In this document: positions 1 through 64,000 of the stretch, one piece after another
Layout of the letters: every line of letters begins with the position of its first letter
Position numbering within the stretch: the first letter of the stretch is position 1
NCBI RefSeq assembly: GCF_002849715.1
Contig: NZ_CP018865.1
Coordinates: 1 to 64,000, forward strand
DNA from: Arthrobacter crystallopoietes
GTDB taxonomy: Bacteria; Actinomycetota; Actinomycetes; Actinomycetales; Micrococcaceae
DNA length: 64,000 nt
Reading direction: 5' to 3'
Program-made: the position numbers and the translations under genes
Notes under the pieces: generated by a model
What the model was told of the DNA's origin: nothing
Seen by the model: only the letters and a program-made list of their open reading frames with translations
Databases searched by the model: none

Positions 1-19
1 ATTAGGGTGGGCACCGGGG

Positions 20-271
20 TCAAGATAATCGGCTTATGCCATACCCTGCCGGGTGAGCCGGCCCGAGGAAGAGGGAAAGGTTGGATTCCATGAGTACGAC
101 GAGAGCGCAAAAGAAGATTACGGCCACTACGGTCGACGAAGCAGAGCGCAGCGATGCCAGCTGTTCGTCCCAGGCATGATCGGCCAACCGCGCGGCGGTC
201 GAGAGCAACCGGGGCGTCGGCCAATTGGTAAAAGTCAGGCTTCCTTCCACAATAGGCAGCATGCTTAGCAA
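20..271 (-). pseudogene. MarR-family regulator, N-terminal remnant
   Basis: The minus-strand reading frame carries PRLLSTAARLADHAWDEQL, which parallels the N-terminal helix of the intact MarR gene at 1776-2246 (ARLLSTAARLTEYRFNEEL). After about 45 residues the similarity stops and the frame runs into hydrophobic nonsense, so the winged-helix DNA-binding domain is missing from this frame. I read it as a frameshifted or truncated paralogue of the neighbouring MarR gene. It is probably non-functional. Confidence 0.45.
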
Positions 272-552
272 ATGGGTTTCCCTGTGCGGAATCAGCGGAA
301 CAACGCGCTGATTTACCCCCAGCAGCTGGCAAAAGCCCTGCCGGCCGGCTGCTCTTACCCGTTGAAGTGGGTCGCGATGCTGCCGCCGCCGGAGAACTGT
401 TCGATCAGATGACCGGCATCTTATCCCGCGTAGGGATGAGTGAGCCGGCGGTTGACGCGTCGCGGACGGAGGCGAAGCGTTCGGAGGACGTCAACGGCTG
501 CAGGTTGCCGAAACATCCGCTACACCCCGCCGATATCGGGGACTGGAGGGCT

Positions 553-1566
553 TCATGAACGCCGCGGCGATGATGCAGGGTCCACGGTAACCGGGATCCG
601 GAGACCGGCTTCGGGTGCCTCGCCCTTCAGCCTTGCGAGCAGCAGGTCCACCGCCAGATGTTCTGTGGGGCCCGGGACGACGGTCGCCAGCGGGGAGTTC
701 CGTGTTCTGTCCAAGCTGCGGGTTCTCCACCGCGATGATTTCCAAATGCTCCGGCACGGCGATGCCCTTGAGCATCGCGGCACCCGAGACGCACCGTGCC
801 TCCAGATCGGCCGTTGCAAAGAATGCTGTGGGCGGGTCCGGCAGTGCGAGCCAGCTCCAGCGCCTCGTGGCAGGCCCTCCGCCAGGACCCGGCCGAGGCG
901 CGGACTAGTGTCTCGTCCAGCGTCGTGCCGGTCTGTTCCAGACCGGCACGGAAAAGGTCAAGCATGGTTCCGGGCTTCCCCGGGGAAGAGATTGCGTCAT
1001 GGATCACCGCGATCCGTTTGTGCCGGCCCGCCAGATACGCCGCGGCGTCGGCAATGCCCGGCGCGGGGATCCACTGACAGGACATCGAAGCCCTCCGGTT
1101 CCATGAACTGCGAAACGACGACCTGGGCCACCCCGCGCTTGGCGAGGTCCAGAATGGTGCGTTTCTCGTCCTCGGTTTTGGTACTGAACCCCAAAATGGC
1201 GCCGTCCGCCCCACCGGAAAGCATGAAATTCCGCCATGCCTCCTGACCCAGCAGGATGACCACCCGGTAGCCGTGCGCGGGCAGCATGCGGTTCGCGGTC
1301 TGCGCTAGCGCCCGGTCCCACGGCGCATCCATGTTCTCGATGGCCACCGCTACCGTGTCGGTCTTGCCGCGCCGCATCCCGCGCGCCGCAATGCTGGCCA
1401 CGTAGCCGAGCTCTTTGGCTGCGAGGAGAACTCGTTCCTTGGTAGGTTCGCTGATCCGGGTAGTCGAACCGCCGCTGCGCCCGGCCAGCACATATGACAC
1501 TGTCGCCGGCGATACACCGGCCATGTTCGCGACGTCGCGGATGGTCGGCTTCGATAGTCTTCCCAT
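553..1566 (-). pseudogene. LacI-family transcriptional regulator, multiply frameshifted
   Basis: The first 570 bases (1566 to about 997) encode a clean LacI N-terminus. The HTH is TIRDVANMAGVSPATVSYVL, followed by the hinge helix and the start of the sugar-binding core (IENMDAPWDRALAQTANRML). Near 1060 the homology moves to another frame (AYLAGRHKRIAVIHD). It shifts again around 780 (MLKGIAVPEHLEIIAVENP) and returns near 690 (PTEHLAVDLLLARLKGE), a normal LacI C-terminal signature. At least three frame changes are needed to restore about 335 residues, so this is a decayed gene. A peptide of about 190 residues with an intact HTH could still be made. Confidence 0.75.
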
Positions 1567-1775
1567 GGGTAGTCTGCTTTCTCTTTTTCAGGTAATAGGC
1601 CCGGATCGCGTGACGGGCGCGGACTCGATGATGGTCAGCCGCGGGCGTCCCCGCCAGCGGTTCCCCCCGAATACGACATCATGTTCAACGCGTTGATGCC
1701 GACCGCGTGATCCCGAAATGACTGGACGCAATGATTCTGATGCTGGTGGACGGAATAGCGGTATCATCTTTTCCG

Positions 1776-2246
1776 CTATGGGTTGGCTGCTGTTCCACGG
1801 CCGGCCGCTGGAGCTTTCTGTCCGGGCCAGCGTTTGACGCTGAGGCTGTCGATCAGTTCCAGGAGCGAGATTCTCAGCCTGTGCTGATCGGGCAAAATCT
1901 CGTTTGTGAGGCGGTTTTCAGCTTCTCTGGCTTTGTGCAGCAGCCGGGCACCGCCAGGGCTGAGGAGAACATCCATGACCCGCCGGTCGTTGGCGCGCGG
2001 ATTTCTTAGGAGTAGACCGTTGGATTCCATCCGCCGCAGGGTCGCTCCTAGTGTCTGGGGCTGAATGCGTAGATTCCGGGCCAGGTCATTCTGGCTCGCC
2101 GGACCGAAGCGGTACAGTTCAGCCAGCACCGTCAGCACAGTATGGGAGAGCCCGAGATCATTGAGTTCTTCATTGAATCTGTATTCGGTCAGGCGCGCCG
2201 CGGTCGATAACAGTCTCGCGGTGGACTGGTTGTGGAGGTCAGCCAC
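1776..2246 (-). CDS. MarR-family transcriptional regulator
   Basis: A 156-residue protein of normal MarR length. Helix 1 is followed by a winged helix-turn-helix at about 35-95 (ASQNDLARNLRIQPQTLGAT, then the wing with NPRANDRRVMDVLLS, where the conserved DxR motif is visible), and then the long C-terminal dimerisation helix. It begins with ATG at 2246. The neighbours are decayed, so no target can be assigned. A remnant of a close paralogue sits at 20-271. The last 15 residues (GQKAPAAGRGTAANP) look like a non-homologous tail. Confidence 0.8.
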   Translation of the reverse strand: MADLHNQSTARLLSTAARLTEYRFNEELNDLGLSHTVLTVLAELYRFGPASQNDLARNLRIQPQTLGATLRRMESNGLLLRNPRANDRRVMDVLLSPGGARLLHKAREAENRLTNEILPDQHRLRISLLELIDSLSVKRWPGQKAPAAGRGTAANP

Positions 2247-2669
2247 GATATAGTTCCACAGAACTCAGGCAGTACGCCGCGGCACTGGCCTTCGAACCCG
2301 CGGCAGGCATGCGGTTACCGTACCGCCGGCCGGCACATGGCCTCCGCGGTGTAGTGTTCCCGCGGTTGCTCAACCTGCTGTTGCGGCTGCCGTCGGCAGG
2401 CGGCCACACCCGACCCACTATGCGGGGCATGGCCTTTCCAGCAGGCACGCCGAGCAGGGTCGCTATAGTGATCTCGTTGACGCAGATCACGGCGGGGGCA
2501 ATGGCTTTCGTGACCGGATGCGGGCCGCTGCCGGCAGGTATTGCGCGCCCGGAAGAACCTTCTGTCTGCCCGGTTGCCGGGGCGTGCTTCCTCGAACCCG
2601 CATGATCGCCTGCGGGCAGTTTCATGTCGATGCCCAAAGTCCGGAATGATTGCCCGGCCCACTGCCCCT
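2247..2669. other. No recognisable gene
   Basis: About 420 bases between the MarR start and the end of the next minus-strand gene. Overlapping open frames exist on both strands, but none has a convincing start, family motif or codon pattern. Probably degenerate coding DNA. Confidence 0.5.
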
Positions 2670-3080
2670 TCAGCAAAAAAAGCATGCGCCATGTCCCCTC
2701 GCAGTATGTGCGTTCGAGACGGCATCAGGCTGCTGAGTTTCCGAGGGTTCAATCAGCAAATCGGTAGCGCCCGTGACAGAGCATACGGTTAAAGGGGTTG
2801 ATGTATCCGTGCCGGCAGGATCTTCCTTCATTCCCGGCAAAACCCCGTCCTGGTGCGGCCGTTCGGTGTGCCTGGTTTCCCAGGTCTCGCCATAGGGAAC
2901 GTTCTCCGAGAGCTCGAGGGTGAAAAGCCCGGGTCCCCAGCGGGTTGCCAGAATTCCGGCAGTCCCCCGTTCCCGGGCGAGGACCATCAGGTCTTGCTCT
3001 GCCTTCTCAAGCTGCTCGAAAACTTCACCGGCGGAAGCCGTAATGAGGTAACGGCAACGACAATATGAATCGGCAGGCAA
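2670..3080 (-). CDS. Small conserved-looking hypothetical protein
   Basis: I chose the TTG at 3080 because AGGAGG stands six bases upstream; the longer ATG frame has no such site. The 136-residue product has an amphipathic helix (EVFEQLEKAEQDLMVLARE), then GTAGILATRWGPGLFTLEL and ENVPYGETWE. It resembles small soluble proteins of unknown function that I associate with Arthrobacter-type genomes, but I cannot name a family. The C-terminal 50 residues look random, so the 3' end may be eroded. Confidence 0.45.
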   Translation of the reverse strand: MPADSYCRCRYLITASAGEVFEQLEKAEQDLMVLARERGTAGILATRWGPGLFTLELSENVPYGETWETRHTERPHQDGVLPGMKEDPAGTDTSTPLTVCSVTGATDLLIEPSETQQPDAVSNAHTARGHGACFFC

Positions 3081-3210
3081 TGCTTTCCTCCTTTGGCGTC
3101 GCGGAACGTTCATAACGGCGGCGGCTGAGATCGGATGCGGACTTCAGCCGCTGTCCTTTCGGGTTCTGGCGTAAGGCATCACGTACAGATACGGATGCCG
3201 GATCGGCGGT

Positions 3211-3344
3211 CTAATGCAAGGCTGCGTACGCGACGGCGCACAGTGTGGCAGCAGCAAGGACGGCAACTATCCCGTTGCGACAGCCCTCTGTTTCCGGAGC
3301 TCCATACGGCGCCACCTGCGGCGCCAGCGTCGAACATATTTCAT
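3211..3344 (-). pseudogene. Small single-TM basic protein, frameshifted paralogue of the gene at 6563
   Basis: ATG at 3344 opens an Arg-rich stretch (MKYVRRWRRRWRRMELRKQR) that stops at 3267. One base out of frame it continues as GIVAVLAAATLCAVAYAALH and stops at 3211. Joined, it matches the plan of the intact 47-residue protein at 6563-6706: a basic N-terminus, one membrane helix, and a VAYA/IAYA end. The sequence AGTTGGGGAACTGAAA directly before the ATG is identical in both. A single indel near 3270 separates the two halves. Confidence 0.55.
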
Positions 3345-4646
3345 TTCAGTTCCCCAACTATTTATTCGGATGGCCGACATTCTCCACGTTCAGGTAATGT
3401 CTCCGTGCCTGTCCTGCCGGTCACCGCCCGGCCCGTGGACGCAAAGTGTGGGCCGGCAGGAGCGCCGGCCGGCCACTGACCCGATTTCGGGGACCAGGAT
3501 GTGACCGGGGTCGCGCTCCTGCCGCATCGCTCAGGGGCACGGCAAGCAGACCGAGCGATGCCGGGCATGCCGGCCACCGCTGGGCCGGCAGATCAACCCG
3601 CCACTATGGAATGTAGTGCTTGTCAACCCCCAAGCAGTAACAGGCACGCTTAAGTCATCAATCCTTTAACCGTGGTACTTCATAATCGCGATGGGGCGCG
3701 TGTTCACACATCCGGCATCCCGCGCTCCTGCCAGAGCGGCGATTCCATAGACCGGCGGATAAAACACGCCACTATTCCGCCCCTGAACGGCCCGGACCTG
3801 TCGAGGAGGGCAGGCCTGCGACAGGGACACTGCCCTGCCCTAAAGGCCCCTACTGCTCTCCCGCTTGCTTGTAATATTCAGTCAAACTCACAAGCCAGCT
3901 TCCGATCCTTTTCAGCATTGGGCTGAAGCCCGACGAGGATTCCTCGCCCGATCCGGACGGCGGGGCTCACCCCGTAGATAAAACCGATTCCTGAAGGAGA
4001 TGCGCTCCGCCGAAACCGCCCGCCGGTTATTCAGGCACCGACGGCCGCTCGGGAACTGCCGGATCGAAACTGTTCCCGACTTATGCCGCCGCCTGGATGC
4101 CGGCGTGACCGGTGACCGGCGATGCCGTAAGCAACGAGCGGGAAACCACCTCTCCAGCGACCGCGGACATACTCCATAAAACGCGGCTGGTACAGCGTGT
4201 TCACCCCGGGAAGGTTGGGTACCCGCGTGGCCAGCGGCTGACGCACCCCGCTGCAGCGCGGTGCACCGGACGTGCGGCGGCGGGACGGAGTGGTACGGTC
4301 CGTGCCGAAAACCACCAGCCGGTGCCCGCAGAAGTCAAGGTTCCCCGAAACGCCGGCCAACAGGTGGTTTTGCTGCCGGCGGTTCATCAGCACAAGACCG
4401 CCGTCCCTGTCCAGGTCGGCCGGACCGACGCCCGCCCTGTTCACCAGGGTGTCCAAGGTTCGTCGACGAAGCCCGGCTGCGTCCCAGGGCGGAAACGAAG
4501 CGGTTCCGGCCGACCGTGCCAGCGGGGCAGGCTGCCACCGGTCGGAGCCGGAACCAAAATGGAGTCTATGGCAAAGCCAGGCACCACCCCGCCCCGCAGT
4601 TCCTGCCGAAACCGTGGACCGGCAGTGATGGCTGCCCGCTCCGGGG
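3345..4646. other. Degenerate region without a supported gene
   Basis: About 1.3 kb of G+C-rich DNA with many overlapping frames on both strands. None shows a ribosome binding site plus a recognisable domain. A minus-strand frame at 4031-4456 was considered and not accepted. I see no repeats or RNA signatures here. Confidence 0.5.
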
Positions 4647-5099
4647 CTAGGGGTTCATCCTGCTGCTGCCCATCACAAGCAGCGATATGGTGCCCGCGAG
4701 GATAAACAAAATGACCGTCACTACCGGTTGAATTGAAGACCCGGGTTCGATCTCCGGTATCCCGGACGGGGAGGAATCCTGCTTGTTTCCTGCTCCGCCT
4801 TGCACTGCATCCTCCGCAGGGTCCAGGGCATCGGTCGGCGGGTGCTGTGCCGGCGTAAGCGCAGGCGTGGATTCACCGGCGTTCCGGGCAGCACCGGAAT
4901 GGGTTTGCGTGTCGGTGAGGGGCACTGCTGGCTCGGCACCCAGCAGTGCCCCTGTTGCAGCAATGGCAATGACGGCGGTAAAGGCTGCCATCCATCTGAG
5001 AGGGGCCAGGCTGAACAGTTGCCCCCCTTTCGGATCTTTGCGGTGCCTGGGTTTACGGGCCAGCGAGGGTGCCGCGCCAGCACTCCCGGTTCCTCCCAT
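4647..5099 (-). CDS. Putative bitopic or two-TM membrane protein, function unknown
   Basis: The start was placed at ATG 5099, preceded by GGGAGAGGACC, rather than the upstream ATG at 5174. The 150-residue product has a basic N-terminus (ARKPRHRKDPKGG), a membrane helix at about 30-50 (WMAAFTAVIAIAATGALLGA), and a long Pro/Ala/Thr-rich low-complexity linker. A second helix lies near the C-terminus (VVTVILFILAGTISLLVMG). I do not recognise a family. The layout suggests a small envelope protein with an exposed disordered loop. Confidence 0.5.
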   Translation of the reverse strand: MGGTGSAGAAPSLARKPRHRKDPKGGQLFSLAPLRWMAAFTAVIAIAATGALLGAEPAVPLTDTQTHSGAARNAGESTPALTPAQHPPTDALDPAEDAVQGGAGNKQDSSPSGIPEIEPGSSIQPVVTVILFILAGTISLLVMGSSRMNP

Positions 5100-5857
5100 A
5101 GTTCGGTCCTCTCCCAAATCTGTACCAATACAGCCGGCTTCATGTTGTATTCCTGTGCGCTGGCCGGACACCATGCGGAAATGCCATCAACCCGGCACGT
5201 GCTGCCAGGGTCTGAATCCGTTTCTTTCCGGGTAACAGGCCAGAGCTGTTCCGGCTCCTCCGGCGTGACCTATCCCCCGCGGACAATGCCGACAAACCCC
5301 ACCGCATCCTGTCCCCGAACCGCGCGGGTCTTTCAAGGCAGGCTACCCCGTTGCCCGGACGGCTGTTCGTTCCTGCCACCCCGTCCGCGGAAGCTACACC
5401 GTCCGTTCCTGTCCGGTTCCTGTCCCTCCGGCGGTTCTCCCGGGTTGACAGCAGCCTTATAAACAGACGCTAATGAGTCATTTCGGTGTCACAAGAAGTG
5501 CACCGGCTTCGAGGTACCACACGGCGAATGTAACTCTTATTGCGCCACCCCGGCTCGTGCCGGCGGGCCATCGCTGGACCAGACCCGACATACGGGAGCG
5601 GATCTGGATACCGGCAATCCGCTCGCCACCGTACTTGCAGCCGCCTGAGGTGTTTCGATGCCAGACCGGCGTACTGCCCTCCACGGCATCGGCCACCGAA
5701 AATACACAAGATGGATCATCCAGAAATTGGAGAAGACATGCACAGGGAAAGTTCTGTTCCACCGCCAGCGGAGACCACTCGTTTCCCGGCGCTGGCTGAC
5801 CCCCGCCGGACCGGCGGCCCTGCCGGGCCGGCTGCGCTGCAAGAGGAGATTCACGTC
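5100..5857. other. No supported gene
   Basis: About 750 bases upstream of the next small gene. Competing frames on both strands have neither recognised motifs nor good ribosome binding sites. The region probably contains the promoter of the small gene at 5858 and otherwise decayed sequence. Confidence 0.4.
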
Positions 5858-6175
5858 ATGATTGGAACGCTGACGGCAGCGGTCCAGCGCTACGCACTGC
5901 AGCAGGCCGGCATTAGCAAAACCCCGAAGCAGGTGGCTGAGAACCTGGTCTCGCTGTCCTTCATGCAGACCGCCCTTGAAGATGTTGCAGCGACCATCAC
6001 CGGCATGGGCCTGGCCATGGAGACGAACGATAATCCCGGCGCTACTGCCTTTTCCCCACGATGCCCGGCCGAAGTCCCTGATGGCCTCTGCGAAGATTCA
6101 GCACACTCCCGCCGGGCAGCCGCTCATGATCACGTATTGATAACTTCACCCCATGAATATTCACATCAGGGTTGA
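5858..6175 (+). CDS. Hypothetical small helical protein
   Basis: ATG 5858 follows GAGGAG by ten bases, which favours it over upstream in-frame ATGs. The 105-residue product begins with a helical segment (TLTAAVQRYALQQAGISKT, then PKQVAENLVSLSFMQTALED and a Met/Gly-rich end, TITGMGLAME). After residue 55 the sequence loses coherent character, suggesting an eroded 3' end. No known family is recognised. Confidence 0.4.
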   Translation: MIGTLTAAVQRYALQQAGISKTPKQVAENLVSLSFMQTALEDVAATITGMGLAMETNDNPGATAFSPRCPAEVPDGLCEDSAHSRRAAAHDHVLITSPHEYSHQG

Positions 6176-6562
6176 CAGTTAGTAGGATCCAGTAGTCGGC
6201 CCCGCTTCCTCCCGTCAACAGGAAGCGGCTGCGGCCCCGGCGCGCATGCCCCCTTTGCACACCGTCATCCACTGGTGTGAACACGCGCCGGTCCGGACCT
6301 GGTTATTGCAACGGGAACGGAAACCGCCGGGTGCGTGACCAGGCAAAGCTTTCCCCAAAGCCCGCCGGCACGCGCCCGGCACTCTGACCGGCCTGCCGGC
6401 CTGCTCCGTCACCCGGGCAGATGAACAGGCCCGGACAGACCCAATCCGCGGTCAGGACGGCGGCTATACCACAACCGGGTCCACCGTCCGGTGGACCTCC
6501 AAGCAGGGACGGCCGGCAATTCGGCGCTTCCCGGGACACGAAACACAGTTGGGGAACTGAAA
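6176..6562. other. No supported gene
   Basis: About 390 bases holding the upstream region of the small membrane gene at 6563. Its last 16 bases before the start (AGTTGGGGAACTGAAA) are shared with the leader of the paralogue at 3344. Nothing else is recognised. Confidence 0.4.
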
Positions 6563-6706
6563 ATGACCAAGGCACGCCACGTATACCGCAGACAACGGCT
6601 TCGGCCCCGTTTTAACCGGCGGAAACAACGGACAGCAGGCAACATTGCCGTCACCGTTCTGGGTGTTCTGGCAATCGGAGCCATCGCCTATGCCCGGCTC
6701 GCATAA
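6563..6706 (+). CDS. Small basic single-TM protein
   Basis: 47 residues: MTKARHVYRRQRLRPRFNRR followed by KQRTAGNIAVTVLGVLAIGA and a short IAYARLA end. The first half is strongly basic and the second half is one membrane helix, giving an N-in topology by the positive-inside rule. The leader GGGGAACTGAAA and the protein plan are shared with the broken gene at 3211-3344, which supports selection on a real small gene. Function is unknown. Confidence 0.5.
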   Translation: MTKARHVYRRQRLRPRFNRRKQRTAGNIAVTVLGVLAIGAIAYARLA

Positions 6707-6844
6707 AACCTTCCACTGTTCCGGTATGAGGGGCCCACCGCAGCGGCTGCGGGCCACGGACGGACGCGGGCTCTGGCAGCCCGGAAAATGGTCGAGACGT
6801 CACGGAAACCTTGTACCAGCTCTGTGCCCACGAGGGGAGCCGGC

Positions 6845-7024
6845 ATGTTTATGCTGATGATTGCAGGGCTTATTCTCGTTATGGCCGGAGCAACCTTCGC
6901 GGTTCGGCATCCTCGTGCAGCCAGGGAATCATTTTCCCAAACCCGCAAGCTCCATCTCGCGGGTTTGGTTACCGGGGCCGTTTTGATCGCCCTCTATTCG
7001 GCTTCTGTCTCTACAAATCTATAA
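6845..7024 (+). CDS. Small two-TM membrane protein
   Basis: I placed the start at ATG 6845, preceded by GAGGGGAGCC, instead of the upstream in-frame ATG at 6788. The 59-residue product has two hydrophobic helices (MLMIAGLILVMAGATFAV and LAGLVTGAVLIALYSASV). They are separated by a short polar loop with RHPRAARESFSQTRK. No family was recognised. It lies 140 bases after another small membrane gene on the same strand, so they may be co-transcribed. Confidence 0.5.
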   Translation: MFMLMIAGLILVMAGATFAVRHPRAARESFSQTRKLHLAGLVTGAVLIALYSASVSTNL

Positions 7025-7492
7025 TGACAAGCACAACGGGCCCGGGAATGACCGCCTATCCAACCGGATTAAGATCCTGAGCTGGAAGCGTCCGGGAATG
7101 ACTTGTGGAGTTCCGAACGCCCCCAGTACTCGCGTCAGTGCTGGCTGCGCTGGCCAGGTCGCCGATCGGGCCGCTACAGCGATGAGTATGGCGAATAACG
7201 TCCACCGGCTCACCCCGACGTAAAACTCTGGCTGTTGAGACTGATACTGCCGACCGAAGAAGACAGGTCCTTTCCGATGAGTGTCCTGACGAACCCACCT
7301 GCCAAGGCATAGTGGATAAAGGCACAATCACGGGCTCCAGCGCTGACTCTGCTATGCAATGCCGATAACAGCCGGATTCGGCCGATCGCAAGAACTCTAC
7401 GACCTCGCTGATCGCTACCGCGGCGATCCTCTGAAGCATGAAGTTCGTCCTTGGCAAGGGGATTAGATGGGCGTGCCCGATAGGCTTGCTGT
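7025..7492. other. No supported gene
   Basis: About 470 bases before the next membrane-protein gene. Minus-strand frames spanning it overlap the downstream gene and look like shadows. No repeat or RNA motif was seen. Confidence 0.4.
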
Positions 7493-8341
7493 ATGGATAC
7501 AGGCCAGTCCAGCCTCCAGGCAGTCGTGCAACGACGTGGAACGGCGCTTGTCGTCGCGTCCCTTGGCAGTGCAGTGCTCGGCCTGCTGGCTTCTTGGCCG
7601 TACAAGGAGGAAACCGGGAACTGGGTCCTGCAGGCCCAGGGGCAAGACCTCGGCAACCTTGTGGCGGTCGTTGCTCTCATCGTGGGGGCGGTCAGGATGC
7701 GCGCCGGTTCCCTTAAAGCGGTGCAGCTCTGGGCCGGCACGTTGTTCTATGTGTTGCATGCCTACATCGTGTATTCCTTTGCCGTGCACTTCGGCCGCCT
7801 GTTCCTCGTGTACGTTGCAATTCTCGGGCTTGTCTTCTACACCCTGATCGCTGCGCTCCCTACCCGCGCACGTCCGGCGGCATATCCACGCGGCGCAGTC
7901 CGGGTGTTCGCCGCGTGGGTCCTGATCGGCACCGGCGCGCTCTTCGCCCTGCTGTGGTTGAGCGAACCGATTCCAGCCACCGTTTCCGGGCAGGCCCCAC
8001 CGAGCCAGCAAGCAGCTGGGCTGATCGTGAACCCCATCCACGTCATCGACCTGTCCGTGGTCCTGCCAGGCATGATCACCATCGGGATTCTCGCCCTGCG
8101 CGGGAACCGGACGGGGTTGTTCCTGACCGTACCGGCACTGGTCTTCTGCGTGCTGATGGGATCAAGCATCATCGCCGCGATGCTGCTGATCGTCATGAGC
8201 GGGGATACGAGCGGATTGGCCCCGATGGTGATGGTTTCCGTGGTTGTCGACACCAGCCTCGCAGCAGCCCTCGCCTACGTGCGCCGGCTTACCGGGCCCC
8301 TCAATCACCCGCACGCCTCAATACATAGGATAGGCGGCTAA
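7493..8341 (+). CDS. Polytopic membrane protein of unknown function
   Basis: 282 residues with about eight hydrophobic segments, for example GTALVVASLGSAVLGLLAS, LGNLVAVVALIVGAVRM, LFLVYVAILGLVFYTLIAAL and MVMVSVVVDTSLAAALAYV. No catalytic or transport motif was recognised, so it is called only as an integral membrane protein. The ATG at 7493 lacks a strong Shine-Dalgarno sequence; GTG codons a few residues in are alternatives. It is the largest intact gene in the eroded left part of the window. Confidence 0.65.
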   Translation: MDTGQSSLQAVVQRRGTALVVASLGSAVLGLLASWPYKEETGNWVLQAQGQDLGNLVAVVALIVGAVRMRAGSLKAVQLWAGTLFYVLHAYIVYSFAVHFGRLFLVYVAILGLVFYTLIAALPTRARPAAYPRGAVRVFAAWVLIGTGALFALLWLSEPIPATVSGQAPPSQQAAGLIVNPIHVIDLSVVLPGMITIGILALRGNRTGLFLTVPALVFCVLMGSSIIAAMLLIVMSGDTSGLAPMVMVSVVVDTSLAAALAYVRRLTGPLNHPHASIHRIGG

Positions 8342-8690
8342 GAGGGACAACCAACTTCTTGGAGGGTGCGGAAGGGCGCACTCCACTTCGGGAAACCCGT
8401 CTCCGGCATCTGCCCGAAAGCCGCCGTTCAGCGGTCCCGGCTGCACCGGGATTGGCTCAAAAATGCCTCAAGACGAGTGCTTCGCCCTGCCCGCCGGCCA
8501 GCCCGGCCATAGTGTCGAGATCCGGTGCCGTTCTGCCACTCCACCGGACCTCGCATCAGGGCGGCGCCGATCCGGATAGCCTCGCCCAGGTTTCCCGCCG
8601 CCCGGATACCCCGCTGTCCGACCCCAACGTGCCGGCCAGATAAGACAGAACCAGCCGGTGGCTGCCCTCGGACGTCTGTCGGGGCCTTTG
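8342..8690. other. No supported gene
   Basis: Convergent intergenic space between the membrane protein and the DUF2188 gene. Short overlapping frames only; no clear terminator hairpin was identified. Confidence 0.4.
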
Positions 8691-8915
8691 CTAGCCGGGA
8701 ATGTTCCGCGGGTCCCTGCCGTAACTGTTGCGCTCACCGATCTGCCCGTTCTGGTTCTTGATGATGTGCTCAACCTGTTCGATCCGGGCTGCGTCACGCC
8801 CGAGCTCAACGGCGGCTTCCTTTGTTTTAGCGACGGCGAAAGGTTCGTCCTCGCCCTGCCGGCGGTTCTTCCACTCATCGTCTTCCCAGTACGTCTCGAT
8901 CGCGGGGTTGGTCAC
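8691..8915 (-). CDS. DUF2188-family small protein
   Basis: 74 residues ending in the family hallmark: an Ala/Glu-rich helix (KTKEAAVELGRDAARIEQVE), then HIIKNQNGQIGERNSYGRDP with the conserved IxERNSYGxDP motif. DUF2188 proteins are short soluble proteins without an assigned function. The N-terminal 25 residues (YWEDDEWKNRRQGEDEP) are more acidic than usual for the family. The start at 8915 is an ATG with a GGAGG-like sequence nearby. Confidence 0.75.
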   Translation of the reverse strand: MTNPAIETYWEDDEWKNRRQGEDEPFAVAKTKEAAVELGRDAARIEQVEHIIKNQNGQIGERNSYGRDPRNIPG

Positions 8916-9101
8916 CGTGTCCTCCTTCGGGTCAAAAATGCTGGCACTGCCACGTTACCCAGATCGCCTGTCATTGTGATGAAAGCCGGCAGGATGGGCT
9001 CCGGCAGGCCCGAATGACGAAATGCCGCCGGTCCCCGTCATGTCCTGCCCGATTGATTTCCGTGGCAAAGCCGCATACGACCGGTCGCTCACATGACCTG
9101 A

Positions 9102-9197
9102 TGTTTATGTAGCTTCGTCGAAGCGCTGATGGAAGACCGGTTCAAGGAAGTCCGCGCCGCTGTCCAGGCGATGACCGACGAGTCCTTCGCTGGATGA
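9102..9197 (+). pseudogene. C-terminal fragment of a gene coupled to the RES-like gene
   Basis: After an in-frame stop at 9099, the frame reads FVEALMEDRFKEVRAAVQAM, then TDESFAG and a stop. That stop overlaps the start of the next gene as ATGA. This tight coupling is typical of an antitoxin upstream of a toxin-like gene, but only the last 25 or so residues remain. The upstream part is not recognisable. Confidence 0.25.
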
Positions 9198-9730
9198 GGC
9201 GCATCTGCCGCAATACCGGTCTCGGGCTCGTTGCCGGTCCGGTCTCCGGGATACGCATCGCCAATCCTGCCTACGGCCCGACCGCTCCCCCGGAGCGGGC
9301 CGACGGCAACCGCGCACACTGGAGCCGCTGGGACACCCCGGGCCGGACCCTTTACATTGCTTCAAACCGGGAAACGGCATTCCGGGAGTGTCTGGCCTGG
9401 GCACGAATGACCAGCGAGCACCAAGGGCACATCGGGAAGCTGACCGCATTATTCGGCGAGACACCCGAGCAGATCATGCGTGACATCGACGGGGACTGGC
9501 AGTGACTGAGGCACATGCAGCCGGGCCGCCTACCCGCTACATGGCGCGACGGGCACCTGGTCTACCCAATCCGGATAGCGGAAGCTTCGGGCTGGTGGAT
9601 CGATGCCCATGCCCAAGAGACGCTCGATGCCTTGTCAATCTCCGTCGGCTCGCAGCTCGCGTCCCTCACCGGGCGGCACGTCGGCTACGCCGGTATTTGT
9701 TGTCGCCCTGCCCAAGGAGTCTGCGCTTGA
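9194..9730 (+). pseudogene. RES-like domain protein interrupted by an in-frame TGA
   Basis: ATG 9194 opens a frame with RWDTPGRTLYIASNRETAFR, which resembles the region of RES-type proteins that follows the GNRFD motif. It stops at TGA 9503-9505 after RDIDGDWQ. The same frame continues uninterrupted as LRHMQPGRLPATWRDGHLVY and ISVGSQLASLTGRHVGYAG to 9730. No frameshift is needed, so a nonsense mutation (for example CGA to TGA) explains the break. The RES assignment is tentative. RES proteins are often NAD-degrading toxins paired with an upstream antitoxin. Confidence 0.4.
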
Positions 9731-9838
9731 TTTGCATAGACACCGGGGCTCTCTAACAAAAGCAAAGATATTCAAGAAACTTTGATGTCATCTAAGAAAG
9801 TTGTTGCACATCTATGATTTGTGCCACTAGCATCAATA

Positions 9839-9855
9839 CGACGTGATTTACGTCG
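9839..9855. promoter_or_regulatory. Inverted repeat upstream of the FAD-monooxygenase operon
   Basis: CGACGT-GATTT-ACGTCG is a perfect 6-bp dyad 28 bases before the ATG at 9884, in an A+T-rich stretch (9765-9835) with a TATGAT hexamer at 9813. This looks like an operator-promoter region for the operon. The XRE-cupin regulator at the operon's far end is an obvious candidate binder (inference). Confidence 0.45.
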
Positions 9856-9883
9856 CACCGATCGCTAGTAGGAGAATCCAGAG

Positions 9884-11056
9884 ATGCACATCGAAATTGC
9901 CGGAGCAGGCCTGGCGGGCCTGACGGCTGCCGCTGCCTTCGCTAAAGCAGGAGCCTCGGTCCGGGTCCATGAGAAGGGATCCGAGCTCCGCGAGATCGGG
10001 GCCGGAATTTACCTGTGGGAAAACGGGCTGCGCGCCTTGGAGTCCGTGGGCGCATACGATGAAGTCGCCGGCAGGGCCGAGAAGGTCGAGGTTCCGTTCC
10101 TTCGGGACCATGACGGGCGCACCTTGCAGGAAGAGTGGCTGCGCAACCACCGCCTCTACACCGTAGGACGCCGCCACCTCCATCAAAGCCTGGTCAACGC
10201 TGCCCGCCGTAACGGCGCCGAACTCATCACCGACTCCCCGGTTGTCAAAGCCTCCCCCAGCGGGACACTGACTCTGGCCGACGGCACGGAAAACCGCGCC
10301 GACCTGGTCATTGGCGCAGACGGTGTCTTCTCCAAGGTCCGCGATTCGCTCGGGCTGCGGAAAAAGCTGGTCGACCTGCGCGACGGCGGCGGACGGCACC
10401 TGATTCCCCGTACCGGCGATGACCCGGTCAACCAAACCATTGAGCAGTGGAACGGCGGGCGCCGCATCGGCATCATTCCCTGCTCGCCGGACGAGACGTA
10501 CATCTTCCTCTGCTGTCCCGCCAACGACCATGAAGGCCGGAATCAGCAGCCGTTCCACCCGGCTTCCTGGATCGAAAGCTTCCCGGAGTTCAGGTCGCAG
10601 CTGGAGCGCATTCCCGCCAACACTGAGGGCCGCTGGGCTCCGTTCCACGACGTGCATGTCGATAAGTGGTACAACGGACGCGCTGCCATCGTGGGAGACG
10701 CGGCCCACGCCATGTCACCCAACCTGGGACAGGCTGCGTGCGTTGCGATGACCAACGCCGTGGCACTGGCCATCGCGGTGACCAACAGCAGCAACCCCGA
10801 GTTCGCCCTGAAGTCATGGGAAAGTGCCCAGCGGGAAATGAGCGACGGAGTCCAGCAGTACTCCCGCATCTACGGAAAGATCGGTACGGCCTGGCCGAAG
10901 GATTTGCTCAACGTCCGTTCCGCCTTGGTGAAAAAGTTCACCGGATCGCGCCGCGTGCAGGCCACCATCAACTTCGCCGCCGAGAGCTTTCCTTCCGGCG
11001 AGATCCGCCCGGTCCGCCCCGATGTTGACCGGCTCGCCCAAGAACTGCTGGCATGA
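9884..11056 (+). CDS. FAD-dependent aromatic-ring monooxygenase
   Basis: 390 residues, typical of single-component class A flavoprotein hydroxylases (salicylate / 6-hydroxynicotinate monooxygenase type). Visible motifs are the N-terminal dinucleotide fold GAGLAGLTAAAAFAKAG at about 6-22, the DG motif VIGADGVFSKVRD at about 146, and the GD motif GDAAHAMSPNLGQAACVAMT at about 276. These use NAD(P)H and O2 to hydroxylate an aromatic or heteroaromatic ring in the cytoplasm. AGTAGGAG precedes the ATG. The stop overlaps the next start (ATGA), making it the first gene of a six-gene operon with an ABC importer, which implies action on the imported compound. The exact substrate cannot be read from sequence. 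Confidence 0.85.
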   Translation: MHIEIAGAGLAGLTAAAAFAKAGASVRVHEKGSELREIGAGIYLWENGLRALESVGAYDEVAGRAEKVEVPFLRDHDGRTLQEEWLRNHRLYTVGRRHLHQSLVNAARRNGAELITDSPVVKASPSGTLTLADGTENRADLVIGADGVFSKVRDSLGLRKKLVDLRDGGGRHLIPRTGDDPVNQTIEQWNGGRRIGIIPCSPDETYIFLCCPANDHEGRNQQPFHPASWIESFPEFRSQLERIPANTEGRWAPFHDVHVDKWYNGRAAIVGDAAHAMSPNLGQAACVAMTNAVALAIAVTNSSNPEFALKSWESAQREMSDGVQQYSRIYGKIGTAWPKDLLNVRSALVKKFTGSRRVQATINFAAESFPSGEIRPVRPDVDRLAQELLA

Positions 11057-12207
11057 ACGGCCGGATGCGTAAACTCGTGGCTCTGGCGCCGGCAGCAGGG
11101 ATGTTGCTGGTTGCCGGATGCGCACCGGTGGAAATCGCGGCTGAGCCGGTAACCGGTGCGTCGTGGAAAGTGCCCGCTCTGCTGACGGACTGCGATGCCC
11201 CTGACATTGAAGCTGCCGGCTGCATGGGCCCGAACGCCCCCGGCTCGTATGAGTCCCTGGACAGGAACAGCGTGGACGAGGACTGGCGTATCTGTTCGGT
11301 GTTGCCGCATCTGAAGGACCAGACGTGGATCGGCATGAACTACGGGCAGGTCAACCAGGCACAGCAACTGGACGTCTCCCTCACGACGACGGACGCAGGA
11401 GGCTATGAGAACCTCGCCGACCAGGTGACCCAGGTGGAAGACTGCATCAGCTCGGGCGCAGACGCCATCCTGCTCAGCGCCGTCAGCAACGAGTCGCTGA
11501 ATCCGGCGATCGCCGCCGCGAAGCGGCAGGGAATCAAGGTCATCGACGTCGGCAACGGCGTCTCATCCACCGAGGTGGACGCCCGGGTCCTTCAGGACTA
11601 CTACGACATGGGCAAGCTCATCGGCGACCATATGGCCACGCTCGATGAGCCAATGAAGGTCGCCCTCCTCCCGGGTCCCGCCGGAGCGGGATGGACCGAA
11701 CGGACCAGGCTGGGCTTCGAAGCCGCCACGAAGGACTCCGGCATCGCTGTAGCGGACATCAAGTATGGCGACACCGGCAAGGAGGTCCAGCTCAAGCTGG
11801 TAGAAGATGTCTTGTCCGCCAATCCGGAGATCGATGCGATCGTGGGCACCGCAATCACCATGGAAGTAGCCGCAACCGTGTTGGCGGAACAGGGAAAAAC
11901 CGGCGACGTGCGCCTCTACGGCACATATGTCACACCGCAGTCGGTGGAGCTGATCGACAAGGGCCGGGCGAATTGCGCCCCGTCGGAGCAATCGAGCCGG
12001 ATCGGGAAAATGTCGGTGGACCTGGCCGTCCGCGTCCTTCAGGACATCCCGTTGAACCCTGACATTGAACGGTACGCCCCCGAACCGCTGGTCATCTGCG
12101 GTCCCCGCGAGGACGGATACCAGAACATCGAGTCATTTGACGCCACCGGAAGTTTCGCTCCGGAGGGCTGGGACCCGGTGTTCGATGTGAAAGGAAGCAG
12201 CAAATGA
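11053..12207 (+). CDS. ABC importer substrate-binding lipoprotein (periplasmic-binding-protein type 1)
   Basis: 384 residues with a signal peptide and lipobox (LLVAGC, lipidated Cys about 23). A type 1 periplasmic binding fold of the sugar/TorT group follows: VTQVEDCISSGADAILLSAV and IAAAKRQGIKVIDVGNG, then a second lobe with VALLPGPAGAGWTERTRLGF. An insert after the signal (residues 35-75) contains several Cys (DCDAPDIEAAGCMG, WRICSV). That is unusual for sugar binders and resembles TorT-like proteins. It overlaps the upstream stop and the downstream start by four bases. It should capture the operon's substrate outside the cell for the ATPase and permease encoded further on. Confidence 0.8.
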   Translation: MNGRMRKLVALAPAAGMLLVAGCAPVEIAAEPVTGASWKVPALLTDCDAPDIEAAGCMGPNAPGSYESLDRNSVDEDWRICSVLPHLKDQTWIGMNYGQVNQAQQLDVSLTTTDAGGYENLADQVTQVEDCISSGADAILLSAVSNESLNPAIAAAKRQGIKVIDVGNGVSSTEVDARVLQDYYDMGKLIGDHMATLDEPMKVALLPGPAGAGWTERTRLGFEAATKDSGIAVADIKYGDTGKEVQLKLVEDVLSANPEIDAIVGTAITMEVAATVLAEQGKTGDVRLYGTYVTPQSVELIDKGRANCAPSEQSSRIGKMSVDLAVRVLQDIPLNPDIERYAPEPLVICGPREDGYQNIESFDATGSFAPEGWDPVFDVKGSSK

Positions 12208-13856
12208 GCGCAACGTTTGCCCTCCAAGGCAACGTCATCACCATGACGGCGGCCCCGGGAACGACGGTGGTTTACGTGGAAAACGGCCGGATCGCGGGGA
12301 CCGGAGACAATTCCTACGCGGAACAGTTGCGCCGCGACGGAGTGCCCGTACACGACATGGGCCAGCGGGCCATCATGCCCGGTTTCATAGATCCACACGT
12401 CCACTTCTCGCAGTACGCCGCAGGCACCCACCGTGGCATCGACTGCCGGGTGCCCGCCTGCAAGACCATTGCCGACGTCCTGGACGCCCTGGCCACCGGC
12501 CTGAAGGCAGGGCGGACCGTCGGCGACTGGCTGATCGGCTATGGCAACCTGTTCTTCGACCAGAAACTGGCGGAGCACCGCCTGCCCACCAGAGAGGAAC
12601 TGGACTCGGTCAGCCGGGCCACACCGATCGTGCTGCACTGCGGCGGACACGTCTCGGTGCTCAACAGTGCCGCCCTCGAGATCGCCCAGGTCGAGCAGTA
12701 CATGAACGGCAGCGAGGGCCTCTGGGGCAGCCCGGTCGTGCATCTGGACGACCGCGGCCGGCCCACCGGTGTCGTCGCGGAAATCGACGGTCTGCTGCCC
12801 ATCCCGGCCAGCAGCCGCGGCGAACTGTCCCGGTTCTATGCGGACACTTTCCGCACCGATTTCCTGGCCAACGGCGTGACCACCATCGGTGAAATGGCCG
12901 AAACCGGCCGCGACATCGAGATCCTGGATGAAGCCGTCAGCAACGGCGACATCGCAGGCCGTATCGCGTTCTACGCCATGGCACCGTCATATCTACCCGT
13001 GGCCGATGCCTGCCACTGGGTCGCCGACTACACATCCCGCAGCGGTCCGGACAAAGTATGGGCCCGCGGCGTTAAAGTGTTTGCCGACGGAGGCTACTCG
13101 GCGCGGAACGCCGCAAGCCTGTCCGAATACACCCGCGACCACAGCCCGCACCGCGGGTACCGCGGCAAGCTGAACCTGTCGAGGCCGGCCCTGATGGACG
13201 CCATCGGAACGGCCCGGCTGAAGAATGTCCAGGTTGCCATTCATACGAACGGGACCAGGGCACAGCGTGAAGCACTTGAAGCGATCCTGGCCCTGGGCAA
13301 ACCCCACGAATACGCGCCCATCCGGATCGAGCACCTGGGCAACGTCCTGGCCGACGCCGCAGACATCGCCATCTGGCGCGCTGCCAACGTCATCCCCGTG
13401 ATGCAGCCCGGGTTCCTGCACAACTTCATCGGCGACTACCTGCCGATGCTGTTCCCCGACACCGGCACGGCCGGCCGGCTACCCGTGAACACCGTGCTGA
13501 ACGAAGGCGTTACCCCGGTATTCAGCTCGGACATCACCCTCGGCGGCGAGCAGGGGGCTACCAACCCGCTGCAGACCATCGCGTCCGCCGTATCGCGCCG
13601 CAGCTACTGGGGACACCACATTGAACCGGAGGAAGCGATCTCCGTAGCCCAGGCGCTGCGGCTGCACACCATCGAGGCAGCCAGGGTGCTGGGCATCGAC
13701 CATCTGACCGGTTCCCTGGAGACAGGCAAGGCGGCCGACATCACCGTTCTGGACAGGGACCCCAGGACGGCGTCCGGGGACGAACTGACAAGCATCCGGG
13801 TGCACCGCACCTATGTGGACGGTGCCCCGGTATATGAAAGCGGGGTCCGGTCATGA
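12204..13856 (+). CDS. YtcJ-type metal-dependent amidohydrolase
   Basis: 550 residues. The composite N-terminal beta sandwich is followed by the metal-binding strand GFIDPHVHFSQYA at about 56-68. Later come IHTNGTRAQREALEAIL, IRIEHLGNVLADAADIAIW, FSSDITLGG and a C-terminal GSLETGKAADITVLDRDP, the standard amidohydrolase-3 signature. Enzymes of this group hydrolyse amide or related C-N bonds in the cytoplasm. Four-base overlaps on both sides show tight translational coupling. Placed between the binding protein and the ATPase, it probably deacylates or ring-opens the imported compound. Substrate unknown. Confidence 0.8.
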   Translation: MSATFALQGNVITMTAAPGTTVVYVENGRIAGTGDNSYAEQLRRDGVPVHDMGQRAIMPGFIDPHVHFSQYAAGTHRGIDCRVPACKTIADVLDALATGLKAGRTVGDWLIGYGNLFFDQKLAEHRLPTREELDSVSRATPIVLHCGGHVSVLNSAALEIAQVEQYMNGSEGLWGSPVVHLDDRGRPTGVVAEIDGLLPIPASSRGELSRFYADTFRTDFLANGVTTIGEMAETGRDIEILDEAVSNGDIAGRIAFYAMAPSYLPVADACHWVADYTSRSGPDKVWARGVKVFADGGYSARNAASLSEYTRDHSPHRGYRGKLNLSRPALMDAIGTARLKNVQVAIHTNGTRAQREALEAILALGKPHEYAPIRIEHLGNVLADAADIAIWRAANVIPVMQPGFLHNFIGDYLPMLFPDTGTAGRLPVNTVLNEGVTPVFSSDITLGGEQGATNPLQTIASAVSRRSYWGHHIEPEEAISVAQALRLHTIEAARVLGIDHLTGSLETGKAADITVLDRDPRTASGDELTSIRVHRTYVDGAPVYESGVRS

Positions 13857-15343
13857 ATGCGTTGATCGACATCAGCAACGTCAGCAAAACGTTTCCCGGC
13901 GTCACGGCGCTCAGCGGTGTCTCATTCGACATACGCCCCGGTGAAATCCATGCCCTCATGGGCGAAAACGGGGCCGGAAAATCGACCCTGATCAAGATCC
14001 TGGCAGGAGCCCAGAAGCAGTCCGCCGGAACCATCCGGCTCAACGGCACGGAAATCGATTTCGCCAGGCCGCAGGATGCCGAAGACGCCGGGATCCGCAC
14101 CGTCTTCCAAGAGCTGAATGTTGTGCCGCAGCTCTCGGTGGCGGAGAACATCTGTCTGGGCGCCATTCCGGGCCGAACCGGGTTCATCAGCCGAAAGCAG
14201 ATGCTGCGGCAGGCACGGGAGAGCCTGGCGGCCTTGGGCGCTTATCTGCCCCTGGACGCCAGGGCCGGTACTTTGCCCCGCTCCTCGCAGCAACTGATCG
14301 AGATCTCCCGGGCGCTGATGGGAGACGCCAAGCTGCTCATTCTTGACGAACCAACGGCGTCGTTGGGCGAGCAGGAGAGCCGGCGGCTGCTGCAGATCGT
14401 CAAGGACCTGGCCGGACGCGGAGTGGCAATCCTGTACATCACGCACCGCATGCACGAGGTGATGGCGATCGCCGATCGGGTCACCGTCCTCCGGGACGGT
14501 CAGTTCATCGAGACGCTGCAGGCGCCCTTAGAGGAATCCGTGGTGGTCGAGCGCATGATCGGCCGGCCCGCGTCGTCGTTGTACCAGCATTCGATGCGCA
14601 GTCCCGGGTCGGAGCTGCTGAGCCTGCATGAGCTGACGACCGCCACGCTCCGCCAGGTTTCGCTAACGCTACGGGCCGGGGAAGTCGTCGGTATCGCTGG
14701 CCTGCTCGGATCCGGAAAGTCCGAGATCGGCCGTGCCTGCTTCGGCCTGGACAAGGTCCTGGGCGGGCAGATCGTGCTGGACGGCCGGCAGGTGGTTACG
14801 CCGGTTCCGGCCGGCATGCTGGCGCAGGGCCTGGTCTACTACCCATCCGACCGGCGCACCGAAGGCCTGGTCATGGGCCGGCCGCTGCTGGAGGCAATGA
14901 CCATGGGCTCGCACCAGGCCGCAGGTCTCAGGCGGTTTGGCTTCCTCAGAAGGGCCGAAGAGTCGCGCCGGGCCACCAGCATCGGCGAAGCACTCGACCT
15001 CCGTCCGATGCTGCTGAACCGCAAAGCCGGCGCCTTCTCCGGCGGCAACCAGCAGAAGGCGGTCCTGGCCAGGGGGCAGCTCCACGCAGCCAAGGTCCAT
15101 ATCTTCGATGAGCCGACCGTCGGAATTGATGTCGGGGCCAAGGCCGACGTCTACCGGTTGATCGACAACTACGCCGAAGCCGGCCACGGGGTGCTGGTCA
15201 TCTCGTCCGACCTCACTGAAATCATCGGCATCAGCGACCGTGTCTATGTCATGCACGAAGGAAGCGTCTCGGCCCACCTGACCGGAGCCGAGATCACCGA
15301 AGAAGCCATCGCACATGCCTTCTTCGCCCACGCCGCGGCGTGA
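13853..15343 (+). CDS. Sugar-type ABC transporter ATPase with two nucleotide-binding domains (RbsA/MglA-like)
   Basis: 496 residues with duplicated ATPase domains. Domain 1 has Walker A GENGAGKSTL (about 37-46), and Walker B LLILDEPTASLG. Domain 2 has the degenerate Walker A GLLGSGKSEIG, signature FSGGNQQKAVLARG and Walker B VHIFDEPTVGID. This is the CUT2 (ribose/galactose) architecture, which pairs with a homodimeric permease and one binding protein, exactly the set present here. Because the partners are catabolic enzymes, the cargo need not be a sugar. The ATG overlaps the amidohydrolase stop. Confidence 0.9.
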   Translation: MNALIDISNVSKTFPGVTALSGVSFDIRPGEIHALMGENGAGKSTLIKILAGAQKQSAGTIRLNGTEIDFARPQDAEDAGIRTVFQELNVVPQLSVAENICLGAIPGRTGFISRKQMLRQARESLAALGAYLPLDARAGTLPRSSQQLIEISRALMGDAKLLILDEPTASLGEQESRRLLQIVKDLAGRGVAILYITHRMHEVMAIADRVTVLRDGQFIETLQAPLEESVVVERMIGRPASSLYQHSMRSPGSELLSLHELTTATLRQVSLTLRAGEVVGIAGLLGSGKSEIGRACFGLDKVLGGQIVLDGRQVVTPVPAGMLAQGLVYYPSDRRTEGLVMGRPLLEAMTMGSHQAAGLRRFGFLRRAEESRRATSIGEALDLRPMLLNRKAGAFSGGNQQKAVLARGQLHAAKVHIFDEPTVGIDVGAKADVYRLIDNYAEAGHGVLVISSDLTEIIGISDRVYVMHEGSVSAHLTGAEITEEAIAHAFFAHAAA

Positions 15344-15377
15344 CCTATCCCTATCTGTTTTCCATCAAGGAGAAACA

Positions 15378-16367
15378 TTGACCACCATCATCCGCCCTGA
15401 ACGGGCATCTGCACCGCGGCAGAGCAACGTTCAGTTCCTGCTGACCGTGGGGCTGCTGCCCTGCCTGCTCATCCTGATGTTTTTGGGTTTCACCATTATG
15501 GAGCCACGGTTCCTCGACGGCGCGAACCTGATGAACATCGCCCGCCAATCCGTCTTCCTGCTGCTCATCGCCATGGGCCAGATGATCGTCCTGATCAACG
15601 CACAATTGGATCTGTCCGTCGGCGCCACCGTCGCCCTGACCAGTGTGATCGTAGCCATGGCCACCGCCGCGACGGCGGACGGTCCCGGCTCAGTGCTGGT
15701 CGGCATCGCCGTCGGCCTCGTCGTCGGCGGCGCTGTCGGCCTGCTGAACGGCCTCATAGTGGCCTACCTGAAAGTCCCCTCATTCATGGCCACGCTCGGC
15801 TCCACCTCGGTGCTGACCGGATTGGCCCTGATCATCTCCAAGGGCGCCCCGATCGTCGGGGTGCCACTGACCTTCACCGATGCCCTGGCTACTTCCTCCG
15901 TCCTCGGAATCCCGGTGCCAGTCCTCGTCGGCATCACCCTGTCCATTGGCGTCGGTGTCTTCATGTCACGGATGCACGCGGGACGCAACATGTACGCCGT
16001 CGGCGGCAACCGCGCGGCCGCCCTGGTCGCCGGCGTCAACGTTAAGCGCACCATCATCCTGGCCTTCGTCATGTGCTCGATGCTCGCTGCTCTCGCCGGT
16101 ATCCTGCTCACAGCCCGCGTCGGCTCCGGCGAAGCATCGCTCGGTGCCAGTTACGTCATGCTTTCCATCGCGGCAGCCGTCCTCGGCGGCACCTCGCTCT
16201 TCGGCGGCGAAGGCGTCTTATGGCGGGTGGTCCTCGGTGTGGTTTTCCTGGGCGTGCTCAGCAACGGCATGAACCTGCTGCATGTTTCCAGCTACGTCCA
16301 GGAACTCGTGATCGGTGCCGTCCTGATTGCCGCGGTGGCGGTCGAGCGGTTCAGGGAGACCACGTGA
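15378..16367 (+). CDS. CUT2-family ABC permease (RbsC-like)
   Basis: I set the start at TTG 15378, with AAGGAG six bases upstream and 34 bases after the ATPase stop. The product is 329 residues. It has about ten membrane helices and the family signature INAQLDLSVGATVALTSVIV near residue 77, plus SVLTGLALIISKGAPIVGVP and the cytoplasmic loop GGNRAAALVAGVNVKRT that contacts the ATPase. It completes the importer started at 11053. The alternative, upstream in-frame start would overlap the ATPase and lacks a ribosome binding site. Confidence 0.88.
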   Translation: MTTIIRPERASAPRQSNVQFLLTVGLLPCLLILMFLGFTIMEPRFLDGANLMNIARQSVFLLLIAMGQMIVLINAQLDLSVGATVALTSVIVAMATAATADGPGSVLVGIAVGLVVGGAVGLLNGLIVAYLKVPSFMATLGSTSVLTGLALIISKGAPIVGVPLTFTDALATSSVLGIPVPVLVGITLSIGVGVFMSRMHAGRNMYAVGGNRAAALVAGVNVKRTIILAFVMCSMLAALAGILLTARVGSGEASLGASYVMLSIAAAVLGGTSLFGGEGVLWRVVLGVVFLGVLSNGMNLLHVSSYVQELVIGAVLIAAVAVERFRETT

Positions 16368-16457
16368 AATAAGCCCTGATAGTCTCAGTTGTCGGCCAAG
16401 GATCGGCTGCAGGCACCATTGGAAACATCGGCTCTGCCAGAAGGACGGGAACCGGAC

Positions 16458-17057
16458 ATGCGGGAGAACGAAACGGAGACGCGGGAAGAATCCCCCGACG
16501 CCGCCTCTATCTCCCCCGGCCCGCGGATCCGCCGGATCCGGCGGTCTTTGGACATGACCCTGCAGGACATGGCCGAAAAGACCGGGCTCTCCGAAGGATT
16601 CCTTTCCCAGGCGGAGCGCCGGAAGGCGAACCTGTCGTTCTCCTCGCTCATGCGCATCGCCGGCGCCCTCAACGTTCCGATGTCCGCACTCCTGGCAGAG
16701 GAAAGCGGGGAACCGGAACCCCGGAAACCGCTCCGGCAGGTCCTGGTCGACCACCCTTCCGGTCTCTACCGCGACAGGTTCGTCACCCCGCCTGATGCCA
16801 AAACCCTCCAAGTTATCGAGGCAGTGCTCGAACCGGGCGAGGGATCACGCGTGGCACCCTACGCCCACTCCGGCGAAGAGGAATGCCTGTTGGTGCTGGA
16901 GGGCCATTTGGAACTGCAGTCCGGCCAAGTGGTGCACCAACTCCATGCCGGCGAATCAGCCCTGATCGACCCCGGCACCCCGCACTCCTACCGCAATCCC
17001 GGCCGAGCCGCTGCCCGGTGGCTCTGGATCTCCGCCCTGCCGGGCCACGAGCACTAG
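16458..17057 (+). CDS. XRE-type HTH regulator with C-terminal cupin
   Basis: 199 residues from ATG 16458 (GGACGGGA upstream; a longer TTG start at 16389 is possible). HTH at about 30-85: IRRIRRSLDMTLQDMAEKTG, then GLSEGFLSQAERRKANLSF. Cupin_2 domain at about 125-195: HSGEEECLLVLEGHLELQSG, and AGESALIDPGTPHSYRNPG. Such HTH-cupin proteins sense a small metabolite in the cupin barrel and control adjacent catabolic genes. It is the last gene of the operon and the likely regulator of the dyad at 9839-9855 (inference). Confidence 0.85.
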   Translation: MRENETETREESPDAASISPGPRIRRIRRSLDMTLQDMAEKTGLSEGFLSQAERRKANLSFSSLMRIAGALNVPMSALLAEESGEPEPRKPLRQVLVDHPSGLYRDRFVTPPDAKTLQVIEAVLEPGEGSRVAPYAHSGEEECLLVLEGHLELQSGQVVHQLHAGESALIDPGTPHSYRNPGRAAARWLWISALPGHEH

Positions 17058-17069
17058 GCACCACGGCAA

Positions 17070-17117
17070 GGAGCCGTGTACAGCTGCATGGGTCCACGTC
17101 CAGCTGTACACGGCTCC
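17070..17117 (+). terminator. Hairpin with perfect 17-bp stem at the operon end
   Basis: GGAGCCGTGTACAGCTG (17070-17086) pairs perfectly with its complement at 17101-17117 around a 14-base loop, starting 13 bases after the regulator stop. There is no T tract, so termination is inferred from position and stability. A dyad of this length could also be a protein-binding site. Confidence 0.55.
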
Positions 17118-17622
17118 CGCGTACCGGGATTGAAGGCGCCGCTTGAGCGATGCCAGGCAGAGGCAGCACCCGAGCGCTTCCCTTGCGGCCTGGATCGCGT
17201 CTTCCCGATGCGCTCCCGCCAAAGGCCGGACCGTCACCCAGATGCATTACGCCCCGGGGCCGAGTGTTGCAGGAGAAAAAAGTGTATGGGGTAGGGTGCC
17301 AAGGTTGACAGCCGGCCCCGCCTTGGGCGGGGAGAGGACTTCGTACGCCACGAATGTTGTGAGTTCCTCTGTTCGTCCTTTGCACGCTCCTTGGCCATCC
17401 GGCCGGGTGTGTGATGTTCCTGGGCGGACCAGCGTTTGGCCGCGTGTCCAGGTCAACTAGCGCAATGCCACCCCTGGCCCGGCAGCGTCTGCGGCCACTT
17501 CGCGCTACTCCCCCAGACACCGGACGTGCACTCTGAACAGGCGGCACCCGCGCAACCTCCAAACCACCTTTTCCGAGCAACCATGAAAAGAGTTACCCCC
17601 AATGCCGAAAAGTAAGGAACCC
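17118..17622. other. Intergenic region with a thiC-like 28-bp segment
   Basis: No supported gene. At 17225-17252 the DNA matches 26 of 28 bases of the thiC segment at 42172-42199, and both differences are silent in the thiC frame (reads [10 protein letters not shown]). No longer similarity was found on either side. Confidence 0.4.
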
Positions 17623-17859
17623 ATGACATCGGAAACTTCCCCTGTCGAACGCCCACCCGCCTCTGCCCGCCTTGATGACGTCTCAGGCCTCCGCCGCGGG
17701 GCCCGGATCGAAGCCATCGGACCCGATCGGATCCGGTACCACGGCCGGGTGGAAAAGGTTGCTCCCGAAGCGGGGGTCCTTTGGATCAAGGAGGAACCCC
17801 TCGACACCCGCAAAATGCTGGACACCAGCGACTACAACATCCGCGTCATCTGCGCCTGA
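17623..17859 (+). CDS. Small conserved-looking protein, unknown function
   Basis: ATG 17623 follows AAGGA by six bases. The 78-residue product ends in a compact segment with RRGARIEAIGPDRIRYHGRV and EKVAPEAGVLWIKEEPLDTR, which looks like a small beta-barrel fold that could bind nucleic acid or another partner. The N-terminal 25 residues are Ser/Pro-rich and probably disordered. No family is assigned. It stands alone, 262 bases before the first binding-protein gene of the catabolic island. Confidence 0.55.
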   Translation: MTSETSPVERPPASARLDDVSGLRRGARIEAIGPDRIRYHGRVEKVAPEAGVLWIKEEPLDTRKMLDTSDYNIRVICA

Positions 17860-18061
17860 GACATCCCTCCCCGGCTCACACAGCAAACACAACGCCCCAG
17901 AATCCGGGCCTCTGACCCCGCACGACGAATCCCCCCGGGTACACGGATGTCTTCGCCAGTGAAAGGAGCCTTGACGTGAGGGTTTTATGAGTCATCGCGA
18001 ACGATTGACGAACTTATGAGACGCAGATAACATCCAAACAGGGTTTCGAATTTGAACCAAC

Positions 18062-18080
18062 ATTTTCGATAAGCGAAAAT
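18062..18080. promoter_or_regulatory. IclR-type operator upstream of the first binding-protein gene
   Basis: ATTTTCG-ATAAG-CGAAAAT is a perfect 7-bp dyad with a 5-base spacer, 41 bases before the ATG at 18122. The core TTTCG-N5-CGAAA recurs in the iclR/tphA2 intergenic region (21898) and upstream of the second binding-protein gene (33855), suggesting common control. Confidence 0.6.
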
Positions 18081-18121
18081 AGCGAATTCGTGGCCCATAA
18101 CACTTGAGGAGTTATGTATCC

Positions 18122-19090
18122 ATGAAAATCCGACCATTACGTGTGCTTTCCGTTGCAGGAGCAATTACACTGCTGACCGCCTGTGGGGCTGAATCCGGAG
18201 CAGAGCCTGTTTCTAGCGGGAGCGGGTCGGACAAAATAACCGTCGGTGTAATTCCGATTGCCAGCAACGCGCCCATTTACTTAGGGCAGCAAGAGGGTTT
18301 TTTTGAGGAAGAGGGTCTGGAACTGGAAATCCAGAACACAGTAGGTGGAGCAGCAGCCGTGCCGGCAGTAGTATCGGGAAACTTTGATTTTGCTGACAGC
18401 AATATCGTTTCTCTTCTGGTTGCAGCAGACCAAGGCTTGGACCTAGAAATCGTAGCACCGGGTTCGGCCAGCAGCGGAGATCCGAGTAAAGACGCGACTG
18501 CCGTCATCGTGCCGGAAGAATCGCCTATTTCCACCCCGGCAGATCTATCAGGAAAAACAATTTCGGTGAATACACTGAGCAATATCGGTGACACCACAAT
18601 CAGCGCCGTTGTCGAAGAAAACGGGGGCGATCCATCAACCATCGACTTCGTGGAAGTCCCATTCCCTGAAGCTGAGGCCGCCCTGGAGAGCGGCAACGTT
18701 GACGCTGCCTGGGTGGCAGAACCCTTTCTTACGTCAGCACTGAAGAGCGGCAGCCGAGCTGTCACTTATAACTATGCCGACTTCGATCCCGCTACGCCTA
18801 TTGAAGCGTATTTCACAACATCCAAATTTGCAGAAGAGAATCCGGATATTGTTGCGCGTTTTACTCGGGCCATGCATAAATCGCATGAATTTGCTAGTTC
18901 GAATCCAGATGCCGTCAGGGAAATTGTCGGGACCTATACCAAGATCGATGCGGGGCTACGAGCAGAAATGACGCTGAATAAGTATCCCACGGAGTTTAGC
19001 GTAGAAATTCTGCAGAAACTCGCCGACGCCGCCTTTAAGTACGGCACTTTGCAAAACAAATTGGACGTCTCCACGCTTATTCAAGAGTGA
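18122..19090 (+). CDS. SsuA/THI5-like ABC substrate-binding lipoprotein, copy 1
   Basis: ATG 18122 has GAGGAG eleven bases upstream. 322 residues: signal peptide with lipobox LLTAC (Cys21), then an NMT1/THI5-type binding fold. Visible segments include VIPIASNAPIYLGQQEGFFE, VGGAAAVPAVVSGNFDFADS, TISVNTLSNIGDTT and GNVDAAWVAEPFLTSALKSG. This family feeds nitrate/sulfonate/taurine-type importers and, in catabolic clusters, aromatic acids. A clear paralogue lies at 32200-33177. G+C content is visibly lower than in the permease and ATPase genes at 26-28.6 kb, so it may have a different origin. Substrate by context: an aromatic carboxylate, amide or nitrile (inference). Confidence 0.85.
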   Translation: MKIRPLRVLSVAGAITLLTACGAESGAEPVSSGSGSDKITVGVIPIASNAPIYLGQQEGFFEEEGLELEIQNTVGGAAAVPAVVSGNFDFADSNIVSLLVAADQGLDLEIVAPGSASSGDPSKDATAVIVPEESPISTPADLSGKTISVNTLSNIGDTTISAVVEENGGDPSTIDFVEVPFPEAEAALESGNVDAAWVAEPFLTSALKSGSRAVTYNYADFDPATPIEAYFTTSKFAEENPDIVARFTRAMHKSHEFASSNPDAVREIVGTYTKIDAGLRAEMTLNKYPTEFSVEILQKLADAAFKYGTLQNKLDVSTLIQE

Positions 19091-19542
19091 CGCCGACCCA
19101 ACATGGGAGCAGGATTCCCTTCCATGCCTCTTTTCCGTTCGCCGAGACGATTTCGCTGTGTAAACACAGGAGAGTGGCCTCCAGTACGTGGACTGCGAAT
19201 GAGCGGCAAATGCCACGAACATCGGCAACAGCCGGGCTAGGCCTCGCTCAAGGGACCCTCCTCGGCCTCTTGAAACCGGCGCTTCGATGATCAGCTCTTG
19301 AATGGTTCCGGTCGCGGACCAGTGGAGGTTCGTATTCGACCGCGGGCTGCTCGCAGCTACGTATTCTACAGATGCCGCGCCCCCGCGAAGTCCTGGTACT
19401 CAACGGTCATATGCGGCCCGCATGTCGGGGTGATGAAAAGATTCGCGACCCGACCTTTTTGAGTAGCTCGCTGCGTCAGGATCCGCCCGAAACCTCGGGC
19501 CCCCTCCTAATAATCGAATGCTTCTGGACATCAGGGAGAAGA
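19091..19542. other. Intergenic region, no supported gene
   Basis: About 450 bases between the binding-protein stop and the amidase start. Short frames (for example one ending TLLGLLKPALR near 19288) have no start signal or family match. It may be a deletion scar within the former operon. Confidence 0.4.
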
Positions 19543-20955
19543 ATGAAAAACGCCGGGTTGCTTAGAGACGTTGGTCCATTTCAGGGAGTAAGTGTCACCG
19601 ACCTCGCCGACAGCCTTCGGCGGGGCAAGGTGACCTGCGGAGAACTTACAGAGCGAGCACTTAGCGCCGCTCGCGAATTCGGTCCACGGATAAATTGTTT
19701 CGTTACATTAGATGAGAAGGGCGCAAGGCGAGCTGCAGAACAAGCCGATGAGGAGCTTTCCTCCGGTTGCGATCGTGGGCCTTTGCACGGCATTCCGGTA
19801 GGGGTCAAAGACATCATTTCCACCGCGGGCCTGACGACTGGCATGGGATCAAAGCACTTCGCGGGGCACGTCCCCAATACCGATGCCGCTGTCGTTACTT
19901 CGTTGCGCAGCGCAGGAGCAGTAATCATTGGAAAAACACATGTTCACGAGTTCGCCTACGGGCCGACTGGGGACAATGCCGTTACTGGTCCAGCCCTGAA
20001 CCCGAACGACATCTCCCGAGTCACAGGCGGTTCAAGTAGTGGTTCTGCAGCTGCCGTCGCCGCGGGGCTGCTTCCGATAGCGATTGGCACCGATACTGCG
20101 GGCTCAGTACGTATTCCGGCCTCGCTCTGTGGAGTCGTTGGAATGCGGCCGACCTCAGGCACGGTTAGTCCTGAGGGCGTCTTTCCACTCTCGCGAACGC
20201 TAGACGTGGTCGGCCCGGTGGCAGGATCCGTCACAGATACCGCCCTTCTTTGGCGGGCGATGGTTTCCCGCCCAGACCATACAGGAATTACCGGTCCGTG
20301 GCTGCCACCTCGCGTTCCCGAGAGACCTGGGCAATCTCCTCATCTGCTCGTTGGCGAGGTTAAATGTGAACTAACAGAGCGCGTCTCAAATCATCAGATT
20401 GAAGCACTTCAAATAGCAGTAAGTGCTTTGGCTGACTCCGGTGCGGTGACAGCCGAGGTCCCGATTCCTGAAGTTGATGAATGTGGACGGCACCATCAAG
20501 CTATCCAGTCAGCCGAAGCCTATGCTCTCCACCAGGACCGCGTCGAGAGCGCCCCAGATCTATTCGACCCTGAGATACTCCGACAGCTACGTGCGGCTTC
20601 CGAAGTTTCTGGCTGGGAATATGTCTTGGCGCTGCAAACTCGTGATCGGCTTCGTGACCAGGTCTTAGCCAAACTGTCATCAATAGATCTCTTGGTAATG
20701 CCGACAGTTCCCATCGAGGCTCCCCTAATCGGACAGCGGGAGCTGCAAGGCGAGAATGGTTGGACGAGCACACGAGAGGCGCTCAAATCTATGACCGTAC
20801 CGTGGAGTTTATTGGATTTCCCCGCAATCAGCGTTCCCGTCGTGGTAGACGGGGCACACATGCCGTGCGGAGTTCAGCTCGTGGGTAAGCCAGGTTACGA
20901 GCGACAGCTGCTGGCCGCCGCAGCCGCACTCGAGCTGCGCTTAGACGCCGGCTAG
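19543..20955 (+). CDS. Amidase-signature-family amidohydrolase
   Basis: The start was set at ATG 19543 (AGGGAG upstream), giving 470 residues, the usual size. The Ser-cisSer-Lys triad region is complete: K89 in HGIPVGVKDIIS, the Gly/Ser loop GGSSSGSAAAVAAG at about 162-175, and nucleophile S188 in IGTDTAGSVRIPAS. The C-terminus has FPAISVPVVVDGAHMPCGVQ, LVGKPGYERQLLAAA. These enzymes hydrolyse amides to acid plus ammonia in the cytoplasm. Together with the nitrilase at 31.1 kb and the tph operon, the context suggests conversion of an aromatic amide to the carboxylate oxidised by TphA (inference). GatA is excluded by the absence of gatB/gatC neighbours. Confidence 0.85.
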   Translation: MKNAGLLRDVGPFQGVSVTDLADSLRRGKVTCGELTERALSAAREFGPRINCFVTLDEKGARRAAEQADEELSSGCDRGPLHGIPVGVKDIISTAGLTTGMGSKHFAGHVPNTDAAVVTSLRSAGAVIIGKTHVHEFAYGPTGDNAVTGPALNPNDISRVTGGSSSGSAAAVAAGLLPIAIGTDTAGSVRIPASLCGVVGMRPTSGTVSPEGVFPLSRTLDVVGPVAGSVTDTALLWRAMVSRPDHTGITGPWLPPRVPERPGQSPHLLVGEVKCELTERVSNHQIEALQIAVSALADSGAVTAEVPIPEVDECGRHHQAIQSAEAYALHQDRVESAPDLFDPEILRQLRAASEVSGWEYVLALQTRDRLRDQVLAKLSSIDLLVMPTVPIEAPLIGQRELQGENGWTSTREALKSMTVPWSLLDFPAISVPVVVDGAHMPCGVQLVGKPGYERQLLAAAAALELRLDAG

Positions 20956-21071
20956 CCCCATAGATACACACGAAATGTCTACCGCCGACAAAATGTGACA
21001 ACAGACTTCCACTCCCGTTGCCTGTGACGCAGCAGTGATGTGCTGCGCTCGTACCGTTGATTGCCCGGGGT

Positions 21072-21854
21072 TTATAGAGTCTTACCAAGTCCTTCCGCCG
21101 CCACCGTTAGTATGGGCAGCGCCTTGTCCACGAGCTCTTCGATACGGATCCGACCGGTGAACGCGCTAACGCTTATGGTCGCAACGCAAGCACCCCGTGA
21201 ATCCGCAACGGGGACGGCCAGGGAGTGCATGCCCAGTTCCAACTCCTCGGCGCTGGTGGCATAGCCCAGCTCTCCAGCACGCTGGACAATGTGGGTTAGC
21301 GCGTCCACATCAGTAATTGTAGAAGGAGTTAATTGAACGGGCGGATAACGCTGAAAAAAACTCCTGATCTCTTCTTCTTCCAGTGCAGATAGCAGCGCAC
21401 GTCCAGTTGCGGAAGCATGGGCAGGTAGACGCACACCAACAGCGATATCTGTGGACACGATTTGTGAGGCGCCTGCCCGTGCCACGAAAAGGCACTGCCC
21501 CTCATCCCAAACTGCAAGGGAGACCGCCTCATCAAGTACATCCCGCGCTTGGTCAAGATACGTCTGAGCGTGCAATGCCAACGGCGACGTGCCCAGATAC
21601 GCTCTGCCCAGGCGAACCATTCGGGGAGTGGGTTGGAAGTATTTTCCATCGTGGGAGACGTAACCGGCATCCAAAAGGGTCAGCAGACAACGCCGGGCCG
21701 CTGCCGGAGACACGCCTGCGAACTCGGCAGCCTGGGAAATTGTCATCCTGGGCCGGGACTTGTCGAAACCCTCCAGAATTGCAAGCCCTTTGGCCAGCCC
21801 CGCCATAGCCTCGTTCGGCTTTCCATCGTAGTTGTCCCCTGCACCTCTTGACAC
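21072..21854 (-). CDS. IclR-family regulator of the tph-type operon
   Basis: GTG 21854 has GGAGG seven bases upstream; the longer frame to 21935 would run into the operator region. 260 residues. HTH at about 15-70 (RMTISQAAEFAGVSPAAARR, CLLTLLDAGYVSHDGKYFQP), then the IclR effector domain (DIAVGVRLPAHASATGRALL, TSAEELELGMHSLAVPVADS). The PcaU/PobR subgroup acts on aromatic-acid catabolism. It is divergent from tphA2, the same arrangement as tphR in known terephthalate clusters. The predicted operators are the TTTCG-N5-CGAAA dyads between the genes. Confidence 0.85.
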   Translation of the reverse strand: MSRGAGDNYDGKPNEAMAGLAKGLAILEGFDKSRPRMTISQAAEFAGVSPAAARRCLLTLLDAGYVSHDGKYFQPTPRMVRLGRAYLGTSPLALHAQTYLDQARDVLDEAVSLAVWDEGQCLFVARAGASQIVSTDIAVGVRLPAHASATGRALLSALEEEEIRSFFQRYPPVQLTPSTITDVDALTHIVQRAGELGYATSAEELELGMHSLAVPVADSRGACVATISVSAFTGRIRIEELVDKALPILTVAAEGLGKTL

Positions 21855-21877
21855 TTTGATCCTCCACGCATAGATTA

Positions 21878-21912
21878 TTTCGAGATACGATATCTGTTTT
21901 CGATTACCGAAA
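21878..21912. promoter_or_regulatory. Tandem IclR-type operators between iclR and tphA2
   Basis: TTTCG-ATTAC-CGAAA (21898-21912) is a perfect dyad. TTTCG-AGATA-CGATA (21878-21892) is an imperfect second copy 20 bases away, about two helical turns, so both would face the same side of the DNA. The block sits in a 97-base intergenic space and could control both directions. Confidence 0.6.
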
Positions 21913-21951
21913 TATTCTATCAGATGGACCATCATCTAGCAGAGGTGGAAG

Positions 21952-23223
21952 ATGAGCACTGAAGCATTGCCTCAAGAACTCCCCGCTTGGGAGGACACGC
22001 TGACGCGGGTTCCTTATTGGATCTTCCAAAGAACCGATGTCTACGACCTCGAACAGGAAAAGATCTTCCGCGGCCCGAACTGGAACTATCTGTGCCTGGA
22101 GTCTGAACTGTCCACGCCAGGCAGCTACTGCTCGACGTTTGTTGGCAACACCCCCGTCATCGTTACCCGAGACCGGGACGGGGAGCTTTACGCCTTCGAA
22201 AACCGATGCGCACACCGTGGGGCCCTTCTTGCCCTTGACAAGCGTGGTGAGGCAAAAGACTTCACCTGCGTTTACCACGCTTGGACGTACAACCTGCAGG
22301 GCGACCTGACTGGCGTTGCGTTCAAGGACGGAGTCCGGGGAGAGGGCGGAATGCCCGCGAATTTCTGCCTGGAAGCCCACGGACCTCGTAAGCTTCGAAT
22401 CGAAACTATCGCCGGCCTGGTGTTTGGAACGTTTTCCGAAGACACACCCGACCTGGAAGATTACCTCGGCGATGAAGTTGCGGGCAGAATAAAGCGGGTT
22501 TTGAACGACAGGAATCCGGTTATCCTGGGTCGCTTTACGCAGGCAATCCCCAACAACTGGAAGCTCTACATGGAGAATGTCAAGGACTCCTACCACGCCT
22601 CGATTCTTCACCTCTTCTTCACAACTTTTGAGCTCAACAGGTTGTCCCAGCGCGGGGGAATCATCGTGTCTGAAGATGGCGGATGCCATGTGAGCTACTC
22701 CGAGATTGACCGCTCCTCGAGTGCGGACACGATCTATGCGGATCAGCAAATCAGATCGGACAGTGAATACCGGTTGGCCGATGAGACGATCCTGGAGGGT
22801 TTCAAGGAATTCGATGACGACATAACCCTTCAGATCCTGTCCGTCTACCCAGGTTTCGTCCTCCAGCAGATCCAGAATTCGATCGCTGTTCGCCAAGTGC
22901 TACCAGTCAGTGTCGAGAGGACGAATTTGAACTGGACATATCTCGGTTTCGATTCTGATACGGCGGCACAGCGGAAAATCAGAATGAAGCAGTCCAATCT
23001 TGTAGGGCCGGGCGGTTACGTCTCCATGGAAGACGGTTGCGTCGGCGGCTTCGTGCAGCGGGGAATCGCGGGTGCTCCGGATCAGTCTGCCGTTGTCGAG
23101 ATGGGTGGCTCCGGCACTAGCTCAAGTGACGTCCGCATTACCGAAGCCTCAATCAGGGCCTTCTGGATGAAATATAGAAACCAGATGGGTCTCGACGACT
23201 GGGAAAAGAGCGAGGAAAACTGA
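21952..23223 (+). CDS. tphA2: Terephthalate 1,2-dioxygenase-type large (alpha) subunit
   Basis: 423 residues. Rieske [2Fe-2S] ligands: C86-x-H88 in RCAHRGALL and C106-x2-H109 in TCVYHAW. Catalytic mononuclear iron site: D212, H215 and H220 in [14 protein letters not shown], with D361 in [10 protein letters not shown] as the likely third ligand. From memory, long stretches ([45 protein letters not shown]) resemble TphA2 proteins closely. With the A3 subunit it would dioxygenate a benzene dicarboxylate to a cis-dihydrodiol, taking electrons from the reductase at 24704. GAGGTGG precedes the ATG. Gene order A2-A3-B-A1 is that of terephthalate operons. A related p-substituted benzoate remains possible. 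Confidence 0.85.
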
Positions 23224-23224
23224 A

Positions 23225-23719
23225 ATGATCGCGTCCATCAGCGATGTCGACAAAGACAAGATATTCGGAATCATGCAGTTACAGGCGAGCTACGCTAACT
23301 GCATCGACGAGGATAGGCTCGAAGAGTGGCCCGCGTACTTCTTGGAGAAGTGCAACTATATGGTAACTAACGCGGAAAATTATGCCGCCCATATGGAGGC
23401 AGGGGTCATCTGGGCAGACTCACGCGCTATGTTAGCCGACAGGGTTTCAGCCTTGCGCGAAGCTAATATCTATGAGAGCCACTCGTATCGGCACATCTTG
23501 GGAATTCCGCAGGTTAGGCGTCTTTCGGAATCCGGCGGTATTCACACGGAGACTCCGTTCACAGTTATTCGCGTAACAAATGGAGCTCAGACGGAGCTTT
23601 TTGCGACGGGAAAGTATGTTGATCTGATCGAGTACGCCGATGAACAGCCGATGTTTGCTCAGCGGCTTGTCGTGTGTGATAGCAATACGATTGACACGCT
23701 AATCGCCTTCCCGATATGA
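23225..23719 (+). CDS. tphA3: Terephthalate 1,2-dioxygenase-type small (beta) subunit
   Basis: 164 residues, normal for ring-hydroxylating dioxygenase beta subunits (cystatin-like fold, no cofactor). Family features are the N-terminal DKIFGIMQLQASYANCIDED, the ITWAD-type region VIWADSRAMLADRVSALREA, and HSYRHILGIPQVR. The ATG is one base after the tphA2 stop, so translation is coupled and equimolar subunits are expected. The stop overlaps the start of tphB (ATGA). Confidence 0.83.
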   Translation: MIASISDVDKDKIFGIMQLQASYANCIDEDRLEEWPAYFLEKCNYMVTNAENYAAHMEAGVIWADSRAMLADRVSALREANIYESHSYRHILGIPQVRRLSESGGIHTETPFTVIRVTNGAQTELFATGKYVDLIEYADEQPMFAQRLVVCDSNTIDTLIAFPI

Positions 23720-24684
23720 GCCGAGCAAGGACTCTGCTGCCTATCGGGGATCCGAATGGGATAGGGCCGGAACTGGCGGTGAGAGCCGCCGCTGAAATGC
23801 AGGCACAAGGTTCAGAGCCTCCCGTGGTGGTTGGTGACCCTTTCGTGGTGGCCTATTACGCCTCCCGTTTCGGCTTGTCGGTCAGGGAAACAATCGGGAC
23901 AGCGGAACCGATCATGAACACTATCGATCTCCTGCCCGTTGACTCGATGCCGCCGGCTGAGTTCAAGCCGGGAAGGGTTTGCGCAGCCGCGGGACGGGCT
24001 ACCGTCGAATACGTGAAGATTGCGGTTAAGTCGCTGAGACACGGTTTCGGCTCAGCGATCGTCGCTGCGCCCCATTCCGAAACGGCAATTAATTCCGCCG
24101 GCATCGTCTTCTCAGGCTATCCCTCACTGCTGAGCGCATCATCCGGGGACCATTTGCCGGTGTTCCTGATGTTGATAATTGACGACCTGAGGATCACGCA
24201 TGTAACGCTGCACTGCAGCGTCTCCGAGGCGTTACAACTTCTCAATCCGAGGTCAGTAGAAGTGGCTATTCGAGCGACAGACGCTACTTTGAAGAAGCTA
24301 GGAATCGAAAGGCCCAGAATAGGGGTCTTCGGAATTAATCCACATGCCGGTGAGGGCGGACTGTTCGGAGACGAAGATGCACGCATCGTCGCGCCGGTCG
24401 TCGAGAAGCTGGCACAGGAAGGCCTGGCTGTAGTGGGGCCCACCGGCTGTGACGTTTTACTGGCCGACAGGGCATCATATGACGGCTTCGTGGCGATGTT
24501 TCACGATCAGGGACACGGACCGATCAAGCTTCTGGGAGGTCGAGAATCGAGCGCCCTGTGTATCGGCCAGGAGATCGTGTTTTCCAGTGTGGGGCACGGT
24601 GCAGCCTTCGATATCGCCGGACAGGGAATCGCTGACATCGCACCAATCGTAAAAGCACTCAAGCTTGTGGCATCCATAAATTGA
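23716..24684 (+). CDS. tphB: PdxA-family dihydrodiol-dicarboxylate dehydrogenase (TphB-like)
   Basis: 322 residues of the PdxA fold: N-terminal GDPNGIGPELAVRAAAEM, metal-ligand regions VAAPHSETAINSAG, LHCSVSEALQLL, and C-terminal FHDQGHGPIKLLGG and VGHGAAFDIAGQGIAD. PdxA itself oxidises 4-phosphohydroxythreonine. Inside an A2-A3-B-A1 operon the paralogue TphB oxidatively decarboxylates the terephthalate dihydrodiol to protocatechuate with NAD+. Placement between the dioxygenase and its reductase argues for TphB rather than vitamin B6 synthesis. Confidence 0.82.
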   Translation: MSRARTLLPIGDPNGIGPELAVRAAAEMQAQGSEPPVVVGDPFVVAYYASRFGLSVRETIGTAEPIMNTIDLLPVDSMPPAEFKPGRVCAAAGRATVEYVKIAVKSLRHGFGSAIVAAPHSETAINSAGIVFSGYPSLLSASSGDHLPVFLMLIIDDLRITHVTLHCSVSEALQLLNPRSVEVAIRATDATLKKLGIERPRIGVFGINPHAGEGGLFGDEDARIVAPVVEKLAQEGLAVVGPTGCDVLLADRASYDGFVAMFHDQGHGPIKLLGGRESSALCIGQEIVFSSVGHGAAFDIAGQGIADIAPIVKALKLVASIN

Positions 24685-24703
24685 GTGGGGAAGAAGGACG
24701 ATC

Positions 24704-25684
24704 ATGACCAGGGCCGTGCATATTGATGCTACTGACATAGTTATTGACAGTGAAGAGAGTGACACGATTCTTGAGGCCGCTGAAAAAAGCGGGTACTCGA
24801 TCCCCTACTCCTGTCGTAAAGGCGTTTGCTCGACCTGCCTGGGAACTCTGATCAAAGGTGAGGTCCAAGACCGGTCAATCAACATCAAAGCTCCAGCCGA
24901 CTCGGTCTACTTCTGTCAGGCGAAACCTCTGACTGATGTCACTGTTCGACCAACGGACTGGACTAAGTACGACCCGACATCCAGGAAAAAGCTGGACGCG
25001 AAAATAAAGAAGATCAACTGGCTAAGCAACGACATCGCCGAACTCGTGTTGCGATTTCCCATCGGCGTAAGGGCGATTTTCAATGCTGGCCAATACCTGA
25101 ACATCGTTTTTGACGGACAAACGCGAAGCTACTCAATGGCAAATCCCCCTCATAAAAACGCTGAAGCAGTACTTCACGTACGTAAGTATGAAGGAGGACT
25201 CTTCTCAGATGCTTTCCTGGCAAACGCCTCTCCAAATGAAAAAATCCTGGTTGAGGTGCCGTTCGGCGACGTACAACTGACCTTGGACTCCCCCGAGCCT
25301 TTGATCATGCTGGCTACCGGGACCGGATTCGCTCCTGTGAAGTCAATTATGGAGAATCTCATCCACCTGAACATTAAACGACCGGTCCATTTCTTCTGGG
25401 GCGGCCGACATGAGCCTGATCTATATATGTCTGATCTAGTGAAGTCGTGGAACGAGAAACTCGACTGGTTCACTTATACGCCCGTACTCTCCCAACCCCC
25501 AGAAAGCTGGGCAGGAGAGACAGGTTGGGTTCAGTCTGCCGCCCTAAAGCACCTCAAAGGCCACAATAAATGCTCCGTATACGCGTGCGGCAGTAACAAG
25601 ATGGTGTCCGATGCGCGCGACTTATTCGTCGATGCTGGCCTGGACATTGGTGATTTCCACTGCGATGCTTTCGTCCCCGCATGA
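24704..25684 (+). CDS. tphA1: Dioxygenase reductase: plant-type ferredoxin fused to FAD/NAD(H) domain
   Basis: 326 residues. The N-terminal [2Fe-2S] ferredoxin has C37, C42 and C45 in SCRKGVCSTCLG and C71 in YFCQAKP. The middle FAD-binding barrel has FNAGQYLNIVFDGQTRSYSM. The C-terminal NAD domain has IMLATGTGFAPVKSIM, and VYACGSNKMVSDARDLF. It passes electrons from NAD(P)H to the TphA2A3 oxygenase. AAGAAGGA lies before the ATG, 19 bases after tphB. The domain order matches TphA1. A decayed relative is found at about 33.3-33.7 kb. Confidence 0.85.
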   Translation: MTRAVHIDATDIVIDSEESDTILEAAEKSGYSIPYSCRKGVCSTCLGTLIKGEVQDRSINIKAPADSVYFCQAKPLTDVTVRPTDWTKYDPTSRKKLDAKIKKINWLSNDIAELVLRFPIGVRAIFNAGQYLNIVFDGQTRSYSMANPPHKNAEAVLHVRKYEGGLFSDAFLANASPNEKILVEVPFGDVQLTLDSPEPLIMLATGTGFAPVKSIMENLIHLNIKRPVHFFWGGRHEPDLYMSDLVKSWNEKLDWFTYTPVLSQPPESWAGETGWVQSAALKHLKGHNKCSVYACGSNKMVSDARDLFVDAGLDIGDFHCDAFVPA

Positions 25685-25907
25685 GCCGTACCTCCTGGCG
25701 GTGTGGATCGGCACCTGACTGGTATTACTGAGCTGGCCAGGCCCGCAGCCCCCATCCATGACCTAGGGCTGGACCAGCCACGCGGTGAGTTGAATGAATG
25801 CCAGAACTGAACAGCTCGTTTTTCCCATTGATACGCGCTGAAGCAATTGAACAGCTCGGTCAGATGCCAGGTGAAAATATTCTCGAATCTCAAAGGAGCA
25901 GCCAAAA
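25685..25907. other. Intergenic spacer after the tph operon
   Basis: About 220 bases with no supported gene. It ends in AAAGGAGCAGCCAAAA directly before ATG 25908, a good ribosome binding site for the short frame that follows. Confidence 0.4.
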
Positions 25908-26144
25908 ATGAACGGCTATCACGGTGCCACAGACGCGCACGTGGCAAGTTTCCGACTTTCCGTTTCGCCCACCTGCGCCGGCGCTCTTCCTGGTCCTAGG
26001 AAATCTTCGGCACTAGTCCCGAAAAGGCACGGCAGAATAACGCAACGCCATTCAGTCTGCAGCCGGCGTAAGACGACAAAAGTACGCATTTCGCCGAGCA
26101 ATTACTCGAGTCAAAGCCTAAGCCTGGATGAGCTGCTGCCATGA
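25908..26144 (+). pseudogene. Short coupled ORF, possibly the remnant of a deleted binding-protein gene
   Basis: A strong AAAGGAG site precedes ATG 25908, and the stop overlaps the permease start as ATGA. Yet the 78-residue product has no coherent fold. Its last residues (SLSLDELLP) resemble the C-terminus of the second binding protein (APDLDELLP at 32200). The simplest reading is an ancestral binding-protein gene heading this ABC operon that lost most of its interior. Translation of the remnant may still couple to the permease. Confidence 0.35.
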
Positions 26145-26983
26145 CACAAGGGGCCGTAACAACCAATAGTGCTGCGCCTATCCCGCGGGGGAGAAAGCAG
26201 CCGGCGAGGAAGCTGCCGGTGAAGCAGTTGCTCGGGCTGGCGGGCATTGTTGGGTTCCTGCTGCTGTGGGAACTGATCCCACGCGTCGGCCTGGTTGAGC
26301 CGCGGTTCCTGCCGCCGGCCAGTGAGGTCATCGCGGCGCTGATCACCGATTTCGGTTTGGCGGCATTCTGGGTCGCGGTCGGCGAAACCATGCTGGCCTG
26401 GGCGATCGGCCTGGTGATGGCGATCGTGCTGGCCGTGGTGCTGGGCTTCATCATCGGTTCGTCGATGTTCCTGCGGAAGTTCACCAACTCGACCGTGGAG
26501 TTCCTCCGCCCGATCCCTTCAGTGGCGCTGATCCCGCTGGCCGTGCTGCTGTTCGGCGTGAAGATCGAATCAACCCTGATGCTGGTGGTCTACGCGTCGT
26601 TCTGGCAGGTCTTCATCCAGGTGCTCTACGGGGTCGCCGACGTGGACAACGTCGCGATGCAGACCGCCAAGTCCTACGGCCTGGGCACCATGGCCCGGGT
26701 CCGCCACGTGGTGTTCCCGACTGCGCTGCCCTACCTGATGACCGGCATCCGCCTTGCCGCCTCCGTAGCGCTGATCCTGGCGATCACCGCCGAACTGGTC
26801 ATCGGTTCGCCGGGACTGGGCCGCGAGATCGCCTTGGCCCAGGCCGGCGGCGCGATCTCTGGTATGTACGCGCTGGTACTCGCGACCGGCCTGATCGGCG
26901 TCGTCATTAATCTGGTCATGCGTTTCATTGAGCGCAAGACCCTGTCCTGGCATTCCTCGATCCGTTCGGAGGTGATCGTATGA
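26141..26983 (+). CDS. SsuC/TauC-type ABC permease, subunit 1
   Basis: 280 residues with a cytoplasmic basic N-terminus and about six membrane helices (LAGIVGFLLLWELIPRVGL, LAWAIGLVMAIVLAVVLGFI). The BPD_transp_1 coupling loop is present (AMQTAKSYGLGTMARVRHVV followed by FPTALPYLMTGIRLA). It imports substrates delivered by an SsuA/THI5-like binding protein. The stop overlaps the next permease start. Base composition is typical of the high-G+C host, unlike the two binding-protein genes presumed to serve it. Confidence 0.85.
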   Translation: MTQGAVTTNSAAPIPRGRKQPARKLPVKQLLGLAGIVGFLLLWELIPRVGLVEPRFLPPASEVIAALITDFGLAAFWVAVGETMLAWAIGLVMAIVLAVVLGFIIGSSMFLRKFTNSTVEFLRPIPSVALIPLAVLLFGVKIESTLMLVVYASFWQVFIQVLYGVADVDNVAMQTAKSYGLGTMARVRHVVFPTALPYLMTGIRLAASVALILAITAELVIGSPGLGREIALAQAGGAISGMYALVLATGLIGVVINLVMRFIERKTLSWHSSIRSEVIV

Positions 26984-27753
26984 GGTTCTTGAAGACTCTC
27001 GGATACGTGCTGGCACTGCCTCTGATCCTGGTTGCAATCTGGTGGGCCTCGACGCTGGGGGAGACGAATTTCTTCGTGCCGACCCCGGCCCTGCTGGCCG
27101 AGGCGTTCGCCGAGACATGGTTCGGGGAGCGGATCGTCTCTGACGTGCTGCCCAGTATCGGGCGGCTGGTCGTCGGGGTTGTCTCGGCGATCATCATCGG
27201 CATTGTCGCGGGCCTGCTGATCGGTTCGATCAAGTGGCTTCGGGACCTGACGGAGCCGGTGCTCGAATTCTTCCGCGCCATTCCGCCGCCGGTCCTGGTC
27301 CCGGTGCTAATGCTGCTGATGGGCATCACGGACGGTATGAAGGTCGCGGTGATCATTTCCGGCTGCGTGTGGCCGGTGCTGCTGAACACCATCGAAGGTG
27401 TCCGCGCCATCGACGGCGTGCTCTCCGACTCGGCGCACACCTACGGCATCCACGGCTGGGCACGGATCAAGTACCTGGTGCTTCCCTCGGCCGGGCCGCA
27501 GATCATGGCCGGTATCCGCCAGTGCCTGTCCATCGGCTTGATCCTGATGGTCATTTCCGAAATGTTCGCCTCGTCCTCGGGCCTCGGCTTCACGATCGTG
27601 CAGTTCCAGCGGTCCTTCGCGATTCCGCAAATGTGGTCCGGCATTGTGGTCCTGGGCCTGATCGGCGTCGCCTTGTCATTCATCTTCCAGTGGACCGAGC
27701 GGCGTGTGCTGCGCTGGTACCACGGCCTGCGAGAGGTAGAAAATGCAGTCTGA
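26980..27753 (+). CDS. SsuC/TauC-type ABC permease, subunit 2
   Basis: 257 residues, six predicted helices (YVLALPLILVAIWWAST, LVVGVVSAIIIGIVAGLLIG) and the coupling motif HTYGIHGWARIKYLVLPSAG. It is related to but clearly different from the preceding permease, so the channel is probably a heterodimer. Coupled at both ends: ATGA with the first permease, and an 11-base overlap with the ATPase. Confidence 0.85.
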   Translation: MRFLKTLGYVLALPLILVAIWWASTLGETNFFVPTPALLAEAFAETWFGERIVSDVLPSIGRLVVGVVSAIIIGIVAGLLIGSIKWLRDLTEPVLEFFRAIPPPVLVPVLMLLMGITDGMKVAVIISGCVWPVLLNTIEGVRAIDGVLSDSAHTYGIHGWARIKYLVLPSAGPQIMAGIRQCLSIGLILMVISEMFASSSGLGFTIVQFQRSFAIPQMWSGIVVLGLIGVALSFIFQWTERRVLRWYHGLREVENAV

Positions 27754-28627
27754 AACAACACCCGGAACCACGCCCGCCCCGGCAGGCAAGACTTTGCCCG
27801 GGAACGAGGCCATGCTCTCGGTCCGCAACCTGAAGAAGGTTTACAAGACCGACGGCGGCGATATCGAGGCCGTGCGGAACCTGACTTTCGACCTGAAGGC
27901 CGGCGAGCTGGCCTGCCTGGTCGGCCCGTCCGGCTCCGGCAAGACAACCCTGCTCAAGTGCATCTCCGGGCTGATGGCACCGACCGAGGGCGAAGTGCTG
28001 CTGAACGGCACACGCGTCTCCGGGCCGCCGAAGAAGATGGCCGTCGTGTTCCAGGAATACGGCCGCTCCCTCTTTCCTTGGATGCGGGTGCGCGAAAACG
28101 TCGAGCTGCCGCTGAAGAACCAGGGCGTGCCGCGGGCCGAGCGGGACAAGCTCGTCGATGACGCGCTGGAGGCCGTCGGGCTGTCCCACGTGCCGCAGTC
28201 CTACCCCTGGCAGCTCTCCGGTGGCATGCAGCAGCGCGTGGCGATCGCCCGCGCCGTGGCGTACCAGCCCGAAGTGCTGCTCATGGACGAACCGTTCGCC
28301 GCCGTGGACGCGCAGACCCGGGCGGACCTGGAAGACCTGATCCGCACCGTCTGGCGCAAACTCGGCGTCACCGTCCTGTTCGTCACCCACGACATCGACG
28401 AGTCCGTCTACCTCGGCGAACGCGTGATCATCCTCTCCAGCTCGCCGACGGTCATCCAGGAAGACCTGGCCATTGATCTGCCGGACGAGCGCGACCAGCT
28501 CAACACCCGTTCGCTGCCGCGCTTCACCGAACTGCGGCACCACGTCTACGAACAAATCCAACTCGCCAAGCAGGGCCACCGCCCCGCCGCCGCCGTCCGG
28601 ACCGGTACCGGAGTGGCCGTCTCATAG
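27743..28627 (+). CDS. SsuB/TauB-type ABC ATPase
   Basis: 294 residues. Walker A is VGPSGSGKTTLLKCISG near 65, the Q loop is VVFQEYGRSLFPWM, the signature is QLSGGMQQRVAIARAVA and Walker B is VLLMDEPFAAVD, followed by the switch His in FVTHDIDESVYLGE. It energises the two permeases upstream. No binding-protein gene is adjacent; candidates are the two lipoproteins at 18.1 and 32.2 kb. A remnant IS110 element begins about 170 bases downstream. Confidence 0.88.
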   Translation: MQSETTPGTTPAPAGKTLPGNEAMLSVRNLKKVYKTDGGDIEAVRNLTFDLKAGELACLVGPSGSGKTTLLKCISGLMAPTEGEVLLNGTRVSGPPKKMAVVFQEYGRSLFPWMRVRENVELPLKNQGVPRAERDKLVDDALEAVGLSHVPQSYPWQLSGGMQQRVAIARAVAYQPEVLLMDEPFAAVDAQTRADLEDLIRTVWRKLGVTVLFVTHDIDESVYLGERVIILSSSPTVIQEDLAIDLPDERDQLNTRSLPRFTELRHHVYEQIQLAKQGHRPAAAVRTGTGVAVS

Positions 28628-28799
28628 AGCAACGCACAACCAAAGCGTCCAGCACCCGCGTGGTCTGGCACCGTGCGTCGCGGGGAGCCTAGAGATTTAG
28701 GACAGTGGGACCTCATAAAATTGGAGGGACTACTGAAATGGAACGTGCAGAATGTCTGCATCAAAGGACGGTTCATCCAGGAATAATTCAAGGACGATC

Positions 28800-29092
28800 T
28801 GTCGCACAGAGCTGCGAATGCTGCTTTGGACTTGATCCGGTCGGTGTTCTCACCGGCTGTGGCAAGGAGTTGGGCAGCGGTGACGGGACCGACGGCTTTG
28901 GCAGGCACGAGCTCTGGTGCGACTTCGTCGACGACGGTGATCAGACGTTCGTCGGCGTCAGCAATCTTCTCCGCCAGGAACTGGACACGTGCAGCCAACC
29001 CTTGTTTCTGTCCGAGTTCGCTGATGACAGCGACGTGGTGCGTGTCGGCGTGGGTATCGATGCGACATCCACTTTCCAGCCGGTTATTGTCA
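28800..29092 (-). mobile_element. IS110-family transposase remnant with internal deletion
   Basis: The minus frame joins an IS110-type N-terminus (RIDTHADTHHVAVISELGQ, containing the first DEDD-motif Asp) directly to the C-terminal half: EKIADADERLITVVDEVAPE, AVGPVTAAQLLATAGEN and KAAFAALCD. The whole middle of the RuvC-like domain and the C-terminal catalytic Ser region are missing, so it is inactive. Confidence 0.65.
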
Positions 29093-29099
29093 TAATAAT

Positions 29100-29395
29100 C
29101 TGCCCTTTCAGTTCCTGGCGGGACTATGGATCAGCACGGGTCCCCTACAGTGTCAAGCTGGAACGGTACCAAGGGGTCACAGCAAGTCCGCTTGATCGCG
29201 TGGGGCGAGGGTCAGGAATCCAATAATCATGTCCAGTCCATTTTTGAGCGCCGTACGCGAAGATAATCCTATGAGCAGTACCGGACCGCGTGCTGGTGGG
29301 CCGACTCCCCCGGAGGTCGTGTCACCCCGTCGCAGAAGCTTGAGGTTTGGCGGCTCTCCGCGTTTCGTGGTGAATTCCACTGCTGCGATGCACGA
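29100..29395. other. IS110 flank and ISL3 terminal region
   Basis: Spacer between two IS remnants. GGCTCTCCGCGTTTCGTGG near 29350 resembles a terminal inverted repeat of ISL3-type elements, which often begin GGCTCTT. No gene is supported. Confidence 0.35.
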
Positions 29396-30610
29396 TCAGG
29401 CCGCCGTTCTGGCGGCGCATATGAGCATAATACGCGCGGTGTAATTGGCGCTATTTACGAACCCGCGGCCGGTTCTTTTGATTTGTTTGATCGCCGTATT
29501 GTTGGCTTCTACTTTGCTCGTTGTTGCGCCGGTGACGATGAGGACTTCGATCTCCTGCCACCAGCGGCAGACGGTGCGCCAGAGCCGGTTGGTTTCCGGC
29601 TGTCCGGCGCGTTCCACCAGGCGCTGGCGCGTGTCCTTGGCAGCGGCGGCGGCGGCCAGTGAACCTGTCCGTAGCAGTGCGCGCAGCTGTTCCTTCACGT
29701 CCCAGGCTGCTTTCAGCTTTCCGGTGGGATCATCGACGTCGAAGACTGTCTGCAGACGGTTCCGTGCACGGTCCGAAAGGCTCTCGGAGGCGCGGAGCAG
29801 CAGCAGCCGGTTGGCCCAGACCGGGTCGCCGGAACGGCCGCGCCGGCCCTTGGTTTCCTGGGGAAGCCGCTGGCGGACTTCGGTCAGCATGTTGTTCCCG
29901 AGAAGGACCATATGGAACGCGTCGACCGAGACCGCGGCGCGGGGCAGCCACATCCGCAGAGCCTTGCGGAACGCCGCTGACGGGTCGATGGCCACGACCT
30001 CCACGCCGAGCCGCCAGTCCAGCGGGCGGCGAAGAGCCGTCGCCGACGCCCCTGCTGTCCCGACCGTCGACGACGCCGAGAACCTGCCCGCTGTCCAGAT
30101 CCACGATCGTCGTCATCCACGGTTCGTAGCGCTTCCAAGCATTGGTCTCAGGGTCCCTGAAGTAGCGCACGGACCGGAAGCGGTGTTCATCGATTCCCAG
30201 TCTCTTCGGCTGCAGGTTGTTCACATCCGGCAGTTCGGTCATGGAATTGTTCAGGGCGCGCTGGACCAGCCACCACGAGACTCCGAACGCCGCCGCTGTT
30301 TCGGTGGCGGCCCGTGCCGAGCCGATCACGGCGGAGACCAGCGCGTCCTGCAGCCGGCGGGTCGAGCGTGCCCGGCGCGGGACCTCCGCGGTCGACTCAA
30401 CGAAGGTCTGCCGCGAGCATTCGGGCTCGTCGCAGAAGAATCGGCGCTTGGACCAGATCACTTCTACCGGGCCGGCGATGGGAATATCGCGGATCCGCTG
30501 CTTGCGCCGGGGGTGGCGCCGCGTGGCGATCACCCCGCAGGACGGGCATCCGGATTCGAAGGTGTCCCAGGTATAAACCTCGCCTTGTTCGTCGCCATCA
30601 GTTCCGGAAC
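29396..30610 (-). mobile_element. ISL3-family transposase, 5'-truncated and frameshifted
   Basis: On the minus strand the zinc-finger region (ESGCPSCGVIATRRHPRRK, RFFCDEPECSRQTF) and the first DDE segment (RLGIDEHRFRSVRYFRDPE) read in one frame to about 30065. Two single-base lesions near 30035-30065 shift it to the frame EVVAIDPSAAFRKALRMWLP, which runs through SVDAFHMVLLGNNM to a natural C-terminus (KRTGRGFVNSANYTARIML). The N-terminal residues are lost at the junction with the IS3 remnant near 30.6 kb. Non-functional. Confidence 0.75.
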
Positions 30611-31041
30611 CGCCGGGGTGGATGCGTGGCCAGCCGCCGGCGTTCCTTGATCTGCTGGTTCCCTTCCAGCACCCGGTAAAAGGTCGACAGCGATCCCAGA
30701 TAGATCCCCCGGTCCAGCAGCTTCGTATAGACCTGCATGGATGCAAGATCCACGAACTCCGGTGCGTTCAACGTCGAGAGGATCTCGACCCGCTCGGCGG
30801 GGCTGTGGGTTGCCGAGCGTTCCCGGGCAACGTCGGCAGCATGGCCGTAGTGGACATTGGCGGGAGTGTGAAAGCCGATCCCGGAGTGATGGTTGTACCA
30901 GTCCACGAAGCTGCTGATGAATGTCCTGGCCCGCGTGAAGCGAGGCGAACCGTTCCGGGAACTCCGTATGAAGTCATGTCCGTTCGGCTGAGATACCTTC
31001 ATGAGGTGACGGAGCCGGTAGACAGATCTCAGGAGAGACAC
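30598..31041 (-). mobile_element. IS3-family transposase chimera (C-terminal end fused to an N-terminal end)
   Basis: One open frame reads the extreme C-terminus of an IS3 OrfB (RTFISSFVDWYNHHSGIGFH, TPANVHYGHAADVARERS). It then passes directly into an OrfB N-terminus (SPAERVEILSTLNAPEFVDL, GIYLGSLSTFYRVLEGN, KERRRLATHPP). The order is reversed relative to an intact gene and the rve catalytic core is absent. It probably arose by recombination between two copies. Confidence 0.6.
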
Positions 31042-31105
31042 TATGGAGGGGGCAGTCCGTTCAAGGGGTCACACCGGTGATCCCGTCCTACCATCAACGT
31101 TCCGT

Positions 31106-32167
31106 TCAGGTGATTTCGAGAGAGTCATTCCGTCCTCCTTCCGGGAGGAAAAGCGCCATCGGTGGCACTTCCGGGCCGGCGGATTCGGATCCGCTCCACT
31201 CCGCACCTACGATGGATACGAGCTTTGGCTGGCTGTGGTTGACTACCAGTTGGTACACGTCGGGGCGGTTGTAATGCCCCGCAAAGTCGTGGAGAAGTCG
31301 TGCGCGGATGCAGGCGTCAAAGTCAGCATCCGCATAAAGAATGCCTTCCTCGTTGCCGGGCAGTGGCCCGGCAATGATCTGGCCTGCCGGGTTAATAATG
31401 CAGCTACCGCCGGTCTTGGTTGGATCGCGCATGAAGGCTTCATCGGCCTCGGTGGCTGCGAGATCGGCTATCATGGCCTCCGAGTTGACGGTGCAGGCAC
31501 TGATGACAAATGTGCCGCAAGAGTATGCGATGTTCCTACTGGCAAGCAGACTGTTCTCCGGCATGCCTGCTGAACGAGGGGAGAAATTGTTCGGCCAGCT
31601 GGCCACGTGCACCTTGGGATAGGCCGAGGCAACCATGGCCACGGCGAGTGGATTGGAGTTTTCTCCGCATATTAGGGCGCTGATAACGCCTAGTTCGGAA
31701 TCGAAAGTCCGCTGTGTCTCCGCCAGTCCTGAGGCGTGGACAAGCCGTTCACTGGCCGTTGCCACCAATTTCTGGTGTTTACCTGCTACTTCCCCTGCAG
31801 AGTCAATGAAGAGCTGTGTGTTGTACAGCGTCCCGGTAGTGTCGGGAATCCGCTCGGTCAGGCCCATGATCACGTTAATGCGCGCCCGGCGCGCGGCCTG
31901 TGAGAGTGCGTCGATGGTCCCACCGGAGATCTCCACGGATTCACGGAATAGCTTGACCGCCATGCTCACGCTCTTTTCCGAGCTGGCGGGGTGGAAGTAG
32001 TACCAGGAAGGATGACCGGGGATAAAGTTCTCGGGAAAGCCGATCACGTCCGCCCCCGCGGCGCCAGCTTCAGCGATGAAGTCGCACGCTTTTTGAACCG
32101 TAGCGTCCCTGTTTAGCCATACGGGTGAAGCCTGAACTGCTGCCAACTTGGCAGTCTGTTGTTTCAT
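31106..32167 (-). CDS. Nitrilase-superfamily carbon-nitrogen hydrolase (branch 1 nitrilase-like)
   Basis: 353 residues. Catalytic triad E46 (GFPENFIPGHPSW), K133 (GKHQKLVAT) and C167 (ALICGENSNPLA). The first and last motifs have the PSW and CGEN patterns of true nitrilases rather than ureidopropionases. Nitrilases convert R-CN to R-COOH plus ammonia in the cytoplasm. AGAGGA precedes the ATG. It starts 32 bases after the binding-protein gene at 32200, so the two form an operon. With the amidase and tph genes it suggests use of an aromatic nitrile (inference). The C-terminal tail of about 40 residues is divergent. Confidence 0.85.
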   Translation of the reverse strand: MKQQTAKLAAVQASPVWLNRDATVQKACDFIAEAGAAGADVIGFPENFIPGHPSWYYFHPASSEKSVSMAVKLFRESVEISGGTIDALSQAARRARINVIMGLTERIPDTTGTLYNTQLFIDSAGEVAGKHQKLVATASERLVHASGLAETQRTFDSELGVISALICGENSNPLAVAMVASAYPKVHVASWPNNFSPRSAGMPENSLLASRNIAYSCGTFVISACTVNSEAMIADLAATEADEAFMRDPTKTGGSCIINPAGQIIAGPLPGNEEGILYADADFDACIRARLLHDFAGHYNRPDVYQLVVNHSQPKLVSIVGAEWSGSESAGPEVPPMALFLPEGGRNDSLEIT

Positions 32168-32199
32168 GTAAGCATTCCTCTCATGAGCCGTCTGGCTTG

Positions 32200-33177
32200 T
32201 CAGGGCAGGAGTTCGTCCAGGTCTGGCGCTTGGGTCAGCGTGCCGTACTTGAGAGCAGCCTCGCCGAGCTTCTGCATGGAGTCCCGATCAAAAGTCGTCG
32301 GGAAGCTGTTGAGGATCATTTCTTCGCGCAGTTCCGCGTCGATGGCGGTGTAGGTGCCGACGATGTCACGTACTTCCTCGGGGTTGGCTTCGGCGTATTC
32401 CATCGACTTGTTAATCGCGCTCTGGAACTTTTCTACTAGTTCCGGTTCATTTCTGATCATGTCCCCTGTTGCAAAGTAACCATCTATGGCCAGATTCGGG
32501 TCGAAGTCCACGAAATTGTAGGACACCACCCTGGCACCGTTTTTTACTGCCTTGGTCAGGAACGGTTCAACAACCCAAGCGGCATCTACCTGCTTGTTGG
32601 AGATTGCAGCTTCAGCATCCGGGAAGGCCACCTCGACGAATTTGATGGCGGTTTGGTCCCCGCCGTCTTCTTCCACGAGGTGGCGGATGGTCGTGTCGCC
32701 TATATTGGCCAGGGTATTCACAGCTACGGTTTTGCCGGCCAGATCTGCGGCAGACTGAATGGGTGAATCCGATGGCACAACAACTCCGCTGGTGTCTGTG
32801 CCGCTGATCTTAGTTGGTGCCCCGTCCGCAGTTACGAACTTGATGTCAAGTCCTTTTTCTCGGGCGATCATCAGGGAGATGGGATTGCTGTCGGCGAAAT
32901 GATAACTGCCACTGACCACTGCCGGGATGGCGGCTGCTCCACCAACACTGGTCTGGATATTCAGATCTATGCCCACTTCGTCAAAGAAGCCTTTTTCCTT
33001 CCCGAGGAAGATGGGGGCGTTAATGGCGATCGGTGTCACGCCGACCGATACCTTCTGGGTAGCTTCACCCGTTCCGGCAGCATCAGCTGTCGGATCAGCC
33101 GTGCCGCATGCGGTGACGGTTAGGGCGATAATCGACAAGGTCGCGAGACCCGGCAGGATGTGTTTGTTCATCATCAC
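32200..33177 (-). CDS. SsuA/THI5-like ABC substrate-binding lipoprotein, copy 2
   Basis: 325 residues from the GTG at 33177; two ATGs follow immediately and either could be used. Signal peptide with lipobox TVTAC (Cys24). It is paralogous to the 18.1 kb protein: VTPIAINAPIFLGKEKGFFD, VGGAAAIPAVVSGSYHFADS, NTLANIGDTTIRHLVEEDGG, and KQVDAAWVVEPFLTKAVKNG. It would deliver substrate to the 26.1-28.6 kb permease/ATPase set (inference; no other set is in the window). Co-transcribed with the nitrilase. Confidence 0.85.
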   Translation of the reverse strand: MMMNKHILPGLATLSIIALTVTACGTADPTADAAGTGEATQKVSVGVTPIAINAPIFLGKEKGFFDEVGIDLNIQTSVGGAAAIPAVVSGSYHFADSNPISLMIAREKGLDIKFVTADGAPTKISGTDTSGVVVPSDSPIQSAADLAGKTVAVNTLANIGDTTIRHLVEEDGGDQTAIKFVEVAFPDAEAAISNKQVDAAWVVEPFLTKAVKNGARVVSYNFVDFDPNLAIDGYFATGDMIRNEPELVEKFQSAINKSMEYAEANPEEVRDIVGTYTAIDAELREEMILNSFPTTFDRDSMQKLGEAALKYGTLTQAPDLDELLP

Positions 33178-33289
33178 TCACTTTCTATGAAAGTTTTTGA
33201 AAGCCCAGACGTTGAGAGTTCAGTCTTGGACTAGGGGATCACGCCTCGGGACCACATCTCAGCGGGTATGCTGCCGCCAAGCGCGAATG

Positions 33290-33745
33290 CAGCGCTGTAG
33301 AAGCTTTCCTAGGGTAAGCCAGCCGGGCGAAGGCAGTTCGTCAAAATAGAAGTCCGCGCCCCCTGCCCCCAACACAGATACTTTGGGCGATCCAGCCCTT
33401 TGCGGATCTAGTCCTGGGCCATTGCTGATCGGGGCGATGCCGCTCCTGTAGCCAGCAGTATGGCGGCCACGCGGGATTTGGCGTTGACGGCAACTTTGCC
33501 ATAAGGCCATAAGGCCATAAGGGAGTTTAGCCCCGAGCTCGCGCCCTGAAGCGCCCAGGCAGGACGTGTATGGAGGACCTACCACAGGGGTGAAGCTGGG
33601 ACTCCGTCATTCTTGTGCGGTGTGTTGGCAATCGAGTAATTCCGGGGGGAGTCGAAGTCGTCGAAATGGACGCGCAAATACTGGCCTGTCGTGAACATGG
33701 CACGGGTGCCGCTCGGGGAAAGGCAGCTGTACGACGGCGGCATCA
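33290..33745 (-). pseudogene. Decayed TphA1-like ferredoxin reductase
   Basis: Read on the minus strand from about 33740: VVQLPFP, then one frame over GTRAMFTTGQYLRVHFDD and RNYSIANTPHKNDG, matching the FAD region of the intact reductase (VRAIFNAGQYLNIVFDG, RSYSMANPPHKN). After a gap come AAILLATGAASPRSAMAQD, a stop, and IRKGLDRPKYLCWGQGAR, matching MLATGTGFAPVKSIM and IKRPVHFFWGGR. A tandem GCCATAAG x3 lies at 33498-33521. It has frameshifts, a stop and an internal deletion, so it is dead. It lies directly upstream of the copy-2 binding protein. Confidence 0.65.
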
Positions 33746-33854
33746 CTGGTAGGCCATATGAACGTACGTACTGCGCTGCTTGTCAAGGTTTACCTCCTTC
33801 AGATCGTACGGAACGATCCCGATGGTAGATGGAAGTTGAATAAACCAACTAGAG

Positions 33855-33871
33855 ATTTCGCTAAACGAAAT
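33855..33871. promoter_or_regulatory. IclR-type operator upstream of the reductase remnant and copy-2 binding protein
   Basis: ATTTCG-CTAAA-CGAAAT is a perfect 6-bp dyad with the same TTTCG-N5-CGAAA core as the sites at 18062 and 21898. It now lies about 680 bases upstream of the binding-protein start, because the reductase gene between them has decayed. Confidence 0.55.
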
Positions 33872-34260
33872 TCGTTATGCTTTTACGAAAATTAAAGCCG
33901 CAGGCCCGTTCCCTGTCAAGAGTCTGGAGAAAAGGGAATCGGTTTCGGCAACGTGGAACGAAAGCTGCATTGGGATAATTGAGAGCTTGGCGTCACTTAG
34001 CCTCCACGTGTCATTCCTCATGTGGTGCGTCAACGGTTATTTTCGGGTACAGTTATTTTTCATCGAAAATCGAACTTTGCACCGCGCGATGGCGATGAGA
34101 TATTAACCCCTTACCGGCATAACAACTGCGACCGTGGGTAGGTGACAAAAAGAAGACCTCCGGGTGATCTAGAGCTTGTCCAGAGTCCCAACCCGCACCT
34201 AGTCTTCAAGTCCCATCCGGATGCCGTCCTCGCGCCCCAAAGGCCGTCTGCTGCTGGCTA
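33872..34260. other. A+T-rich intergenic region
   Basis: About 390 bases, low G+C, marking the right edge of the catabolic island. TTTTCG and CGAAAA half-sites occur near 34040-34065 but not with the 5-base spacing of the other operators. No gene is supported. Confidence 0.4.
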
Positions 34261-34510
34261 AATGAACCGGGGCCAAAGTTCGCCGAACTGCTGGAAGAAC
34301 CGTTGCTGCGCGATCACACCGCCGCCCAGTACAAAGCGGTGCTGGAAGCAATCGAATTATGAAAGAGCGACCTCAACAGCTACGCCAGAACGCGTAATGA
34401 ACAGCAGTTCCGGAACGAGCTGCGCGCATGCAGGGACTTCTTTAAACGAATCGAACGGTCACCGCTCACAGAAGAACAGGCCCGCGCCGTTGTCTGTCTA
34501 CAGCTGGGGG
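34261..34510 (+). pseudogene. UvrD/helicase-IV-like N-terminal fragment
   Basis: The plus frame reads PGPKFAELLEEPLLRDHTAA, stops at TGA 34360-34362, and continues in frame as LNSYARTRNEQQFRNELRAC and RDFFKRIERSPLTEEQARAV. The last part is the segment that precedes the Walker A motif in UvrD-type helicases (PLTEEQ-RAV). The sequence then ends without the ATPase motifs. Nonsense-interrupted and truncated. Confidence 0.5.
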
Positions 34511-34606
34511 TCAATCCGGGTTATCCACGGCTGAAGATTTTTGGGAGCCGTTGGGGTGGCTCCCCGCCAACGGTAGCGGTGGGTAACCCATGAGGATTGT
34601 CCCCGG

Positions 34607-34864
34607 TTGTGGGCAGCGGGACTTTGCTGCCACGATGCTTCCCCGGATACACGGTCGGCTTGGGAAAAGTGCTCGGGCCGACAGCGGCCAGGAAGTCCCT
34701 GCCTTTACGAGGAACGGGCCGCGGCCGCAGAAGCTGACCTCCTGTCCGGCCTCAATGTGCCCGATGTAGACACGCTGACCTCCCTCATCGCCCGCCTGGC
34801 CATGGACGTCCACCGCTTACATCCAGGCGCCAGCTCCTGCGACGCCATGGACCACCTGCCCTAG
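34607..34864 (+). pseudogene. Possible MarR-family C-terminal fragment
   Basis: From about 34710 the frame reads ERAAAAEADLLSGLNVPDVD and TLTSLIARLAMDV, similar to the last helices of MarR regulators (an acidic AE-DLL-GL segment, then a leucine-rich helix). The upstream HTH is absent. Weak call. Confidence 0.25.
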
Positions 34865-34919
34865 CGCCGTCATCAGGAAGCACTGAAGTGACACCCGATG
34901 ATGCCTGCTGCCCTAAACT

Positions 34920-34939
34920 CCGATAACGGCGCATACGTC
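34920..34939 (+). repeat. dif-like element, copy 1
   Basis: CCGATAACGGCGCATACGTC. It can be read as a left arm ending GATAA, a 6-base centre CGGCGC and a right arm ATACGTCA, the layout of Xer recombination sites. The first of five copies in the same orientation, it lies 63 bases before the remnant gene that opens the maleate block. Confidence 0.6.
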
Positions 34940-35001
34940 ACCTGCGCATTCCCCCTTCCGGCGACTCCCTGGCCACCCGCTGGGGGTGATTCGATGGAAC
35001 C

Positions 35002-35300
35002 ATGACTACAGCTGCCCCTGAAGGTGTTATCCAGAATTTGGCGAGGCTTAACACTGCCTTGAATCAGGTGATCCCGGCCCGAACAGTCGCGACGTAGAAC
35101 ATCAGAGCATTCGGCGACTTGACAGAGATATGGCAGGCCGGGCCGAAGGACTCACCGAAAAGAGACTGGCATTCGGTAGTGTGCATCGCGGAAGTCATCC
35201 GCCGCTTTGACATGATTGCCGTGCAGGAAGTCCGGCGCAGCGTCAAAGCGCTAAGGTTCCTGCTGCAGCGCCTTGGCCAGAACTGGCGTGCAGGTGACTC
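35002..35300 (+). pseudogene. Endonuclease/exonuclease/phosphatase-family protein, nonsense-interrupted fragment
   Basis: ATG 35002 starts a frame (TTAAPEGVIQNLARLNTALN) that reaches AT-stop-NIRAFG at TAG 35095-35097. The family motif there is ATWNIRAFG, so TGG has become TAG. The frame continues as LTEIWQAGPKDSPKRDWHSV, EVIRRFDMIAVQEVRRSVKA and LRFLLQRLGQNW, including the conserved QEV metal-binding Glu. Homology then ends. Truncated and non-functional. Confidence 0.65.
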
Positions 35301-35608
35301 CCGATTTGTCGTTCATCAGATTGCTCATTGCTCCCTCGGACGAATTGCAGACTTCTACCCCGTCTTGAACACTGAAAGGGCATAAATCAGGGCAGGGCCC
35401 AACCCGCGTCCACACTCAAGATCCGCTCGCGCCGGAGGAGGTGGCCGCCGCAATCGGGTTCTCGCGGCGGAGCAAGACCCGTCGTTCCTCAACCCGGTCC
35501 CGCCGAGCCGTTCCGTTGGCGACCGGGTGGCCCCCGATCCAGTCCCGTCCGTTCCATCCGAAAATCCGTCTATGAAATATTTCAGCGGCACAGCAGGTTG
35601 CTGACCTC
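35301..35608. other. Intergenic region, no supported gene
   Basis: About 300 bases between the nuclease remnant and the aldo/keto reductase gene. Minus-strand frames here lack start signals and motifs. Confidence 0.4.
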
Positions 35609-36469
35609 ATGAGTACATCGCAAAACGTGAAGACCGTGTCCCCCGAACTGGCCCTTAACGACGGCCTCACTATCCCGCAGCTCGGCTACGGCGTGTGGCA
35701 GGTGGAAGACGACGTCGCGGAAGTTGTTGTCGGCAAGGCTTTCGAGGCCGGCTACCGCCACATCGATACCGCGAAGATCTACGGCAACGAAGCAGGCGTG
35801 GGACGGGCCATCGCCGCGTCCGGCCTGGACCGAGAGGACCTGTTCATCACCACCAAGCTGTGGAACTCCGACCAAGGCTACGAGAGCACCCTGAAGGCCT
35901 TCGAAGACTCGATGGAGCGGCTCGGTCTGGAAACCCTCGACCTCTACCTCATCCACTGGCTCCAGCCGAAGCAGGGCAAGTACGTCGATACCTGGAAGGC
36001 CCTGGTCGAGCTGCAGAAGCAGGGCCGGGTCAAGAGTATCGGCGTATCCAACTTCACTGTCGGGGCGCTGCAGGAAATCATCGAGGCGACCGGCGTGGTT
36101 CCGGCCATCAACCAGGTGGAGACCCATCCGTACTTCAACCAAGCCGAACTACGGGCCTTCGAAGCCGACAAGGGCATCCTGCATGAGTCCTGGTCGCCGC
36201 TGGGCCAGGGCCAAGGCCTGCTCGAGGACCCCGTACTGAAGGACATCGCCACGAAGCGCGACGTCACCCCGGCCCAGGTGGTTATCGCCTGGCACCTCGC
36301 CGTGGGCAACGTGGTCATCCCGAAGTCCGTGACCGAATCGCGGATCGTGGAGAACTGGGAGGCCCTCAATGTGGCCTTGGAGCCCGAGGACATCGAGGCG
36401 ATCGACGCGCTGGATCAGGGTACAGCAGGACGCATTGGCGCCGACCCCGCGACGGCGGACTTCGCCTAG
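35609..36469 (+). CDS. Aldo/keto reductase
   Basis: 286 residues, standard AKR5-type (2,5-diketogluconate reductase-like) sequence. Catalytic tetrad D53, Y58, K83 and H116, seen in YRHIDTAKIYGNEAGVG, FITTKLWNSDQGYEST and LDLYLIHWLQP. NADPH-binding residues are in the C-terminal IPKSVTESRIVENWEA. It reduces aldehydes or ketones with NADPH in the cytoplasm; substrate unknown. The ATG at 35609 has only a weak ribosome binding site. A strong terminator follows, so it is monocistronic. Confidence 0.9.
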   Translation: MSTSQNVKTVSPELALNDGLTIPQLGYGVWQVEDDVAEVVVGKAFEAGYRHIDTAKIYGNEAGVGRAIAASGLDREDLFITTKLWNSDQGYESTLKAFEDSMERLGLETLDLYLIHWLQPKQGKYVDTWKALVELQKQGRVKSIGVSNFTVGALQEIIEATGVVPAINQVETHPYFNQAELRAFEADKGILHESWSPLGQGQGLLEDPVLKDIATKRDVTPAQVVIAWHLAVGNVVIPKSVTESRIVENWEALNVALEPEDIEAIDALDQGTAGRIGADPATADFA

Positions 36470-36501
36470 TCCAGAGCTTCGCCTAACCCGGCGGACTGCC
36501 A

Positions 36502-36533
36502 ACGAAGGGGCCGCACCCCTGCGGCCCCTTCGT
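36502..36533 (+). terminator. Terminator hairpin after the aldo/keto reductase
   Basis: ACGAAGGGGCCGCA pairs perfectly with its complement across a CCCC loop (14-bp stem), 32 bases after the stop. No long T tract, as is common in high-G+C hosts. Confidence 0.7.
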
Positions 36534-36821
36534 CGTGTCCACGGCTACCGTGTGGAAACGCCGCCGGCGATCCAGCCGGCGGGATCCGCGCCCTCCTGCG
36601 CCACGTACGGCGGATCGATGACCAACAGCGGCTCCTGCTGGTATGCGGTCTCGCGGGCGGAGTCGCCGCCACGATAGGGCGGCGGGGGAACACCAACTAC
36701 GACCCTGCCCTGCCCTTGGCACTCCGTATCCCCAGGCTGTTCGCCCGGCCCATCAACGCCGAAGCGTAGTGGGATCCATGGTCCGGGCGTTGGGGATGGG
36801 CCGGATGGTTATGGTGGAACA
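36534..36821. other. Intergenic region with possible coding remnant
   Basis: A plus frame ending at 36769 (LRHVRRIDDQQRLLLVCGLA then GGVAATIGRRG) has a membrane-like end, but no start or family could be established. The last 40 bases form the upstream region of the flavin reductase gene. Confidence 0.3.
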
Positions 36822-37448
36822 ATGCGAACGGACTTTAGCCCTGAAAAACTGTCTTCCCGCGATTTCTACCGTCTGCTGACGGCGGTGGTTGTCCCCCGGC
36901 CCATCGCTTGGGTCTCCAGCACCTCGGCCGAGGGCGTGGACAACCTGGCGCCGCATTCGTTCTTCACGGTGGCGTCGGTGAATCCACCGATCGTCCAGTT
37001 CACCTCCGTGGGCGAGAAGGACTCGTTGCGCAACATTCGGGCGACGGGCGAGTTCGTGGTCAACCTGGCATCGGTCAGCTTGATGGCCGAAGTGAATGCG
37101 ACGGGCACGAATTTCGATCCGGAGGTCAGCGAGTTCGATGCGGCCGGTGTGATGCGGGAGCCGAGCCTAACGGTGAAACCGCCGCGGGTGCTCCAGTCCC
37201 CGGTGGCTCTGGAGTGCAAGCTCCACCAGCTGCTGCCGATGGGTGACTGCACGCTGGTTTTCGGCAAGGTCATGCATGCGACGGTGACGTCGGAGGTGCT
37301 GGACGGGACGCACCCGCGGATCGACCAGTTGGAGCCGCTGTCTAGGCTCGGGCTGGACGAGTGGGGTGCGCTGGGCGAAGTCCGGGAGATCAAGCGGATC
37401 CGCAAGTCCGAGTGGCCCGGGCACTTCCGTCCCGGTTCTGCCGAATAG
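36822..37448 (+). CDS. Flavin reductase-like FMN-binding split-barrel protein
   Basis: 208 residues of the DIM6/NTAB-type flavin reductase family: RDFYRLLTAVVVPRPIAWVS at the N-terminus, APHSFFTVASVNPPIVQFTS with the typical PP turn, KDSLRNIRATGEFVVNLAS and CKLHQLLPMGDCTLVFGKV. Members bind FMN and reduce flavin for monooxygenases, or act on other acceptors. No partner oxygenase lies within this block. Convergent with the carrier gene, with a terminator hairpin between them. Confidence 0.85.
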   Translation: MRTDFSPEKLSSRDFYRLLTAVVVPRPIAWVSSTSAEGVDNLAPHSFFTVASVNPPIVQFTSVGEKDSLRNIRATGEFVVNLASVSLMAEVNATGTNFDPEVSEFDAAGVMREPSLTVKPPRVLQSPVALECKLHQLLPMGDCTLVFGKVMHATVTSEVLDGTHPRIDQLEPLSRLGLDEWGALGEVREIKRIRKSEWPGHFRPGSAE

Positions 37449-37456
37449 GGCGCGTC

Positions 37457-37492
37457 CGACAACGGTGCGCCGGGATCGGCCCACCGTTGTCG
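37457..37492. terminator. Bidirectional terminator-like hairpin
   Basis: CGACAACGGTG (37457-37467) and its complement at 37482-37492, with a 14-base loop, lie between convergent stops at 37448 and 37515. Confidence 0.6.
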
Positions 37493-37514
37493 TACTTGCT
37501 CTCGTCGCTTTGGC

Positions 37515-38879
37515 TTAGCCGATACCGAGTTGGACGAAGACGAACCAGACGAGCAGCGGCACGACGAAGATCATCGCGATCGCCCAGAGCAGCAGTGCGC
37601 GGAAGAACATCCGCTCGTCCTTGGGCTCGGCGCTGGCCATCAGCAGGGCGCCGCTGGTGGACATCGGGCTCACATCGACCACAGAGGAGCTGATCGCGAT
37701 CGCTGTGACCACGCCGATCGGGGTCAACAGCGGGTCCATGGCGATCGGCGTGACGATCGGGCCGACCACGCCGAGGGTTCCCGTGGTGGAGGCGAAGGCC
37801 GAAACGATGCCGACGACGTAGCTGGTGACGAGCGCGGCGAGGGAACTGTTGCCCAGTCCGGCAATACCGGCCTGCAGCTCCGCCAAGGCACCCATTTCCT
37901 CGAGCATGCCGACGTAGGTGACGATACCGGTGACGAGGATGATGGCCGACCACGGCATGCTCTCGACGGCCGGCTTCTGCACGCCGGAGTTACAGGCGAT
38001 CAGGGCGAGGGCGACGACCAGCGAGGCGACGCCGACATCGAGGGCGAAGACGGTAGTCAGGACCAGCAGGGCGCCGATGCCGACCAGGGTGAGGACACGG
38101 ATCGGGGTGGCAGCGACCTTCTGGGGCCGCACCTTGCCGCCGTCAGTCGCGACCGCCGCCGGTGCGGGGACAGTCAGGACCGCTGTGCCGCGGCCGGCTG
38201 GCGTGGTCCCGCCAACACCCGTCCCGTAGGCAGGGCCGGCGGAGACGCCGCCCGACGCCTCGCTGCGGGCGGCCCGCTTCTTCATGATGCTTTCGATCAG
38301 CAGGTAGGCGAAGACCGCCAGCACTACATTGAAGAGGAAGCAGTACACGTAGAGCTTGAGCGAGTCCCCGGAGGCCCCGGCCTCATCGAGCATGACATTG
38401 GCCAGCACGCCGAACGGGTTGACCGGCGAGAAAGCGCCCGCGTTGGCGCCTTGGACGATGACCAGGCCCATGGACAGCGTGCTGATGCCGAACCGGCTCC
38501 CCAGAGCCAGGCCCACCGGGGCGACAATGGCGATGGCGGCCGGGGTGAACGCGCCGGCTGAAGCCAGGGCGGCGGTGAGCAGGAACATCAGCACCGGAAC
38601 CAGGAACCGGCGGTTGCCTGCGAGCAGTTCGGCCCAGTAGGCCAGCAAGTCAATCGTGCCGTTGATTCGCACGATCGCGAAGAGCAGGGTCGCCCCGACC
38701 AGGATGAAGAACAGCCCGGAGGGGAACTGCGCGATCACGTCCTTGATTGACAGCCCGGCCACGATGGTGCCGACGCCGAAGGCAGCCACGATGGCGATGA
38801 GGCCAGCATTCAACCGGGTGAAGGAGCCGATGGCGAACGCCGCGATAAGTACGGCGAAGGCGATGAGCGACAGTGACAT
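37515..38879 (-). CDS. MatC-like dicarboxylate carrier (SLC13/ion-transporter superfamily)
   Basis: 454 residues with about 11-12 membrane helices. The N-terminal MatC_N-type region has LNAGLIAIVAAFGVGTIVAG, FPSGLFFILVGATLLFAI, and LVIVQGANAGAFSPVNPFGV. The second half has IILVTGIVTYVGMLEEMGAL and VGPIVTPIAMDPLLTPIGVV. A Gly/Pro/Ala-rich loop separates the halves. MatC proteins import malonate and similar dicarboxylates. The maleate isomerase gene lies 11 bases upstream on the same strand, so the likely cargo is maleate or a related C4 diacid (inference). Confidence 0.82.
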   Translation of the reverse strand: MSLSLIAFAVLIAAFAIGSFTRLNAGLIAIVAAFGVGTIVAGLSIKDVIAQFPSGLFFILVGATLLFAIVRINGTIDLLAYWAELLAGNRRFLVPVLMFLLTAALASAGAFTPAAIAIVAPVGLALGSRFGISTLSMGLVIVQGANAGAFSPVNPFGVLANVMLDEAGASGDSLKLYVYCFLFNVVLAVFAYLLIESIMKKRAARSEASGGVSAGPAYGTGVGGTTPAGRGTAVLTVPAPAAVATDGGKVRPQKVAATPIRVLTLVGIGALLVLTTVFALDVGVASLVVALALIACNSGVQKPAVESMPWSAIILVTGIVTYVGMLEEMGALAELQAGIAGLGNSSLAALVTSYVVGIVSAFASTTGTLGVVGPIVTPIAMDPLLTPIGVVTAIAISSSVVDVSPMSTSGALLMASAEPKDERMFFRALLLWAIAMIFVVPLLVWFVFVQLGIG

Positions 38880-38890
38880 GGCGGTATCCT

Positions 38891-39709
38891 TTAGACTCGC
38901 GCAGGCAGCTTGAGGGGGACGCCGGACAGCAGGCTGCCGGCGCCGCTGATCGAAGGCTCGTGGCCCAGTGCCTTCAGGATCTCATAGGCGGTTGCCGTGG
39001 CAGCGGTAATGACCGGCAGACCCAGCTCGTCCTCGACGGCCTGGACGGCAGGAAGCGACGGCATCTGCACACAGGCCGAGAGGACGATGGCGTCCGCGCC
39101 TTCGCGCTTGAGGTTGCGGGCGATCTCCGGCAGGTTCTGCGGGTCCAGGCAACCGACAGCGAGGTTATCGGCGACTTCGAGGCTGACGGCGTCGAGGACC
39201 TCAATACCCGCTCCCTCGATGTACTCACGGACCATCTGGGTCAGCGGCTTCATGTACGGGGTGACCATGGCAACCTTCCGGGCGCCCATCTCCTGCAGCG
39301 TCCGGACCAAAGCACCGGCGCTACTGGTAACGGCGGCGGGGTGGCCGTTGTCCTCGGCAGCCTTGGCGATTGTTTCCTCGGAACCGACATGCGCGTTGGG
39401 CCCCTGGGCCATCACGGCCACCAGACAGGCATAGGCGATTGCATCGACGTCGGCATCGGACACTGCCGCGGCACAGCCGGCGGCCTTGCCCACCATGGCC
39501 AGCAGCTCTTCCTTGTTGACGTTCTTCATGCCCGCACGGGCCGAATGGAAGGTGTACTTCTGCCCGGTGGCCTCGGACTGGCGGCGGAACAGCTCCGGCA
39601 GTTCGGTCTCCATTGTGGTGTTCGAGCTGGGAACGATCAGGCCGATGCGGGACAGGCCGGCCTGCTTCGGCGCGGGAACGGTTTCACAGGTGATGTCAGG
39701 GGTACTCAC
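38891..39709 (-). CDS. maiA: Maleate cis-trans isomerase (Asp/Glu racemase superfamily)
   Basis: GTG 39709 was chosen because GTGGAG lies just upstream. The 272-residue product carries two catalytic Cys: C95 in AYACLVAVMAQGP and C213 in VLSACVQMPSLPAV. The N-terminal SRIGLIVPSSNTTMETELPE is typical of maleate isomerases and arylmalonate decarboxylases. Two Cys favour isomerase over decarboxylase. It would turn maleate into fumarate for the TCA cycle. First gene of a two-gene operon with the carrier; divergent from an IclR regulator across an 11-G tract. Confidence 0.82.
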   Translation of the reverse strand: MSTPDITCETVPAPKQAGLSRIGLIVPSSNTTMETELPELFRRQSEATGQKYTFHSARAGMKNVNKEELLAMVGKAAGCAAAVSDADVDAIAYACLVAVMAQGPNAHVGSEETIAKAAEDNGHPAAVTSSAGALVRTLQEMGARKVAMVTPYMKPLTQMVREYIEGAGIEVLDAVSLEVADNLAVGCLDPQNLPEIARNLKREGADAIVLSACVQMPSLPAVQAVEDELGLPVITAATATAYEILKALGHEPSISGAGSLLSGVPLKLPARV

Positions 39710-39812
39710 GAATTTCTCCACAGTGCTAGGACTCTCAAAAACCCACTTCGCGGGATCGCAACCCATCATGCGGGTTACTGCCGTAGAATGTCAACTGGAT
39801 CACATTCAGCGA

Positions 39813-39823
39813 GGGGGGGGGGG
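39813..39823 (+). repeat. Run of 11 G between divergent maiA and iclR
   Basis: A homopolymer of eleven G lies 44 bases before the IclR start and about 105 bases before the maleate isomerase start. Slippage in such a tract could alter promoter spacing, or it may simply be a sequencing-prone site. Confidence 0.6.
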
Positions 39824-39866
39824 CAGGCCGTTCCCACCGGCGGTCTGCAAACGAAGGAGCGATAAG

Positions 39867-40694
39867 ATGGCGAGGCAGCAGACAGCGGACACCAGAGGCA
39901 AGGACAAGGGATTGGCAACGGAGAGTAACGCCGGATCATCTCCGATCCTGGTCCTCCACAAAGTGACGCAGATCCTCGACTGCTTCTCTATCGAATCCCC
40001 CGAACCAACTCTGCAGGAGATCATCCGGAAGACCGGGCTGCCTTCAAGTACCTGCCAGCGCCTGGTGCAGAGTATGCTCCACGAGGGATTCCTGGACCGC
40101 GACGGCGACCGGTACCGGATCGGAATCGGGCTGGTACGCTGGGCCACCCCCGGAACGCTAGGCCTCGACGTCGTACGTTTGGTCAAGCCCATCCTGCAGA
40201 AGCTGCGCGACGAGACCGGCGAAAGCGCCTCCTTCTACATCCGCGACGGCGTCTACCGCACCATCGTGGCGGTCGCCGAAACCCGCCACGTTGTCATGCG
40301 GCCGTTCATGGTCGGGCAGGTCATGCCCATCCACGCCGGCGCCGCCGGGAAAATCTTCCTCGCCTACGACCCGGACGCGCGAAACGCCATCGCCGGCTCC
40401 GTGCTCGCCAAGTTCACCCCCGCTACGCCGGACAGTCTCGAGAAACTGGACCTTCAGGTCGCGCAGACCCGGAAGCTGGGTTTCGCCGCAGCCTTCGGCG
40501 AGCGTCACAGCGACGTCGGTTCCATCAGCGCGCCCGTCTTCGACCATGCCGGCCAGCTCGCCGGCGCGCTCGGACTTGGCTTCCCCACCCAGCGGATAGG
40601 CCCTGCCGACGCCGAACGGCTTGGACCAGTTGTAGCGCAGGCAGCGCGCGCCGCAAGTGAGTCGCTCGGCTTCATCACACGACAGGCGCAGTAG
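39867..40694 (+). CDS. IclR-family regulator of the maleate genes
   Basis: ATG 39867 follows AAGGAG by eight bases, giving 275 residues. HTH region: PTLQEIIRKTGLPSSTCQRL, VQSMLHEGFLDRDGDRYRIG. Effector domain: RPFMVGQVMPIHAGAAGKIF and KLGFAAAFGERHSDVGSISA. Divergent placement next to maleate isomerase and carrier genes implies local control, with maleate or another C4 acid as a plausible effector (inference). The long frame upstream of 39867 is a shadow. Confidence 0.85.
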   Translation: MARQQTADTRGKDKGLATESNAGSSPILVLHKVTQILDCFSIESPEPTLQEIIRKTGLPSSTCQRLVQSMLHEGFLDRDGDRYRIGIGLVRWATPGTLGLDVVRLVKPILQKLRDETGESASFYIRDGVYRTIVAVAETRHVVMRPFMVGQVMPIHAGAAGKIFLAYDPDARNAIAGSVLAKFTPATPDSLEKLDLQVAQTRKLGFAAAFGERHSDVGSISAPVFDHAGQLAGALGLGFPTQRIGPADAERLGPVVAQAARAASESLGFITRQAQ

Positions 40695-40822
40695 GCCAAC
40701 GACGGGCACCATCACCGCTGACGCGTCGGCCTCCGCAGCACCGGATCGGCGCGGGGCACGCCTCCGGCCGGAACGCTGTCGGGTGTGGTGTTAGGCTCCG
40801 GGTCCGCGATATTTCGTGAACG

Positions 40823-40842
40823 CCGATAACGGCGCATAAGTC
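40823..40842 (+). repeat. dif-like element, copy 2
   Basis: CCGATAACGGCGCATAAGTC, 128 bases after the IclR stop and before the Lsr2/thiC block. Shares the 14-base core and 6-base centre with the other four copies. Confidence 0.6.
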
Positions 40843-41098
40843 GGCCTAGGAAGTGGCGCCAAGGCAGCTGCGTGTCATGACTCCGGCAATTGCTCCCCCG
40901 CCCGAAACCAGTTTCGAAGAGAACCCGGTACGGTCGCCATCGGGCCTTGGAGGAAGTCATCGCTGACGTCGTCTGTCGGCTTCGCCCCGCACTGTTCGGG
41001 ATAGGTAACCGGTGTACTGATGTCCGCGGGCTCTCCGTCTGCTTGGATTCATAGGCCGGTGGAAATCCTGGATGACCTGCAAGAGCAGTCATCCAGGC
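40843..41098. other. Intergenic region
   Basis: About 250 bases between the second dif-like element and the 3' end of lsr2. ATGACCTGCAAGAGCAGTCAT near 41070-41090 is a short imperfect dyad after the lsr2 stop that might aid termination. No gene is supported. Confidence 0.35.
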
Positions 41099-41437
41099 TC
41101 AGGCCACGGCCCTTTGGTAGGCGTCGACGATTTCGGCTGATATCCGGCCCCGCCCGGGAACCTGAAAGCCCTTACCTTTCGCCCCTTCACGGATCTTCCG
41201 GGCCTCATCCCGCCCGTTTGCTGCCGGCGCGGAACGGGAAGTGCGCTGTCTGGAAGCAGCCGCAGTGGCCTTGCGCCCGGCGCTGATGTACTGGTGCAAC
41301 ACGTTGCGTACGGCGGCGGCCTCATCGGTTGACAGGTCGATTTCGTAGTTAATGCCGTTAAGTCCGAATTGCACGGTTTCGTCGGCCGGCCCGCCATCCA
41401 AGTCCGATACCAGAACGATCTTGATCTGCTGCGCCAT
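41099..41437 (-). CDS. lsr2: Lsr2-family nucleoid-associated protein
   Basis: ATG 41437 follows TAGGAG; the longer frame upstream is not Lsr2-like. 112 residues. The N-terminal dimerisation domain has MAQQIKIVLVSDLDGGPADE, FGLNGINYEIDLSTDEAAAV. The C-terminal DNA-binding domain has GFQVPGRGRISAEIVDAYQ with the RGR AT-hook-like motif. Lsr2 bridges A+T-rich DNA and silences foreign genes in actinobacteria. A copy carried on an accessory region could restrain the low-G+C catabolic island nearby (inference). Confidence 0.92.
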   Translation of the reverse strand: MAQQIKIVLVSDLDGGPADETVQFGLNGINYEIDLSTDEAAAVRNVLHQYISAGRKATAAASRQRTSRSAPAANGRDEARKIREGAKGKGFQVPGRGRISAEIVDAYQRAVA

Positions 41438-41738
41438 GCCGGATGGACTCCTAAATAGTGCGAATAGTTGTCCCCGCTTAATCATTACGCAGATCCTCAG
41501 CGCCCATGAAAGCATGCAGCGCCGCTGTACGGACGTCTGGGGGGAATCATCACAACCCCGGCATGCCGCCCGGCAGCCGTTCAAGAGCCGGTTCAGGCGC
41601 GCACTGTTGTCCCGACGTGACCGTCCGGAATCAGGCAGCCGCCCGGACAGAAGCAGCGGTCTCGGTGCGGTCTCCCACGGCCTAGGCACGGGCCTTGTTT
41701 CTGTCGGTAGGCCTGCCGCTGCTATCCTCGTGTGTATC
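41438..41738. other. Divergent promoter region of lsr2 and thiC
   Basis: About 300 bases upstream of both genes. It presumably holds both promoters; no clear sigma-70 hexamer pair was identified. Confidence 0.4.
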
Positions 41739-41827
41739 CACACGGGAGCCCTGTTGCAGGGGCTGAGATCAGGCTGATGCAGCCTGCGACCGTCGAACCT
41801 GTCCGGGTAATGCCGGCGAAGGAAGTG
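41739..41827 (+). promoter_or_regulatory. TPP riboswitch (THI element)
   Basis: Conserved blocks in order: CACGGGAGCC, GGGGCTGAGATCAGGCTGA, GACCGTCGAACCTGTCCGGG and TAATGCCGGCGAAGGAAGTG. These form the TPP-binding core (CUGAGA and the GAACCUG...GGUAAUGCC...GCGAAGGAA helices). It ends about 10 bases before thiC, so ligand binding probably hides the thiC ribosome binding site. Confidence 0.93.
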
Positions 41828-41828
41828 A

Positions 41829-43574
<1,746 letters not shown>

Positions 43575-43697
43575 AAGTCCGGCTTCCACGCGGCCGCCGA
43601 AGCCGCGGCCGTGTCGAAACCCAATGCGAGGACACGTAATCCCGTGGAACCGGAGGAACATGCCGGGCTTCTTCAAGAGTCAGGCCACCGGCAAGCT

Positions 43698-43717
43698 CCG
43701 ATAACGGCGCACATGTC
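43698..43717 (+). repeat. dif-like element, copy 3
   Basis: CCGATAACGGCGCACATGTC, 123 bases after the thiC stop. The right arm reads ACATGTC instead of ATACGTC; the 14-base core is identical to the other copies. Confidence 0.58.
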
Positions 43718-43817
43718 GCCGCCTGGCTGGATCGGGGTCGGAAAGATCCGCAGGGATCGGGTTTAGCCGGTTTCCGGAACCGGTCCGGCCACAACCGCCG
43801 GGCCTGCATCACGGTTA

Positions 43818-43848
43818 CACCGCGGCCGCTTCAGGTGCGGCCGCGGTG
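43818..43848 (-). terminator. Terminator hairpin after the corC operon
   Basis: CACCGCGGCCGC (43818-43829) and GCGGCCGCGGTG (43837-43848) form a perfect 12-bp stem with a 7-base loop, 42 bases beyond the stop of the minus-strand gene ending at 43891. Confidence 0.65.
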
Positions 43849-43890
43849 CTGGCTCCGGTACTTCGGCCATGGCAGCCTGCTGCTGTGGCT

Positions 43891-44934
43891 TTAGGTGCGG
43901 CTGGTGCTTCGGCTATCGTCGCGGATCTGGCCAACGAGTTCTTCGAGCATGTCTTCGAGGGTCACGATGCCGTACGGGTGTCCTGTTTCGTCGATGGCCA
44001 GTGCCAGGTGCGCCCCTTCACGCTGCATGCGGTGCAGCGAGGACCGCAGCGCGTCGTTCAGGTTCACCCGCGGCAGGTCACGGACCAGTCTGGCCGGCAG
44101 CGGCTTGTTCCTGTCCGCGGCGTCCAGTCCGAGCAGGTCTTTGACGTGCACGTAGCCGTCCAAGGCGCCGGAGGGTGCCTGGACAGGGAACCGGGAGAAA
44201 CCGTTGGCAGCAACCTGTTCAATCTGCTCCGGGGTGCACCCTGCGGGCAGGGTGGTGACCTTGCTCAGCGGGATCACGATGCTCTCGACCGAGCGTTCTT
44301 CGAAGGTCAGCGCGCCGAGCAGGAGCCGTTCGTCCTGCTTGTCGAGGAGCCCGCCTTCACGTGATTCCTCGACCAGCCCGGCGACCTCGTCACGGGTGAA
44401 CGTGCTGGCGACTTCGTTCTTGGGCTCGACGTTGAACAGCCGCAGGATGCCGTTGCCGATGGCGTTCATGCACCACAGCAACGGCTGCAGCATCCGCACC
44501 ACGACGACCAGGACCGGTCCCAGGATGAAAGCCATCCGCTCGGGCCCGGCCAGCGCAATGTTTTTCGGCACCATCTCGCCGAGCACCACGTGCAGGAACG
44601 TCACCACGCTCAAGGCGATGGCGTAGGCGATCGGGTCGATCAGCCCTGCCGGGACCCCCCAGGTAGTGAAGGGACCCTCCAGGGCGTGGACGACCATCGG
44701 TTTGGTGACATAGCCCAGGGCCAGGGAACAGACGGTGATGCCCAACTGCGCGCCGGCCATCATGAGCGAAACGTTCTCTATGGCCCACAAGGTCATTTTG
44801 GCGGCCCGGCCGCCTTGTTCGGCCCGGGGCTCGACAATGCTGCGCCGTGCGGCGATCAGGGAGAACTCGGCTCCGACGAAGAAGAAGTTCGCCACGAGCA
44901 GGACGATGGTCAGGATGATTCCGGTAGCGTCCAT
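43891..44934 (-). CDS. CNNM/CorC-family membrane protein with CBS pair
   Basis: 347 residues. The N-terminal CNNM transmembrane domain (about 1-190) has IILTIVLLVANFFFVGAEFS, LGITVCSLALGYVTKPMV and VVLGEMVPKNIALAGPERM. A CBS pair follows (about 210-335): IVIPLSKVTTLPAGCTPEQ and HPYGIVTLEDMLEELVGQIR. It lacks the extra C-terminal CorC_HlyC domain found in its partner. Members are linked to Mg2+/Co2+ or other divalent-cation export. The start abuts the upstream stop (TAAATG), so it is coupled to the 448-residue paralogue. Confidence 0.88.
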   Translation of the reverse strand: MDATGIILTIVLLVANFFFVGAEFSLIAARRSIVEPRAEQGGRAAKMTLWAIENVSLMMAGAQLGITVCSLALGYVTKPMVVHALEGPFTTWGVPAGLIDPIAYAIALSVVTFLHVVLGEMVPKNIALAGPERMAFILGPVLVVVVRMLQPLLWCMNAIGNGILRLFNVEPKNEVASTFTRDEVAGLVEESREGGLLDKQDERLLLGALTFEERSVESIVIPLSKVTTLPAGCTPEQIEQVAANGFSRFPVQAPSGALDGYVHVKDLLGLDAADRNKPLPARLVRDLPRVNLNDALRSSLHRMQREGAHLALAIDETGHPYGIVTLEDMLEELVGQIRDDSRSTSRT

Positions 44935-46281
44935 TTAGCGCTCCTCTCCCTCGATGGCTGTGGGTTCGGTGGTGGCGAGGATCTTCGCGATCCGGGCCCC
45001 GTCCATCTCCTCCACGCACAGCCCGATCCTGGCCGGAGGGTGGCCGTGCGAGCCTTCGGTCACCAGCTCGACGGTGTCTCCGGTCTCGGCGATCCGGCCC
45101 AGATGAAGCGTGAACAGGCCGGCGAGCGTGTCGTACTCGGTGCCCTCGGGAATGGTGTGGCCCAGGATTCCGGTGGCCTCATCCGGGCGCAGGGCGCCGT
45201 CGAGCCGCCACACCCCGAAGGGCAGCCGCTCGCTCGTGTCGTCGTCGGGGTCGTGTTCGTCCGTGACTTCGCCGACAAGTTCCTCAACCAAGTCCTCCAG
45301 CGTGATCAGCCCGGCGACGTCACCGGTTTCGTCGATCAGGACCGCCATCTGCAAGCCGCCGGCCCGCAGCGTGTCCATCAGGTCATCAAGTTCCACGGTG
45401 TCCGGGATGAGCGTTGGCCCGTCCATGATTTCGCCGACCGCGAGGTCGCCGCGATAGCCGAAAGGGACGGCAAGACCGCGACGGATGTGCACGATCCCGC
45501 GCACATGGTGGGAACCGGGCTCCATCACCGGGAAGCGGGAGTGGCCGGTGGCCGCTGCGATGTCCAGCATCTCCTGGACGCTCTGATCCGGGGCGACGGC
45601 CACGATCCTCGTCCGCGGTGTCATCGCGTCGTGGCCGCGGCGGGCACCGAACGCAAATGACCGGCGGACCAGTTCGGCTGTCTCCTCGGGCAGTACTCCC
45701 TGGCGGGCAGAGTGCCGCACAAGGACGGTCAGTTCCTCCGCGGAGCGGGCCGAGGCAAGTTCCTCCTGCGGCTCGATGCCTATCGCCCGGACCAGCTTAT
45801 TGGCCGTTCCGTTGAAGAACACCAGCAGCGGCTTGGTCGCAGCGCTGAATCCACGCTGAAAGCCGGACACGGCGCGCGCGGTGGCCAGCGGCTTCGCGAT
45901 CGCCAGATTCTTCGGCACGAGCTCGCCAAAGACCATGGTCAGCACGGTCGCCAAAACCAACGCGATAATGACGGACACGGACCGGGCAGCACCCTCGGCA
46001 AGACCGGCATCCATCAAAGGCCCCAGCACCAGGGCTGCGATCGCAGGCTCAGCCAGGAAGCCGATACCCAGGTTCGTCAACGTGATACCCAACTGGGCAC
46101 CCGAGAGCTGGGTGGACAGCGTGTTCATCGCCTTCAAAACGCCGACGGACTTCTTGTCGCCGGCGTCGGCGGCATCCCTGACCGCGTTGCGGTTCACCGT
46201 AATCAGGGAAAACTCGGCCGCGACGAACAAACCGCAGCCGGCGATCAGCAGCAGACCACCCAGGATCGAGACTAATTCCAT
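44935..46281 (-). CDS. CNNM/CorC-family protein with CBS pair and CorC_HlyC domain
   Basis: 448 residues. CNNM domain (GGLLLIAGCGLFVAAEFSLI, GAQLGITLTNLGIGFLAEPA, MVFGELVPKNLAIAKPLATA), CBS pair (AMTPRTRIVAVAPDQSVQEM, DETGDVAGLITLEDLVEELV) and a C-terminal CorC_HlyC domain (VWRLDGALRPDEATGILGHT, PEGTEYDTLAGLFTLHLGRI). A full-length divalent-cation transport protein forming an operon with the shorter paralogue. Its GCAGGGGG ribosome binding site can be sequestered in a leader hairpin (see 46291-46350). TerC, likely manganese-related, is upstream on the same strand. Confidence 0.9.
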   Translation of the reverse strand: MELVSILGGLLLIAGCGLFVAAEFSLITVNRNAVRDAADAGDKKSVGVLKAMNTLSTQLSGAQLGITLTNLGIGFLAEPAIAALVLGPLMDAGLAEGAARSVSVIIALVLATVLTMVFGELVPKNLAIAKPLATARAVSGFQRGFSAATKPLLVFFNGTANKLVRAIGIEPQEELASARSAEELTVLVRHSARQGVLPEETAELVRRSFAFGARRGHDAMTPRTRIVAVAPDQSVQEMLDIAAATGHSRFPVMEPGSHHVRGIVHIRRGLAVPFGYRGDLAVGEIMDGPTLIPDTVELDDLMDTLRAGGLQMAVLIDETGDVAGLITLEDLVEELVGEVTDEHDPDDDTSERLPFGVWRLDGALRPDEATGILGHTIPEGTEYDTLAGLFTLHLGRIAETGDTVELVTEGSHGHPPARIGLCVEEMDGARIAKILATTEPTAIEGEER

Positions 46282-46290
46282 TTAGAAACA

Positions 46291-46350
46291 CCCCCTGCCG
46301 CGGTTCTCGGAGCACATTCGAGCATCAGCAGGGGGCATGGACTATGCCCC
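46291..46350 (-). promoter_or_regulatory. Leader with mutually exclusive hairpins over the corC ribosome binding site
   Basis: On the minus-strand RNA, GGGGCAT (from 46350) can pair with ATGCCCC (46338-46332) in a 7-bp, 5-base-loop hairpin. Alternatively CCCCCTGC (46335-46328) can pair perfectly with GCAGGGGG (46298-46291), which contains the Shine-Dalgarno of the gene starting at 46281. The two helices share the same C run (46332-46335), so only one can form. This is the layout of a translational switch. The ligand is unknown; it does not match riboswitch classes I recognise. Confidence 0.55.
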
Positions 46351-46591
46351 GGACTGTCACCGGGAGTGGACATCAGATCCTCTCAAAGATCAAAAGACAG
46401 AAAACGTCCGCGGCCTGATTGCCGTGGACAACATAATTTTGCCATTGCGTGTCCCACCGACGCAAAGAGCAGGCCGAGGCGGAAAGCACTGTCCGAGGTC
46501 AGGTACCCCTGTTCCGCTTTCAACTGCCGGCCCAAGGCAAAACGCCAAGCAACACTCCACATGACCAGTTCCCGGGGCAGCGGTCGCGGAA
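46351..46591. other. Intergenic region
   Basis: Part of the 600-base gap between terC and the corC pair. No gene is supported. It probably carries the corC promoter on the minus strand. Confidence 0.4.
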
Positions 46592-46643
46592 AAGGTGCAG
46601 CTCCCCCAGTTTTCGCCAAAACCATTGAGGGAGCTGCGCCTTA
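46592..46643 (-). repeat. Inverted repeat of about 14-16 bp
   Basis: AAGGTGCAGCTCCC (46592 on) and GGGAGCTGCGCCTT (to about 46643) flank a 24-base loop that includes TTTTCGCCAAAA. It could act as a terminator after terC, or be a short mobile-element scar. Confidence 0.45.
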
Positions 46644-46850
46644 GGACAGCCCGCGAACATTCAGCCGCCCTCCCCGACTGTCAGCTTCGGCCACAACGGC
46701 CTCGACTCCTGCACAGCTCCGGAACCTGGTGTTCGTCCGATGGGCGACAGTTGGGGTCCCTGACCGCCGCTCCGGCCGAGGATCCGAACGTGCCCTCGAT
46801 GGGGTGGGAGTCCGAGGACGTAACCGGCCCGGACACGGTGTACTTCCCGG

Positions 46851-46870
46851 CGGGAGCCTTAGGGCTCCCC
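46851..46870 (-). terminator. Hairpin just after terC
   Basis: On the minus strand GGGAGCCC-TAA-GGCTCCC lies about 25 bases beyond the terC stop. Short but G+C-rich. Confidence 0.45.
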
Positions 46871-46894
46871 TTTTCACAGCTGCCTATGGGATAA

Positions 46895-47977
46895 CTACCT
46901 GGACGTGTCTGCAGTGGACATCGTCTTCTCATCGACCCCGGGATTCTCATCCCGGTCGTGCGGGTGGGTGGTGATCACGGGTTCGCCGTGGACCAGTCCG
47001 CGGTCGTCCTTCTTCTCGTCGCTGCGGGTCTTGAGCAGGCTCGCAACAGTTGCGACGACGATGGTTGCACCGATGAAGAGCAGCGAGAACCAGATGGGAA
47101 TCTCGGGTACCCAGAGGAGCGGTTCCCCGCCGTTGATGAAGGGGAGCTCGTTGACGTGCAGGGCGTGGAAGACGAGTTTCACGCCGATGAAGCCGAGGAT
47201 GACGGCCAGTCCCTGGGCGAGGTAGACCAGACGTTCGAGCAGTCCTCCGATGAGGAAGAACAACTGGCGCAGACCCATCAGCGCGAACGCGTTGGCGGTG
47301 AAGACAATGTACGCCTCGTTGGTCAGGCCGTAGATCGCGGGGATCGAGTCGACGGCGAAGATGAGGTCCACAAAGCCGATCGCGATGATTGTGAGCAGCA
47401 TCGGGGTGACGAAGCGCTTCCCGCCCTGCCGCACGGTGAGCTTGTCCTGGTGATACTCATTGGTGACGGGCAGGACCCGGCGCACGAGTGTCATGAACTT
47501 ACCGTTAGCCGGATTGGCCTCGTGGCTGCTGAACGCCTGCCGGTAGGCCAGGACAAGCAGCAGGGCACCGAAGATGTAGAAAACCCAGGAGAAGTTCTCG
47601 ATCAGGGTCGCTCCGATGGCGATGAACCCGCCGCGCAGGATCAGGGCGATGATGATCCCGATCATCAGCACCTTCTGCTGGTACTTCTTCGGTACCGCGA
47701 ATCCGGCCATCACGATGAGGAAGACGAACAGGTTGTCGATCGACAGTGCCTTCTCGGTGAGGTAACCGGCGAAATACTCGCCGCCGAACGTCCATCCCGA
47801 CACCGTACCGATCCCCACCCCGAACAGCAGTGCCAGTCCGATGTAGAACGCGGACCAGCGCGCCGACTCCGCGATGGACGGCTCGTGGGGTTTTCGCACG
47901 TGGGCGAAAAACTCGTAGATGAAGAACAGGATCGTCACGGCGATCGTGATGAACCAGACCATAGGTGTGACCTGCAT
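46895..47977 (-). CDS. TerC-family membrane protein, copy 1 (probable Mn2+ exporter)
   Basis: ATG 47977 follows TTGGAGCACC; the in-frame extension upstream is riboswitch sequence. 360 residues, about nine helices. TerC hallmarks include EKALSIDNLFVFLIVMAGFA and FVDLIFAVDSIPAIYGLTNE (both acidic LS-DN and AVDS motifs present) and GLRQLFFLIGGLLERLVYLA. TerC proteins under yybP-ykoY control export manganese. The C-terminal cytoplasmic tail (about 50 residues) is charged and variable. A nearly identical gene ends the window at 63979. Confidence 0.9.
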   Translation of the reverse strand: MQVTPMVWFITIAVTILFFIYEFFAHVRKPHEPSIAESARWSAFYIGLALLFGVGIGTVSGWTFGGEYFAGYLTEKALSIDNLFVFLIVMAGFAVPKKYQQKVLMIGIIIALILRGGFIAIGATLIENFSWVFYIFGALLLVLAYRQAFSSHEANPANGKFMTLVRRVLPVTNEYHQDKLTVRQGGKRFVTPMLLTIIAIGFVDLIFAVDSIPAIYGLTNEAYIVFTANAFALMGLRQLFFLIGGLLERLVYLAQGLAVILGFIGVKLVFHALHVNELPFINGGEPLLWVPEIPIWFSLLFIGATIVVATVASLLKTRSDEKKDDRGLVHGEPVITTHPHDRDENPGVDEKTMSTADTSR

Positions 47978-48011
47978 AGAGGTGCTCCAAAGGGTAGGCG
48001 TTGAACAGATA

Positions 48012-48115
48012 CGCCAAGGTCTCCTCCGCCCGGTCGACACCGGAACCAATCGACCCGAGACGCTTCAATGCATCCGTATTGACGGGCCGATCACAGACGG
48101 GAGTACTCCCCTTGA
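48012..48115 (-). promoter_or_regulatory. yybP-ykoY manganese riboswitch, copy 1
   Basis: The minus-strand RNA starts CAAGGGGAGUACUCCC and ends GGCGGAGGAGACCUUG. The terminal CAAGG/CCUUG pair forms P1, and GGGGAGUA plus GUCAAUACG are class landmarks. Located 35 bases before terC. The same element precedes the second terC copy. Confidence 0.82.
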
Positions 48116-48269
48116 TAGGAAAATCATAGCCGAACCCACACCGTCGTCCTAACCGACGGATCGTGCCGTTGTCAGCACCCGGGACTGCTCCGGCCGTCGA
48201 TGACCCGGGCTTAGGCCCGAAAACGCCAAACCCACCAAATTTGCCATGCAGAGTGGTTATGCTGGCCGG

Positions 48270-49173
48270 ATGGAACTGGCATTCGAGCTGACACCCGATC
48301 TGGCCATCGCGTTTGTGACCCTGTTCATCCTGGAGATCGTCCTGGGCGTGGACAACATCATCTTCATCTCGATCCTGGCGAGCAAACTTCCGGTGGAGCA
48401 GCAGGCCAAGGCCCGCAACCTCGGGTTGACGCTCGGGTATGCTGATGCGCGTCGTCCTGTTGTTCGCAGCCTCCTGGATCATTTCCCTCACCGAGGATCT
48501 CTTCGAACTCTTCGGAATGGGGTTCTCCGGACGAGATCTGATCCTGCTGTTCGGCGGCTTGTTCCTGGTCTATAAAGCGGTACGGGAAATCCACGAGAAG
48601 CTCGAGGGAACCGAATCCCATGGCCTGGGTGGCGCGAAGGCCGCCACGTTCGGCGCCGTGCTGGGGCAGATCATCATCCTGGACATGGTCTTCTCCTTCG
48701 ACTCGGTGATCACCGCCGTCGGGATGGTGGACAACCTGCTGATCATCATCGTCGCGGTGCTGTCCTCCTTCACCATCATGCTCTTCTCCGCGAAGCACAT
48801 CTTCGCCTTCGTCAACCGGCACCCCACCGTCAAGATGCTCGCCCTGGCCTTCCTGGTACTGATCGGGGTGTTCCTGATCGCCGACGGGTTCGAGGTCAAG
48901 ATCGACAAGGCTCTCATCTACGGCCCAATGGCGTTCGCCATCGCCGTGGAAGCACTGAACCTGGCGGCCAAGCGGCGGCAGGAAAAACGCCTCGGCAAGC
49001 CCATCGACCCGGTCCATCTGCGCCACGCCTACACGAAAGCCGATGACCGCGATGCCGTCGCCGCCGCAACAGCCCGTGGGCCGGAAGCCGGCGACGTCCA
49101 CCTGTCCCGCAAACCGGTCACCGGCCAAATCACCGACGACGACGGACACCAGGAACCTGCCGGGCTCGGCTGA
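48270..49173 (+). pseudogene. TerC-family (YkoY-like) membrane protein with a single +1 frameshift
   Basis: ATG 48270 begins [20 protein letters not shown] and includes [20 protein letters not shown], a TerC motif. Homology then moves to the next frame at about 48436-48440, where LTLGY should read [16 protein letters not shown]. The second frame continues to a natural end (TFGAVLGQIIILDMVFSFDS, ALAFLVLIGVFLIADGFEV). One extra base explains the break; the rest is intact, so a sequencing error or recent mutation is possible. Divergent from terC copy 1; a different subfamily. Confidence 0.75.
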
Positions 49174-49277
49174 CCCCGATGAGGCCGCCGACCGGGCCGG
49201 ACGGCGCTTCTGCTCACAGCCACAAGCCATCCGATAACCCAACCGCAGGCCCAACGGCAGGTGCGGGATTTCAAACG

Positions 49278-49297
49278 CCGATAACGGCGCATACGTC
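49278..49297 (+). repeat. dif-like element, copy 4
   Basis: CCGATAACGGCGCATACGTC, identical over 20 bases to copy 1. Located 104 bases after the frameshifted terC gene and 219 bases before the XRE gene. Confidence 0.62.
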
Positions 49298-49516
49298 AGC
49301 GCGCGGCGAAAGAAAAAGGCGATCCCGACTGATCTTCCGCCCCACGCTTTAGGGACCAACAGGTCGGGCAAGCGCATCGTTCTATAGATCTGTCCCCCTT
49401 GAGCAGTTAAAGGCCACTGCTTACTGGTTGGCCGAGACGAAGTGCAAGCGCTATGATGAATCAACCACTCTCCCTGTGATTCAGAGACGCAGTGTTAATT
49501 CAAGGAGACAAGTCTG
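49298..49516. other. Promoter region of the XRE/ImmA/PIN cassette
   Basis: About 220 bases whose composition becomes A+T-richer toward the gene. CAAGGAG lies 10 bases before ATG 49517. The -10-like TATGAT near 49452 is a candidate promoter element. Confidence 0.4.
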
Positions 49517-49864
49517 ATGGCAATGACTACAGGCGACCGCATCAAGCAATACCGCATAAAGAACGACATGTCGCAGCGCGACTTGGAGGCCAGAATTGAC
49601 CTCTCCCAATCCACCATTACGCGTATCGAAGCTGGGGAGCGGCCGGTAAAGCCCTACGAGCTTTCGGCTATCGCCATGGCTTTAGGCTGCCCAGAATCGA
49701 GTCTTATGGAAAGCCATCCGCTACGAGATCGTGTGCGGTTCGCCGCCCGAACGGCGAACGGGAAGAACCCCAATCCTGAGCCGGTCAGGGACCATCTTCT
49801 TTACCTTCTGGAAATGGACAACTACCTCGGCCGGGCGCTCAAACAGATTCAGACGGCACAGTAA
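49517..49864 (+). CDS. XRE-family HTH protein
   Basis: 115 residues. Classic HTH at about 5-60: TTGDRIKQYRIKNDMSQRDL, IDLSQSTITRIEAGERPVKP, YELSAIAMALGC. The C-terminal 45 residues form a helical tail (DHLLYLLEMDNYLGRALKQI). It heads a three-gene cassette and probably represses it. The ImmA/IrrE protease next door may cleave it, as in ICEBs1-type systems (inference). Visibly lower G+C than flanking blocks. Confidence 0.85.
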   Translation: MAMTTGDRIKQYRIKNDMSQRDLEARIDLSQSTITRIEAGERPVKPYELSAIAMALGCPESSLMESHPLRDRVRFAARTANGKNPNPEPVRDHLLYLLEMDNYLGRALKQIQTAQ

Positions 49865-49878
49865 GACTCAGGTGGGAG

Positions 49879-50673
49879 ATGGCTTTGACTAATGAGGAAC
49901 AAGCTGCCCTGGCCGCCGCTGATTTTCGCCGAGACTACAACCTCGGCAATGCACCGATCAACGACCTCAGTGATTTGATCGAGGGCAGGCTAGGCATTGA
50001 CGTAGCCATCGTAGAGATGGACGACGGCCTTGATGGCATGGTTCTTCAGGATCCCGAGACTAATCAGCGGATCATTTCAGTGGCATGTACGACTTCCATG
50101 GAACGCCAACGTGCCACCTTGGCTCACGAGGTGGGTCATCTCGAATTGAAAGATTTCGCCGAAGATGGCGTAATCCAGTGCGGCGTTCGAAGTGCGGAAG
50201 AAATCCGGGCCGATTCGTTCGCCCGCCACCTGCTCGTGCCCCAACAGGGCGTCACGGAGTTTTTGGAAGGGCTTGGAAGAGCCCGCCAACAACTCTCCGA
50301 AGGCGATCTGGCCTACTTGGTCAGGTACTTTGAAGCCTCTCCGATGATGGTTCTCATTCAGCTCGAGAATGCAGGGTGGCTGGCTCAAGGTCAAAAAGAG
50401 GCATGGAAATCTCTCTCGGCTGGGAAATTAGCTGCTCGCTACGGATGGTCGGATGAGCACCGGGCCTCGCAGAAAAAAGCCATGACACCCCAAGCTCCAA
50501 TGCGAATCGTGGCTGAGGCTATGAAGGCTTATGAGAACAACGTAATTGGCTTGGAAGCAGTCGCTAGAATTCGCGGAATTAGGCCCGCCGACTTAAAGGA
50601 CGAACTCGACGAGGTGGGCATCACACCAAAGCCCGTCGAACTGCCACCGACCAGATTTGGCCGCCGCCAGTGA
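49879..50673 (+). CDS. ImmA/IrrE-family metallopeptidase
   Basis: 264 residues. Zinc motif H83-E84-x2-H87 in LAHEVGHLEL, with a third ligand likely at E107/E108 in EEIRADSFARHLLVP. The N-terminal region LIEGRLGIDVAIVEMDDGLD, GMVLQDPETNQRIISVAC is typical of the family. The C-terminal half is helical, with an HTH-like IVAEAMKAYENNVIGLEAVA. Such proteases inactivate a neighbouring XRE repressor under stress. The start is 15 bases after the XRE stop; the stop overlaps the PIN gene start (GTGA). Confidence 0.85.
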   Translation: MALTNEEQAALAAADFRRDYNLGNAPINDLSDLIEGRLGIDVAIVEMDDGLDGMVLQDPETNQRIISVACTTSMERQRATLAHEVGHLELKDFAEDGVIQCGVRSAEEIRADSFARHLLVPQQGVTEFLEGLGRARQQLSEGDLAYLVRYFEASPMMVLIQLENAGWLAQGQKEAWKSLSAGKLAARYGWSDEHRASQKKAMTPQAPMRIVAEAMKAYENNVIGLEAVARIRGIRPADLKDELDEVGITPKPVELPPTRFGRRQ

Positions 50674-51296
50674 ACGTCGAACAAACCAATGAATCTGATC
50701 ATAGCGAGCTAGTAATCCTTGACGCTGGACCCGTCCTAAACTTCATGGGACGGAAAGACACTACAGATCTATACCTGAAGACGCTCAAGAATATGACCGA
50801 CAGCATCCTTATTCCCGACGCGGTCGTCGACGAGGTGGAGCACAAGTCCGATAAGGACGACCGGTTCAAGACCTGCCACAAGAAACTCCTGACAGTCATA
50901 GGGGGCAAGCACATCGTCGCGCTCTCTACACCTCCGAGAAACAAGGATGATGAGTACGAATTTCATTGGACATGGGTCATGAACAACTGCCCCCAAGAAA
51001 TGCTGTCATCCAGTAAGAATCGCGGCGAAATGGTCTTGGTTGCCCACGCTCGTGTTTTTCGCGCTCAAGGACGTGATGTCGTGGCAATGATCGATGACCA
51101 AGATGCAGCAGCCCTCGCAAGGAGAGCTGGCATACCCACTTTCAACACGGTGCAGCTATTTCAGGAGAGCGTCGTCTGGGGCGTCATCCCGGATAAGGCG
51201 GAGCTGAAGCGGCTCTATGGATTGGTCCAAGAAAAGGACGACGGCTTGCTGCCGTTCAAGCTGACTCCACTCAAGGAAGAGTTCTCCAACACCTAA
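50670..51296 (+). CDS. PIN-like nuclease domain protein
   Basis: 208 residues starting at GTG 50670, overlapping the ImmA stop. PIN-like features: LVILDAGPVLNFMGRKD with D18, IPDAVVDEVEH with D54/E55, KNRGEMVLVAHARVFRAQGR with the GE acidic residue E120, and VAMIDDQDAAALARRAGIPT with D142/D143/D145. These are the acidic metal-binding positions of PIN ribonucleases. No VapB-type antitoxin is present; the XRE and ImmA proteins may play the controlling role. Longer than VapC (about 130 residues), closer to PIN proteins in abortive-infection-like cassettes (inference). Confidence 0.7.
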   Translation: MNVEQTNESDHSELVILDAGPVLNFMGRKDTTDLYLKTLKNMTDSILIPDAVVDEVEHKSDKDDRFKTCHKKLLTVIGGKHIVALSTPPRNKDDEYEFHWTWVMNNCPQEMLSSSKNRGEMVLVAHARVFRAQGRDVVAMIDDQDAAALARRAGIPTFNTVQLFQESVVWGVIPDKAELKRLYGLVQEKDDGLLPFKLTPLKEEFSNT

Positions 51297-51342
51297 GACG
51301 GAAACCGGCACAGCAGCTGGCACTTGAGGCAGGGCGGAACCG

Positions 51343-51362
51343 CCGATAACGGCGCATATGAA
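51343..51362 (+). repeat. dif-like element, copy 5
   Basis: CCGATAACGGCGCATATGAA, 46 bases after the PIN-like gene. The right arm diverges after ATATG. With copy 4 it exactly brackets the XRE/ImmA/PIN cassette. Confidence 0.55.
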
Positions 51363-51478
51363 ATCTCGTCGGCATGAAGTTGCCGTGCCCATGCACCTCT
51401 TGGGATTCCTCTCTTATTGATTAGTCAGACGGGTTATCCGCGGAACGGGCTGGGTCTGCGTGGTAACGTGGCACACGA

Positions 51479-51492
51479 AATGTCTAAACATT
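51479..51492. promoter_or_regulatory. GntR-type operator over the lipoprotein start
   Basis: AATGTCTAAACATT differs by one base from the perfect palindrome AATGTCTAGACATT at 54992. It overlaps the ATG of the lipoprotein gene (51480), which would suit repression of a leaderless or short-leader transcript. Confidence 0.6.
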
Positions 51493-52697
51493 ACCGGCTG
51501 AAATTTCTGGGCCTTTCCCTGGCAGCGCTGTTGGGTATGAGCTCCTGCACCCTGGTCCCGGGCTCCCCGGGCGCCGAACGCGTTGAAACAGGCGGACCGC
51601 TTGCGGGGTCTTCCGCACCCTCCGGTGACACACAGTATTTTCCGGGGTTCCGTCCCGTGTCCGGTGTGTCGGTCGACAGCGCCCAGGCGGAGGCCGGAAC
51701 GGTTTTCCTTGGCTCTGTTTTCCCCGGCAACGGCAGGGCGGACCTGAGCTTCTACGGGTTCAATGCCGCGAAGACCGCTTGGCGGGTGGACACGAACCCG
51801 TCCTGCGTGGGCACGGTGGTGACCGAGGTTAACGGCGAGCCGGCCGTCGTCATTTTGGATTCCGATGCCAGGACGGACGGACAGGGGCCGGTAAGCGTCG
51901 TCGTGGCGACGGCGTTCGCCGCGGATGATGCGGAGGTGCTGTGGGGGCCGACCCGGGTGCCCGGTCCGTCTGCTGGATCCGGGCTGATTTTCACCGATAC
52001 CCCCAAGGCGCTCACGGCCGACCCGCCCCCGGGTGTCCTGCTTGATGCCGATACCGGTGCCGTCGTTGAGGTCGGCACCGGAACGGCGCTCTATGAGCAT
52101 CATGGCACTGCCCTGGCCGGCAGCGAAACATCATTTTCGGCCCTCGATACCGGTTCCGGCAACATCCTGTGGTCGTCCGCCGATCTGCGCCGGCCGGCAG
52201 GGGCAGATCCGGAAGCCGCGGTCCGCTTTACCGGCGCGTACGGCCCCTCGACAGGGGGAATCGTCGTCCTGGAATGGGACGCAGGGGACGCGGAACCAGT
52301 GCCGGTGGCGTACAGTCTGCGCTCCGGAGAAGAACTGGGGCAGGTTCCGGGCGAGCCGGCCGCGGCGGCCGCCGTGGATGAGGCAACGGGCACGGTGCTG
52401 CTGACCTCGGAGGCCCGGAACGGGTCCCGCGTCCTCCGGGCCTTCAGGCCCGGTGCCGGCCTGCTGTGGCGGAAATCCTTTGACGAGGCCCGCGTCTCCT
52501 CGATCGGCGGCGGCGCGGTTTTTGCCCTGCTCAACGGCGTGGCAGCCCGAATCGATGTTGAGTCCGGGGCCATCCTTGACACCGGTGATGCCAGGCTTCC
52601 GGTGTCCGTCCTCCCGAACGGCACGGCCCTGTTTCCCACCCGGAAGCAGAGCACGTTTGCCCTGGCCGTACCCGACGGGCCGGCGGGCAACGGCTGA
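51480..52697 (+). CDS. PQQ/beta-propeller-like lipoprotein
   Basis: 405 residues from ATG 51480. Signal peptide LKFLGLSLAALLGMSSC with lipidation at Cys23, then repeated beta-rich segments of a PQQ-like propeller (TSFSALDTGSGNILWSSADL, VDEATGTVLLTSEARNGSRV, AARIDVESGAILDTGDARLP). No tryptophan docking motifs of true quinoproteins were seen, so a binding or scaffold role outside the membrane is more likely than an enzyme. Convergent with the thiol-redox genes and sharing their GntR-type operator. Confidence 0.7.
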   Translation: MSKHYRLKFLGLSLAALLGMSSCTLVPGSPGAERVETGGPLAGSSAPSGDTQYFPGFRPVSGVSVDSAQAEAGTVFLGSVFPGNGRADLSFYGFNAAKTAWRVDTNPSCVGTVVTEVNGEPAVVILDSDARTDGQGPVSVVVATAFAADDAEVLWGPTRVPGPSAGSGLIFTDTPKALTADPPPGVLLDADTGAVVEVGTGTALYEHHGTALAGSETSFSALDTGSGNILWSSADLRRPAGADPEAAVRFTGAYGPSTGGIVVLEWDAGDAEPVPVAYSLRSGEELGQVPGEPAAAAAVDEATGTVLLTSEARNGSRVLRAFRPGAGLLWRKSFDEARVSSIGGGAVFALLNGVAARIDVESGAILDTGDARLPVSVLPNGTALFPTRKQSTFALAVPDGPAGNG

Positions 52698-52781
52698 CGA
52701 CGCAACGTACGCCGGTATCAGAGCAGGCGGCTTAGCAGGGTCGAGCCGGACCCCGGGGGCAGACGGCAGGAGGGCGTGCGG

Positions 52782-53357
52782 TTACGGGCCGGCTGTCGGG
52801 AAGCGGTCTGTGGTGTTGACGGGCGGGTCCTGGACCGGCGACCCGCCCGGCGGGACAGGTACGGCAGGGTGGGACGGTTTGGCCGGTACTGCGCAGCGGT
52901 CTTCGGACGTCGTGCGCTTATAGAGCGCCCAGCCGAGCAGGCCGATCGACAGTGCGGCGAGCAGCGGCTGGAGGGGTTCGAAGTACTGCATCGCTCCCGA
53001 GGTTCCCAACGCCAGCAGGACCAGTTTGTTGCAGACGGGGCAGCCGACGGCGAAGAAGGCCATGATGGTTCCGGCGGCGCCCAGGCGTGTTTTCCTTTCG
53101 GCGGGTGAGGGTATCCGGGAGACGTAGGTTGCCGTGACGAGGCCGGCCAGGACCGCGGTGACGGCCAGGACGGGGAAGGACCACCAGGTGGGCGGCACCT
53201 CGCGGCTGAACAAGGGTGTATCGATCAGATCGGTCGGAACCGCTATCAACAGGCAGGCCCCGGCTGCCGCGGCGGCGGCCGCGAGCCAGCGCCGTCGCGG
53301 CCAGGCCGCCAGGGCGGAGAGGAACCGTTGGTGTCCGGCGGCGCGGTCTGCGCTCAT
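52782..53357 (-). CDS. Membrane protein with CPVC thiol motif
   Basis: 191 residues, about four hydrophobic helices (RWLAAAAAAAGACLLIAV, FPVLAVTAVLAGLVTATYV, LGAAGTIMAFFAVGCPVCNK, LLAALSIGLLGWALYKR). The redox-type motif CPVC is at a helix end. Third gene of an operon with DsbA and CcdA (TGATG overlap with CcdA), so it probably relays reducing equivalents or electrons in disulfide exchange across the membrane. The C-terminal 40 residues are Pro-rich. Family not named. Confidence 0.6.
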   Translation of the reverse strand: MSADRAAGHQRFLSALAAWPRRRWLAAAAAAAGACLLIAVPTDLIDTPLFSREVPPTWWSFPVLAVTAVLAGLVTATYVSRIPSPAERKTRLGAAGTIMAFFAVGCPVCNKLVLLALGTSGAMQYFEPLQPLLAALSIGLLGWALYKRTTSEDRCAVPAKPSHPAVPVPPGGSPVQDPPVNTTDRFPTAGP

Positions 53358-54226
53358 CAGGAATCCTTATCGCTCGGCCGCACACGATCCGGAACGGGGC
53401 CAGGAGTGCGGCTTTGGTTGGTGTTGCGTTGGTTCTTCAGGAAAAGCACGGCGGCAGCGGCGAGCACTGCCAGAGCGATCAGCGCGAAGACCGTGTTGGA
53501 CATGCCTGCGGCCCCGGCGCTGACGGAGCTTTCCAGCCGGAACTGGTCCCCGACGCTGAGTACGCCGCCCAGGCCGGCGGTACCGTCCGTGAGCAGCAGC
53601 AGGATGCCTATCGCGACCGAGAGGATTCCGGAGATCACCATGATCCAGGAGTTGGACCAGCGGCCGATGCTCACCGGGCGCGGCCGCAGCCAGCGGCGGC
53701 GGGTGATTCCCATCCGGTCCCAGAACAGGGCGAGCACGAAGAGCGGCAGGGCCATGCCGAGCGCGTAGATGGCCAGCAGGACGGCACCGTACACGGCGCT
53801 GGAGCCGACGGCGGCTACGGTCAGGACCGATCCCAGGATCGGGCCGGTGCAGACGCCCGCGACGCCGTACACCGCGCCGAGGACGAATACCGACAGGCGG
53901 GAGGAACCGGCCTGTGTTGTGTTCCGGAGCAGGGCCGGCATCCGGATGCCCAGGATCTGCAGCACGCCGAGCAGGATGACCAGCGCCGCCGCGCCCGTGA
54001 CGAGAAGGTTCCGGTGCACGGTCACCAGCGATCCCATTGCGCCGGCGAAGATACCCAGCGGCAGAAGCGTGGAGCCCAGCCCGGCATAGAACAGCGCCGT
54101 GCGGGCCACGAGGCTGGTCCTGGTGGAGAAAGCATAGGCGAAGAACGCCGGCAGCAGCAGTGCCGAGCAGGGGCTGAGCAGCGTCAGCACCCCGCCCAGG
54201 AACGCCCCGGCATACCCTATTTCCAT
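53357..54226 (-). CDS. ccdA: CcdA/DsbD-type transmembrane thiol-disulfide carrier
   Basis: 289 residues, six to seven helices. The two redox Cys are in GVLTLLSPCSALLLPAFFAY and GVAGVCTGPILGSVLTVAAV, the conserved positions in CcdA. The remainder (ALFYAGLGSTLLPLGIFAGA, YALGMALPLFVLALFWDRMG) fits the DsbD beta domain. It moves reducing power from cytoplasmic thioredoxin to extracytoplasmic partners. Overlaps both neighbours, so it is the middle of a three-gene operon. The C-terminal third carries extra helices. Confidence 0.85.
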   Translation of the reverse strand: MEIGYAGAFLGGVLTLLSPCSALLLPAFFAYAFSTRTSLVARTALFYAGLGSTLLPLGIFAGAMGSLVTVHRNLLVTGAAALVILLGVLQILGIRMPALLRNTTQAGSSRLSVFVLGAVYGVAGVCTGPILGSVLTVAAVGSSAVYGAVLLAIYALGMALPLFVLALFWDRMGITRRRWLRPRPVSIGRWSNSWIMVISGILSVAIGILLLLTDGTAGLGGVLSVGDQFRLESSVSAGAAGMSNTVFALIALAVLAAAAVLFLKNQRNTNQSRTPGPVPDRVRPSDKDS

Positions 54227-54957
54227 CAGCGGGACGCCTCGGCCAGGGCCTCATCGATGGCCTTTTCGAAGGCTTCCAGGGGCTGGCCACCGACGAACGG
54301 GGTCTCGTTGACCAGGAACGTGGGTGTTCCGGAGGCACCGAGCGATGCCGCTTCGCGCACGTCCTTCCCCACGGCTTCGCGCAGGTCCGGCGAGTCCAGG
54401 TCCTGCTCGAATTTCTTCAGGTCGGGGACGCCGGCTTCCTTGGCGATGTCCATCAGCCTCTCCCGGTCCAGCTCGGCGTGGCCCCGCTCCGGGGCAACCG
54501 CGAAGACCGCCTTGTTGAACTCCCAGAACCTGCCCTGCTCGCCGGCCGCGCGCCCGGCCACGGCCGCTTCCATGGACTGCTCGCCGAAGACCGGAAGATC
54601 GCGCCATTCAATGCGCAGCCGGCCCCTGTCGACATACTTCTCCACCAGCGGGGGCAGGACATCCCGGGCGAAGAGGCCGCAGAAGGGACAGCGGTAATCG
54701 GCATATTCGACCATGACCACCGGCGCGTCCACGGCCCCGAGCGCGGCCGGATCATCAGCGATCCGGCGGGACATATCCAGCACCGCCCCGCTCTGCGCCG
54801 TGTCCTGGCCTGCCTGCGCGGCCTGCTGCGATTTGCCGCCTTGAAAGGCGAAGATGCCCACAAACAGCACCAGGACCGCTACTCCCAGCACGGTGGCAGC
54901 CACGGTAAGGTTACGGCGGCGGGAAGTGCCGGCCGGATCGGATCGCTGGGATGGCAT
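54226..54957 (-). CDS. DsbA-family thiol oxidoreductase (membrane-anchored)
   Basis: ATG 54957 has GAGGAG five bases upstream, giving 243 residues. Cytoplasmic basic N-terminus, one TM anchor (LTVAATVLGVAVLVLFVGIF), then a DsbA/thioredoxin_4 domain with C90-P-F-C93 in YADYRCPFCGLFARDVLPPL. The cis-Pro loop is at LGASGTPTFLVNETPFVG. It forms or exchanges disulfides in exported proteins. First gene of the operon with CcdA and the CPVC protein, under the GntR-type palindrome at 54992. Confidence 0.9.
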   Translation of the reverse strand: MPSQRSDPAGTSRRRNLTVAATVLGVAVLVLFVGIFAFQGGKSQQAAQAGQDTAQSGAVLDMSRRIADDPAALGAVDAPVVMVEYADYRCPFCGLFARDVLPPLVEKYVDRGRLRIEWRDLPVFGEQSMEAAVAGRAAGEQGRFWEFNKAVFAVAPERGHAELDRERLMDIAKEAGVPDLKKFEQDLDSPDLREAVGKDVREAASLGASGTPTFLVNETPFVGGQPLEAFEKAIDEALAEASR

Positions 54958-54991
54958 GCGTACTCCTCGCTGCGGCCCCACCGGGCCGCGA

Positions 54992-55005
54992 AATGTCTAG
55001 ACATT
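54992..55005. promoter_or_regulatory. GntR operator between dsbA and gntR
   Basis: AATGTCTAGACATT is a perfect 14-bp palindrome of the GntR/HutC TGTCTAGACA type. It sits 35 bases before the dsbA start and 15 bases before the gntR GTG, suited to control of both directions. Its near-copy at 51479 marks the far end of the block. Confidence 0.72.
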
Positions 55006-55019
55006 ATGATTGAGGCTAC

Positions 55020-55793
55020 GTGAGCGGGCAGGACCATGTAAAACCGTCTGCGGGAGAATCCGGTGCCGCCGGGGCCGGGGTCCCGCTGTGGGAATCGATC
55101 AGCCGGGATCTGCGCCGCCGGCTGCAGGAGGGTGAATTCACTGCCGGATTTCCCGGCGAGCTTTCCCTGGCCAGGGAGTACAACGCCAGCCGCGGCAGCA
55201 TCCGCGCCGCGTTGCGCCCGCTGCGTGAAGCCGGGCTGGTCAGTGCCGAGCGCGGGCGCAAACCGGTGGCCCTGCCGCCGGTGATCGCCGGAAAGAGCCA
55301 GGCCTACGGGCCGGTCTACAGCCTTTTCGCCACCCTGCAGGAGGCCGGGCTGGAACATTCCAGCGACATCCTGGCCCAGGAGATTGAACAGAACCCGGCC
55401 GCCGCGGCCCGCCTGGGCCTGCCGGCCGGGGAGCCGCTGTTCCGCCTGGCCCGCAGGCGCTGCGCCCAGGGCGTTCCGCTGGCCGTGGACGAGGTGTGGC
55501 TGCAGGCGAGCCGGTGCCGGCCCCTGCTGGCGGCGGATTTTTCCAACAGCGCCTTGTATGAGGAGCTCGAGACCAGGTGCGGGATCAGGCTCGACGGCGG
55601 AGAAGAAAAACTCACTGCCGTCGCAGCCACCCCGGAGCTCTCAGCATCGTTGAACTGCCCGTCCGGAGCGGCGCTGCTGTTCATAGAACGCCTGGGCTGC
55701 TCCAACGGCGTGCCGGTGGAGTTCCGGCGCAGCTATGTACTGGCCGAGAACTACACCGTCAGCACAACGTTCGGCACCCGGGCACCGCGCTAA
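55020..55793 (+). CDS. GntR/HutC-family regulator with UTRA domain
   Basis: GTG 55020 (GAGG upstream; the ATG at 55007 is out of frame and stops). 257 residues. Winged HTH at about 15-80: VPLWESISRDLRRRLQEGEF, LSLAREYNASRGSIRAALRP, LREAGLVSAERGRKP. UTRA effector domain at about 95-250: GLPAGEPLFRLARRRCAQGV, PVEFRRSYVLAENYTV. Two Cys in the effector domain (RRRCAQG, ETRCGI) could sense thiol state (inference). The divergent palindrome implies autoregulation and control of the dsb operon. Confidence 0.87.
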   Translation: MSGQDHVKPSAGESGAAGAGVPLWESISRDLRRRLQEGEFTAGFPGELSLAREYNASRGSIRAALRPLREAGLVSAERGRKPVALPPVIAGKSQAYGPVYSLFATLQEAGLEHSSDILAQEIEQNPAAAARLGLPAGEPLFRLARRRCAQGVPLAVDEVWLQASRCRPLLAADFSNSALYEELETRCGIRLDGGEEKLTAVAATPELSASLNCPSGAALLFIERLGCSNGVPVEFRRSYVLAENYTVSTTFGTRAPR

Positions 55794-55928
55794 CGGACAA
55801 GCTTCGCCCCGAACCGGCCGCCGCTCATGCCGCCGCCGCTGCCCTGGCCGGACGGCACCGGCCTGCCGGGCTTTTCGCGTACCGGCTCCCGTGCCGCGGG
55901 ATCGGACAGGGGCCGGTGCAATTCCCGC

Positions 55929-56282
55929 CTAGATGCGGATGTAGGCGGCACCGTTGAACTGACGCCGGGCGAGGTGGGCGACGGCTGCGGGAACGACGGC
56001 AACTCCGGCCGCCAGGGAGGCTTCGTCGATTCCTGCCGAGCGCAGGCTGTTGCGGCAAGCGGTTATTGTCACGCCGTCTTCGGCCGCGAGGGCGGAAGCT
56101 TCTGCGGCATTGTGCGCGTCGCCGGCAAGCTGCGCGACAACCGGACCCTGGACGACGACTTCGAGGCGCACGCCGGGCAGTTCCGCCCGGGCGTTGGCCG
56201 CGACGCGCAGGGCTGCGGCAAGGTCGGGAAAGGGCTGCGCCCCCGGGCCGGCGAGGTGCAGGATCAGATCGGTTGTTTCCAT
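55929..56282 (-). CDS. DsrE-family small protein
   Basis: 117 residues from ATG 56282 (AAGGTGA upstream). DsrE fold: LILHLAGPGAQPFPDLAAAL, VVVQGPVVAQLAGD, and the Cys-bearing loop DGVTITACRNSLRSAGID, followed by VAVVPAAVAHLARRQFNGAA. The single Cys in ITACRNSL is the sulfur-carrying position of sulfur-relay DsrE proteins. Last gene on the minus arm of the persulfide block, downstream of a Cys-rich peptide and the CstR-type operators. Confidence 0.85.
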   Translation of the reverse strand: METTDLILHLAGPGAQPFPDLAAALRVAANARAELPGVRLEVVVQGPVVAQLAGDAHNAAEASALAAEDGVTITACRNSLRSAGIDEASLAAGVAVVPAAVAHLARRQFNGAAYIRI

Positions 56283-56309
56283 GCGCGTCACCTTACATGC
56301 GCCTGCGGC

Positions 56310-56486
56310 CTAACGGCCGAACAGCTTCCTGAGCCAGCCGAACCCGGCGCCCGGCTGCCGGCCGGCCCCGGCGGCACAGGTGCAGCGGCGGGACTGCGGA
56401 ACGTTGCGCATCACCTGCTCGACATGGTTGCCGCAGCCCGCCCACGTCGCCTTTGAACACTTCTGGCATGTCGCCGTCCGGCACAT
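56310..56486 (-). CDS. Small Cys-rich putative metal-binding protein
   Basis: ATG 56486 has GGAGG eight bases upstream. 58 residues with eight Cys-type positions arranged as MCRTATCQKCSKATWAGCGN, then RRCTCAAG. The CxxC pairs suggest a zinc ribbon; alternatively it could carry sulfane sulfur. Small proteins of this MC-ATC--C-KATWAGCG type are common in actinobacteria but uncharacterised. Its start lies 60-160 bases from three CstR-type operators shared with the persulfide dioxygenase. Confidence 0.65.
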   Translation of the reverse strand: MCRTATCQKCSKATWAGCGNHVEQVMRNVPQSRRCTCAAGAGRQPGAGFGWLRKLFGR

Positions 56487-56547
56487 ACACATTCCTCCAT
56501 CACGTCTCGGTACGTCGCCGCTTTGCGTGCGGCACCCACCATTCTAC

Positions 56548-56643
56548 ATACCCCCTTGGGTATATCGAGCAACGGAACGCGACTTGCGTGCATACCCCGG
56601 TAGGTATTATCGTTGTACTCGAAAGTAATACCCCCCGGGGTAC
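56548..56643. promoter_or_regulatory. Three CstR-type operators in the divergent promoter
   Basis: ATACCCCC-TTGGGTAT (56548-56563), ATACCCCGGTAGGTAT (56592-56607) and ATACCCCCCGGGGTAC (56628-56643) are G/C-tract inverted repeats of the kind bound by CsoR/CstR repressors. They lie between the minus-strand Cys-rich gene and the plus-strand persulfide dioxygenase. Confidence 0.8.
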
Positions 56644-56667
56644 TAAGAGCGATACGAAGGAGACGAT

Positions 56668-58077
56668 ATGCTGCTCGAGCGGATCTATGACGAGGACCTG
56701 GCCCAGGCCGGCTACTTCATCGGCTGCCAGCGCAAGGGCGAGGCCGTGGTGATTGACGCCCGCCGCGACATCGATGCTTACCTCGACCTGGCGAAGGCCA
56801 ACGGGATGAAGATTGTGGCCGTGGCCGAGACGCACATCCATGCCGACTACCTCTCCGGGACCCGCGAACTGGCCGCGGCCACCGGCGCCAGTATTTACGT
56901 TTCCGGTGAAGGCGGAGCGGACTGGCAGTACGGGTTCGACGCCGAACGCCTGCACGACGGCGATGCCATCTCGATCGGAAACATCACGGTCCGGGCCCTG
57001 CACACCCCCGGCCACACCCCCGAGCACCTGTCCTTCCTGGTCACCGACGGGGCATTCAGCGACCGGCCCGGCTACCTGCTCTCCGGCGACTTCGTCTTCG
57101 CCGGCGACCTGGGCCGCCCGGATCTGCTGGACGAGGCCGCCGGGGGCATCGACACCCGCTTCGAGGGCGCTAAGCAGCTCTTCGCCAGCCTGCGGACCAA
57201 GTTCCTGGCCCTGCCGGACCATGTCCAGGTCTACCCGGGCCACGGCTCCGGCAGCGCCTGCGGCAAGGCTCTAGGCGCCATCCCGTCCACGACCGTCGGC
57301 TATGAGCGGCTGTACGCGTGGTGGGGCAAGTACCTGGAAGCCAACGACGAGCAGGGCTTCATCGATGAACTGCTCGACGGCCAGCCCGACGCGCACGCCT
57401 ACTTTGGCCGGATGAAGCGCCAGAACCGGCTCGGCCCGGAGGTTCTGGGCGAACGCGCACCCCTGCCCGAGCTGGACAACCAGGCCCTCGCCGCGGACCT
57501 GGCCGCAGACAAGGCGACCTTTGTCGACACCCGCCCGAACGCGCAGGTCCATGAAGGTACCGTGGCCGGCGCCCTGAATATCCCGGCCGGCAACAAGGCC
57601 GCGAGCTTCGGCGCCTGGGCCTACGATCCGGAGACCGACGATCGCCCGCTGGTCCTGCTCGCGCCGAATCAGGAAGAAGCCCGCATCATGTGGGACCACC
57701 TGATCCGGGTCGGGATTGACAATGTTGCCGGCTACACCCCGGACCTGGACGGGCTGCCCATCGTGGTTCCGGCCCTGATCGGGCCCGAGGAACTCGACGG
57801 TTTCGACGCCGCCCTGGTGCTGGACGTGCGGAACAAGAGCGAACACGCCGCCGGGCACATCCCCGGTTCCGGGCAGCTCAGCGCCGGCCGGGTGCTCTGG
57901 AACCTGGACCAGCTTCCGGCTGACGGCCCCATCGTGACGTACTGCCAGAGCGGGGTCCGCAACTCCGTCGCCGCGAGCACCCTGCGCCGCGCGGGCTACA
58001 ACGTGGTCGAACTCGACGGCAGCTACGCCGCCTGGGAGAACTGGCAGAACACCCGGGAGAGCGCCCCGGCCCGCTGA
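56668..58077 (+). CDS. Persulfide dioxygenase-rhodanese fusion (ETHE1/CstB-like)
   Basis: 469 residues. Metallo-beta-lactamase domain (about 1-240) with H56-x-H58-x-D60 in ETHIHADYLSG, HTPGHTPEHLSFLV, LLSGDFVFAGDLGRPDL and YPGHGSGSACG. A degenerate rhodanese domain follows (about 260-350) with no Cys at the active position, then an active rhodanese with C426 in TYCQSGVRNSVAAS. This matches CstB: oxidation of glutathione/thiol persulfide to sulfite plus sulfur transfer to thiosulfate. AAGGAG precedes the ATG. Controlled by the CstR-type sites upstream. Confidence 0.88.
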   Translation: MLLERIYDEDLAQAGYFIGCQRKGEAVVIDARRDIDAYLDLAKANGMKIVAVAETHIHADYLSGTRELAAATGASIYVSGEGGADWQYGFDAERLHDGDAISIGNITVRALHTPGHTPEHLSFLVTDGAFSDRPGYLLSGDFVFAGDLGRPDLLDEAAGGIDTRFEGAKQLFASLRTKFLALPDHVQVYPGHGSGSACGKALGAIPSTTVGYERLYAWWGKYLEANDEQGFIDELLDGQPDAHAYFGRMKRQNRLGPEVLGERAPLPELDNQALAADLAADKATFVDTRPNAQVHEGTVAGALNIPAGNKAASFGAWAYDPETDDRPLVLLAPNQEEARIMWDHLIRVGIDNVAGYTPDLDGLPIVVPALIGPEELDGFDAALVLDVRNKSEHAAGHIPGSGQLSAGRVLWNLDQLPADGPIVTYCQSGVRNSVAASTLRRAGYNVVELDGSYAAWENWQNTRESAPAR

Positions 58078-58097
58078 CCGCTGCACGCCCAGTCCGG

Positions 58098-58125
58098 ACG
58101 GGTCCGCACGAACGTGCGGGCCCGT
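58098..58125 (+). terminator. Terminator hairpin after the persulfide dioxygenase
   Basis: ACGGGTCCGCAC and GTGCGGGCCCGT form a 12-bp stem (one G-T pair) with a GAAC loop, then TTTC, 21 bases after the stop. Confidence 0.7.
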
Positions 58126-58165
58126 TTCGGCGTTATGATCACCTCACCCTTGTGGAGGCATCCGA

Positions 58166-59440
58166 ATGGCCAGACATGCCAGGAACGCCGTGCCTGCCCT
58201 TGGCCTGCGGGCCAACGCGGCCCAGTTCAGCCTGCTGGTGGCCGTGAACGCGCTGGTCGGCGGCATGGTCGGCCAGCAGCAGACCGTCCTGCCGCTGCTG
58301 GCCACCGAAGAATTCGGCCTGACCGGGTTCACCTTCATCTTCACCTACGTGGCCGCCTTCGGCGTGACGAAGGCGATCGCCAACTATTTCGCCGGCATGC
58401 TCTCGGACCGTTACGGGCGCAAACCGGTGCTGCTGGGCGGCTGGCTGTTCGCGGTGCCGGTGCCGCTGATGCTGATCTTCGCCCCGGACTGGGGCTGGGT
58501 CATTGCCGCCAACGTGCTGCTGGGCATTAACCAGGGCCTGACCTGGTCCACCACCGTGGTGATGAAAATCGACCTCGTGGGAGCGCGGCAGCGCGGCCTG
58601 GCCATGGGACTGAACGAGGCGGCCGGCTACGGCGCCGTCGCCGTGTCCTCCCTGCTGGCCGGCTACCTCGCCGGTCAGTACGGTCTGCGCCCTGCCCCGT
58701 TCCTGCTCGGACTCTTCTATACGGCGCTGGCGCTGCTGCTCTCCGGGGTCTTCGTGCGGGAAACACGCGGCCACGCACGCCTGGAATCCAGGACCCACGT
58801 TCCGCGTGCGGACGGGATCCACGACCATCTGCATGAGGACCTGACCGGCCGGCAGATCCTGGTCCAGGCCAGCCTGCGGGAACCGGCGCTGTCCTCGGCC
58901 AGCCTGGCCGGGCTGGTCAACAACCTGAACTTCGGCCTGGCCTGGGGGCTGTTCCCGCTGCTCTTCGCCACCGCCGGCCTGCCGGCGGCACAGATCGGCC
59001 TGCTGTTCGCGCTCTACCCCGGCGTCTGGGGAGCGGGCCAGCTGGCCACCGGCGCGCTGTCGGACCGCATCGGCAGGAAGCACCTGATCACCGCGGGCAT
59101 GGCACTGCAGGCCGCCGCCCTCGCCGTCATCGCCGCCTCCGACGGCTTCGCCGGCTGGGCCGCCGGAACGGTACTGCTGGGCGCGGGCACGGCAATGGTC
59201 TACCCGACCCTGCTCGCCGTGGTCGGCGACGTCGCCCACCCGGCGTGGCGCGGCCGGGCGGTCGGGATCTACCGGGTCTGGCGCGACCTCGGCTACGCCG
59301 CCGGCGCGATCCTCGGCGGCATCACCGCGGACCTGCTGGGGCTGCATGCCGCCGTCTGGGCAGCAGCGGTCCTCAGCGCAGCCACCGCCGCGGTCGTGGC
59401 AGCCAGGATGTACGAGACGCTCCCGCCCCGCACCGGGTAG
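58166..59440 (+). CDS. Major facilitator superfamily transporter
   Basis: 424 residues, 12 predicted helices in two halves joined by a loop at about 195-235 (RTHVPRADGIHDHLHEDLTG). The MFS motif A is GMLSDRYGRKPVLLGGWLF in the first half and GALSDRIGRKHLITAGMALQ in the second. TGGAGG precedes the ATG. Position between the persulfide dioxygenase and cstR suggests export of a sulfur compound such as thiosulfate or sulfite (inference), but the sequence alone fits any drug/H+ antiporter-like MFS. Confidence 0.8.
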   Translation: MARHARNAVPALGLRANAAQFSLLVAVNALVGGMVGQQQTVLPLLATEEFGLTGFTFIFTYVAAFGVTKAIANYFAGMLSDRYGRKPVLLGGWLFAVPVPLMLIFAPDWGWVIAANVLLGINQGLTWSTTVVMKIDLVGARQRGLAMGLNEAAGYGAVAVSSLLAGYLAGQYGLRPAPFLLGLFYTALALLLSGVFVRETRGHARLESRTHVPRADGIHDHLHEDLTGRQILVQASLREPALSSASLAGLVNNLNFGLAWGLFPLLFATAGLPAAQIGLLFALYPGVWGAGQLATGALSDRIGRKHLITAGMALQAAALAVIAASDGFAGWAAGTVLLGAGTAMVYPTLLAVVGDVAHPAWRGRAVGIYRVWRDLGYAAGAILGGITADLLGLHAAVWAAAVLSAATAAVVAARMYETLPPRTG

Positions 59441-59483
59441 ACCCGGCACACCAACACCACGAACCCCCGCGCACGCAAAAAAA

Positions 59484-59513
59484 CGGCCCCGCGCAATCCA
59501 TTGCGCGGGGCCG
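59484..59513 (-). terminator. Intrinsic terminator of cstR
   Basis: CGGCCCCGCGCAA and TTGCGCGGGGCCG form a perfect 13-bp stem with a TCCA loop. On the minus strand it is followed by seven T, a complete Rho-independent terminator 27 bases after the cstR stop. It also lies 44 bases after the MFS stop on the plus strand. Confidence 0.88.
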
Positions 59514-59539
59514 CCCATGCCGGCCTGCCGGCCGCCGGC

Positions 59540-60520
<981 letters not shown>

Positions 60521-60594
60521 CCCGCCCCTCCCCAGACCGGTTCCCGCCCGGGCGGGAACCACCCCTCCACCCGCCTGCCCCCAAGGAGCCCGCC

Positions 60595-60891
60595 ATGGCC
60601 GAGACCACCATCCAGGACACCAACGACCGCCGCAGCCGCGACCAGATCCTCGATGTCCGCGAAGACTTCGAAACCGCCGAGGGCATGATCCCCGAAGCCC
60701 TGCACATCCCCATGGGCGAGCTCAACGCCCGCCTGTCCGAACTCGACCGCGCCCGCCCCCGTCATCGTGGTCTGCCGCAGCGGCAACCGCAGCGCCCGCG
60801 TCGCCGACGCCCTCAACACCGCCGGCTATACCGCCGACACCATGACCGGCGGCATGACCGCCTGGCAGGCCGCCGGCCTGCCCATCCGCTG
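60595..60891 (+). pseudogene. Small single-domain rhodanese with +1 frameshift in a C run
   Basis: ATG 60595 (CAAGGAG upstream) reads DQILDVREDFETAEGMIPEA, LHIPMGELNARLSELDRARP. At a run of five C near 60757 the rhodanese homology continues one base out of frame as VIVVCRSGNRSARVADALNT and GGMTAWQAAGLPIR to a stop at 60891. With four C the gene would be a normal 98-residue rhodanese with active Cys in VVCRSGNRS. Homopolymer location makes a sequencing error or recent slippage likely. Confidence 0.75.
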
Positions 60892-60932
60892 ACCGCCCTG
60901 CACGCCCAACCAACCAGAGAAGGACAGACCAC

Positions 60933-61817
60933 ATGAGCCTCGCCCTCACGGCCACCCTGCTGCTCTCCGTCGTCATCGGACTCTCCCTCGGCCTGCTCGG
61001 CGGCGGAGGCTCCATCCTCACCGTCCCCATCCTCACCTACGTCGCAGGCCTCGACCCCAAGGAAGCCATCGCCGCCTCCCTGTTCGTCGTCGGCGCAACC
61101 TCGGCCGTCAGCGCCATCACCCACGCCCGCAACGGACGGGTCAAATGGCGCACCGGCCTGATCTTCGGCGCCGCAGGCATGGCCGGAGCCTTCGCCGGCG
61201 GCCTGCTCGGCGGGCACATCCCCGGCACCATCCTCATGATCGCCTTCGCCCTCATGATGGTCGCCACCTCCATCGCCATGATCCGCGGCCGCAAAAACAA
61301 AACCGCCGCCACCCACAACAACGAACTGCCCGTCCTCAAAGTCGTCCTCGAAGGCCTCGTCGTGGGTCTGGTCACCGGGCTCGTCGGCGCCGGCGGCGGC
61401 TTCCTCATCGTCCCCGCCCTCGCCCTCCTCGGCGGCCTCGCCATGCCCGTCGCCGTCGGCACCTCCCTGGTCGTCATCGCCCTGAAATCCTTCGCCGGAC
61501 TCGGCGGCTACCTCACCACCGTCAGCCTCGACTGGGGCCTCGTCGCCGCCGTCACCGCAGCCGCGATCGCCGGCTCCGTCGCCGGCTCCCGACTCGCCGG
61601 CCGCATCCCCGAAGCGGCCCTGCGCAAAGGCTTCGGCATCTTCGTCCTGGCCATGGGCGTCTTCGTCCTCGTCCAGGAACTCCCCGAACCGGCCAACCTC
61701 ATCCTCGCCATCACCGCCGCAGTACTCGCCGCAGGCGCCCTCACCTGCCGCTACGCCATCCCCGCCTGCCCGTTGCGCAAAACCATCACCCCGACCGAGC
61801 CGGCCCAAGCCCGCTGA
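60933..61817 (+). CDS. TauE/SafE-family sulfite exporter
   Basis: 294 residues, about eight helices. Family repeats: LSLGLLGGGGSILTVPILTY near the start and GLVTGLVGAGGGFLIVPALA in the middle. The Gly-rich LGGGGS and GAGGGF motifs are diagnostic. AAGGA precedes the ATG. It would remove sulfite formed by the persulfide dioxygenase, which suits its place in the CstR regulon. Confidence 0.88.
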   Translation: MSLALTATLLLSVVIGLSLGLLGGGGSILTVPILTYVAGLDPKEAIAASLFVVGATSAVSAITHARNGRVKWRTGLIFGAAGMAGAFAGGLLGGHIPGTILMIAFALMMVATSIAMIRGRKNKTAATHNNELPVLKVVLEGLVVGLVTGLVGAGGGFLIVPALALLGGLAMPVAVGTSLVVIALKSFAGLGGYLTTVSLDWGLVAAVTAAAIAGSVAGSRLAGRIPEAALRKGFGIFVLAMGVFVLVQELPEPANLILAITAAVLAAGALTCRYAIPACPLRKTITPTEPAQAR

Positions 61818-61856
61818 CCCCTGCCCGCCCCGTCAACCCATCAAACGGAGAAATCC

Positions 61857-62228
61857 ATGGCCACCATTGACATCACCGAACACGACTTCGCCCCGATCAT
61901 CCGGGAGAACGACATCGTCCTGGTCGACTTCTGGGCCGGCTGGTGCGGCCCCTGCCGGATGTTCGCACCCGTCTATGAGGCCGCCTCGCGAAAGCACCCC
62001 GACATCGTCTTCGCCAAGGTCGACACCGAAGCCGAGCAGGGGCTGGCTGCCGCGGCCGGCATCAGCTCGATCCCCACGCTGATGGCCTTCCGCGACGGAG
62101 CGCTCGTTTTCTCCGAGCCCGGAGCACTGCCGGCAGCCGGCCTCGACGGGGTCATCACGGCCGTCAAGAACCTCGACATGACCCAACTTTCGACCGGGAC
62201 CGCCCACCGGGCCGGGCATCGGGCCTAA
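61857..62228 (+). CDS. Thioredoxin
   Basis: 123 residues with the active site W-C30-G-P-C33 in VDFWAGWCGPCRMFAPVY and the cis-Pro loop GISSIPTLMAFRDG. The N-terminus TIDITEHDFAPIIRENDIVL is typical of thioredoxin A-like proteins. AACGGAGAA precedes the ATG. Last complete gene of the persulfide block; it can reduce persulfides and sulfur carriers. The C-terminal 15 residues are a variable tail. Confidence 0.92.
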   Translation: MATIDITEHDFAPIIRENDIVLVDFWAGWCGPCRMFAPVYEAASRKHPDIVFAKVDTEAEQGLAAAAGISSIPTLMAFRDGALVFSEPGALPAAGLDGVITAVKNLDMTQLSTGTAHRAGHRA

Positions 62229-62313
62229 AGCACCGCCTGCCCCCGGCCCCCTGCGGCCGGCTCGATCCGTGCGGCAGCCGCCGTCCGCCCCTCGCTTCCG
62301 GAAGGCCCCGACC

Positions 62314-62730
62314 GTGAACAACGCTGCAACGTCAACTGCCCGGGCCGCCCAGCGCCGCATCGTGTGGACGCTGTCGAGCGCCCAGGTCTTCTCCGGGCTG
62401 GGCACGGGCTCCACCCTTGCCCTGGGCTCGATCCTGGCCGTGGACCTCTCCGGCTCCGAGGCCTGGGCCGGGTCCGTGAACACTGCCCTGACCCTTGGCA
62501 CCGCTGCCACGGCGATCCCGCTCTCCCAACTGGCCCTGGCCCGTGGGCGGCGCATCGCGCTGGCCGCCGGACTGGCCGCGGCCATTGCCGGCACCGCAGC
62601 GATGGTCGCTGCCGTCATCACCGGGCTGTTCCCCGTGCTGCTCGCCGGGGCGTTCCTGGTGGGGCTGGCCTCGGCGGTCAACCTGCAGGCCCGCTTCGCG
62701 GTCACGGACCTGGCCGAGCCGTTAGGATGA
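62314..62730 (+). pseudogene. MFS transporter, truncated after the first four helices
   Basis: GTG 62314 begins VNNAATSTARAAQRRIVWTL and continues through four helices (FSGLGTGSTLALGSILAVDL, AGLAAAIAGTAAMVAAVITG, LLAGAFLVGLASAVNLQAR). It stops after RFAVTDLAEP-LG. MFS proteins need about 400 residues, so the gene is cut at about 62720, exactly where similarity to the upstream region of terC copy 1 begins (GTTAGGA-GACGGT). A recombination or insertion junction. Confidence 0.7.
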
Positions 62731-62759
62731 CGGTTTTGCATAGGTTAGAATTTACTCAT

Positions 62760-62862
62760 CAAGGGGAGTACTCCCGTCTGTGATCGGCCCGTCAATACGG
62801 ATGCACTGAAGCGTCTCGGGTCGATTGGCTCCGGTGTCGACCGGGCGGAGGAGACCTTGGCG
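62760..62862 (+). promoter_or_regulatory. yybP-ykoY manganese riboswitch, copy 2
   Basis: Starts CAAGGGGAGTACTCCC and ends GGCGGAGGAGACCTTGG; nearly identical to the element at 48012-48115 on the other strand. A TAGAAT hexamer at about 62746 could be the -10 element. It precedes terC copy 2. Confidence 0.82.
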
Positions 62863-62896
62863 TATCTGTTCAACGCCTACCCCTTGGAGCACCTCT

Positions 62897-63979
62897 ATGC
62901 AGGTCACACCTATGGTCTGGTTCATCACGATCGCCGTGACGATCCTGTTCTTCATCTACGAGTTTTTCGCCCACGTGCGTAAACCCCACGAGCCCTCCAT
63001 CGCGGAATCGGCGCGCTGGTCGGCGTTCTATATCGGGCTGGCACTGCTGTTCGGTGTGGGAATCGGCACGGTGTCGGGATGGACGTTCGGCGGGGAGTAC
63101 TTCGCCGGGTACCTCACCGAGAAGGCGCTGTCGATCGATAATCTGTTCGTCTTCCTCATCGTGATGGCCGGATTCGCGGTTCCTAAGAAGTACCAGCAGA
63201 AGGTGCTGATGATCGGCATCATCATCGCCCTGGTCCTGCGCGGCGGGTTTATCGCGATCGGGGCGGCCCTGATCGAGAACTTCTCCTGGGTTTTCTACCT
63301 CTTCGGCGCCCTGCTTCTCATCCTCGCCTACAAGCAGGCCTTCGGCAGCCACGAGTCCAACCCGGCCGAGGGCAAGTTCATGACACTCGTGCGCCGGGTC
63401 CTGCCCGTCACCAACGAGTATCACCAGGACAAGCTCACCGTGGTGAAGGGCGGGAAGCGCTTCGTCACGCCGATGCTGCTCACAATCATCGCGATCGGTT
63501 TCGTGGACCTCATCTTCGCCGTCGATTCGATCCCGGCAATTTATGGCCTGACCAACGAGGCCTACATCGTTTTCACCGCCAACGCGTTCGCGCTGATGGG
63601 TCTGCGCCAGTTGTTCTTCCTCATCGGAGGACTGCTCGAGCGTCTGGTCTACCTCGCCCAGGGATTGGCCGTCATCCTCGGCTTCATCGGCGTCAAACTC
63701 GTCTTCCACGCCCTGCACGTCAACGAGCTCCCCTTCATCAACGGCGGGGAACCGCTGCTCTGGGTGCCCGAGATCCCCATCTGGTTCTCGTTGCTCTTTA
63801 TCGCCGCCACCATCGTCGTAGCGACCGCCGCGAGTCTGCTCAAAACCCGCGGCGACGAGAACAAGGACGACCGCTCACTGGTCCAGGGCGAACCGGTGAT
63901 CACCGCGGACCCAGAGGGCCGGGACGAGGAATCCGAAATCGGCGAGAAGACAATGTCCACGGCAGACATGTCCAAATAG
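62897..63979 (+). CDS. TerC-family membrane protein, copy 2 (probable Mn2+ exporter)
   Basis: ATG 62897 follows TTGGAGCACC; in-frame codons upstream belong to the riboswitch. 360 residues, nearly identical to the gene at 46895-47977, with conservative changes clustered at about residues 100-155 (for example LILAYKQAFGSHESNPAEG against LVLAYRQAFSSHEANPANG) and in the charged C-terminal tail. Same acidic motifs (EKALSIDNLFVFLIV, FVDLIFAVDSIPAIY). It is oriented oppositely to copy 1 and ends 21 bases before the window edge. Confidence 0.9.
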   Translation: MQVTPMVWFITIAVTILFFIYEFFAHVRKPHEPSIAESARWSAFYIGLALLFGVGIGTVSGWTFGGEYFAGYLTEKALSIDNLFVFLIVMAGFAVPKKYQQKVLMIGIIIALVLRGGFIAIGAALIENFSWVFYLFGALLLILAYKQAFGSHESNPAEGKFMTLVRRVLPVTNEYHQDKLTVVKGGKRFVTPMLLTIIAIGFVDLIFAVDSIPAIYGLTNEAYIVFTANAFALMGLRQLFFLIGGLLERLVYLAQGLAVILGFIGVKLVFHALHVNELPFINGGEPLLWVPEIPIWFSLLFIAATIVVATAASLLKTRGDENKDDRSLVQGEPVITADPEGRDEESEIGEKTMSTADMSK

Positions 63980-64000
63980 CACCCCGTCGGCAGCTGTGAA

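Follow-up and report, generated by a model that had tools for sequence, protein, structure and literature searches.

When a short element recurs between unrelated gene blocks of a plasmid, two questions arise: does it mark the edges of modules that move, and, if so, which enzyme moves them? The window considered here, a stretch of 64,000 nucleotides from Arthrobacter crystallopoietes, is part of a circular plasmid of about 227 kb that carries six such sites and one ordinary plasmid dif. A sequence-only reading of the window had described five plus-strand copies of a dif-like element bracketing functional modules, and the exact sequence CCGATAACGGCGCA is indeed present at 34920, 40823, 43698, 49278 and 51343, every copy on the plus strand and far above chance. 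With up to two mismatches, the window contains 7 matches, as compared to a mean of 0.72 and a largest value of 4 in 100 dinucleotide shuffles. The whole genome contains 9 exact copies (8 forward and 1 reverse; 3 on contig C1 and 6 on contig C3, the replicon of the window), and a reversed control pattern gave 0 matches in the same genome. Given the shuffles and the control, which also stood at 0 in a second search, chance was rejected as the origin of the copies. A weight matrix built from 99 sites, the window's five included, picks out no place in the window other than these five at a score of at least 8, and 10 random sequences matched in first-order composition contain none. Placement of the motif was tested and is not random. 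The sites and the modules between them, with gene families assigned by Pfam, are as follows; pTC1 is a plasmid of Paenarthrobacter aurescens TC1 (CP000475.1), and G163 is another genome of the genus.

34916..34943, plus: site 1, left XerC-like arm AACTCCGATAA, centre CGGCGC, right arm ATACGTCACCT, the arm limits being set by analogy with the 11-6-11 dif layout
34944..40818: module 1-2, aldo/keto reductase (35609-36469), flavin reductase (36822-37448), MatC-type transporter (37515-38879, minus), Amdase/Asp-Glu racemase type enzyme (38891-39769, minus) and, as the last gene, an IclR regulator (end 40694)
40819..40846, plus: site 2, where the block in common with pTC1 has its left edge, the homology beginning at 40818
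40847..43693: module 2-3, small ORF with no family assigned (41089-41397, minus) and ThiC (41838-43574)
43694..43721, plus: site 3, between the thiC and TerC/CNNM modules; also in pTC1, with both flanks common
43722..49273: module 3-4, CNNM/CBS proteins (43891-44934, minus; 44935-46281, minus), TerC (46895-48049, minus) and a second TerC (end 49173, plus)
49274..49301, plus: site 4, where the block in common with pTC1 ends on the right
49302..51338: module 4-5, HTH_3 protein (49517-49864), ImmA-like peptidase (49879-50673) and possible PIN protein (50670-51296)
51339..51366, plus: site 5, where a 10.5-kb stretch with another left neighbour in G163 has its left edge

Sites 2 to 5 lie 128, 123, 104 and 46 bases past the stop codons that end at 40694, 43574, 49173 and 51296, as had been described, and four of the five right arms (ATACGTC, ATAAGTC, ACATGTC, ATACGTC and ATATGAA for sites 1-5) are close to ATACGTC. 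The view that the element is always intergenic holds for the five window sites, all outside family-supported genes, but weakens across all loci, where a crude gene caller places 95 of 139 sites between predicted ORFs and 44 inside, giving a mixed answer as to whether conserved genes are entered. Some mechanical antisense ORFs overlap the five window sites. As to the cargo, the Amdase, MatC, IclR, flavin reductase and aldo/keto reductase make up a maleate-type set, and two TerC and two CNNM/CBS proteins are likewise supported in the block described as metal transport. In the proposed lsr2 and thiC pair, ThiC is supported, whereas lsr2 has no Pfam match at E <= 0.1; in the XRE/ImmA/PIN cassette, HTH_3 and the ImmA-like peptidase are recognized but for PIN there is no more than a hint (PF17146, E 0.065, short of the cut-off). 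The padloc library gave weak matches only to this last set.

The sites appear to be the edges of mobile modules, as the sequence-only reading had it, a view supported by precise boundaries in other replicons and by a present/absent pair. Specifically, the 8.5-kb block 40818..49293 (plus), which spans two modules from site 2 to site 4, matches pTC1 at 96.0% over 8488 aligned bp, and the homology stops inside both end sites. Similarly, the stretch 51341..61784 (plus) matches G163 (locus L077) at 94.97% over 10477 aligned bp; there it lies directly left of the thiC module, in the window right of site 5. Across three replicons, the thiC module is preceded on its left by three different neighbours, and the TerC module is followed at its right edge by three; the left flank of site 4 is common to three replicons and the right flank differs in all of them. 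Gain or loss at the motif is seen in a 2737-bp module that is present in G163 (L079) and absent in G122 (L106), where a single site remains between flanks with identities of 97.7% (300 bp) and 100% (100 bp). This is the one clean pair found; flank searches in PLSDB yielded partial relatives only and no further empty site.

Among the 99 sites, 16 flank families have switched opposite flanks, and the 23 switches counted are not independent events. Of 216 internal alignment ends, 24 are no more than 10 bp from a class-1 site in each of the two partners, and of 404 in a second set 26 are, as compared to an expectation of about 0.01; for ends near a class-1 site on either side, the count is 35 of 404, with a shifted-site control mean of 4.35 and maximum of 14 (500 runs), the other 369 ends lying away from class-1 sites. 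These counts cover alignments of at least 75% and 150 bp and leave out ends that lie 40 bp or less from the end of a locus, and the 404-end set also leaves out loci L156, L037 and L147, which repeat other places; one contig from a viral collection was among the loci and gave no junction. In 18 chosen pairs, the right arm is identical in 11 of 12 that share the right flank and different in 4 of 6 that share the left. The right arm thus travels with the right flank, which confines the switch point to the stretch from the first base of CCGATAA to the last base of the centre.

The anatomy of the site agrees with the dif-like layout that had been proposed. Conservation, computed on 84-91 non-redundant rows, covers about 26 bp (about -5 to +20 around CCGATAA) and comprises the left arm AACGCCGATAA, the centre CGGCGC and a looser right arm, ATATGWC. 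Comparison with the host chromosomal dif shows an identical left arm, whereas the right arm is like that of dif at only 5-6 of 7 positions: it departs from TTATGTCAA, most often with ATAT, not TTAT, beside the centre (position 13 is A in 80 of 84 rows), so that the left ATAA of the ATAA-spacer-TTAT motif is present and the right TTAT is not. According to a NAR 2025 paper, this motif beside the centre governs binding and cutting. With the centre left free, 144 matches are found in 10 genomes, of which 93 have CGGCGC or a centre one change away (73 exact), 23 a second centre, CCGTGA, 21 a dif-type centre and 7 some other; each genome also retains a separate dif with the right arm TTATGTC, and 8 of the 10 have CCGATAATCTACATTATGTC. 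Within the fetched loci, neighbouring sites have the same orientation in 62 of 63 pairs, modules are spaced at 0.3-13 kb with one to several genes each, and one array holds 13 sites in 39 kb.

The sites are conserved and constantly oriented, modules are exchanged with breakpoints inside them, and one present/absent pair exists. We consider it quite probable that Xer-type dif-like sites of the 11-6-11 layout serve as interchangeable module edges on plasmids and chromosomes of a Micrococcaceae genus near Arthrobacter. A module would extend from the right arm of one site through the left arm of the next; recombination between two sites would release a circle of one module or of several in a row, which could then insert at any other site, or segments might be swapped via a cointegrate of two replicons. 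All these events are possible because the sites lie head to tail and share one centre. The left arm would be the XerC arm and recombine well, whereas the right, putative XerD arm is off consensus, so that exchange is probably rare or begun by XerC strand exchange.

The host's own XerC and XerD are likely to move the modules, judging by the gene content of three site-carrying genomes (G085, G062 and G136) that have at least 13, 5 (on one closed contig) and 9 exact copies, respectively. Each encodes two Phage_integrase proteins, with XerC and XerD as the best NCBIfam models, the XerC scoring 326-328 bits, slightly below the equivalog cut-off (335). The idea that the arrays take a recombinase gene along with them was considered and rejected: none is seen in the window or beside its array, and these three genomes have XerC and XerD only. 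The same observations weigh against a dedicated tyrosine or serine recombinase other than XerC/XerD, plasmid- or phage-borne and acting in trans, with the left arm a relic of Xer origin. The off-consensus right arm and invariant centre would suit an enzyme of its own, and other recombinases are encoded: the window's own genome encodes five further Phage_integrase proteins, 7 of 10 genus genomes have at least three (G000, G163, G122, G105, G038, G151 and G007), and serine resolvases occur in all 5 genomes searched, 1 to 9 in each. Yet the host dif has exactly this left arm, and we regard such an enzyme as improbable, albeit the most serious competitor of XerC/XerD.

Much less plausible is a hairpin (GCCG-ATAA-CGGC) that serves regulation or termination, or a conserved intergenic element of some other kind, near which exchange would proceed by homologous recombination or by transposition that spares the element. 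True, CGCCGATAACGGCG is an imperfect inverted repeat, and the left gene points at the site in 64 of 92 sites with genes on both sides (crude caller). However, conservation runs asymmetrically into the right arm, and in many places the shared sequence ends inside the element with unrelated sequence beyond, switched flanks that a hairpin, the alternative offered in the sequence-only reading, leaves unexplained. Homologous recombination at the element is disfavoured because 26 bp is too short for its ordinary form, and no transposase is a constant neighbour of the window sites. A classical integron with attC-like sites, suggested by the head-to-tail array of constant orientation, the sites mostly behind genes and the adaptive cargo, is very improbable, given that G085, G062 and G136 have no Phage_integrase protein beyond XerC and XerD and that the absence of conserved sequence beyond about 26 bp (84-91 non-redundant rows) leaves no attC-length element.

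How do XerC/XerD-driven arrays of this kind relate to known systems? For Acinetobacter it has been established how housekeeping Xer enzymes move single genes, and we rate the dif (pdif/xrs) modules of that genus as the closest known system, of which the arrays of the Arthrobacter relatives are a variant with a different layout. Both have two arms around a 6-bp centre (about 28 bp in all for the Acinetobacter type), sites that bracket mobile modules, adaptive cargo and exchange at the sites; the Acinetobacter reports describe adaptive genes shuffled between replicons, chromosomes included, with crossovers inside the sites (PMC13141974, PMC11705084, PMC12907356). There, C modules take turns with D modules and the spacers differ among sites (PMC13141974, PMC11705084), whereas here the sites lie head to tail (62/63) and one centre dominates (CGGCGC-type, 93/144), which makes the proposed pdif likeness a loose one. 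Further, the XerD arm TTATGTTAA is conserved in Acinetobacter, while in the Arthrobacter relatives the XerD-side arm is the loose one, and the host phyla differ. One paper reports that Psychrobacter and Moraxella have none, and gives no data on other groups (PMC6449649). Chromosomal dif and plasmid dimer-resolution sites of the cer/psi type have the same layout, and the left arm here is that of the host dif; in contrast to them, many copies per replicon stand at module edges and a separate dif is retained. Integrons (attI/attC) likewise carry mobile genes head to tail with a site between each, but no integron integrase (G085, G062, G136) and no attC-length conserved element is found here, and the modules, of 0.3-13 kb, hold one to several genes. 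IMEX, or dif-integrated elements, are mobile DNA that uses Xer sites; here, unlike a single element integrated at dif, sites stand at every module edge.

A bolder view, which we hold only tentatively, is that of a second, independently evolved Xer-powered cassette system in Actinobacteria. It would be built head to tail with the same centre, a full XerC arm and a weakened XerD arm, such that any module fits any site, whether plasmid-borne or chromosomal; exchange initiated by XerC, apart from the dimer-resolution programme, would fill the role of an integron without an integrase gene. Such a second case, in a distant phylum and with a different layout, would make the capture of dif sites a recurrent route to mobile arrays and would explain how catabolic, metal and salt-stress genes pass from plasmid to chromosome and back in soil actinobacteria. 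The constant centre and direct orientation make single-module excision possible, which the alternating Acinetobacter sites do not allow; hence circle movement of Xer cassettes becomes directly testable.

We found no report of such sites in Actinobacteria in the open-access literature searched. Outside the genus, 4 of 285 family members have a single 16-base core each, close to what the control gave (2 of 295 genomes); since XerCD should be widespread among them, the spread is limited by some other factor. The centre-free pattern is present in 8 of 396 genomes of the order, the window's own included. An 18-mer search of 257 billion bases returned 48 stretches, of which 8, from other phyla or classes, were left out as being at about chance level (7.5 estimated for an even base composition). 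In PLSDB, a 45-base query made of two consensus sites retrieved 19 records, among which pTC1 alone is clearly site-bearing, and one weak match lies in a Shinella plasmid.

Pattern search of the window recovered, at the positions where the sequence-only reading had placed them (34920, 40823, 43698, 49278 and 51343), all five copies of a dif-like element composed of a left arm, a 6-bp centre CGGCGC and a right arm (class-1 site). The window's genome holds nine exact copies, three of them on the chromosome, where one further copy has the centre CAGCGC; the reversed control pattern yielded none. The window is the initial 64 kb of contig C3 (244,759 bases), the termini of which overlap over 17,939 aligned bases with 0 mismatches and 15 gaps; the simplest reading of C3 is therefore a circular plasmid, about 226.8 kb long, that was left untrimmed. 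Scanned over its full length with a weight matrix (score >= 5), the contig shows six class-1 sites plus a single plasmid dif-type site, every one of them on the plus strand. The sites beyond the initial five that matter here, together with the presumed dif of the chromosome (C1), are as follows:

C3:152004, plus strand, plasmid dif-type site CCGATAATGGAGATTATGTC, from the weight-matrix scan
C3:226762, plus strand, sixth class-1 site, on the circle 70 bases before window position 1
C1:4073413, presumed chromosomal dif CCGATAATCTACATTATGTC

In profiles drawn from 99 sites in the fetched loci, made non-redundant at the left flank (91 rows) or at the right flank (84 rows), the information is limited to about -5 to +20, AACG CCGATAA CGGCGC ATATG(T/A)C. 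In an 11-6-11 reading, the left arm AACGCCGATAA is that of the chromosomal dif, and the right arm, the most variable part, agrees with TTATGTC at 5 or 6 of 7 places. Across the ten genomes of the genus, the centre-free pattern CCGATAANNNNNNATATGWC, with one mismatch allowed, was matched 144 times, versus once for the control; 93 of these matches have the centre CGGCGC or one change away, a second class of 23 has CCGTGA or one change away, a further 21 have TTATGTC and are of dif type, and 7 are other. Class-2 sites are mostly single and scattered (e.g., G038:C88:116017, G007:C13:49892 and, in the window's genome, G000:C1:1886095), and 5 alignment ends fall at class-2 sites in both partners. 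Two centre-free matches in another genus of the family (G063:C1:1953119 and 2052964) share the centre GCACCC and possibly represent a sister system.

Exact 16-base cores were found in 9 of the 10 genomes of the genus and in 13 of 295 genomes of the family sample; outside the genus they occur once each in 4 of 285 genomes, which is about the control level (2 genomes). When named genomes were scanned for an 18-base core, 48 stretches came up, 8 in unrelated bacteria, which are taken as chance, and 40 in Micrococcaceae, including Arthrobacter crystallopoietes, A. mangrovi, A. mobilis, Arthrobacter sp. VKM Ac-2550, SF27, MYb23, NtRootA1, cf158, S39 and ISL-95, Paenarthrobacter aurescens TC1, P. 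nitroguajacolicus and Zafaria. Crystallibacter is the name that some use for the group of A. crystallopoietes BAB-32, A. mangrovi, VKM Ac-2550, SF27 and A. mobilis.

Adjacent sites have the same orientation in 62 of 63 cases (within loci, a few pairs being mutually homologous) and are spaced by 306 to 13,420 bp. With crude gene models, the left gene is directed at the site in 64 of the 92 cases with genes on both sides, and 44 of 139 sites fall inside predicted ORFs, which is tentatively ascribed to the crudeness of these models. The biggest array, on contig C3 of another genome (G085), has 13 sites within 39 kb; its cargo, judged from 20 predicted proteins, includes Na+/H+ antiporters, two fatty acid desaturases, two glycogen-debranching-type enzymes, a copper amine oxidase, an aldehyde dehydrogenase, a multicopper oxidase, and an iron permease with imelysin. 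In the window, the XRE, ImmA-like and possible PIN genes between sites 4 and 5 (49517-51296) weakly match the RmrA/CapP and PDC-S70 defence models.

That modules are exchanged at the site is near certain. Specifically, window 40818-49293, comprising the thiC and TerC modules, matches plasmid pTC1 of P. aurescens TC1 over 8,488 bp at 96.0% identity; pTC1 has five sites within the fetched 38 kb. On the left, window and pTC1 are unlike until a few bases before CCGATAA and alike afterwards; on the right, they are alike through CCGATAACGGCGCATA and unlike beyond. In a third genome, G163, what lies left of the thiC module is different again: a 10.5-kb stretch that the window carries to the right of site 5, and the site between this stretch and the module has decayed through the loss of 2 bp. 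At its right edge, the TerC module borders on three different flanks in the window, pTC1 and G163. (Another TerC-type copy, at window 62721-64000, is inverted and 89% identical to the TerC part of the block shared with pTC1.) On the chromosome, a site of the window's genome shares its right side with genome G062 (99.6% over 9,191 bp) and differs on the left; this left side, accompanied by the CAGCGC centre, recurs in genome G007 beside a decayed site. In seven Arthrobacter and Paenarthrobacter loci (L111, L116, L123, L139, L140, L145 and L152), a recurring sequence to the right of the site is combined with varied left flanks; this sequence carries a 343-aa DUF4192 gene in the two tested, L116 and L145.

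Presence or absence of an interval with one site left behind, the test that the sequence-only reading had proposed, is seen for a module of 2,737 bp that carries a sodium:solute symporter gene. It is bounded by two sites on contig C43 of G163 and is absent from genome G122, where its flanks (97.7% identical over 300 bp on the left, 100% over the available 100 bp on the right) are joined at one site. That single modules move as circles is plausible, with this one pair in support.

Among 216 internal ends of alignments between loci, 24 lie <=10 bp from a site in both partners (expected 0.006) and 33 in at least one (expected 2.2); in a larger locus set with 404 such ends, the counts are 26 against 0.007 expected and 35 against 3.5 expected, the other 369 ends not being at sites. 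When the sites were displaced at random (500 runs), the "at least one" count averaged 4.35 and never exceeded 14. The loci contain 99 sites in 930,052 bases (reversed control, 0), a density that is not unbiased because most loci were fetched for holding an exact core. Four families of these sites have a common left flank and 12 a common right flank, the opposite flank being different, and two flank pairs are common on both sides. Independent events are fewer than these 16 families: both the 2.7-kb module and the pTC1 block are counted once per side, one family holds the same place twice (L130, L156), and another depends on matches of 80-90 bp. In 18 pairs picked from the families, the right arm is identical in 11 of 12 right-shared pairs and different in 4 of 6 left-shared ones; since the right arm goes with the right flank, sequence comparison locates the switch within CCGATAACGGCGC.

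Seven PF00589 proteins are encoded in the window's genome, and exactly two in each of G085, G062 and G136, with XerD and XerC as best NCBIfam models; the XerD match exceeds the equivalog cut-off, and XerC scores 326-328 bits against a cut-off of 335. Hence, any tyrosine recombinase active in these three genomes should be XerCD, barring a plasmid-borne visitor or modules static since arrival. XerCD is likely the enzyme of module exchange. Serine resolvases (PF00239) are present in 5 of 5 genomes searched, 1 to 9 per genome. By analogy with dif, the left arm would bind XerC and the right arm XerD; that XerC acts first is a guess, made because the right arm is poor.

The literature on Acinetobacter describes modules with alternating C and D orientation and differing spacers, crossovers within sites of equal spacer, and excision at direct equal-spacer sites, modules leaving in pairs (PMC13141974, PMC11705084); intramolecular deletion is inefficient there (PMC11705084), and chromosomal arrays are described (PMC12907356). 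In Psychrobacter and Moraxella, pdif sites were not found, data for other groups being stated to be lacking (PMC6449649). The present sites work like the dif modules of Acinetobacter but depart in orientation, varying spacers and the TTAT side; because these three family features fail, the sites were not assigned to the Acinetobacter dif-module family. They constitute a genuine system of Xer-like modules, of which both the host and the layout are new as judged from searches of the open-access literature.

A 3.26-kb element encoding a 373-aa tyrosine recombinase, a 117-aa HTH_26 protein and a 492-aa protein occurs in the window's genome in three copies that are 99.7-99.8% alike (L091:6762-10025 on C3; L092:6171-9434 and L093 on C1) and in G007 (L179, 94%). 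In every copy, the end lies a few bases to the left of a site of dif type or class 2. IS1202-family insertion sequences of Acinetobacter lie 5 bp from XerC arms (PMC10132070); the element is like these in its targeting but not in its enzyme.
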